A DNA stretch of 30,979 nt from a bacterium (lineage in GTDB: Bacteria; UBP18; UBA7526). Below are positions 1 through 30,979 of the stretch, piece by piece (within the stretch, counting starts at the first letter, position 1; each line of letters begins with the position of its first letter). The translations under genes and the position numbers were made by a program. Under the pieces are notes generated by a model that saw only the letters and a program-made list of their open reading frames with translations, was not told the DNA's origin and did not search any database. The stretch covers positions 1 to 30,979 of the forward strand of contig JAUXAI010000008.1 of assembly GCA_030619985.1 (NCBI GenBank). The letters are read 5' to 3'.

Positions 1-42
1 GCACTCTGTGTTCCCCTTGTAACCCTTGGAGAATACCAATGA
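1..42 (+). CDS. 3' end of an upstream gene (partial, unidentified)
   Basis: Frame 1 is open from the left edge to a TGA at 40-42 that overlaps the ATG of the next gene as ATGA, the usual sign of translational coupling. Only 13 residues are visible, ending LVTLGEYQ, which is too little to name a family. From its position before lipid A genes it may belong to the same operon. The frame of the next gene is also open here, so this fragment could be non-coding. Confidence 0.35.
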   Translation, partial: ALCVPLVTLGEYQ

Positions 43-998
43 GAAGACGGCTTATTAAAAGAGAGTGGAAATACTGGATTGTCTATAGAATACTTTTGAA
101 GTTTACCATCTGGCTGCTAAATGCTATATCCTGGAGGATGACCTATTCTTTTGCCCGGGGAATGGCCAGATTTGCCTGGCTCATAAGGCTCTACCATCAA
201 ACGGTCTTCAAAAATTTAAATCTCGCCTTTGGGAAAGAAAAATCCAAAGAAGAGTTAAGAAAGACCGCTAAAAAGGCCTACCATAATTTAGTAAGGTATG
301 CAGTGGAACTACTTCGCTGTTATCGCCTCTCCCCAGAAACTATTGATAGTATGTTCACCATAGAGGGAAAGGAGAACCTGGATAGAGCCCTAGCAAAAGG
401 AAGGGGAGTGATGACCATAAGTGGCCATCTGGGAAATTTTATGCTCATGGGCACTAAGCTGGTCCAGGAAGGTTACCCTTTCGGCGTTCTCTATCGGGAA
501 GTTCGGGATAAGAAGGTAGCCCGACTCATTAAGGATATGCAGAGAAGACTGAACGTCCATTCCATTCCTGCCCTGCCCGCCTATCAAGCAGTAAGGGAAT
601 CATTAAGATGGCTAAAAAAGAATAAAATTCTCTTCCTTCAGCAGGACAGGAATTTCTTTGAAGATAAGGGAGCCATCTGGGTGGACTTCTTCGGCCAGCC
701 AGCACCCACTGCCCCGGGAACAGTTACCTTAGCAAAGAGGAGTGGCGCCACTCTTCTTCCCATGTTTGTGGTACGAAAGAAAGGGAATGCGGGGTATACC
801 ATAGTCATCGATCCACCAGTAGAGTTAGAACTGACCGGAGATAAGGAGAAGGATATCTTAATCAATACCCAGAAATTTACTAAGATTATCGAGGATTATG
901 TGAGAAAATACCCCACCCAATATTTCTGGATCTATAAGAGGTGGCGGGGGCTGGCCAAGAGAAGAGAGAAGATGAATGCTAAAAAAGCTAAGGGATAA
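39..998 (+). CDS. Lysophospholipid/lipid A acyltransferase, LpxL (HtrB) family, copy 1
   Basis: This 319-residue protein has the LpxL/HtrB family layout: an N-terminal hydrophobic stretch (about residues 12-35) for inner-membrane association, then the motif GHLGNF near residue 130, a QQDRN segment near 200 and VDFFGQPAPT near 213. The family transfers a secondary acyl chain to the lipid A precursor on the cytoplasmic face of the inner membrane. The family's catalytic dyad is usually written H-X4-D/E. Here the His is present but the acidic position reads Met (HLGNFM), so activity or substrate may differ. The start is supported by GGAG upstream of the ATG and by ATGA coupling to the preceding frame. 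It overlaps the next gene, a paralogue, by 23 bp. Which acyl position it serves cannot be told. Confidence 0.85.
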   Translation: MRRRLIKREWKYWIVYRILLKFTIWLLNAISWRMTYSFARGMARFAWLIRLYHQTVFKNLNLAFGKEKSKEELRKTAKKAYHNLVRYAVELLRCYRLSPETIDSMFTIEGKENLDRALAKGRGVMTISGHLGNFMLMGTKLVQEGYPFGVLYREVRDKKVARLIKDMQRRLNVHSIPALPAYQAVRESLRWLKKNKILFLQQDRNFFEDKGAIWVDFFGQPAPTAPGTVTLAKRSGATLLPMFVVRKKGNAGYTIVIDPPVELELTGDKEKDILINTQKFTKIIEDYVRKYPTQYFWIYKRWRGLAKRREKMNAKKAKG

Positions 999-1890
999 GA
1001 TAAGATATAGTGCGGGAGGGCTCGCCCTATACGCCATCCTTCTTCCCGTAAAGATCCTTCCCCTTAGCCTCCTTCTCTGGGGAGGGAGATGTATTGGTCA
1101 CCTGGCTTATTATATTGACCGGAGGCATCGCAGAATAGGTCTGGAGAATATCAGAATGGCCCTGGGGAAAGAAAAATCCCCTCCAGAACTAAAGAGAATA
1201 ATAAAAGAGAATTATTGCCATATCGCTCAGGGTGGCTTTGAGATGCTCCGAGTAATGAAGTATGGAAAGAGATACGCCCATCTCTTAGCCATTGAGGGAA
1301 AGGAGAATCTGGATAAAGCCTTAGCTAAGGGGAAGGGAGCGGTTGCAGTTATAGGCCATATCGGGAATATTACTCTTCTGCTGCGAAAAATAGCCAACGA
1401 AGGCTATCCGGCGAGTGTTATAGCTAAGGTCCCTAAGGATAAGAGAGTGGCTCGGTTCATGCAGGAGCTGCGCGACCGCTCAAATATGGGAACCGTTCTT
1501 CCTAAGCCAAAAAGCCTGGCAATTAAGAAAGCTTTAACCTCGTTAAAAAGAGAGGAAGTCGTTATTATTCCCATCGATCAGAATGCCGGGAAAGAAGGGG
1601 TATTCGTTGATTTCTTTGGAAGGCCGGCCTCCACTCCAGCTGGCCCGGTGATCTTTGCCCAGAGAACCGGTGCTCCCCTGGTGCCCATGTACATTATTAG
1701 AGAAAGAAGAAAGAGGCATCGCTTAATCATAGACCCCGAGGTCCCCTTAGTTAATACTGGGAATAAAGAGAAAGATTTGATAACTAATACTCAAAGACTC
1801 ACCAAGGTTATCGAAAGATATGTTAGAAAATATCCCTCCCAGTGGTGGTGGGTGCATAATAGGTGGAAGAGCAAACCACCAGAAAAGTAG
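976..1890 (+). CDS. Lysophospholipid/lipid A acyltransferase, LpxL (HtrB) family, copy 2
   Basis: This 304-residue paralogue of the preceding gene probably arose by tandem duplication. They share the phrase IEGKENLDKALAKG, the segment after the catalytic His, a VDFFGRPASTPAG motif and the C-terminal ERYVRKYPSQWWWVHNRWK tail, which is typical of the family. The N-terminus (residues 13-40) is hydrophobic, which fits an inner-membrane enzyme. The dyad position again lacks the usual acid: the motif reads HIGNIT, with Thr where Glu is expected. It starts inside the end of copy 1, so the two are translationally coupled. It is followed by lpxK, which supports a lipid A role. The stop codon TAG lies inside a purine-rich octamer array. 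Confidence 0.83.
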   Translation: MLKKLRDKIRYSAGGLALYAILLPVKILPLSLLLWGGRCIGHLAYYIDRRHRRIGLENIRMALGKEKSPPELKRIIKENYCHIAQGGFEMLRVMKYGKRYAHLLAIEGKENLDKALAKGKGAVAVIGHIGNITLLLRKIANEGYPASVIAKVPKDKRVARFMQELRDRSNMGTVLPKPKSLAIKKALTSLKREEVVIIPIDQNAGKEGVFVDFFGRPASTPAGPVIFAQRTGAPLVPMYIIRERRKRHRLIIDPEVPLVNTGNKEKDLITNTQRLTKVIERYVRKYPSQWWWVHNRWKSKPPEK

Positions 1891-1917
1891 GAAAGTAGAA
1901 AAGTAAGAGAGTCAAAC
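1886..1917 (+). repeat. Purine-rich octamer array (4 units)
   Basis: Four consecutive 8-bp units read AGTAGGAA, AGTAGAAA, AGTAAGAG and AGTCAAAC. They fill the gap between the second acyltransferase and lpxK. The stop codon of the acyltransferase (1888-1890) is inside the first unit. No complementary right arm is visible. Confidence 0.6.
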
Positions 1918-1922
1918 CGAAG

Positions 1923-3002
1923 ATGGAGAAGTATTTACTGAGTATTATTTCAGATGAGAAAAGAGGTTTTTTCACTTCTTTCTTGCGTTTCATCCTTTTA
2001 ATTCTATCTGGGATATACTATTTGGGTCTTCAGGTTATCCGGTTTCTCTATCGGGTAAGGATTTTAAAGAGACTAAAGTTAAAGGCAAGGGTGATCAGTG
2101 CTGGAAATCTGACTGTAGGGGGAACGGGAAAGACCCCTGCAGTTGAGGGAATAGCAAGGCTTCTTCAGGAGAAGGGGAGAAAGATAGCGATACTGAGTAG
2201 GGGATATAAAAGGGTTAAGGGTCGAGGGTTAAGGGTTAAGGATGTGGCGGTGGTGACGGATGGGAAGGAGATTCTGTTGTCAGCAAAGGAGGCCGGAGAT
2301 GAGCCGTACCTCTTGGCTCAAAATTCATCAGGCATTCCCATAGTCGTAGGAAAGAATCGAATAAAAAGCGGGAATTACTGTTTAGCCAATTTTAATACAG
2401 AGACCTTTATCTTAGATGATGGATTCCAGTACCAGAGGTTGGAGCGCGATTTGGATATTCTGCTCATTGATAGCCTCAACCCCTTCGGCAATGGACACCT
2501 TCTGCCGCGAGGAATACTGAGAGAGCCATTGAGAAGTCTTAAGAGGGCAGACCTTTACATCTTGACCAGAACAGATCAAGTGAGGAATTTAGAGGGTTTG
2601 AAGAATAGAATAAGAAGTATTAATCCCTTTACTCCCATTCTGGAGAGCATCCATGCCCCCTGCTACTTAGAAGATTTGAAGAGCAAGAAGAAGTTCGACT
2701 TAGAATTTATAAAGGATAAAGAGGTCCTTGCTTTATCGAGTATCGCCCACCCAGAGTCCTTTGAAAAGACATTAAAGGACCTGAGGGCAATCATTATGAA
2801 GAGACTTCGTTATCCCGACCACCATCCCTATACCAAAGAAGACCTGGAAGAGATTAGTACTAAGGCCAGGGGCTGTCTCATCATTACCACCCAGAAGGAT
2901 GGGGTGCGCCTTGAGCCATTATTAGAGAATGAATCCATCCTCGCCTTAAGAATAGAACTGAAGATTACCAAAGACCAAGAGATCTTGGAGCAACTGCTGT
3001 AA
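1923..3002 (+). CDS. lpxK: Tetraacyldisaccharide 4'-kinase (LpxK)
   Basis: LpxK phosphorylates the 4' position of the tetraacyl disaccharide lipid A precursor, using ATP at the inner membrane. The 359-residue protein has an N-terminal hydrophobic helix (about residues 18-40), then the family P-loop SAGNLTVGGTGKTP (about residues 60-73), LSRGYKR, AGDEPYLLA and LDDGFQYQ (about residues 164-171), all LpxK signatures. The length is close to the family norm of about 330-350. The start ATG follows a weak GAAG. Oddly, the loop after LSRGY contains a 28-bp DNA heptamer array (2212-2239), which gives a basic stretch RVKGRGLRVK. It lies after two lipid A acyltransferases, which fits the pathway. Confidence 0.95.
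   Translation: MEKYLLSIISDEKRGFFTSFLRFILLILSGIYYLGLQVIRFLYRVRILKRLKLKARVISAGNLTVGGTGKTPAVEGIARLLQEKGRKIAILSRGYKRVKGRGLRVKDVAVVTDGKEILLSAKEAGDEPYLLAQNSSGIPIVVGKNRIKSGNYCLANFNTETFILDDGFQYQRLERDLDILLIDSLNPFGNGHLLPRGILREPLRSLKRADLYILTRTDQVRNLEGLKNRIRSINPFTPILESIHAPCYLEDLKSKKKFDLEFIKDKEVLALSSIAHPESFEKTLKDLRAIIMKRLRYPDHHPYTKEDLEEISTKARGCLIITTQKDGVRLEPLLENESILALRIELKITKDQEILEQLL
2212..2239 (+). repeat. Heptamer array inside lpxK
   Basis: Four consecutive 7-bp units read GGGTTAA, GGGTCGA, GGGTTAA and GGGTTAA. They are translated as part of LpxK, in a loop between LSRGY and the AGDEP motif that is normally variable. Being 28 bp long, the array would shift the frame if gained alone, so flanking bases must have changed too, or it arose by drift. 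Confidence 0.55.
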
Positions 3003-3004
3003 TT

Positions 3005-3067
3005 CGGTTACGTAACCGTAACCCTTTGACGATACGGACCTCGTTGCCGTAACCTCCAGACGTAACC
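3005..3067 (+). repeat. CGTAACC repeats with a perfect 14-bp palindrome
   Basis: The gap after lpxK holds CGTAACC four times (3011-3017, 3017-3023, 3048-3054, 3061-3067) and its reverse complement at 3006-3012. Bases 3005-3018 form the perfect palindrome CGGTTACGTAACCG. The unit is close to the AGTAACC heptamers at 4109 and 27669. Confidence 0.55.
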
Positions 3068-3088
3068 TAAAGAAGCAAGAGATTTCTT

Positions 3089-4120
3089 ATGGAATATAAG
3101 AAAATATTGGTGAAGGGAGTAAACTGGGTGGGGGATGCTATCTTCATTACTCCTGCCCTATCTACTTTAAGAAGTGGTTTTCCAAAAGCAAAGATCAGTC
3201 TTCTAGTTCCAGAAAATTTGGCCGAGATATACGAAGAAAATCCAAATATCGATGAATTGATCGCTTACCGACGAAAAGGGAGTCTAAAGGAGAGGATAAA
3301 ACTCATCAGAACTTTGAAAAAGAAGAGATTTAATTTGGGAATCATTATGCAGTCTACTTCTTATGAACCAGCCATCCTCCTATCTCTGGCAAGAATTCCA
3401 GAGAGGGTAGGGTATTCTCATAGTTTACGCAATCTTCTCTTAACCAAGGTAGTTGAACGTCCTAAAGAAGCCCAGCACGAGGTAGACTTCTTCTTAGGAC
3501 TTGTAAAATCTTTGGGGATAAAGGTGGAGAAGAAAGAAGTCTTCATGGCCGAAGATAGGGAAGCCAGAGAATGGGCGGAAAAGTTTCTAATCGAGAATGG
3601 CTACAGAGAAGGCGATCCACTCATCGGTATCTTCCCTGGGGCCTATTTCGGCTCAGCAAAGAGATGGTTTCCTGAGAGGTACGCTACTTTAGCTGAGCGT
3701 TTAATAAAAGATTATGAAGTCAGAGTAGTTCTCTTTGGCGAAAAGAACGACCTTCCTCTTATTCAGAAGATTATAGATAATATGATGGCTACCCCCATAA
3801 ATGCCACGGGAAAGACATCTTTAAAGCAACTCAGGGCATTAATCGAGAGATGTCACCTCTTTATTACTAATGATAGTGGTCCCTTACAGATCGCCTCTAC
3901 TACCAGGACGTCCATCATCGCTCTATTTGGCTCATCCGATCCTAAGAAGACTGGCCCCTGGAGAGAAGAGGGCTGTACCATCATCTATAAAAGAATTCCT
4001 TGCAGCCCCTGCTTCAAAAGGAAATGTAGAAGCCTCGTTTGTTTTAAGGCAATTACTGTTGAGGATATCCTCCGAGCAGCGAAAACATACCTAAGCCGTG
4101 AATGCCAAAGTAACCAGTAA
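3089..4120 (+). CDS. Glycosyltransferase family 9, ADP-heptose:LPS heptosyltransferase (WaaF-like)
   Basis: GT9 enzymes add heptose to the LPS inner core on the cytoplasmic face of the inner membrane. The 343-residue protein begins with VNWVGDAIFITPAL (the glycine-containing acceptor-side loop of heptosyltransferases), has IGIFPGA near residue 185, a K(T)SLKQLRALIERC segment near 246 and NDSGPLQIAS near 260, which belongs to the sugar-nucleotide site. A Cys-rich segment CSPCFKRKC near residue 308 is common in WaaF-type proteins. The start has only a weak upstream site (AAGAG). The last codons (SNQ and stop) are encoded by an AGTAACC heptamer array, so the natural C-terminus may have been altered. 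WaaF is the best guess; another heptosyltransferase specificity is possible. Confidence 0.85.
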   Translation: MEYKKILVKGVNWVGDAIFITPALSTLRSGFPKAKISLLVPENLAEIYEENPNIDELIAYRRKGSLKERIKLIRTLKKKRFNLGIIMQSTSYEPAILLSLARIPERVGYSHSLRNLLLTKVVERPKEAQHEVDFFLGLVKSLGIKVEKKEVFMAEDREAREWAEKFLIENGYREGDPLIGIFPGAYFGSAKRWFPERYATLAERLIKDYEVRVVLFGEKNDLPLIQKIIDNMMATPINATGKTSLKQLRALIERCHLFITNDSGPLQIASTTRTSIIALFGSSDPKKTGPWREEGCTIIYKRIPCSPCFKRKCRSLVCFKAITVEDILRAAKTYLSRECQSNQ

Positions 4121-4159
4121 CCAGTTAACAGTAACCAGTTTTAACTGTAAACTGTTAAC
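4109..4159 (+). repeat. Heptamer array with complementary right arm
   Basis: Four heptamers (AGTAACC, AGTAACC, AGTTAAC, AGTAACC) occupy 4109-4136. A right arm of AACTGTA and AACTGTT follows at 4143-4156. Bases 4124-4140 and 4143-4159 pair as an imperfect hairpin: 14 of 17 positions are complementary, with a three-base internal mismatch and a two-base loop. The stop codon of the GT9 gene (4118-4120) is within the array. Confidence 0.65.
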
Positions 4160-4185
4160 CCATTTCTACCTAAAGGAGAAACTGG

Positions 4186-4920
4186 ATGGCTAAGCTCTCT
4201 GTAATCATTATCACTAAAAACGAAGAAGAAAATATCAGGGATTGTCTGGAAAGTGTGAAGTGGGCGGATGAGATCATCATCGTTGATTCCTTTTCTAATG
4301 ATAAAACAGTAGAGATTGCCAAAGAATATACGAATAAGATATTTCAGAAGGAATGGATGGGGTATGGAAGGCAGAAGAACTTCGCTTTGGAGAAGGCGAC
4401 TGGAGAATGGATATTGAATATTGATGCTGATGAGCGGGTTACCAAGGAACTGGCAGGGGAGATAAAAGAGGCCATTCAAAAGAAGGAATACGATGGCTAT
4501 TACATTCCTAATAAGGCCTACTTCTTGGGAAAGTGGATGAGACATTCTGGTTGGTATCCAGACTACCACTTGAGACTTTTCAAGAAGGGGAAAGGAAGGT
4601 TTAATGAGCGGGTGGTTCATGAGGCGGTCCAGGTAGAGGGCAAGAAAGGTTATCTTAAAGGTGCGATAGAGCACTTCACTGCCAAGTCCATAGGTGAATA
4701 CCTGAAGAGGATGGATAAATATGCTAAATTGACCATAGAAGAGAGGGGAGGAAGAGCAGGATGGTATCAGGTTTTCTTTCACCCTTCTTTCACCTTCTTC
4801 AAGATGTATATTATAAAAAGGGGCTTCTTGGATGGTATCCATGGCCTGATTTTAGCTCTCTGCCATTCCTTCTATACTTTCAGTAAGTATGCCCGACTCT
4901 GGGAGAAAAGGAAGGGATGA
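4186..4920 (+). CDS. Family 2 glycosyltransferase (WaaE/KdtX-like)
   Basis: This 244-residue GT-A enzyme opens with LSVIIITKNEEENIRDCLES, followed by ADEIIIVDSFS and a NIDADER segment at about residues 77-82 (the DxD metal/nucleotide site). The same order, with WMGYGRQKNFAL and HEAVQVEG later, is typical of the WaaE/KdtX group, which adds a glucose-type residue to the inner core of LPS. A C-terminal amphipathic or hydrophobic stretch (YQVFFHPSFTFFKMYII) probably contacts the membrane. AAGGAG eight bases before the ATG supports the start. It overlaps the next gene by 4 bp (ATGA). The exact sugar and acceptor cannot be read from sequence. Confidence 0.85.
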   Translation: MAKLSVIIITKNEEENIRDCLESVKWADEIIIVDSFSNDKTVEIAKEYTNKIFQKEWMGYGRQKNFALEKATGEWILNIDADERVTKELAGEIKEAIQKKEYDGYYIPNKAYFLGKWMRHSGWYPDYHLRLFKKGKGRFNERVVHEAVQVEGKKGYLKGAIEHFTAKSIGEYLKRMDKYAKLTIEERGGRAGWYQVFFHPSFTFFKMYIIKRGFLDGIHGLILALCHSFYTFSKYARLWEKRKG

Positions 4921-5609
4921 GAATTCCTGTTCTTATGTATCATAAAGTTAGTCCAGGCAAGAAAGAGAAGTATAGAATAAGCCCGGAGAAGTTTGCCAGC
5001 CAGATGGAATATCTCTCCAAGAAGAGGTATCAGACCATCTCACCAGATGAGATATTAGGGTTTGTCAAAGGAGGAAGGGCCCTTCCAAAGAGGCCGGTGC
5101 TCATTACCTTTGACGATGGCTATAAGGATAACTTCACCCATGCCTATCCCATACTGAAAAGGTACAATTTCAAGGCAACCATATTCTTGGTCACCCAATA
5201 TATTGGCAAGAAAAATGGATGGAGTAAGGGAGGTGAAGAGATTCTCTCCTGGGAGGAGATTGAAGAGATGAAGAGAGAAGGATTCTCTTTCGGCTCCCAT
5301 ACCCACACCCACCCCAATCTCTTAGAACTATCTCGGGATAAAGTATTATCTGAGATCAGGGATTCTAAAAGAATACTGGAGGAGAGATTAGAAGAGCCGA
5401 TCAGCTTCTTCACCTATCCCTATGGAAAGTTCAATTCGAGAATTAAGGAGATGGTGAAAGGGGCTGGCTATTCAGGGGCGTTTTCCACTCTTCCGGGGAA
5501 GAATAGTAGAAACGAAGACCCCTTTCTCCTGCGCAGAATACTCATCCGAGGCTACGATACAAAACTCCATTTTATTTTGAATCTAAAACTGGGAAGAAGC
5601 AGAATATAA
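4917..5609 (+). CDS. Polysaccharide deacetylase (NodB-homology, carbohydrate esterase 4)
   Basis: CE4 enzymes remove N- or O-acetyl groups from sugars with a metal-dependent Asp-His-His site. This 230-residue protein has VLMYHKVSP at residues 5-13, the catalytic TFDDGYKDN at about 64-72, the metal motif SHTHTHPNL at about 127-135 and FTYPYGKFN at about 163-171. No signal peptide is apparent, so it probably acts in the cytoplasm or on a lipid-linked sugar at the inner membrane. Its ATGA coupling to a core-type glycosyltransferase suggests that it deacetylates an LPS or surface-polysaccharide sugar after addition. It is followed by a 141-bp gap with a GC-rich hairpin. Confidence 0.87.
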   Translation: MRIPVLMYHKVSPGKKEKYRISPEKFASQMEYLSKKRYQTISPDEILGFVKGGRALPKRPVLITFDDGYKDNFTHAYPILKRYNFKATIFLVTQYIGKKNGWSKGGEEILSWEEIEEMKREGFSFGSHTHTHPNLLELSRDKVLSEIRDSKRILEERLEEPISFFTYPYGKFNSRIKEMVKGAGYSGAFSTLPGKNSRNEDPFLLRRILIRGYDTKLHFILNLKLGRSRI

Positions 5610-5622
5610 AAATAGGATTCTG

Positions 5623-5713
5623 AAGCGGGTCCTGCCTCGGCATTCTCTCTTCGTGGGCCCCTCCGCCCGGTGTAGATCCTCCCACTCATAGAGATCTGCC
5701 GAGCCACCCGCTT
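5623..5713. other. Long GC-rich interrupted hairpin (possible structured RNA or degenerate mobile element)
   Basis: Four stems nest in order. AAGCGGGT (5623-5630) pairs with ACCCGCTT (5706-5713), CTCGGCA (5636-5642) with TGCCGAG (5697-5703), TCTCT (5644-5648) with AGAGA (5690-5694), and GTGGG (5653-5657) with CCCAC (5681-5685). The last two are separated by a symmetric 4x4 internal loop, and the apical loop is about 23 nt. All pairs in these stems are Watson-Crick. The segment is clearly richer in G+C than its surroundings. A T5 run follows eight bases later (5721-5725), so it could act as a terminator or leader. No known riboswitch family was recognised. Confidence 0.55.
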
Positions 5714-5750
5714 ATCACAGTTTTTGAAAAAAGCCCAAAATAGGAAAGCA

Positions 5751-6857
5751 ATGGACAAAAAAGTAGATCTGAGCAAGGTACAAAGGATACTGGTAATAAA
5801 GTTCAAGCACATTGGGGATGTATTATTGATGGTTCCCACGGTACGTGCCTTGAGGGAAAGATTTCCTAAAGCGCACATCGCCTGCCTGGTAAATAAGGGA
5901 ACAGAGGAGATGCTCACCGGAAATCCCTTAATTAATGAGATCTTAACCTTTGATCGTCCGATAAAGAAATTACCTAGAGTAAGAAAAATTATTGAGAGTC
6001 TAAAGTGGGCAAAGAGCATAAGGAATAAGAGATTTGATTTAGTTGTCGATCTAGGAGGAGGGGACAGGGGGGCAGTGATCGCCTTTGTCAGTGGGGCGAA
6101 GATAAGGGCCAGTTTTGGTGTTCCCAGAGAAAAGATTACTTTTAAAAATCTTTTCTCTAAATTGGGGTATCTCCTTTTCCACTGGCATTTCAAAGGGAAG
6201 GGAACCCTGGGAAGGAGGTTTTTGTTTACCCATCTCGCTAAGCCAAAGGGGATAAGAGAGCATACCATAGAGCACGATTTGAATGTTGTCAGAAACCTGG
6301 GAATTGATACCAGAAATAAAGAACTCGAGATATTTGTTTCTGATGAAGACAGGAGACATATCGAAAGTCTGTTAAAGGAGAAGGGAATAGAGAAAGAGGA
6401 GATATTAACCATTATTCATCCTGTCTCAAGATGGAGAGAGAAAGAGTGGAGGGACGAAGGATTTGCTAAGGCCTGCGACTACCTCATTGACAGGTATCAT
6501 TCCAAAGTAATTTTTACTGCTGGGCCAGAAGAAAGGGAGATGAGAAGAGTAAAGGAGATAATTGGCCTCATGAAAGAAACCCCAGTCGATCTTTCAGGAA
6601 AGATCACCTTGAAACAACTGGTTGCCTTAATTGAGAGAAGTAATCTCTATCTCGGCCTGGATAGCGCCCCCATGCACATCGCCAATGCTTTGAAGAAACC
6701 ATTAATCGCCCTCTTTGATCCCACAAGCATCCCGGAATGGGCGCCGAGAGGGAAGAATCAGATCGCCCTCTCCGTAAAGGCGGGAGTCGATGAAGTCCTG
6801 GGAGTAATAGATAAAGAGTTATCGGGAAAGAAGGAATGGCAAAAAGTGACTTTCTAA
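5751..6857 (+). CDS. Glycosyltransferase family 9, heptosyltransferase-like
   Basis: A second GT9 protein, about 368 residues from the chosen start. It has RILVIKFKHIGDVLLMVP at about residues 10-27 (the family's N-terminal IGD loop), a VDLGGGDRG segment near 95, IIHPVSRWREKEW near 224 (where typical members have a P-x-(S/T) and W-x-x-(D/E) pattern) and GLDSAPMHIANAL near 301 in the nucleotide-sugar site. This fits a WaaQ/RfaQ-type heptosyltransferase of the LPS inner core. A longer reading from TTG 5724 is possible, but ATG 5751 has AGGAAAG just upstream and removes a poorly conserved lead. It overlaps the following kinase gene by 22 bp. Confidence 0.82.
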   Translation: MDKKVDLSKVQRILVIKFKHIGDVLLMVPTVRALRERFPKAHIACLVNKGTEEMLTGNPLINEILTFDRPIKKLPRVRKIIESLKWAKSIRNKRFDLVVDLGGGDRGAVIAFVSGAKIRASFGVPREKITFKNLFSKLGYLLFHWHFKGKGTLGRRFLFTHLAKPKGIREHTIEHDLNVVRNLGIDTRNKELEIFVSDEDRRHIESLLKEKGIEKEEILTIIHPVSRWREKEWRDEGFAKACDYLIDRYHSKVIFTAGPEEREMRRVKEIIGLMKETPVDLSGKITLKQLVALIERSNLYLGLDSAPMHIANALKKPLIALFDPTSIPEWAPRGKNQIALSVKAGVDEVLGVIDKELSGKKEWQKVTF

Positions 6858-7627
6858 CCCTGAAAAGGGGAGAGTGGAGAATAAAGCTAAAGAGGGAATA
6901 TCAGGGACTTCTTTTGAAACTCGGCCTGGAAGATCCGGATAGTCTATTTAAAAGGGAGGAGGCAAGGCTCTTAGATGATAGCCAACGTTCCAATATCTTT
7001 TCCCTCCGGGTAAATGGAGGAAGGGTTGTCCTAAAAGAGTATAAGCCCCGGGGAATAGGGAAGGCCTGGATCGACCTCTACCGACCTTCAAAGGCGATGA
7101 GAGAGTTTGTGCTCGGCAATAGACTTTCAAAGATGGGGATTCCGGTGGCCGAGCCCTTGGCGATAGGTGAGAAGAGAAACCTCCGCTTGTTAAAGAAATG
7201 CTTTCTAATTACGGAAGAACTCTCTTTAGGTACCAACTTAAGCCATTATGTAAATAGTCTTCGTCCTTCCTTAAGTAAGGGAAAGATTAGAGAAAAAAGG
7301 AATTTTATTTCTAGGTTAGCAAAAAGCATTAGAGATATTCATAATAAGGGCTTCACCCATGGGGATTTAAATACTAGTCACATTATGGTAAAAGGGAATG
7401 GGTTCTACTATCTCGACTTTGAGAATGCTCGGCTCAAAAGAAGGGCCTCGGACTTCAGATGGATAAAGGACTTGGCAAGGCTAAATGAATCCATGCCCCC
7501 TTATATCACAAGGACGGATAAGTTAAGGTTCTATAAGGAATATGCTAAGGGAAACGGAGCGAAAGAAAAGAAGATGAGGAGATACTTAAGAAGGATTGAG
7601 AGACGCACCATAAAAAAGAAAGGGTAA
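6836..7627 (+). CDS. LPS-core kinase, WaaP / Kdo-kinase (InaA) superfamily
   Basis: This 263-residue protein has a protein-kinase-like fold: a VVLKEYKPRG segment near residue 61 with the ATP-binding Lys, an ITEEL hinge, the catalytic-loop motif HGDLNTSHIMV at about 175-185 and the metal-binding YLDFENARL at about 191-199. Family members phosphorylate heptose or Kdo in the LPS inner core in the cytoplasm. The gene starts within the 3' end of a GT9 heptosyltransferase gene (22-bp overlap), which supports a shared substrate. Whether the acceptor is heptose (WaaP) or Kdo (KdkA) cannot be decided. The C-terminus is very basic, which may favour membrane binding. Confidence 0.85.
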   Translation: MAKSDFLTLKRGEWRIKLKREYQGLLLKLGLEDPDSLFKREEARLLDDSQRSNIFSLRVNGGRVVLKEYKPRGIGKAWIDLYRPSKAMREFVLGNRLSKMGIPVAEPLAIGEKRNLRLLKKCFLITEELSLGTNLSHYVNSLRPSLSKGKIREKRNFISRLAKSIRDIHNKGFTHGDLNTSHIMVKGNGFYYLDFENARLKRRASDFRWIKDLARLNESMPPYITRTDKLRFYKEYAKGNGAKEKKMRRYLRRIERRTIKKKG

Positions 7628-7631
7628 AACT

Positions 7632-8909
7632 ATGAATCTCAGAGAAAAAATTTCTAAGAAAAAAGCGGGGATCGGAATCTTGGGCTTGGGTTATGTTGGC
7701 CTCCCCTTGGCCTGTGAGTTTGCCCAGGCAGGATTTAAGGTAACTGGAATAGATATTGACAGAGAGAGGATAAAGCGCATCAAAATGGGAAGGCATTATA
7801 TTGAAGATGTGGGGAGGAGAGAGGTAACCCAACTAATGAAGAGGGGATTTTTAAAACCTACCTCTGACTTTAAAGCCCTAAAGGGACTGGATGTGATTAT
7901 CATCTGTGTTCCCACTCCTTTGAGGAAGACAAAGGAGCCCGATATCTCGTATGTCGTCTCTGCTGCAAAGGAGATTGCCAAATACTTGAAGAATAATCAG
8001 CTGGTTATCTTAGAAAGCACCACCTATCCTGGCACCACCAGGGAGGTCATACTTCCCATCCTGAAAGAAACCAAAAAGAAATTTTATCTTGCCTTCTCCC
8101 CGGAACGTATCGATCCAGGAAACAAAGAATATACCTTAAGGAATACCCCCAAAATAGTCTCAGGAATTACCAAAGAGTGTGCCCGATTGGCTAAGGCTCT
8201 ATACAAAGAGGTCGTAGATGAGGTTATTATTGTCTCCTCAACTGAGATAGCAGAGATGGTTAAACTTTTAGAGAACACCTTCCGCAGTGTAAATATTGGC
8301 CTGGTGAATGAGATGGCCTTGATGTGTCATCGCCTGGGCATCGATGTCTGGGAGGTGATCGAGGCCGCTAAGACAAAGCCCTTTGGCTTCATGCCCTTCT
8401 ATCCTGGTCCGGGATTGGGAGGCCACTGCCTCCCCGTTGATCCCCATTACCTCTCCTGGAAGCTAAAGACCCTGGATTTCTATGCACGATTCATCGAACT
8501 GGCAGGTGAGATCAATAGCAAGATGCCCGAGTTTCTAGTAGAGAGAATAGAAGATGCCCTGAATAAGAAGAGAAAATCCCTCAAAGGTTCAAGGGTCTTA
8601 ATCTTAGGAGTGGCCTATAAGAAGGATGTCTCTGATACTCGGGAGTCACCCGCCCTAGACGTCATCAAGATATTACAGAAGAAAGGGGTAAAGGTTAGCT
8701 ATCATGATCCCCACGTTTCTAAACTAAGACTGGATAGAAAGGTGCTCAGATCTAAAGAATCCCCGCCCTTAGAAAAACAAGATTGCGTGGTCATTGTTAC
8801 CGATCATACTGCCTTTAATTATCCTGAGATTGTAAAAAAGGCCAAATTAATTATTGATAGCCGGAATGCCACAAAGGGAATAAAGAATAGAAAAATTGTT
8901 AAACTCTGA
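7632..8909 (+). CDS. Nucleotide-sugar dehydrogenase (UDP-GlcNAc 6-dehydrogenase, WbpA/WecC type)
   Basis: NAD-dependent four-electron oxidation of C6 of a UDP-hexose to the uronic acid. The 425-residue protein has the N-terminal Rossmann GLGYVGLPLACEFA (residues 17-30), CVPTPL near 95, ESTTYPGTT near 130, FSPERIDPGN near 157, the KLLENTFRSVNI helix and the catalytic-Cys motif GGHCLPVDPHYL near 263-274. ILGVAYKKDVSDTRESPA near 325 opens the C-terminal UDP-binding domain. The PERIDPGN and HCLPVDPHYL forms are those of the UDP-GlcNAc/ManNAc branch rather than plain UDP-glucose dehydrogenase. It lies 4 bp after the kinase gene and probably feeds acidic sugar to LPS or surface glycan. No partner aminotransferase or acetyltransferase is present in the window. 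Confidence 0.88.
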   Translation: MNLREKISKKKAGIGILGLGYVGLPLACEFAQAGFKVTGIDIDRERIKRIKMGRHYIEDVGRREVTQLMKRGFLKPTSDFKALKGLDVIIICVPTPLRKTKEPDISYVVSAAKEIAKYLKNNQLVILESTTYPGTTREVILPILKETKKKFYLAFSPERIDPGNKEYTLRNTPKIVSGITKECARLAKALYKEVVDEVIIVSSTEIAEMVKLLENTFRSVNIGLVNEMALMCHRLGIDVWEVIEAAKTKPFGFMPFYPGPGLGGHCLPVDPHYLSWKLKTLDFYARFIELAGEINSKMPEFLVERIEDALNKKRKSLKGSRVLILGVAYKKDVSDTRESPALDVIKILQKKGVKVSYHDPHVSKLRLDRKVLRSKESPPLEKQDCVVIVTDHTAFNYPEIVKKAKLIIDSRNATKGIKNRKIVKL

Positions 8910-8965
8910 TGTTTGATAAAAAAGCATTAAACTATGGAGTAGAACGAACAGAAAAAGGAGGAAGA

Positions 8966-11413
8966 ATGAGAAGAAAAAAATGGTTGAAAATTACTTTAAG
9001 TATCATCTTAATCCTTGTTGTTGCTGTTGGAGTAGTTGTTACTTTAGTTCCCATCTCACCAAGGATGCTTTCTAAGTTTGGGATCTCTTTGGATGAGGTC
9101 TTAGCCAAGGTAGAGGTTAAGTTAGGCCGCAAGGCGAGCATAGGAGACTTCCGGCTCTATCTCTTAAGGGGAGGGACATTTGAGAATATCAAGATCGCCA
9201 ACCATGAGGACTTCTCTAAAACTCCCTTCTTCAAGACGGATAAGATGGTAGTTAAATATGCCCTCCTTCCTCTAATCCACAAGGAATTGGTCATCAAGAA
9301 GGTCGTTCTGGTCAAGCCCCAGATCCTCATTGAGAGAGATAAAGAGGGTGAGTGGAGCTTCTCCGATCTTGGCAAGACGCAGATGACCGCAGATCAAAGC
9401 GCAGATTTACGCAGATATCAGCGGCAATCTGTGTTCAAAATCAGCGGCCATCAGCGTTTAGCCTATGCTGCCACTGGAGAAGATAAACCAAAGAAGATGG
9501 CTATTACTGTTTCTAGTATTGCCATTCAGAAGGGAAGGATAATCTTTAACGATGAGGTTATTCCACAGGTTATGAGCATAGAGGACATTGACATCTTGGT
9601 AAGTAACATCTCGCAAGAGGAGAAAGCAGACTTCGATATTAGTTTAAATATCCCGGAAGAGATGGCTTCACCTCTAAAGATAAAGGCCTCTCTCAATCCC
9701 TTTACTCTTAAGGATAAAATGGATATAGATGTCAGAATAGATATTGACGACCTCAATTTAATCTATTTCGCTCCCTACTATAAATCCTTCCTTCCTGGGA
9801 AACTCCAGAGCGCAAAGTTGGATATTGGTTTAGATGTGGGATTAAGGGGGAAGGAAAAAATATCTTCCTCTGGAAAGATTGCTTTAAATAATCTTATCTT
9901 CATCATGACCAGAGGAGTTCCTTTGCCCATAACATTAGAGAGTTTTTCTATAGATCATGACTTAGGGATCGATCTGGAAAAGAACGATATTGATATAAGA
10001 AGATTGAACGTAAAAATAGAGGAGATATCCCTGAACGCTAAAGGCAAGATAAGCGACTTCAAAAAAGAGAGGATATTGAATCTCTCCCTTTTTACTGATC
10101 AGATTCCACTGAAGAGAGCAAAAAGCCTCGCCTCTTCTTTTGTTAGGGCACCTATTCTGAAGGAGATTGAGGTAGAAGGGACCATTGACCTGAAGGTTAA
10201 CCTAAAGGGAAAACTAAAAGAACTCGAGATAGATGGGGTGCTCAACCTGAATGATGATACCATTAAGTATGCCAAGATCAATCAGCCTTTAAGTAATATA
10301 AAATCGAGTATAAAGTTTAATAAGAGGGATATCGATATCCCAAGGCTCTCCGCCAATTTGGGAGGTTCCAACCTGGTCCTGAAAGGCAAGGTTATTAACT
10401 TCAGGAAGCCAAAATTAGACCTCCTTCTGACTTCAAATAAATTAGTCCTGAATGAACTGGTCAATATTGCTGCTAAACCTAGAGCAAAGAAGGGAGTGGC
10501 CATTGAGGGGATCGCCTCTCTAAATACCAGGATAACTAGTCCCACAAAGAAAATAAATCTTGTTGGAGATATCGGCATTCCCCAACTCAAAGTTGATAAA
10601 CTGAAACTGTCAAATACTAACTTAAACTATAGTTTTCAATTGGCGAAAAAGTTACTCACTATCAAATCTCTCAAGACCAACCTCTATCAAGGAGGCCTCA
10701 ATGCCTCTGGTAGCTTGAATCTATCCGACCCTAAAAAATTGGGGTATTCCCTAAAGGCCGATGCTAACGAAATTGACCTAAACGAACTCTTGACCACCAA
10801 TACTAATCTGAAGGATAAGTTTTATGGCACTTTAGGATTGGATTTAGAGATTAGAGGTAAAGGAACAAATCAAAAAGATTTAGAGAGGAATGCTTCGGGA
10901 AAGGGCTATCTGAACCTGGTTAAGGGAAAGATTACCGGCATCACCATCCAGAAGGAACTCATCAGGTTCTTATTGGGCATTCTTCAGATACCAGAGATAA
11001 AAGAGATTCACTATGATAGCCTCTCCGGCCACTTTAACTTGGCAGGAGGAGAAGTGAAGACAAACGACTTCAATCTGGATGGTAAGGAGATGAAAGTCCT
11101 GGCCTCTGGGAGCTACTTCCTCGATGGAAGGCTGGACTTTGATGTTACGGTCAAGCCCACCCCTTTCTTGATTGGCGCTTCCCCTATCCCCCCGCACTTA
11201 AAAGACGAGAGAGGAAATGCAGTAATTCCCTTTAGGTTAACGGGCACTACCCAGAAACCTAAATTTACACCCAAATGGGAGAAAATGATAGAAAAGGCAA
11301 TCAGGACCGAGGCAGAAAAACAATTAGAAAGGGCAGTAGGCAAAGAAGAGACCGAAGCAATTAAGGAAGTAATTAAAGGTATTGGGGATCTCTTTAAGAA
11401 GAAAAAAGAGTAA
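8966..11413 (+). CDS. AsmA-like envelope protein 1 (with in-frame repeat insertion)
   Basis: About 815 residues: a short basic N-terminus, one transmembrane helix (about residues 8-28), then a long beta-rich region typical of AsmA-family proteins. These sit in the inner membrane with the body in the periplasm and are implicated in lipid transport and outer-membrane homeostasis. The first about 130 residues and the last about 165 are clearly paralogous to the next gene (for example VVKYALLPLIHKELVIKKVV, and SGHFNLAGGEVKTNDFNLDG). The middle about 330 residues are extra. The start was placed at ATG 8966 because AGGAGGAAG precedes it; an ATG at 8909 overlapping the upstream stop would add 19 residues without a clear ribosome site. 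Residues about 137-166 are encoded by a repeat element. The tail ends in a Lys/Glu-rich helix. Confidence 0.8.
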   Translation: MRRKKWLKITLSIILILVVAVGVVVTLVPISPRMLSKFGISLDEVLAKVEVKLGRKASIGDFRLYLLRGGTFENIKIANHEDFSKTPFFKTDKMVVKYALLPLIHKELVIKKVVLVKPQILIERDKEGEWSFSDLGKTQMTADQSADLRRYQRQSVFKISGHQRLAYAATGEDKPKKMAITVSSIAIQKGRIIFNDEVIPQVMSIEDIDILVSNISQEEKADFDISLNIPEEMASPLKIKASLNPFTLKDKMDIDVRIDIDDLNLIYFAPYYKSFLPGKLQSAKLDIGLDVGLRGKEKISSSGKIALNNLIFIMTRGVPLPITLESFSIDHDLGIDLEKNDIDIRRLNVKIEEISLNAKGKISDFKKERILNLSLFTDQIPLKRAKSLASSFVRAPILKEIEVEGTIDLKVNLKGKLKELEIDGVLNLNDDTIKYAKINQPLSNIKSSIKFNKRDIDIPRLSANLGGSNLVLKGKVINFRKPKLDLLLTSNKLVLNELVNIAAKPRAKKGVAIEGIASLNTRITSPTKKINLVGDIGIPQLKVDKLKLSNTNLNYSFQLAKKLLTIKSLKTNLYQGGLNASGSLNLSDPKKLGYSLKADANEIDLNELLTTNTNLKDKFYGTLGLDLEIRGKGTNQKDLERNASGKGYLNLVKGKITGITIQKELIRFLLGILQIPEIKEIHYDSLSGHFNLAGGEVKTNDFNLDGKEMKVLASGSYFLDGRLDFDVTVKPTPFLIGASPIPPHLKDERGNAVIPFRLTGTTQKPKFTPKWEKMIEKAIRTEAEKQLERAVGKEETEAIKEVIKGIGDLFKKKKE
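9376..9461. repeat. In-frame inverted-repeat element inside AsmA-like gene 1
   Basis: Left-arm units end in CGCAGAT at 9378-9384, 9388-9394, 9400-9406 and 9410-9416. Right-arm units such as ATCAGCGG, AATCTGTGTT and ATCAGCGTTT follow at about 9417-9460 and are partial reverse complements of the left arm. The segment stays in frame and adds a Gln/Arg-rich linker that the paralogue at 11509 lacks. CGCAGA-type units are otherwise found between genes here (11408, 24654). Confidence 0.7.
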
Positions 11414-11464
11414 CGCAGAAACGCAGAATCTAAACAGAGAGACGCAGAGAAGTTTTCGGCGTTT
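11408..11464 (+). repeat. ACGCAGAA-type repeat after AsmA-like gene 1
   Basis: Units ACGCAGAA (11413-11420 and 11421-11428) and ACGCAGAG (11442-11449) are followed by a right segment containing TTCGGCGTTT (11455-11464), the exact reverse complement of AAACGCCGAA at 24665-24674. The first 17 bases, GAGTAACGCAGAAACGC, also occur at 24654-24670. The stop codon TAA of the upstream gene (11411-11413) lies in this shared 17-mer. Confidence 0.6.
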
Positions 11465-11508
11465 CCTATATATTCTGTGTCCCGGCGATTGCAAAGGAGG
11501 GAAGAAAA

Positions 11509-12951
11509 ATGAAGAAACCAGTTAAGATCTTAGGGATTATTGTTGGGGTGATTGTTGTCCTTGTCATCTTGCTCTGCACTATTCCTATCACATCACCGAA
11601 ACTGAAGGACTTGGCCTTAGCAAAGGCGAAACCTATCTTAGGTCGGGAAGTGACCATTGAGCGGGTGAGGATTGTCCTTCTACGAGGCATAAGGTTAGAT
11701 AAGGTGACGGTGGCCAATAGAAAAGGCTTTGCCAAGGAGCCTCTCTTTGAAGGAAAGAGGATCGTAGTTAAGTATGAACTCCTTCCCCTGCTCCATAGAG
11801 AACTGGTCATCAAGAAAGTCGTTCTGCTTGAGCCAAAAATCCTTTTGGAGAGGAATAGGAAGGGTGTTTGGAACTTCTCTGGTATAGGGAAGAAGACAGA
11901 GGCAAAGGCTAAGCCGGAGATAAAACCAGTTGCGGAAAAAGGAGAAGGAGAGGCGAAGAAGAGACTGACTCTTACCATCTCTCAAATTGCTATTAAGAAA
12001 GGGAAGATCTCTCTTGAGGATAAGAGCAGGGCAGCCCTTAGGTCTTTAAAGACAGGCATCGATCTAACCTCTAGCATAGAGATGAAGGAAGGATTTGCCT
12101 CAAAGGGAAGGATAGGCCTGAATGATTTGACTGCCCAGATGAATCCTACTACGAAGAAGCCCCTGAAGATCTCTGAACTGGAAATCCCTTATGAGTTCAG
12201 AGATAACCTGCTCACTATAGAAAGCCTAAAGATCTTAACCTGTCAGGGAGAATTGGAGGCAGAAGCAAAGATCGATCTTAAGAAAACAGAATATGACTTG
12301 AAAGCAAAGATAGAGAAGATGGAAATAAACGACCTTCTCTCTTCCCTTACCACAATGAAGGATATGGTTTATGGAACTCTGGCCACTGATCTGGAGATAG
12401 AGGCAAAGGGTAAGGGAAGGAGATTAATGAAGAATGCTAAGGGAAAGGGGTTTGTAAATCTTTCTAAAGGAAGGATAAGCGGTCTGCCTTTACAGAAGAA
12501 ATGTCTAAGCTTTCTCTCCCATGTCCTTCCCATCCCTTCCTTAGTAGAGATTCCCTACAATAGCCTGGGCGGCCACTTCAACTTAGCAAAAGGCGAAGTT
12601 AAGACAGAAGATTTCAAACTGGATAGCGATCTGATGAAGATATCTGCCCAAGGGACTTATTCCTTATTGGGCAGGCTCGATTTCGACATTACATTAAAGA
12701 CCACTCCCAAACTCATTAAGCCCTCAGATATCCCGGTTCAGCTAAGAGACGAAGAAGGGAATGCCTCACTGCCCTTTGAACTAAAGGGAACAATTCAGGA
12801 TACTGAGTTTCAGCCCAAGTGGGAGAAGGTGATTAAGAAGGCAATAGAGAAGACAGTGGCAGAAGAGCTGGAGAAGGCAGTAGGAAAGGAAGAGGCCGAA
12901 GCAGCAAAAGAATTGATTAAGGGCCTGGGAGAACTCTTCAAAAAGAAGTAA
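11509..12951 (+). CDS. AsmA-like envelope protein 2
   Basis: This 480-residue paralogue of the preceding gene starts at an ATG behind AAAGGAGGGAAG. It has one N-terminal transmembrane helix (about residues 7-27), a conserved N-terminal module (VVKYELLPLLHRELVIKKVV near residue 88) and a conserved AsmA-type C-terminal module (about 308-470), joined by a Lys/Glu/Pro linker near 131-150. Relative to its neighbour it lacks most of the central beta-rich region, so it is either a shortened duplicate or a shorter family form. It is likely inner-membrane anchored with a periplasmic body. A bridge-like lipid-transfer or outer-membrane-assembly role is inferred from family and context, not shown. The stop codon is immediately followed by ACACGAA repeats. 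Confidence 0.78.
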   Translation: MKKPVKILGIIVGVIVVLVILLCTIPITSPKLKDLALAKAKPILGREVTIERVRIVLLRGIRLDKVTVANRKGFAKEPLFEGKRIVVKYELLPLLHRELVIKKVVLLEPKILLERNRKGVWNFSGIGKKTEAKAKPEIKPVAEKGEGEAKKRLTLTISQIAIKKGKISLEDKSRAALRSLKTGIDLTSSIEMKEGFASKGRIGLNDLTAQMNPTTKKPLKISELEIPYEFRDNLLTIESLKILTCQGELEAEAKIDLKKTEYDLKAKIEKMEINDLLSSLTTMKDMVYGTLATDLEIEAKGKGRRLMKNAKGKGFVNLSKGRISGLPLQKKCLSFLSHVLPIPSLVEIPYNSLGGHFNLAKGEVKTEDFKLDSDLMKISAQGTYSLLGRLDFDITLKTTPKLIKPSDIPVQLRDEEGNASLPFELKGTIQDTEFQPKWEKVIKKAIEKTVAEELEKAVGKEEAEAAKELIKGLGELFKKK

Positions 12952-13036
12952 CACGAATAGACACGAACTGTTAGGCAAGAATGTAATAAACAAAACACGC
13001 CTGTCCGCCGTTAGTGTGGCGGAAATCTACACGAAT
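12950..13036. repeat. ACACGAA repeats flanking a TCCGCC/GGCGGA hairpin
   Basis: ACACGAA occurs at 12951-12957, 12961-12967 and 13029-13035. Between them TCCGCC (13004-13009) and GGCGGA (13018-13023) form a 6-bp stem with an 8-base loop. The TAA stop of AsmA-like gene 2 overlaps the first unit by one base. No T-run follows the hairpin, so an intrinsic terminator is unlikely. Confidence 0.5.
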
Positions 13037-13065
13037 AAATAGTATACAATATCTGAAGGAAAGAT

Positions 13066-14508
13066 ATGGCACCATTAAAGAAGGACTTAAAGACTGGTAA
13101 GTGGTACTTTGTTAAAGAGAAAAAAAGGAGAAGGAAAAGAAAACCTAGGAAGAGAATAGGGGGCTCACTCATTACTTTCATTGCTATCCTGGCCCTTCTT
13201 GTTCTTATCATAATAAAGGCTAACTCCATTGCGGCCTTCATCACAGAGCAGATTATCATCTACAACATTGAGAAGCGCCTCACCGTTCAGTTAAGGATCG
13301 ATAAAGTAGAGGCCGATATCTACCAGGATACGGTGCACCTTGAGGGCTTTAGGATGATAAGTTCCAACCAGATAAGTGAAAAACCCTTTCTTTACTGCCC
13401 GGAGGGGGAGGGACGCTTCTACTTCCGCCAGCTCTTCAAGATGAAGACAGTAATGGATGATATGCTCTTTAAAGAACCAGTCCTCTTCATTGAAAGAAAT
13501 GGTGAGGGTAAGTGGAACCTTCCTAAGAGGAAGAAGTATCGTAAGCCCCGATGGTTCTTCATTATGTTAAAGGCAAAAGTAGAAGATGGGAGGATTGTCT
13601 TCAAGGATGGAATGATAACTGAAGAAGGGCTGACTACAGAATTAAAAGAGATAAGGGGTGAGGCAACGAATCTCTCAGGAAGGATTCCTGCGGGAATAGA
13701 ATACAATTTAATGGGCTATCTAAATGATACCCCCTTAGAGGCAAAAGGGACCATTGACTCATTCAAAGAGCCCTTTGATTTCAGTCTACTCTTAAAAGTA
13801 AGGAATTTAGACCTTCTTCCTTTCGCCTCTTATCAGAGAGAGATTACCTCATGCAAATTAATGCGGGGGAAAATGGACCTGGAGGCAGAACTCGAATGCG
13901 AGAAGAACGAGTTGGATTGTATGAATAAAGTGGTATTCAAAGGTCTTGAACTCCAGCCCGTTCTCGGTGCCAAGCCCTCTCTTATCAAAGTGATGGGTAT
14001 GGGCCCCGCTACCCTGGCCACCGTCTTAAGGGATAATGAAGGAAGAATAAGATTGAATATTCCCGTAAAGGGTGATATTACCGATCCAGACTTTAAAGTT
14101 GGTCCCGCCCTTCTCAAAGCCCTTATCAGAGCCATTCAGGAGACGATTATTGGTCCCTTTAGTTCTGCGGCCAAACTGGTCTTTACCAAAGAAGGGATGT
14201 CCAAGATCCATCTTCTTCCCATCGAGTTTGTCAAAGGAAGCGCCAGACTGGCCAAGGGAGCGATTACTAAACTGGTGGACCTGTCTCGCCTCTTAATAAA
14301 GTATCCCGCCACTCCCCTCCATATCGAGGGATATGTCGATCCCTTGAGTGAGAAGGGGTTATGGAAAGGAACCAGCCTGGCCCAAAGGAGAGCCAAGAAG
14401 ATAGCCGATTACTTAATCAAAGAAGCCAAGATTCCAGAAGAGAAGATTAAATTAAGCGCCAAAGAAGAAAAGGAAAAGAAGAGGGTAGAACTCAGGATTG
14501 AAGAGTAA
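13066..14508 (+). CDS. DUF748/AsmA-type protein with OmpA-like C-terminal segment
   Basis: 480 residues. A strongly basic N-terminus (RRRKRKPRKR, about 22-31) precedes one transmembrane helix (about 33-55). A periplasmic AsmA/DUF748-like region follows, with the phrase EPVLFIERNGEGKWNLP near 139 that matches the equivalent part of the two preceding genes. The end (about 416-480) resembles an OmpA-type peptidoglycan-binding unit: IEGYVDP, then SLAQRRAKKIADYLIKEA and KRVELRIEE, as seen in DUF748 proteins. The protein may tie an inner-membrane bridge-like protein to the cell wall. AAGGAAAG precedes the ATG. It overlaps recX by 11 bp. Substrate and role are unknown. Confidence 0.72.
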   Translation: MAPLKKDLKTGKWYFVKEKKRRRKRKPRKRIGGSLITFIAILALLVLIIIKANSIAAFITEQIIIYNIEKRLTVQLRIDKVEADIYQDTVHLEGFRMISSNQISEKPFLYCPEGEGRFYFRQLFKMKTVMDDMLFKEPVLFIERNGEGKWNLPKRKKYRKPRWFFIMLKAKVEDGRIVFKDGMITEEGLTTELKEIRGEATNLSGRIPAGIEYNLMGYLNDTPLEAKGTIDSFKEPFDFSLLLKVRNLDLLPFASYQREITSCKLMRGKMDLEAELECEKNELDCMNKVVFKGLELQPVLGAKPSLIKVMGMGPATLATVLRDNEGRIRLNIPVKGDITDPDFKVGPALLKALIRAIQETIIGPFSSAAKLVFTKEGMSKIHLLPIEFVKGSARLAKGAITKLVDLSRLLIKYPATPLHIEGYVDPLSEKGLWKGTSLAQRRAKKIADYLIKEAKIPEEKIKLSAKEEKEKKRVELRIEE

Positions 14509-15145
14509 GATTACAGATATCAAGCCGCAGAAGAGGCGTTCCAAGAGAAGGTCGATCTTTGTAGATAATGAGTTCTTATGCGGGGTAGATGAAGAGATTG
14601 TCGCTGTCTTAGGCCTTAAGGTCGGCCAGGAAGTAGCTAAAAGGAAGATAGAGGAGATTCTATATAAGGAAGAAGTAAAAAAAGCAAAGGACTATTCCTT
14701 TAAACTTCTCTCCTATAGACCGCGAAGTATAAAGGAAATCCGGAATAGGTTAAAGAAGAAGAATTATTCTTTAAAAATTATTCTTAAAGTAATCAAAAGC
14801 CTGAAGAGATTAAAGTTTCTCAACGATAGAGAGTTTGCCAAGATGTGGGTGGAGAATAGAATTAGAACTAGGCCCATGGGCAGATATAGACTTTATCAAG
14901 AACTCATCCAGAAGGGGATTGATAGGGAATTAATTGAGAAGACTTTGAACAATTATCGAGAAGAAGAAGAGATAAAGTTAGCCCGAGAACTCGCCCAGAG
15001 GAAACTGAAGAGGTCTTACCAGAATTTAGATGAGGTAACTACTAAGAGGAGGCTCTATGGCTTCTTACAGAGAAGGGGCTTTTCCTACGATATCATCCAA
15101 GAAGTCATGAAAGAGTTAAAGGGGACGGAGAATGAGGGGAAATGA
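14498..15145 (+). CDS. recX: Regulatory protein RecX
   Basis: RecX binds RecA filaments and limits recombinase activity. This 215-residue protein opens with ITDIKPQKRRSKRRSIFVD and EFLCGVDEEIV, the family N-terminus, followed by three three-helix repeats: YSFKLLSYRPRSIKEIRNRL (near residue 67), LNDREFAKMWVENR (near 108) and YGFLQRRGFSYDIIQEVM (near 187). The best start is TTG 14498, which keeps the conserved N-terminus and overlaps the upstream stop. It overlaps alaS by 14 bp. A recX-alaS pair is common in bacteria, but recA, often upstream, is absent here and three AsmA-type genes are in its place. Confidence 0.88.
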   Translation: MKSKITDIKPQKRRSKRRSIFVDNEFLCGVDEEIVAVLGLKVGQEVAKRKIEEILYKEEVKKAKDYSFKLLSYRPRSIKEIRNRLKKKNYSLKIILKVIKSLKRLKFLNDREFAKMWVENRIRTRPMGRYRLYQELIQKGIDRELIEKTLNNYREEEEIKLARELAQRKLKRSYQNLDEVTTKRRLYGFLQRRGFSYDIIQEVMKELKGTENEGK

Positions 15146-17768
15146 GATAAGGAAGAGGTTCTTAGAGTCCTTTAAAAAAAGAGGGCATACTATCAAGCCC
15201 TCTGGCTCCTTAATCCCTGAGGACCCAACTGTTCTATTGACCATCGCCGGGATGCTTCCTTTTAAGCCTATTTTTACCGGAGAAATAAAATCAGATCTGA
15301 GGAGGGCGGCTACCTCTCAGAGGTGCTTAAGAACCAATGATATTGAGAATGTGGGAAAGACCGCCCGACACCACACCTTCTTTGAGATGCTGGGGAACTT
15401 CTCCTTTGGAGATTATGGTAAGAAAGAAGCCATTAGATGGGCCTGGGAGTTTCTGATAAAAGAATTAAAAATTCCCAAAGAGAAGTTGTGGGTCTCTATC
15501 TATGAGGAGGATGAGGAGGCCTTCGACATCTGGCATAAAGAGGAGAAGATCCCCAAGAGTAGAATTGTAAGGTTGGGAAGTGAGCATAACTTCTGGGCCA
15601 TCGGCCCCACCGGTCCCTGTGGTCCCTGCTCTGAGATCATCTACGATAGGGGAAAGAAGCATAGTTGTGGCAAACCAACCTGTGGTGTAGGATGTGACTG
15701 TGATAGATTCTTAGAGGTCTGGAACCTAGTCTTCATGGAATATAATCGGGACCATGAGGGAAGACTGAAACCCCTGCCCAGAAAGAACATCGATACTGGA
15801 ATGGGGTTAGAGAGATTGGCCATGATTCTCCAGAGAAAAGAGAATACCTTTGATACTGATCTCTTGAAGCCAATCATTGATTATACTGCTTCTTTATCTG
15901 GGGTGAGATATGGCCAGAATAAAATAAAGGATCTGGCGCTACGCATCATCGCAGATCATATAAGGGCCATCGTCTTCTTGATCTATGATGGAGTCCCCCC
16001 TTCCAACGTGGGAAGGGGATATGTTCTTCGTAGGATTATCCGAAGAGCCCTTTCCCAGGGAAGAAACCTGGGACTTGCTAAGCCCTATCTCCATAAGTTA
16101 ATCTCGGTGGTTATCGATATCATGAGAGAGCCCTATCCAGAACTATCAAAGGATAAAGAACATATGGAAAGGATTGTCCTGGGTGAGGAAAAAAGGTTCT
16201 TAGAGACTTTGGAGCAAGGGATGAGGATATTCGATGATCTCCTCATTCATCTATCAAGAGAGAAGAGAAGGGAGATCCCAGGAGAGAAGGTCTTTGAGTT
16301 ATACGATACCTATGGGATACCGGTCGACCTTACTCAGGAGATCGTCGCAGAACATAACCTAACCTTAGATAGGAGAGGATTTGATATGGCCATGGAAGAA
16401 CAGAAAAAAAGAGGGAGGATGGCCTGGAAGGAGATCGGCCAATCGAGGGTAAAGACCATCTATAATAGATTGGCGAAAGAGCTGAAGGCCACAAAATTTA
16501 AGGGATATGATAGGGCTACCCTGAAAGCAGAGATATTGGCAATTATTAAGGCTGATAAGAGGGTAGAAAGGGCAAAGGCAGGGGATGAGATAGATATTAT
16601 CCTTGATACTACTCCCTTCTATCCCGAGGCAGGGGGCCAGATAGGAGATAGAGGAACAATTACTAAGAGAGGAACCAGGATAGAGGTTCTGGATACCCAG
16701 AGGCCTTTACCAGAGATAATCGTCCATAAGGCAAAGGTTGTCAAGGGAAGTATCAGGAAAGGAGACAAGATAGAGGCAAGTATCGATATAGAAAAGAGAT
16801 TAGCCACTGCTCGAAATCATACCGCCACCCATCTATTGCAGGGAGCATTAAGAAAAATCTTAGGAAAGCACGTGAGGCAGACCGGTTCCTTCGTTTCTTC
16901 CGATAGGCTGCGCTTCGACCTCACCCACTTTGCTCCTTTGACTGATAAGCAGCTCTCCCAAGTTGAGGCGATGGTCAATGACAAGATAAGGGAGAATATA
17001 GAGGTAGAGGCTTCTATGATGGACTTTGAGGAAGCAAAGAAGAGAGGGGCCATTTTTTTGGTTGGTGAGAAGTACGAAAAAAGAGTCAGGACAGTCAAAA
17101 TAGGGGATTTCAGTCTGGAACTCTGTGGAGGAACCCATGTGAAGACCACGGGCGAGATCGGTTTATTTAAGTTAGTAAGCGAAAGCGGCATTGCCGCTGG
17201 AGTACGAAGGATCGAGGCCTTGACAGGAGAAGGGGCATATAGGTTTGTAAAGGAAAGAGAGAATCTTCTATCTAGGATAGCGAGAGAGTTAAAGGTAGCG
17301 CCCTCTCAAGTTCTGGAGAGAGTGGAGAGACTAGTCCGGAGGGTAAAAGAACTGGAGAAAGAGATCGAAAGATTGAAAAGCAGAGAAGCCTTTTTAAAAA
17401 GAGAGGAGTTGATAGAAAAGGCGGTTGAAGTAGTGGGGATTAAGGTAATCTCGGAGAGGATGGAAGGGTTGGACATCAAGGGATTGCGCAATGCCTCCGA
17501 TCTTCTAAAGGGTACACTGAAATCGGGAGTAATCATCTTAGGTTCGGTGATGGATAAAAAAGTGGGACTGGTCTGTGTGGTAACCAGAGACTTGACAGAT
17601 AAGCTGGATGCTGGCCAGATTATAAAAGAGGTAGCGAAGATTGTTAAGGGAAGCGGGGGAGGGAGGAAGGACTTTGCCCAGGCGGGAGGAAAGAATCCAG
17701 CGAAACTCTCTCAAGCCCTGAAAGAAGCCCCCCGAATTATCAAAAATCAGATAAGAATAGCAAAATAG
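15132..17768 (+). CDS. alaS: Alanine--tRNA ligase
   Basis: AlaRS charges tRNA-Ala in the cytoplasm and edits Ser/Gly mischarging. At 878 residues it is full length. The class II catalytic domain (about 1-250) has MLGNFSFGDYGKKEA, FWAIGPTGPCGPCSEI and NIDTGMGLERLAM. It includes a Cys-rich insert (CGKPTCGVGCDCDRF, near 181-195) found in many bacterial AlaRS. The editing-domain zinc ligands are HTATH (about 563-567) and CGGTH (about 664-668). A coiled coil (about 730-765) leads into the C-Ala domain ending GGGRKDFAQAGGKNPAKL. The start ATG has GGAG just upstream and overlaps recX. All key residues seem present. Confidence 0.97.
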   Translation: MRGNEIRKRFLESFKKRGHTIKPSGSLIPEDPTVLLTIAGMLPFKPIFTGEIKSDLRRAATSQRCLRTNDIENVGKTARHHTFFEMLGNFSFGDYGKKEAIRWAWEFLIKELKIPKEKLWVSIYEEDEEAFDIWHKEEKIPKSRIVRLGSEHNFWAIGPTGPCGPCSEIIYDRGKKHSCGKPTCGVGCDCDRFLEVWNLVFMEYNRDHEGRLKPLPRKNIDTGMGLERLAMILQRKENTFDTDLLKPIIDYTASLSGVRYGQNKIKDLALRIIADHIRAIVFLIYDGVPPSNVGRGYVLRRIIRRALSQGRNLGLAKPYLHKLISVVIDIMREPYPELSKDKEHMERIVLGEEKRFLETLEQGMRIFDDLLIHLSREKRREIPGEKVFELYDTYGIPVDLTQEIVAEHNLTLDRRGFDMAMEEQKKRGRMAWKEIGQSRVKTIYNRLAKELKATKFKGYDRATLKAEILAIIKADKRVERAKAGDEIDIILDTTPFYPEAGGQIGDRGTITKRGTRIEVLDTQRPLPEIIVHKAKVVKGSIRKGDKIEASIDIEKRLATARNHTATHLLQGALRKILGKHVRQTGSFVSSDRLRFDLTHFAPLTDKQLSQVEAMVNDKIRENIEVEASMMDFEEAKKRGAIFLVGEKYEKRVRTVKIGDFSLELCGGTHVKTTGEIGLFKLVSESGIAAGVRRIEALTGEGAYRFVKERENLLSRIARELKVAPSQVLERVERLVRRVKELEKEIERLKSREAFLKREELIEKAVEVVGIKVISERMEGLDIKGLRNASDLLKGTLKSGVIILGSVMDKKVGLVCVVTRDLTDKLDAGQIIKEVAKIVKGSGGGRKDFAQAGGKNPAKLSQALKEAPRIIKNQIRIAK

Positions 17769-17783
17769 GTAGATTGGTTGGAA

Positions 17784-17822
17784 TAGTTGGATTAAAATCC
17801 AGCTAATATCCTAATCCAACTA
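17784..17822. repeat. Inverted repeat between alaS and ruvX
   Basis: TAGTTGGATTA (17784-17794) and TAATCCAACTA (17812-17822) are perfect 11-bp reverse complements with a 17-base loop. A partial extra copy, TTGGTTGGAAT, lies just upstream. No T-run follows. The motif CTAATCCA recurs at 27783 and 27791, so the same unit type is used in another gap. Confidence 0.65.
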
Positions 17823-17857
17823 GTTTCCTTGCTAACTTTAAACTTCTGAGGCAAGTG

Positions 17858-18259
17858 ATGAGAATAATGGGATTGGACGTTGGTGAGAAGAGGATTGGGG
17901 TTGCCGTATCAGATCCCCTGGGTTATACCGCCCAGGGGATTTCTGTTATAAAGCGCGAGAATACAGATGAATTGAAGAAGATAGTAAACGATTATAATAT
18001 TGAAAGGATTATAGTAGGACTTCCCAAGAATATGGATGGAAGTATTGGGGAACAGGGGAAGAAGGTATTAGCCTTTATTGAGGATCTAAAGAGAGAGATC
18101 GATTTACCCATTCTTACCTGGGATGAGAGGCTCACCACAAAAGAGGCTGAAGGGGTCCTTCTAAGAGCAGACTTGAGCCGGGCAAAGAGAAAAAAGGTAA
18201 TAGATAAATTGGCCGCAGCACTCATCCTCCAGAATTATCTGGATAGCCACAGAAGATAA
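17858..18259 (+). CDS. ruvX: Putative pre-16S rRNA nuclease / Holliday junction resolvase-like (YqgF/RuvX)
   Basis: YqgF-family RNase H-fold nuclease, implicated in 16S rRNA 5' maturation. About 133 residues, the normal length. [19 protein letters not shown] at the N-terminus carries the first catalytic Asp, [11 protein letters not shown] lies near residue 49, [13 protein letters not shown] near 85 has the conserved Asp/Glu and [17 protein letters not shown] closes the protein with the last Asp. The start is placed at ATG 17858, preceded by GAGG; a GTG three bases earlier is equally in frame. It lies between alaS and mltG, an order seen in many bacteria, which supports the assignment. Confidence 0.93.
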
Positions 18260-18275
18260 ACAGCAAAGAAGTTGT

Positions 18276-18342
18276 CCAGTTAGCCAGTTAGCCAGTCATC
18301 CAGTTAAAAACCGGCAAACCGGTAAACTGGCAAACCGGCAAA
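18276..18342. repeat. Four-plus-four octamer inverted element, copy A
   Basis: The left arm 18276-18307 is four octamers: CCAGTTAG twice, CCAGTCAT and CCAGTTAA. After three A's, the right arm 18311-18342 is four octamers: CCGGCAAA, CCGGTAAA, CTGGCAAA and CCGGCAAA. The right arm reads approximately as the reverse complement of the left. The same design with different bases occurs at 23050-23115. AGATAAGG follows both, forming the ribosome-site region of the next gene. Confidence 0.75.
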
Positions 18343-18357
18343 CAGATAAGGTAATCC

Positions 18358-19347
18358 ATGAATCTCAGAAATACTGGTATTGCTATCGTTATCCTGGTCA
18401 TCCTTGGAGTTGTTATCTACCAACTCTACATTCCTCTGGATTCCAAGTCTCCTCAGGTTAAAGCCATTGAGATTTCAAGAGGAATGAATGCTAAAGGGAT
18501 CGCCCGCCTCTTAAGGAAAGAGAAGCTGATTAAAAATGGGTTAGCCTTTAGGATTTTGGCTAAGGTAAAAGGAGTAGAAAATAGGCTTCAGGCAGGGGAG
18601 TATGAATTAAGTTCTTCAATGAACCTTTCCAGAATCCTCTCCAGGATAAAGAAGGGAGAGGTTCTGGCCCATCCCTTCACCATTCCAGAGGGTTATAACA
18701 TTCGTCAGATTGCCTCAGTTTTAGAGGAAAAAGGTTTAGCAGAGAAAGAGAGATTCATTGCCCTGACCGAAGATGTTAAATTCGTTTCCCGGCTCGGCAT
18801 CCAAGCAAAGAGCTTAGAAGGATATCTCTTCCCAGAGACCTACCGAGTCTCCAAAGGAATGGAGGAAGAAGAGATCATCAAACTTATGGCCTCCCAATTT
18901 AACAAAGCAGTAACTGAGGAGGATAGGAAAAGAGCGGAAGAATTAAGATTTACTTTTCATGAGACCATTATCCTGGCCTCCATCGTTGAGAAGGAGACCA
19001 GTGCTCCAGAAGAAAGAACCCTTATCTCTGCTGTCTTTCATAATAGATTAAAAGCAAAAAGGCCCTTACAGGCAGATCCCACAGTCATCTATGCTCTGGG
19101 AGAGGCCTTCGATGGAGACCTGAAGAAGGAACATCTCAGAATAGATTCCCCCTATAATACCTATAGATATCGGGGTCTCCCCCCAGGTCCCATTGGAAAT
19201 CCGGGGAGAGAGGCCATTCAGGCTGCCCTATATCCAGCAGACGTCAATTACCTCTACTTTGTCTCTCGAAACGATGGGACCCACGAGTTCTCTTCCAGTT
19301 TAGAGGAACATAATAGGGCGGTATGGAAGTACCAGAAAAGACAATAG
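18358..19347 (+). CDS. mltG: Endolytic murein transglycosylase MltG (YceG family)
   Basis: MltG cleaves nascent glycan strands at the outer face of the inner membrane and may set chain length. The 329-residue protein has an N-terminal membrane anchor (about residues 6-24), a LysM-like region (about 38-100, with EISRGMNAKGIARLL) and the YceG catalytic domain. FTIPEGYNIRQIA lies near residue 102, LEGYLFPETYRV near 156, ASIVEKETSAPEER with the catalytic Glu near 212 and the PLQADPTVIYALG segment near 239. The end is YLYFVSRNDGTHEFSSSLEEHN, also typical. AAGG precedes the ATG. Its stop TAG overlaps the next octamer array. Confidence 0.95.
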   Translation: MNLRNTGIAIVILVILGVVIYQLYIPLDSKSPQVKAIEISRGMNAKGIARLLRKEKLIKNGLAFRILAKVKGVENRLQAGEYELSSSMNLSRILSRIKKGEVLAHPFTIPEGYNIRQIASVLEEKGLAEKERFIALTEDVKFVSRLGIQAKSLEGYLFPETYRVSKGMEEEEIIKLMASQFNKAVTEEDRKRAEELRFTFHETIILASIVEKETSAPEERTLISAVFHNRLKAKRPLQADPTVIYALGEAFDGDLKKEHLRIDSPYNTYRYRGLPPGPIGNPGREAIQAALYPADVNYLYFVSRNDGTHEFSSSLEEHNRAVWKYQKRQ

Positions 19348-19426
19348 GTTATCAGGTAATCAGGTAATTGGGTAATCAGGTAAAAGAAAAGACTGATCAC
19401 CGACAACTGGTCACTGATTGCCCAAT
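19346..19426. repeat. Octamer array (AGGTAATC type) with degenerate complementary arm
   Basis: The left arm 19346-19377 is four octamers: AGGTTATC, AGGTAATC, AGGTAATT and GGGTAATC, plus a decayed fifth. In the same phase 19395-19426 reads GATCACCG, ACAACTGG, TCACTGAT and TGCCCAAT, whose complements resemble left-arm units. The design matches the 4+4 elements at 18276 and 23050, with a longer 17-base spacer. Confidence 0.55.
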
Positions 19427-19445
19427 AGTCATAGGCAGGAAGATT

Positions 19446-20831
19446 ATGTTTTCTAAAGAAATCTTGACCGAAGCTTTAAAAACAACTTTGGCAAAGGGAG
19501 GGGATTTCGCTGAGGTCTTCATTGAAGAGAAGAAGACCATCAGCATCTCCTGTGAGGAGAATAAGATCGAAGTCGTCTCCTCTGGAACTGATAGCGGCGC
19601 GGGTCTGAGACTAATCTCTAAAGGTGAAACATTCTATGCCTCCACAAGTGAACTAACGAAGAAAAGTCTTTTAAAGACTGCCAAAGCATTGAGCGCAGGA
19701 GTATCTAATAAGGCCAAGAAGATAAAGATCGATCTCAAGCCAGCTAAAGCAAACATCAATTTTAAGATAAGAAGACCTCCTTCAGACGTCAAAATAGAAA
19801 ATAAAGTAAAGATTATTAAGGAAGCCAATAAAAAAGCTCGCTCCATAGATAAGAGAATTAAACAGGTAATGGTCGGCTACGGAGATAGCCTGCGCAAGAT
19901 TACTATCGCTAATTCAAATGGAACCTTAGCAGAGGATGAAAGAACACAACTCTTATTCAGCGTTACAGTCGTTACTAAAGAAAAGGAAATCCTACAGACG
20001 GGAACAGAGACTAAGGGAGGATTTATTGGCTGGGAAATATTCGATAAATTTTCTCCAGAAGAGATTGCCACCCGGGCAGCAAGAAGGGCCATTCTAATGT
20101 TAGAGGCCCAGAAGGCACCTGCTGGGGAGATGACCGTTGTCCTATCCTCCTCTGCGGGTGGGACTATGATCCATGAGGCCATCGGCCATAGCCTGGAGGC
20201 AGACATTATCCAGAAGGGGGCTTCAAAGTATTGCGGAAAGATGGGCAAAAAGATAGCCTCATCCTTAATCACAGTTATTGATGATCCCGCACTTCCCAAT
20301 AAGAGGGGTTCCTATAGGTTCGATGACGAAGGGAACCCTTCCCAGAAGACAATCTTAGTCGAAAACGGAGTATTGAAGAGTTATCTCTATGATTATCTGA
20401 CCGCCGAAAAAGATAAAATAAAACCAACCGGGAATGGCAGGAGACAGTCTTACCACTACAGACCCATCCCCAGGATGAGCAATACCTATATCGCTTCTGG
20501 AAAAAGCGATCCAGAAGAGATTGTTAAGTCAGTAAGGAAAGGATTATTTGTCAAAAAGATGGGTGGGGGACAGGTGGACAGCGTGAACGGTGACTTCGTC
20601 TTTGAGGTGGAAGAAGGCTATCTCATTGAGGATGGAAAGATAACCAGACCAGTAAGAGGGGCAACCTTAATAGGCAATGGCCCAGAGATTCTGAAAGAGA
20701 TCGATATGGTGGGAAATGACTTAGGTTTTGAGATTGGCACCTGTGGCAAGGAAGGACAGGGAGTCCCCATCTCAGACGGCCAGCCCACCCTACGCATCCC
20801 AAAGATAATCGTGGGGGGAACGAGGGAATAA
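19446..20831 (+). CDS. tldD: Metalloprotease TldD
   Basis: TldD is the catalytic, zinc-binding subunit of the TldD/TldE (PmbA) protease, which trims unfolded peptides and matures some modified peptides. About 461 residues from the chosen start. The zinc motif HEAIGHSLEAD lies at about 242-252, followed by the RGSYRFDDEGNPSQ region, SYLYDYLTAE and, near the end, GTCGKEGQGVPISDGQPTLR, all TldD-type. The reading frame opens upstream at a TTG (19368) inside an octamer array; ATG 19446, preceded by AGGCAGGAAG, is better and gives the normal N-terminus. The usual partner gene pmbA/tldE is not next to it; an unusual gene lies there instead. Confidence 0.93.
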   Translation: MFSKEILTEALKTTLAKGGDFAEVFIEEKKTISISCEENKIEVVSSGTDSGAGLRLISKGETFYASTSELTKKSLLKTAKALSAGVSNKAKKIKIDLKPAKANINFKIRRPPSDVKIENKVKIIKEANKKARSIDKRIKQVMVGYGDSLRKITIANSNGTLAEDERTQLLFSVTVVTKEKEILQTGTETKGGFIGWEIFDKFSPEEIATRAARRAILMLEAQKAPAGEMTVVLSSSAGGTMIHEAIGHSLEADIIQKGASKYCGKMGKKIASSLITVIDDPALPNKRGSYRFDDEGNPSQKTILVENGVLKSYLYDYLTAEKDKIKPTGNGRRQSYHYRPIPRMSNTYIASGKSDPEEIVKSVRKGLFVKKMGGGQVDSVNGDFVFEVEEGYLIEDGKITRPVRGATLIGNGPEILKEIDMVGNDLGFEIGTCGKEGQGVPISDGQPTLRIPKIIVGGTRE

Positions 20832-20880
20832 GGGTTCGTATAAATAGAGTTAGCCGAACTAAAAAATCAGGAGGATAGAT

Positions 20881-21969
20881 ATGTCACATAAGAAAGTAAT
20901 AGGAATTATGTGTGTCGCCTTGCTATTTATGGTTATGTTGGGTATTATCGTGCGGGGAGATGTAAAGGGAGCCGATCGGATGGATGCCACAATGCTTGCC
21001 ATGGAAGGAGGCAAACTCTCCTCTGAAGAAGCTAAAAAACTTGAGGATAAACTTAAGGCGAATCCGAATGATTTATTATCGCGAACTAAACTACTCGGCT
21101 ATTACTCTCGTAAGCGATTTCAGTCAGACTTCGCACGCCAGGCACGTCAAAGGCATATAATGTGGATTATTCAAAACCGCCCTGACGCTAAAATTGCGGG
21201 ACGTCCCGATACCAGTCTTAATCCTGTACTTGATGGGGAGATGTATTATGAAGCAAAAAAGCTGTGGCTCAAGCAGGTTGAAACCCACAAGGAGAACACG
21301 GCAATACTTGGCAATGCTGCCCACTTCTTCATCATTCACGATAGGGATGTAGCCGAGAACCTTCTAAAGAAGGCTCAAGCCCTCGAGCCAGATAACCCTG
21401 AATGGTCAAAGCGTCTTGGACATCTTTATTCGTTAGGGTTGAGCCGTAAGTCGGGTGAAGCAAAAAGAGAGGCAGCAACAAAGTCCCTAAATCAACTGGA
21501 AAAAACACTAAGCAATACCACTGAAGAGATAAATAGATTCTACATGCTTGACAAACTTGCCAAGGCTGCGTTTGAGTCCGGGGACGTGAAGAAGGCGAGA
21601 GCATATGCAACCGAATTATTAAATAAAGCAGCTCAGTACAGAAATAAATGGAATTACGGGAACGCTATTCATCATGGGAATCTGATTCTTGGCAGACTCG
21701 CCTTAAAGTCAGGCGATTTAGAAAAGGCCAAGGAGTATTTAATTAAAGCTGGGAAAACGCCGGGGTCGCCACAACTCAATTCATTCGGTCCTAATATGAC
21801 TCTTGCTAAAGAGTTATTGGAAAAAGGTGAAAAGGAAGTCGTTATTAAGTATTTTCAACTTTGTGCCAATTTTTGGAAAAGAAAAAGGCATAGGGAACGT
21901 TTGAAAAATTGGACGTCTATTGTTAAGAAAGACGGAATTCCTGATTTCGGTGCGAATTTGGACTATTGA
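20881..21969 (+). CDS. Secreted or membrane-anchored helical-repeat (TPR-like) protein, unknown function
   Basis: 362 residues, family not recognised. AGGAGG lies before the ATG. An N-terminal hydrophobic stretch (about residues 6-24) is a signal peptide or anchor, so the body is probably periplasmic. The rest is helix-rich with TPR-like signatures: NTAILGNAAHFFIIHDRDVAENLLKKAQ split by short turns, LEPDNPEWSKRLGHLYSLG near residue 163 and SGDLEKAKEYLIKAGK near 278. About half its Arg codons are CGN (12 of 22 by hand count), whereas neighbouring genes use mostly AGA/AGG, which suggests a different origin. It is flanked by short gaps without the tandem repeats seen elsewhere. A TATAAAT at 20839 has no clear -35 partner. 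Confidence 0.75.
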   Translation: MSHKKVIGIMCVALLFMVMLGIIVRGDVKGADRMDATMLAMEGGKLSSEEAKKLEDKLKANPNDLLSRTKLLGYYSRKRFQSDFARQARQRHIMWIIQNRPDAKIAGRPDTSLNPVLDGEMYYEAKKLWLKQVETHKENTAILGNAAHFFIIHDRDVAENLLKKAQALEPDNPEWSKRLGHLYSLGLSRKSGEAKREAATKSLNQLEKTLSNTTEEINRFYMLDKLAKAAFESGDVKKARAYATELLNKAAQYRNKWNYGNAIHHGNLILGRLALKSGDLEKAKEYLIKAGKTPGSPQLNSFGPNMTLAKELLEKGEKEVVIKYFQLCANFWKRKRHRERLKNWTSIVKKDGIPDFGANLDY

Positions 21970-22007
21970 CTTAGTTTCGACTAACAAAGCATTTAAGGAA
22001 CAAGAAA

Positions 22008-22304
22008 ATGAATAAATTGGATTTGGCGGTCTATATTGCCCGGAAGACGGGCCTCTTCCAGAAGGATGCTTTAGCCATCATCGATTGTCTGACAAAGACC
22101 ATCCAGGAGGCTTTGACTAAAGGGGATGAGGTGATCATCCGGGGCTTGGGAAAATTTGAAACAAAAGAGAGGTCAGCGAGAAAGATAAGGAATGTGGTCA
22201 CGGGAAAGGAGATTGAGATCCCGGTCCATAGGGTGCCTTTCTTCAAACCCAGCCAGAAACTGAAGAATAAAGTCAATAGTCAAAAGTCGATAGTCGGTAA
22301 TTAG
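22008..22304 (+). CDS. HU/IHF-family DNA-binding protein
   Basis: A small nucleoid protein, 98 residues, that bends DNA as a dimer. It begins MNKLDLAVYIARKTGLFQKD, has the core VIIRGLGKFETKER at about residues 44-57 and the DNA-binding arm RNVVTGKEIEIP near 61-72 ending in FFKPSQKLK. Whether it is HU or an IHF subunit cannot be told. TAAGGAAC precedes the ATG. The last codons (after KLKNKVN) are encoded by AGTCAAT-type heptamers of the downstream repeat, so the tail SQKSIVGN is probably not ancestral. It sits alone after the atypical helical-repeat gene. Confidence 0.92.
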   Translation: MNKLDLAVYIARKTGLFQKDALAIIDCLTKTIQEALTKGDEVIIRGLGKFETKERSARKIRNVVTGKEIEIPVHRVPFFKPSQKLKNKVNSQKSIVGN

Positions 22305-22371
22305 TGAACAGTGATCGGTTGTCTGTGATCTGTGCCTATCTGTAATAAATCTGTGTAAATCTGTGGTTTAG
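22271..22371 (+). repeat. Heptamer array followed by ATCTGTG repeats
   Basis: Heptamers AGTCAAT, AGTCAAA, AGTCGAT and AGTCGGT fill 22271-22298. After an AATT interruption come AGTGAAC, AGTGATC, GGTTGTC, TGTGATC and TGTGCCT (22303-22337). ATCTGTA and two AATCTGTG-type units end the gap. The first units are translated as the HU-protein C-terminus, and its TAG stop (22302-22304) spans the interruption. Confidence 0.65.
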
Positions 22372-22373
22372 AG

Positions 22374-23057
22374 ATGAAGCCTGTCTTTTCTCATTCCTGG
22401 GATTTGAGCCCTCAAGAGGCGATTAAACTACAGGAAGAGCTAAAAGAAAAGATTATTCTAAAAAAGGGCTTCTCTAAAATTAAGAGGATTGCTGGGGCAG
22501 ATATCTCTTTTTCTAAAAAGAGTAACAGAGCCTATGCGGCAGTAATTGTCTTCTCTTTTCCTGAATTAGAAATCTTAGAAGAAGAATATACTATAGGTAA
22601 CTTAAGTTTTCCTTATATTCCAGGTCTTCTTACCTTTCGGGAAGGACCTCTTCTCATCGAGACCTTTAAGAAGATTAAGATTGAGCCGGATGTTATAATA
22701 TTCGATGGCCAGGGGATAGCCCACCCCAAAAGATTAGGCCTGGCTACCCATATGGGAATCCTATTAGATAAACCAACCATCGGCTGTGCTAAATCAAAAC
22801 TAATTGGCACTTATCAAGAGCCAGAAAGAGAAAAAGGTTCCTATTCCCTACTAAAAGATGATGGTGAAATCATCGGCGCTGTTTTAAGAACAAAAGAGGA
22901 TGTCTCTCCCGTATTTGTTTCCCCCGGCCATAAGATAGATTTAAAAAGTTCAATAGAGATAGTCCTAGAATGCCTGAGAGGCTATAGACTACCCGAGCCC
23001 ACCCGTCAGGCCCATTTGTTAGTGAATAAGCTAAGAATAAAGGAGTTGTCTAGTTAA
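22374..23057 (+). CDS. nfi: Endonuclease V (deoxyinosine 3' endonuclease)
   Basis: Endonuclease V nicks DNA near deoxyinosine (deaminated adenine) to start repair. The 227-residue protein has all the main signatures: AGADISF with the catalytic Asp near residue 43, the wedge-type PYIPGLLTFREGP with the Tyr near 80 and Glu near 89, FDGQGIAHPKRLGLA with Asp near 110 and His near 116, then VSPGHKIDL near 183. The N-terminus (WDLSPQEAIKLQEEL) is also typical. The ATG has only a weak GAG upstream, and the leader is made of ATCTGTG repeats. The TAA stop is inside the first octamer of the next element. Confidence 0.95.
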   Translation: MKPVFSHSWDLSPQEAIKLQEELKEKIILKKGFSKIKRIAGADISFSKKSNRAYAAVIVFSFPELEILEEEYTIGNLSFPYIPGLLTFREGPLLIETFKKIKIEPDVIIFDGQGIAHPKRLGLATHMGILLDKPTIGCAKSKLIGTYQEPEREKGSYSLLKDDGEIIGAVLRTKEDVSPVFVSPGHKIDLKSSIEIVLECLRGYRLPEPTRQAHLLVNKLRIKELSS

Positions 23058-23115
23058 CCAGTTGTCCGGTTACCCGGTTAAAACTGGCAAACTGGGGGAC
23101 TGGCAAACCGGCAAA
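23050..23115. repeat. Four-plus-four octamer inverted element, copy B
   Basis: The left arm 23050-23081 is CTAGTTAA, CCAGTTGT, CCGGTTAC and CCGGTTAA. Two A's follow. The right arm 23084-23115 is CTGGCAAA, CTGGGGGA, CTGGCAAA and CCGGCAAA. The number, length and polarity of units equal those of copy A at 18276-18342, but the units differ. The stop codon of nfi (23055-23057) is in the first unit. AGATAAGG follows, ending in the ribosome site of the next gene. Confidence 0.75.
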
Positions 23116-23135
23116 CTAAAGATAAGGAGCATGCT

Positions 23136-24698
23136 ATGACCCTGACTGAGATGCTTGAGAGAAGCATTGAGAAGTATGGGAGAAGGTATGCTATTCTCTT
23201 CAAGAGGGAAAAAATCACCTATCGAGAATTGGGGGAGAGGGTTGATAGATTGGCCTCTGGCTTAATAAGAAAAGGAGCCAAAAAAGGGGATAGGATAGGG
23301 ATCCTATTGGGTAACTGTCCAAAGTTTATCATAAGTTATTTTGCCATTTTAAGGATGGGAGGAATCGTTGTTCCCCTGAATAATTTCCTGAAGGGAGAGG
23401 AGCTAAGATACATCTTAAATAATGCCGGAGTCTCCACTTTAATAACTTCAAAGGATTTTATGAAGACCGTAGGACCATTGCGTCCCCGGCTTGAGAGATT
23501 AGAAAGAGTTATTATTAGTAATAAATCACCCATCTCAGGAACGATTACCTTTGAAGAATTGGTGATCCCTGAGATCTCAGTTACCTTCCCTGAAGTGACA
23601 GAGACCGAGACCGCAGTCATTATTTATACTTCAGGAACTACTGGCTACCCAAAAGGCGCTTGCTTAAACCACAGCAATCTTATCTCTAATATTACCTCCA
23701 GTGCCCAAGCAGCAAGACTGAGACCAAGGGATAACTTCCTATTGATTCTTCCCATGTTCCACTCCTTCACTACCACAGTCTGCATCCTGGTTCCTCTCTA
23801 TCTGGGAGCGAAGATAACCATCGTTGAATCCTTGAAAGCTTTTGGGGTGATAAAAAGAGAGATTATTAAAAAGAGGCCCACTATCTTTGTTGCTATCCCG
23901 GCTGTCTATAATATCCTCGCGCAAGTCTCCCTTCCTAAAATACTCACCCTTCCTCCCTTTAAACTCTTAATTCCTTTGAGGCTTTTTATTTCTGGAGCAG
24001 CCGCCCTGCCAGTTGAGGTGTTAAAGAAATTTGAGAAGGGATTCGGCATCCCATTGATCGAAGGTTATGGTCTATCCGAGGCCTCACCCGTTGTCTCACT
24101 CAATCCCGTTAAGGGTGTAAGAAAACCGGGCTCTGTAGGACTTCCTTTACCTGGGGTGGAGGTGGATGTGGTTGACGACCGAGGCCGCTCGCTCAAAAGA
24201 GGAGAGGTAGGTGAACTCATTGTTAGAGGTCCCAATGTCATGCGCGGATATTACAACCTTCCTCGGGAAACAGAAGAGACCCTAAAGAGGGGTTGGCTCT
24301 ACACTGGGGACTTAGCCAAGATAGATGAGGACGGATATATCTATATCGTTGATCGCAAGAAGGATATGATCAATGTGCGTGGCCTGGCCGTCTATCCCAG
24401 AGAGGTAGAGGAGGTATTATACTCCCATCCGGCTATCGCTGAGGCAGCGGTCATTGGAGTAAAGGATAAGACGAAAAGGGAAGTGCCCAAGGCCTTTCTC
24501 GCTTTGAAAGAGGGAAGGAAACTTTCCAAGAAAGAGATCATCAAGTACTGTCAGGAGAAGTTAGCCTCCTATAAGGTCCCCCATAAGATAGAGTTCAGGA
24601 AAGAACTCCCCAAGACCTCAACAGGCAAGATACTAAAAAGAGCTCTAAAAGAGAGTAACGCAGAAACGCCGAAGGAGCAGAAACGCAAAGAAAAATGA
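23136..24698 (+). CDS. Long-chain acyl-CoA synthetase / AMP-dependent ligase
   Basis: This ANL-superfamily enzyme activates a carboxylate, most likely a fatty acid, to its acyl-CoA via an acyl-adenylate. The 520-residue protein shows the P-loop YTSGTTGYPKGA (about 163-174), LPMFHSF near 204, the adenine-binding EGYGLSEASP near 309, LYTGDLAKIDEDGYIYIVDR near 388-407 with the hinge region, and PKTSTGKILKRAL near 490 with the catalytic Lys. The set fits the FadD/long-chain group, though the exact chain length is unknown. AAGGAG precedes the ATG. The last 14 or so residues (NAETPKEQKRKEK) are encoded by a CGCAGAA-type repeat and are probably not ancestral. Confidence 0.88.
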   Translation: MTLTEMLERSIEKYGRRYAILFKREKITYRELGERVDRLASGLIRKGAKKGDRIGILLGNCPKFIISYFAILRMGGIVVPLNNFLKGEELRYILNNAGVSTLITSKDFMKTVGPLRPRLERLERVIISNKSPISGTITFEELVIPEISVTFPEVTETETAVIIYTSGTTGYPKGACLNHSNLISNITSSAQAARLRPRDNFLLILPMFHSFTTTVCILVPLYLGAKITIVESLKAFGVIKREIIKKRPTIFVAIPAVYNILAQVSLPKILTLPPFKLLIPLRLFISGAAALPVEVLKKFEKGFGIPLIEGYGLSEASPVVSLNPVKGVRKPGSVGLPLPGVEVDVVDDRGRSLKRGEVGELIVRGPNVMRGYYNLPRETEETLKRGWLYTGDLAKIDEDGYIYIVDRKKDMINVRGLAVYPREVEEVLYSHPAIAEAAVIGVKDKTKREVPKAFLALKEGRKLSKKEIIKYCQEKLASYKVPHKIEFRKELPKTSTGKILKRALKESNAETPKEQKRKEK

Positions 24699-24740
24699 TT
24701 TCAGCGTCTTTGTGTTAAATTCTGCGCCTCTGCGGTTGTA
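24654..24740. repeat. CGCAGAA-type inverted repeat overlapping the 3' end of the acyl-CoA synthetase gene
   Basis: The left arm (24654-24690) has GAGTAACGCAGAAACGC, shared with 11408-11424, and further AACGC units. The right arm (24700-24740) has GCGTCTTTGTGTT and CTGCGCCTCTGCGG, broadly the reverse complement. The left arm is translated. The TGA stop (24696-24698) falls between the arms. Confidence 0.65.
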
Positions 24741-24752
24741 AGGAAGAAGGAA

Positions 24753-26081
24753 TTGGCTAAGATAGTCATTATTGGATTGGGAACAGCGGGAATAAGCGCC
24801 TGCTTAACCATCAGGAAGAGATATCCTAAGAATGAAGTCATAATCATTGATAAAAAGGAATTCGACTTACTTCATTCCTGTGGTCTTCCCTTTCTCTTAA
24901 ATGGAAGAGTAGATTCTCCGGAGAAGTTGAAGTATACCTTAAGGATCTCTGGGATAAAGAAGCATCTAAATTGTGAAGCAATCGGGGTTATTCCTGAGAA
25001 AAAAAGCATTGAAATTGAGAATCTGAAGAGCGGCGAGAAGGGAAATATCTCCTATGACTCCTTAATCCTTGCTACGGGAACCACTCCCTTTATTCCTCCT
25101 ATTCCAGGACTAAGAAAGTTAAAAGATAAGAAAGCCTTCGTCATTAAGAGTCTAGAAGATATAGTGAAGATAAAGGGAGTGGCTAAGAAGGCGAAGGAGG
25201 CCTTAGTCATCGGCGCTGGAGCAACGGGATTGGAGGCCGCAGTTGCCCTGAATAAGAGAGGTCTGAAAGTCATCATTGTAGAGGCACTAAAAAGCCTTTT
25301 GCCCAGAGCGCTCGATTCCGATATGAGCGAAATTTTGGAAGAACGATTAAGAAAAAAGGGGATTAAGATACTCCTCAATAAAAGGGCGGAAAGGGTGGTT
25401 GGAAAGACGGTTACTATAAATGGAGAAGAGATCCCTAACGATATTATTATCATCTCTTGTGGAGTAAGACCAAACTCAGAACTGGCAAAGAAGGCAGGAA
25501 TCGAAATTAGTGATTATGGGGTCGTAACAGATGAGAGAATGGAGACGAGCATAAAGGGTGTCTATGCTGCTGGCGACTGCGCACAGGTCTCTTCCCTAAT
25601 AGACAAAAGGCCTTTCTCTGCCCATCTCGCTATCCCGGCCTACGAACAGGGCAAGGTGGCAGCAATCAATGCCTGTGGTGGTGAAGCAAGATATGAGGGA
25701 GCCCTGGCTACCTTCGTTTCCCTTATCGGTGATCTGGAGATAGCCTCTGTCGGTTTCAATAAGGTCCAGGCAGAATCTTATGGTTATCAAGTAGTGGAAG
25801 GCAAAGTGAGGAGTTTGATAAAGCCAAAGTGGTTTCCTGGTGGAAAAGAGATTACTTCTAAGATTATTGCAGATGCCAAGACAGGTAAGATATTAGGTGC
25901 CCAGGAAATTGGAGAGGAAGGAACAGGTTGGAGGATAAATATCGTCTCTCTGGCAATAAAGGCCGGTCTCTCTTTGGAAGATTTAAGTAAAGTAGAATTT
26001 GCTTACTCTCCAGCCACCTCCCATATCCCGGATGTTCTATTGACTGCTACCGATCTTGCCTTGAGGAAGTTAATAAGTTAA
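24753..26081 (+). CDS. FAD-dependent pyridine nucleotide-disulfide oxidoreductase (NADH oxidase / CoA-disulfide reductase type)
   Basis: 442 residues. The FAD-binding Rossmann motif is IIGLGTAGISA (about 5-15), and a single active-site Cys lies in HSCGLPF (near residue 42). This is the arrangement of NADH oxidases and CoA-disulfide reductases, not the CxxxxC pair of dihydrolipoamide dehydrogenase. The NAD(P)H Rossmann motif VIGAGATGLEAA is near 152, a second FAD motif GVYAAGDCAQVSS near 269 and a dimerisation domain occupies about 325-442 (YSPATSHIPDVL). It starts at TTG 24753 behind AGGAAGAAGG. The true substrate is open: O2, polysulfide or CoA disulfide are all possible. The stop codon begins an octamer array. 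Position before gcvT may be coincidental. Confidence 0.83.
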   Translation: MAKIVIIGLGTAGISACLTIRKRYPKNEVIIIDKKEFDLLHSCGLPFLLNGRVDSPEKLKYTLRISGIKKHLNCEAIGVIPEKKSIEIENLKSGEKGNISYDSLILATGTTPFIPPIPGLRKLKDKKAFVIKSLEDIVKIKGVAKKAKEALVIGAGATGLEAAVALNKRGLKVIIVEALKSLLPRALDSDMSEILEERLRKKGIKILLNKRAERVVGKTVTINGEEIPNDIIIISCGVRPNSELAKKAGIEISDYGVVTDERMETSIKGVYAAGDCAQVSSLIDKRPFSAHLAIPAYEQGKVAAINACGGEARYEGALATFVSLIGDLEIASVGFNKVQAESYGYQVVEGKVRSLIKPKWFPGGKEITSKIIADAKTGKILGAQEIGEEGTGWRINIVSLAIKAGLSLEDLSKVEFAYSPATSHIPDVLLTATDLALRKLIS

Positions 26082-26157
26082 TAAGTTGATAAGTTGATAA
26101 GTTAATAAGTTGATAAGTTGATAAGTTGATAAGTTGATAAGTTGATAAGTTGATAAG
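26070..26157 (+). repeat. Eleven-unit octamer array, TTGATAAG / TTAATAAG
   Basis: Eleven consecutive 8-bp units: TTAATAAG at units 1, 2 and 5, TTGATAAG at the other eight. The array begins inside the oxidoreductase gene, so its last codons (Leu-Ile-Ser, stop) come from the first unit and the start of the second. There is no complementary right arm. This is the most uniform array in the window. Confidence 0.9.
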
Positions 26158-26204
26158 TAATAAGAAGTAAAAACTCAAAAGGAAAAAGTTAACCTTGGTA
26201 AACA

Positions 26205-27299
26205 ATGTTAAAAAAAACTCCACTCTTTGAGACTCATAAGAGATTAGGGGCAAAGATTATCGAATTCGGTCCCTGGCTCATGCCCCTTTACTATACCTCT
26301 ATTGTAGATGAGCACAACACGGTGAGGAATAGGGTTGGCCTATTCGATGTCTCTCATATGGGGGAATTTAACATTAGAGGAAAGGATGCCTTAGCATTCG
26401 TTCAGAGACTTATTACAAATGATGCCTCTTATTTAGATAACAATCAAGTCCTTTACACCCCGATGTGTAATGATAAGGGAACGATCATTGACGATTTATT
26501 GGTCTATAAATTTAGTGATGAGCACTTTATGTTTGTGGTCAATGCCTCAAATATTGAGAAGGATTATAAATGGATAGAAGGGGTAGTTAAAAGATTTGGC
26601 AAAGATATAGTTCTTAAAGATATTAGCGATGAAACCCCCCTTCTTGCCCTGCAAGGTCCGAAGAGTCAAGAAACCTTACAGAAGGTAACAGATTTAGACC
26701 TTTCCCAGATAAAATATTATTGGTTTCAAAAAGGAATGATAGAAGAAATCCAGGTAATTATCTCGCGTACAGGATATACCGGAGAGGATGGCTTTGAGAT
26801 TTATATTAAACCCGAGTACGCCCCTAAAGTTTGGAATAAAATCTTAGAAGTAGGAAAAGAAGAAGGAATCAAGCCTATCGGCTTAGGAGCAAGGGATACT
26901 CTGAGGTTAGAATGCGCTATGCTCTTATATGGGAATGATATGGATGAGACAAGGACCCCTCTTGAGACGAACATCGCCTGGACAGTGAAGTCTGATAAAG
27001 AGAACTTTATCGGAGAAGAGGCTCTACTGAAACAAAAGGAAGAAGGAATAAAGCAGAAATTAATCGGTTTCGAACTCCTAGAGCGTGGCATTCCTCGCCA
27101 TAACTATCCCATTCTCAAAAACAGAGAAAAGATTGGAATAGTAACCAGTGGTGGTTTTTCTCCTACGTTGAAGAAGGGTATCGGCCTCGGCTATGTGAAA
27201 ACTGACTTTTCTAAAGAAGGAACCGAAATTCAAATCCAGATAAGAGAGAAATTAGTAAAAGCCCAGATTGTAAAAATCCCATTCTACAGGAGGAAGTAA
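26205..27299 (+). CDS. gcvT: Aminomethyltransferase, glycine cleavage T-protein
   Basis: GcvT moves the methylene group from aminomethyl-lipoyl GcvH to tetrahydrofolate and releases ammonia. The 364-residue protein has the family opening TPLFETHKRLGAKIIEFGPW, VGLFDVSHMGEF (about 45-56), the catalytic-Asp region NDKGTIIDDLLVYKF (about 89-103), GYTGEDGFEIYI near 191, GLGARDTLRLE near 225 and TSGGFSPTLKKGIGLGYV near 311. The ATG has no strong ribosome site in its AT-rich leader. It starts a four-gene operon: gcvH begins one base after its stop, and its own 3' end carries AGGAGG for gcvH. No glycine riboswitch was seen upstream. Confidence 0.96.
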   Translation: MLKKTPLFETHKRLGAKIIEFGPWLMPLYYTSIVDEHNTVRNRVGLFDVSHMGEFNIRGKDALAFVQRLITNDASYLDNNQVLYTPMCNDKGTIIDDLLVYKFSDEHFMFVVNASNIEKDYKWIEGVVKRFGKDIVLKDISDETPLLALQGPKSQETLQKVTDLDLSQIKYYWFQKGMIEEIQVIISRTGYTGEDGFEIYIKPEYAPKVWNKILEVGKEEGIKPIGLGARDTLRLECAMLLYGNDMDETRTPLETNIAWTVKSDKENFIGEEALLKQKEEGIKQKLIGFELLERGIPRHNYPILKNREKIGIVTSGGFSPTLKKGIGLGYVKTDFSKEGTEIQIQIREKLVKAQIVKIPFYRRK

Positions 27300-27300
27300 T

Positions 27301-27687
27301 ATGGAAATACCGAAGGAGTTGAAGTATGCTAAGACCCATGAATGGATAAAGGTTGAGAAAGAGATGGGAACGGTGGGTATCACGGATTATGCCCAAGAGC
27401 AATTGACGGATGTGGTCTTCGTTGAACTGCCCCAGATAGGCAAAGTTGTCTCTAAAGGAGAGGCAGTGGCCGTGGTGGAGTCAGTTAAATCTGTCTCTGA
27501 CATCTATGCCCCGGTGAGTAGTGAAGTAACCGGGGTAAATAAAGAATTAGAGAATAACCCAGGACTGATTAATAAAGAACCCTATGGAAAAGGATGGATC
27601 TTTAAACTGAAAATGAAGGACCCGAAGGAACTCGATTCTCTATTAAGTGCTGAAGAATATGAAAAAACAGTAACCAGTGATCGGTGA
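27301..27687 (+). CDS. gcvH: Glycine cleavage system H-protein
   Basis: The lipoyl carrier that shuttles the aminomethyl group between P- and T-proteins. The 128-residue protein has KYAKTHEWIKVE at the N-terminus, VGITDYAQEQLTDVVFVELP near residue 24, and the lipoylation site VESVKSVSDIYAPVSSEV with the Lys near residue 62. Downstream are the NPGLINKEPYGKGWIFKL and LLSAEEYEK segments typical of the family. The final TVTSDR codons and the stop are part of an AGTGATC heptamer array. The strong site AGGAGGAAG before the ATG lies in gcvT. Lipoate is attached by enzymes not in this window. Confidence 0.96.
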   Translation: MEIPKELKYAKTHEWIKVEKEMGTVGITDYAQEQLTDVVFVELPQIGKVVSKGEAVAVVESVKSVSDIYAPVSSEVTGVNKELENNPGLINKEPYGKGWIFKLKMKDPKELDSLLSAEEYEKTVTSDR

Positions 27688-27703
27688 TCAGTAATCGGTG
27701 ATC
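27669..27703 (+). repeat. Heptamer array, AGTAACC / GGTGATC type
   Basis: Five consecutive heptamers: AGTAACC, AGTGATC, GGTGATC, AGTAATC and GGTGATC (consensus RGTRAYC). The gcvH stop codon (27685-27687) is inside the third unit. The first unit is identical to those after the WaaF-like gene (4109-4136), 23 kb away. Confidence 0.7.
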
Positions 27704-27710
27704 TTAAGAT

Positions 27711-27840
27711 ATGAGTAAGGTGATGTGGGATTTGAGATTTTCTATCGCATATCACACATCGCACATCACATATCGCAATTCACTAATCCACCTAATCCAA
27801 CAAATCCACCTAATTATACAGTTCACTGTTCACGGTTCAC
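27711..27840 (+). repeat. Stacked short-repeat arrays between gcvH and gcvPA
   Basis: Three different arrays follow each other. ATCGCAT-type heptamers (ATCRCAN, five units, 27744-27778) come first, with a partly complementary GATATGAG/GTGATGTG arm just upstream at 27710-27728. Next is CTAATCCA with 8-9-bp spacing (27783-27817), the same unit as in the inverted repeat at 17812. Last are three heptamers AGTTCAC, TGTTCAC and GGTTCAC (27820-27840). This fills the largest gap in the window (170 bp) and splits the gcv operon in half. No promoter was recognised in it. Confidence 0.65.
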
Positions 27841-27857
27841 TTTAAGCAGGAGATACC

Positions 27858-29198
27858 ATGCGATTCATTCCAAATACTGACCAGGATAGAAAAGAGATGC
27901 TCGAATTTCTGGGTATCAAATCTATCAAGGAACTATTCAAGAATATCCCAGAAGAACTTTTATTGAAGAAGAATTTGAAAATACCGAAGGGTCTATCTGA
28001 GATAGAATTAGTAAGAGAGATGCGCCTCTTGAGTGAGAAGAACGCTGATTTGGAGCATTACAGTTGTTTCTTGGGAGCTGGAGCCTATCATCACTTCATT
28101 CCTGCAATCATCCCTCATCTCACGGGAAGGAGCGAGTTCTACACCTCCTATACTCCCTATCAATCGGAGGCGAGCCAGGGATTATTACAGACAATATATG
28201 AGTTTCAGACCTTAGTCTGTGAACTGACCGGGATGGACGTGACCAATGCCAGTATGTATGATGGGGCGAGCGCTCTTGCTGAGGCCATGATCATGGCCTT
28301 CCATATTACGAGAAGAGAAGAGATTATTATTTCAAAAACTATTCATCCCGAGTATAGAGAAGTAGTCAAAACCTATGCTCAGGCGAAAAATCTGAAAATT
28401 ATAGAGCTGGGATATGAGAATGGAATTACGTCTTTAGAAGAATTGGGTAAGAAAGTATCTGATAAAACCGCAGCCGTTCTAATCCAGAATCCAAACTTCT
28501 TTGGCTCTTTAGAAAACGTAAAGGAAATAGAAAGAATCGCTCATAAGAATAAGGTCCTACTTGTGGTAGCAATAGTTGAGCCCACCTCTTTAGGATTATT
28601 GAAACCCCCTGGTGAATTGGGAGCAGATATTGTAGTAGGAGAGGGACAATCTTTTGGAAACCCTATCAGTTTTGGTGGCCCCTATCTGGGCTTTATGGCT
28701 ACCAAAGATAAGTATATGAGGAAACTTCCCGGAAGATTAGTGGGGGCAACTACAGATTCAAAAGGCAGAAGAGGATATATTCTAACCTTACAGGCGAGAG
28801 AGCAGCATATTAGAAGGGAGAAGGCAACCTCTAACATCTGCACCAACGAAGCCCTCTGTGCCCTGGCGGCCACTATCTGTTTGGTTTCCTTAGGGAAAGA
28901 AGGCTTAAGAAAAGTAGCAGAACTCTCTACAAAGAAGGCACACTATGTCTTTGAGAAGATAAAGGGGATAGAGGGTTTTGAGGAAGTCTTCTCTTCTCCA
29001 TTCTATAATGAGTTCGTCATAAAGTGTAAAGATACCAAAAAGATAAATCAAATTCTCCTAAAAGAGAGGATCATCGGTCCTTTAGAATTGGAGAGATATT
29101 ATCCAGAATTAAAGAACCATCTTCTATTCTGCACCACAGAGATGAACTCCAGAGAGGAAATGGACGAATTGGTAAACATCTTAAGGAAAATAAAATGA
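27858..29198 (+). CDS. gcvPA: Glycine dehydrogenase (decarboxylating) subunit 1, P-protein alpha
   Basis: The N-terminal half of the PLP-dependent glycine decarboxylase in bacteria with split P-protein; it pairs with the next gene product. The 446-residue protein shows the family landmarks [18 protein letters not shown] at the start, [17 protein letters not shown] near residue 72, [22 protein letters not shown] near 95 and [12 protein letters not shown] near 274. It does not carry the PLP-lysine, which is in subunit 2. AGGAG precedes the ATG. It overlaps gcvPB as ATGA, which fits 1:1 synthesis. It is separated from gcvH by a 170-bp repeat-filled gap. Confidence 0.96.
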
Positions 29199-30676
29199 AA
29201 CTCATTTTCGAGAAAAGTAAACCGGGGAGGATGGGTATAAGCCTTCCTGATTGTGATGTCCCGGAGAAAAAGATAGAGGAACTAATTCCAAAGAATTCCT
29301 TGCGCTCTGAACTCCGTCTACCAGAAGTCAGTGAGGCAGAAGTAGTAAGGCACTATACTAAGTTATCTACTCAGAACTATGGAATAGATACTGGCTTCTA
29401 TCCCTTAGGTTCCTGCACCATGAAGTATAACCCCAAGGTGAATGAGGAGATAGCGGAACTTCCTGGTTTTAGATCATTACACCCCGTGCAGGATGAGGAA
29501 TTATCCCAGGGGGCTCTGGAACTCATGTATAACCTTGAAAAAATCTTATGTGAAATCACCGGGATGGATGGGTTTACTCTACAGCCAGCAGCCGGTGCTC
29601 AGGGAGAACTGGCTGGCTTGATGATGACTAAGGCCTATTTTGAGCATAGAGGAGAGAGGAGGACCAAGATCATCGTTCCTGATTCATCACATGGAACGAA
29701 TCCCGCCTCCGCTACCTTATGCGGATATGAATCAATCACCATCAGATCAAATGAAAAAGGAACAGTCGATTTAAAAGAGCTGAAGAAGGTTTTGGATGGA
29801 GAAGTTGCCTGTATTATACTCACTAATCCCAATACCCTAGGCCTATTTGAAGAGGAGATATTAGAAATTACTCATATAGCACATAAAAGGGGAGCCCTAG
29901 TTTACTGTGACGGGGCGAATATGAATGCCTTCTTGGGGATTGCTCGACCAGGGGATATGGGCTTTGATATCATCCATCTTAATCTCCATAAGACATTTTC
30001 CACCCCTCATGGTGGGGGAGGTCCGGGCTCTGGTCCAGTAGGGGTAAAGAAATCTCTGGTTCCTTTCTTACCTAAACCGACTATTGAGAAGGAAAAGGAT
30101 AGATATAGGTTAGATTATGATAGACCCTTATCTATCGGCAAGATAAAGACCTTCTATGGAAACTTTGGAGTGATGGTCAAGGCCTATGCTTATCTGAGGA
30201 CTCTGGGACCAGAAGGCCTGAGAGAGGTAGCGGAGAATGCGGTTTTGAATGCTAATTACCTCATGAAGAAGTTAAAATCCTATTATTACCTTCCTTTTGA
30301 TAGGGTCTGTATGCACGAGTTCGTTCTCTCTGGTAAAAGGCAACTTGAGGAAGGTGTCCATACCAATGATATTGCAAAGAGGCTTTTAGATTATGGCTTT
30401 CATGCCCCCACCATCTATTTTCCTCTAATCGTCTCTGAAGCCATTATGATTGAGCCCACGGAGACAGAATCGAAAGAAACCCTGGATGAATTCGCTAGTG
30501 CAATGATAAGAATCGCCAAAGAAACAGAAGAGAATCCAGAGATAGTAAAGACCGCCCCCCATCCGACCGCTGAAGGCGGACGAACCCATCCGTCCACCAA
30601 AGGTGGACGGAGAAGACTCGATGCGGTCACCGCTGCCCGAAGACCCAACCTCCGCTGGAAAAAACTTGACAAATAA
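29195..30676 (+). CDS. gcvPB: Glycine dehydrogenase (decarboxylating) subunit 2, P-protein beta
   Basis: The catalytic PLP-carrying subunit of the split glycine decarboxylase. The 493-residue protein has [13 protein letters not shown] near residue 68, [16 protein letters not shown] near 128, [13 protein letters not shown] near 167 and the PLP-Lys motif [18 protein letters not shown] near 260-277. The C-terminus normally reads APHTTP-x-RRLDE followed by a short ...LRW ending. Here APH is followed by two in-frame 9-residue repeats, HPTAEGGRT and HPSTKGGRR, before RLDAVTAAR and NLRW. These come from a DNA hairpin duplication (30559-30612). The last codons hold the -35 box of the downstream gene's promoter. 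Confidence 0.95.
30559..30612. repeat. Two tandem 27-bp hairpin units inside gcvPB
   Basis: Units 30559-30585 and 30586-30612 match at 20 of 27 positions, by hand alignment. The second folds as CCGTCCACC (30590-30598), loop AAA, GGTGGACGG (30602-30610), a perfect 9-bp stem. In the first, the same stem has two mismatches and one G-T pair, and one pair has switched from G-C to A-T between copies. Each unit is nine codons, so the frame is kept. Confidence 0.75.
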
Positions 30677-30694
30677 AGAAGATAAGGGTATAAT
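30666..30694 (+). promoter_or_regulatory. Consensus sigma-70 promoter for the Fur-family gene
   Basis: TTGACA at 30666-30671 and TATAAT at 30689-30694 are separated by exactly 17 bases, a perfect match to the sigma-70 consensus. The -35 box lies in the last codons of gcvPB. It is the only promoter this strong noticed in the window. Confidence 0.8.
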
Positions 30695-30716
30695 TGTAAT
30701 TGAGACCAAATTGCAA
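30694..30716. promoter_or_regulatory. Possible operator (inverted repeat) over the start of transcription
   Basis: TTGTAATT (30694-30701) and AATTGCAA (30709-30716) are inverted repeats with one mismatch and a 7-base spacer. They overlap the -10 box and the likely start site of the promoter before a Fur-family gene, where self-repression would be expected. It does not match the classical Fur or PerR box closely. Confidence 0.4.
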
Positions 30717-30728
30717 CCAGGAGGGAGT

Positions 30729-30979
30729 ATGATTACTGAGGAAGATAGATTCAGGGATCACCTGAAAAAGAAGGGATTGAAATTCACCCCGGAAAGGGAA
30801 CTTATTCTAAAAGAGGTTTTCTCCTTTCATAAGCATTTCGATGTAGAAGAGCTCTTTGGAAGACTGCGCAAGAAGGACAGGATCATCTCCCGGGCTACCA
30901 TCTATCGCACCCTCCCCCTACTAATTGAGAGTGGCCTAATCAGGGAGGCCCTTCGCTGCCGGGATAGGGTCTACTATGA
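30729..30979 (+). CDS. Fur-family transcriptional regulator (partial, runs off the right edge)
   Basis: The first 83 residues of a Fur/PerR/Zur-type metalloregulator: LKKKGLKFTPERELILKEVF at the start is the first helix of the winged-helix domain. HKHFDVEELFGRLRKKD follows, then ISRATIYRTLPLLIESGLI, the recognition helix typical of Fur (RATVYRTL-type). The metal-binding and dimerisation domain is cut off, so Fur, PerR or Zur cannot be told apart. GGAGGG precedes the ATG by a good distance. A consensus promoter and an inverted repeat lie just upstream, separating it from the gcv operon. Confidence 0.9.
   Translation, partial: MITEEDRFRDHLKKKGLKFTPERELILKEVFSFHKHFDVEELFGRLRKKDRIISRATIYRTLPLLIESGLIREALRCRDRVYY

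What the first reader, a model, noticed from the sequence alone, without database searches (positions are those of the whole stretch)
1886..27840. Nearly every intergenic gap carries a 7- or 8-bp-periodic array anchored at the upstream stop codon
Arrays or short inverted repeats follow lpxL copy 2, lpxK, waaF-like, both AsmA-like genes, alaS, ruvX, mltG, HU, nfi, the acyl-CoA synthetase, the oxidoreductase and gcvH. In nine of these the stop codon lies within, or overlaps, the first repeat unit (between the two arms for the acyl-CoA synthetase). Unit sequences differ (AGTAACC, CCAGTTAG, AGGTAATC, TTGATAAG, AGTCAAT, ATCRCAN), but unit length stays at 7 or 8. None sits 5' of a gene independently of a 3' end. 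Heptameric short tandem repeats (STRR) are known from cyanobacteria, but this set, with changing units and stop-codon anchoring, suggests one process that creates or maintains period-7/8 DNA at gene ends. Candidates are slippage, a targeted copying mechanism, or selection for mRNA 3'-end structure.
Basis: partly seen in the sequence, partly recalled or inferred. Interest (0 to 1): 0.78.

Follow-up and report, generated by a model that had tools for sequence, protein, structure and literature searches.

The report
Dispersed hairpin repeats between bacterial genes
The spaces between this bacterium's genes are mostly filled with dozens of kinds of small repeated hairpin-forming DNA pieces built from 7-10-letter words, which keep landing at gene ends and even inside genes and differ between sister species; the pieces at gene ends are not a product of the stop codons themselves.

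Summary
The periodicity is real and genome-wide. In 551 intergenic gaps of this genome, self-match at lags 7 and 8 is 26-31 SD above dinucleotide shuffles, and coding DNA shows no such peak. The link to stop codons is weak: 18% of arrays overlap a stop, against 14±2% for random placement. Arrays avoid start codons (2% against 14%), occur in divergent gaps and lie in frame inside genes.

The units are not made locally at each stop. They belong to about 90 clusters of dispersed elements, typically 60-230 bp, whose two arms are inverted and 7-10-nt periodic. Such repeats cover 63% of intergenic bases, against 0.1-3% in controls. Between congeneric species (92% median protein identity), orthologous gaps usually carry different elements. 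In 59 of 172 tight gene junctions, one species has ≥60 nt of extra DNA. The stems do not look RNA-selected and lack U-tracts. Some words recur in unrelated phyla.

Best reading: non-autonomous dispersed elements that insert, with slippage secondary. Stop overlap follows from which insertions survive. How they move is unknown: no RAYT or RT was found.

The parts
1881..1905 (+). AGAAAAGT array (period 8) over the stop of lpxL copy 2; same family (GTAGGAAA) in the orthologous G002 gap
2210..2241 (+). in-frame AAGGGTT array (period 7) inside lpxK; G002 lpxK has an unrelated AATTCCC array at the same place
   Evidence: LpxK domain
3003..3070 (+). dispersed element after lpxK (TTCGGTTACG...CGTAACC); in G002 its outer parts remain and a different, AAATATC-type hairpin lies inside it
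4109..4160 (+). AGTAACC array over the waaF-like stop plus inverted arm (AACTGTAAACTG)
5625..5735 (.). GC-rich, non-periodic dispersed element, 90-94% identical copies at other loci; conserved in the orthologous G002 gap
11412..11490 (+). ACGCAGA-type element at the stop of AsmA-1; most of the G002 gap is a different element
12952..13050 (+). ACACGAA element after AsmA-2, conserved in G002; own copy has an extra small palindrome in the loop
17769..17830 (+). hairpin TAGTTGGATTA / TAATCCAACTA after alaS; G001 gap 13 nt, G002 a different element
18271..18345 (+). hairpin: CCAGTTAG array, loop, AACCGGCA array, between ruvX and mltG; different hairpins in G001 and G002; about 9 copies elsewhere in G001
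19346..19383 (+). AGGTAATC array over the mltG stop; shared with G001, absent in G002 (ACACGAA type there)
22269..22295 (+). AGTCAAT array inside the 3' end of the HU gene
22322..22365 (+). AATCTGTG decamer element; G001 has only about 22 nt in this gap; the word occurs in unrelated families
23046..23118 (+). second copy of the CCAGTTAG / AACTGGC family, spanning the nfi stop
24655..24741 (+). ACGCAGA hairpin with the acyl-CoA synthetase stop between its arms; the left arm is translated as a new C-terminus; the G002 genes overlap by 8 nt here
26067..26158 (+). AAGTTGAT array, 11.5 copies, over the oxidoreductase stop; G001 gap 53 nt, G002 a different element
27675..27841 (+). stack of several elements between gcvH and gcvPA; in G002 the genes overlap by 4 nt and in G001 about 11 nt separate the aligned parts

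Best explanation
The arrays are the arms of dispersed, non-autonomous repeat elements (about 60-230 bp; dozens of sequence families) that share one architecture: two inverted arms, each a run of 7-10-nt units, around a loop. Copies arise elsewhere in the genome and insert at many sites, in a process whose enzyme is unknown. Copies survive where they do little harm: between a stop and the next ribosome-binding site, at ATGA junctions if they bring a stop and leave or bring a Shine-Dalgarno sequence, or in frame in tolerant protein loops. An insertion in the last codons of a gene supplies the new stop, which is why stops fall in the first unit. After insertion, slippage changes the unit number; copying between the two arms (quasi-palindrome correction) may keep them complementary. 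Shown: dispersal, architecture, turnover, in-frame copies, unit-sized indels. Inferred: that insertion rather than deletion dominates, the survival filter, arm correction, and that one machinery serves all families.
For: 63% of intergenic bases have non-self copies, against 0.1% for shuffled, 2.9% for mirrored and 7% for coding DNA. 99% of hairpin gaps have non-self copies. Hairpins score 14 or more in 25-34% of gaps, against 0.5-1% in shuffles. Lag peaks of the 89 clusters concentrate at 7, 8 and 10 (27, 17 and 10 clusters, against 7, 10 and 7 in the control). Own and G002 share 51 of 117 units, against 6 for mirrored units. Of 84 own array or hairpin gaps compared, the element is absent from the orthologous G002 gap in 48; in 45 of those the family lies elsewhere in G002. 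59 of 172 tight junctions are filled in one species only. The gcvH-gcvPA junction is near-empty in both G001 and G002, so a gain in the own lineage is simplest. In-frame arrays inside orthologous genes. Unit-sized indels.
Against: No consistent target-site duplication is visible at this divergence (aligned parts of G001 are 81-88% identical); breakpoint overlaps between own and G002 run from -91 to +31. No mobilising enzyme was found: no Y1_Tnp and no RVT_1, though the genomes are incomplete and other transposases were not searched. Single-linkage clustering may merge or split families. Direction (gain or loss) is polarised only at a few window junctions.
Confidence: 0.68

Rival explanations
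1. In-situ slippage: arrays are born at each gene end from a chance duplication and expand by polymerase slippage, with 7-8 nt favoured by the polymerase footprint (Mrazek's idea for heptamers, cited in PMC4679880 and PMC4692102).
For: Period 7/8 dominates; tandem indels in alignable gaps are mostly 7, 8, 10, 14 or 16 nt.
Against: Cannot make inverted arms, or the same whole stem-loops at many loci. Units are a shared word list, 51 shared against 6 for mirrored units. Whole stretches of 60 to several hundred nt are present in one sister species and absent from the other.
Confidence: 0.12
2. Selected RNA structures: hairpins at mRNA 3' ends that terminate transcription or protect mRNA, with fast sequence turnover.
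For: Stem-loops are far above chance; similar copies keep the same gene-relative orientation 70% of the time; arrays avoid start codons.
Against: G.T is not in excess over A.C in sense-strand stems (209 against 291; 299 against 316), whereas tRNA acceptor stems give 8 against 0. T content 3' of stems equals background (0.268 against 0.270). They split ATGA-coupled genes and lie inside coding sequence. Rfam finds no known family in the window.
Confidence: 0.1
3. A templated generator: an enzyme copies short templates repeatedly to make periodic DNA, which is then inserted at gene ends.
For: Dozens of unrelated unit sequences share a 7-10-nt step, and the same words occur in unrelated lineages.
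Against: No reverse-transcriptase domain in four genomes of the family. Near-identical long copies of some families (90-94% over about 100 nt) look like ordinary copying of existing elements.
Confidence: 0.07
4. Assembly or binning artefact of metagenome data.
For: The genome is a fragmented draft (91 contigs, 83.65% complete), and repeats are assembly-prone.
Against: Some arrays are conserved at orthologous places in two separate drafts, the word list is shared, and the sites keep genes in frame.
Confidence: 0.02

Closest known systems
GGGAATC heptamer repeats of Xanthomonas and GGGGA(C/T)T of Nostoc (PMC4692102)
   Same: Tandem heptamers; in Xanthomonas 89-93% intergenic, much nearer the upstream gene (28 nt on average) than the downstream one (160 nt), often paired as inverted repeats, a few intragenic, and not at the same genes in related species
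   Different: One word per organism, period 7, G-rich; here dozens of words, periods 7-10, about two thirds of intergenic DNA, many splitting overlapping genes
TAACTGA heptamers of Beggiatoaceae and cyanobacteria (PMC4679880), and the cyanobacterial STRR (from general knowledge)
   Same: Short direct heptamer repeats between genes, sporadic over phyla, indels mostly in 7-nt steps, no evident means of spread
   Different: In the Beggiatoaceae genome TAACTGA lies mainly just upstream of start codons; here the start/RBS zone is avoided and arms are inverted
REP/REPIN elements with RAYT transposases (PMC3733652, PMC3116915)
   Same: Small dispersed palindromes, mostly between co-directional or convergent genes, downstream of coding regions; some families in several species; some inside genes
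   Different: REPs are 20-40 bp with GTAG or CGTC tags; no Y1 transposase was found here and arms are tandem repeats
Rickettsia palindromic elements (as reviewed in PMC10969869)
   Same: Several families of palindromic elements inserted in frame into unrelated genes
   Different: RPEs are about 150 bp and noted mainly inside genes; here most copies are intergenic, with periodic arms
MITEs (PMC10969869)
   Same: Short non-autonomous inverted-repeat elements; the CCCCGCACCTT family here fits well
   Different: The periodic families show no consistent target duplication and no partner transposon was identified

Membership tests
Heptameric simple sequence repeats / STRR | tandem head-to-tail units of about 7 nt, mainly intergenic | tested here: met
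   but period 8 is as common and 9-10 occur
Heptameric simple sequence repeats / STRR | one or a few unit sequences per genome | tested here: not met
   149 distinct consensus units in the own genome
REP/REPIN | 20-40 bp palindrome with GTAG/CGTC tag | tested here: not met
   length not met: 5-95 percentile 58-227 nt. The tag was not searched for systematically
REP/REPIN | associated Y1 (RAYT) transposase | tested here: not met
   no PF01797 match in the held genome, which is 83.65% complete
MITE | short, dispersed, inverted-repeat element | tested here: met
MITE | target-site duplication | tested here: inconclusive
   no consistent length for periodic families; clear TGAA duplication only in the CCCCGCACCTT family
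MITE | related autonomous transposon or transposase | not tested
   only PF01797 and PF00078 were searched
Rickettsia palindromic elements | palindromic element inserted in frame in coding genes | tested here: met
   sequence relation to RPE families not tested
Intrinsic terminators | hairpin followed by U-tract | tested here: not met
   T fraction 3' of stems equals background
Intrinsic terminators / RNA elements | stems maintained at RNA level (G.U tolerated on sense strand) | tested here: not met
   no G.T excess over A.C; tRNA control 8 against 0

The most novel reading that the evidence does not exclude
A widespread, undescribed superfamily of dispersed hairpin elements whose arms are 7-10-nt periodic, with a shared list of unit words across unrelated bacterial phyla, produced and spread by one common and still unknown machinery that turns over most of the intergenic DNA of some lineages.
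Probability: 0.33. Interest if true: 0.85.

Novelty: new variant of a known kind. Interest (0 to 1): 0.6.

Why it matters
Heptamer repeats in bacteria have been treated one word at a time (GGGAATC in Xanthomonas, TAACTGA in Beggiatoaceae), with the origin left open. Here dozens of words share one architecture, sit in one genome, make up about two thirds of its intergenic DNA and change between sister species. That makes the open question of how such repeats arise and spread directly testable: the same junction can be read empty and filled in congeneric species. It also bears on how intergenic regions, operon junctions and protein loops evolve, and on annotation, because many C-termini and some internal loops in these genomes are repeat-derived. 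If the word list is truly shared between phyla, it points either to unnoticed horizontal movement of very small elements or to a common generating enzyme.

Tried and rejected
Rfam scan of the window: nothing. tRNAs or tmRNA in the window: none. RAYT/REPIN route: no Y1_Tnp in the own genome, while the same search rings in 5 of 14 control genomes. Reverse transcriptase (telomerase-like or retron-like copying): no RVT_1 in four genomes of the family. Terminator reading: rejected by U-tract and G.U tests. Strict stop-codon anchoring: rejected as a rule. A single target-site duplication for all families: not found. Sharing of units with the 118 stretches fetched by one word (16 against 4 for mirrored units) proved to come mostly from near relatives, so it was not used as evidence for cross-phylum sharing. 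Literature searches for the words themselves found nothing relevant. Genes were called with a home-made hexamer caller, so start positions are approximate.
Full report
WHAT WAS CLAIMED.

THE GENOME. The window is contig C49 of a draft genome of 1.25 Mb in 91 contigs, 83.65% complete. 0.97 Mb were fetched (GC 0.44) and genes were called with a hexamer model. Two congeneric genomes are held: G001 and G002. A 144,282-base contig length shared by G002 and L182 suggests that G002 is the MAG CSMAG_2709 (JAUWYL010000002.1). 0.81 Mb of G002 were fetched and give 504 reciprocal best hits at 92% median protein identity. No higher-rank relatives beyond this one family appeared in the first 41 genomes listed, so the lineage is poorly sampled.

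OBSERVATION. TRF finds the arrays. Genome-wide, the chance of a match at lag 7 or 8 in 551 gaps is 0.319, against 0.268 in dinucleotide shuffles (z = 26 and 31). Lags 10, 14, 16, 21 and 24 are also raised, and coding DNA shows no peak at 7 or 8. 105 gaps contain a strong array; none of the shuffled gaps does.

STOP CODONS. Over 367 arrays in co-directional gaps of both genomes, 18.3% overlap the stop, against 14.0±1.8% under uniform placement, and 28% begin within -8..+12 of it, against 18±2%. Only 2% overlap the next start codon, against 14±2%. So the stronger rule is avoidance of the start/RBS zone. Arrays also occur in 3 of 17 divergent gaps, which have no 3' end, and inside long open frames. 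The genome is almost wholly co-directional (908 of 929 neighbours), so in the window every gap is necessarily downstream of a stop.

ARCHITECTURE. The arrays are often one arm of an inverted pair. Hairpin score 14 or more is found in 25% (own) and 34% (G002) of gaps, against 0.5-1% in shuffles. Folding of eight window elements as DNA gives z to -4.7, although some, such as the pure 11.5-copy array at 26067, do not fold. Clustering 265 hairpins from both genomes gives 89 clusters; 27 peak at lag 7, 17 at 8, 6 at 9 and 10 at 10, against an even spread in shuffled arms. So the shared period crosses sequence-unrelated clusters.

DISPERSAL. Searching each own gap against the rest of the genome, 99% of hairpin-bearing gaps have non-self copies. 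Non-self repeats cover 63% of all intergenic bases, against 0.1% for shuffled, 2.9% for mirrored and 7.3% for coding segments. The ruvX-mltG and nfi gaps of the window hold copies of the same family. The ruvX-mltG element has about nine matches elsewhere in G001, yet the orthologous G001 gap holds a different hairpin.

TURNOVER. Of 84 own gaps with arrays or hairpins compared with their G002 orthologue, 48 lack the element there, and in 45 of these the family is found elsewhere in G002. In the window itself most gaps differ wholly between own and G002. Of 172 tight junctions (gap 15 nt or less in one species), 59 hold 60 nt or more in the other, including many four-base ATGA overlaps; a few of these may be gene-calling differences rather than insertions (for example items 12, 17-type GC-rich elements, 21 and 56). 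The gcvH-gcvPA junction overlaps by 4 nt in G002 and has about 11 nt between aligned parts in G001, while own carries 170 nt; since own is nearer G001 (mltG 90% against 86%), a gain in own is the simplest reading. Inside genes, 138 insertions of 24 nt or more separate own and G002 orthologues, and the most repetitive are heptamer or octamer arrays. In lpxK and in gene C86_28 the two species have unrelated arrays at about the same place in the protein.

WHAT IT IS NOT. Stem mismatches scored without bias show no excess of G.T over A.C on the sense strand (209 against 291; 299 against 316); tRNA acceptor stems, as a control, give 8 against 0. There is no T-rich tract 3' of stems. Rfam finds nothing in the window. 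RNA-level selection as the main cause is therefore unlikely. No RAYT-type transposase and no reverse transcriptase was found.

SLIPPAGE. In 92 alignable orthologous gaps, the 14 indels that look like tandem gains or losses are mostly 7, 8, 10, 14 or 16 nt. Slippage thus changes arrays after they arrive.

OTHER LINEAGES. In a panel of diverse genomes with the pattern read backwards as control, CAAAATG x3 is in 5 unrelated families (control 0), and AATCTGTGNNAATCTGTG in 5 unrelated families (control 0); AGTTGATAAGTTGATAAG was found only inside the own family in a 154-genome panel. Several of the distant copies are visibly hairpins (L144 Desantisbacteria, L175 Elusimicrobia, L199 Syntrophaceae, L293, L294). 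The sharing is suggestive, resting on three words.

MECHANISM, COMMITTED. Dispersed non-autonomous elements insert; most insertions that survive are between stop and RBS, at coupled junctions, or in frame in tolerant loops. In filled alleles a Shine-Dalgarno-like motif lies in the last 20 nt in 81% of cases; across gaps of 60 nt or more it is 72-73%, against 11-14% in gap interiors. Insertion and the survival filter are inferred from comparison, not observed. No constant target duplication was seen for periodic families; one 8-nt candidate is AATGCCCA around the element at C28:8941.

COMPARISON WITH THE KNOWN. The closest precedent is the Xanthomonas GGGAATC set (PMC4692102): tandem heptamers, near the upstream gene, often in inverted pairs, a few intragenic, species-variable. 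TAACTGA repeats (PMC4679880) and cyanobacterial STRR are further relatives in kind. REP/REPIN and RPE share dispersal and in-frame insertion (PMC3733652, PMC10969869) but fail or lack defining features tested here. The finding is a new variant of a known kind: many words, periods 7-10, mass occupation of gaps.

Noticed in passing
own genome, e.g. C14:3386, C19:1674, C33:4069, C41:3611, C43:11744, C48:6151; G002 C44:1260, C45:11123: A MITE-like family with ends CCCCGCACCTT / AAGGTGCGGGG, about 62-230 bp, often flanked by TGAA on both sides. At ATGA overlaps the upstream copy keeps the TGA stop and the element end plus the second copy reads AAGGTGCGGGGTGAA, i.e. a Shine-Dalgarno-like AAGGTG and a GTG start: an element apparently suited to splitting coupled genes.
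   Followed up: partly
whole genome: Gene orientation is extremely uniform: 908 of 929 neighbouring gene pairs are co-directional.
   Followed up: no
own contig C58:1-5474 and G002 contig C3: Several neighbouring genes are 98-100% identical in protein and one 201-nt gap is 100% identical between own and G002, while the next gene is 80% identical and the genome median is 92%: recent exchange or a mixed contig.
   Followed up: no
many gaps, last 28 nt before start codons: A right-end motif CCGA(A/G)CGNAGTGAGG sits just before start codons in 12-14% of gaps of 60 nt or more, against 1% in gap interiors, and supplies the Shine-Dalgarno GAGG.
   Followed up: partly
5625-5735: A non-periodic GC-rich dispersed element with 90-94% identical copies elsewhere, conserved in place in G002.
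   Followed up: partly
9395-9455: Inside AsmA-1 a stretch CGCAGATTTACGCAGATATCAGCGGCAATCTGTG looks by eye like an in-frame copy of the CGCAGATT / AATCTGTG families.
   Followed up: no
L294 (G206:C135): In an unrelated genome a CAAAATG hairpin sits between two tRNA genes.
   Followed up: no
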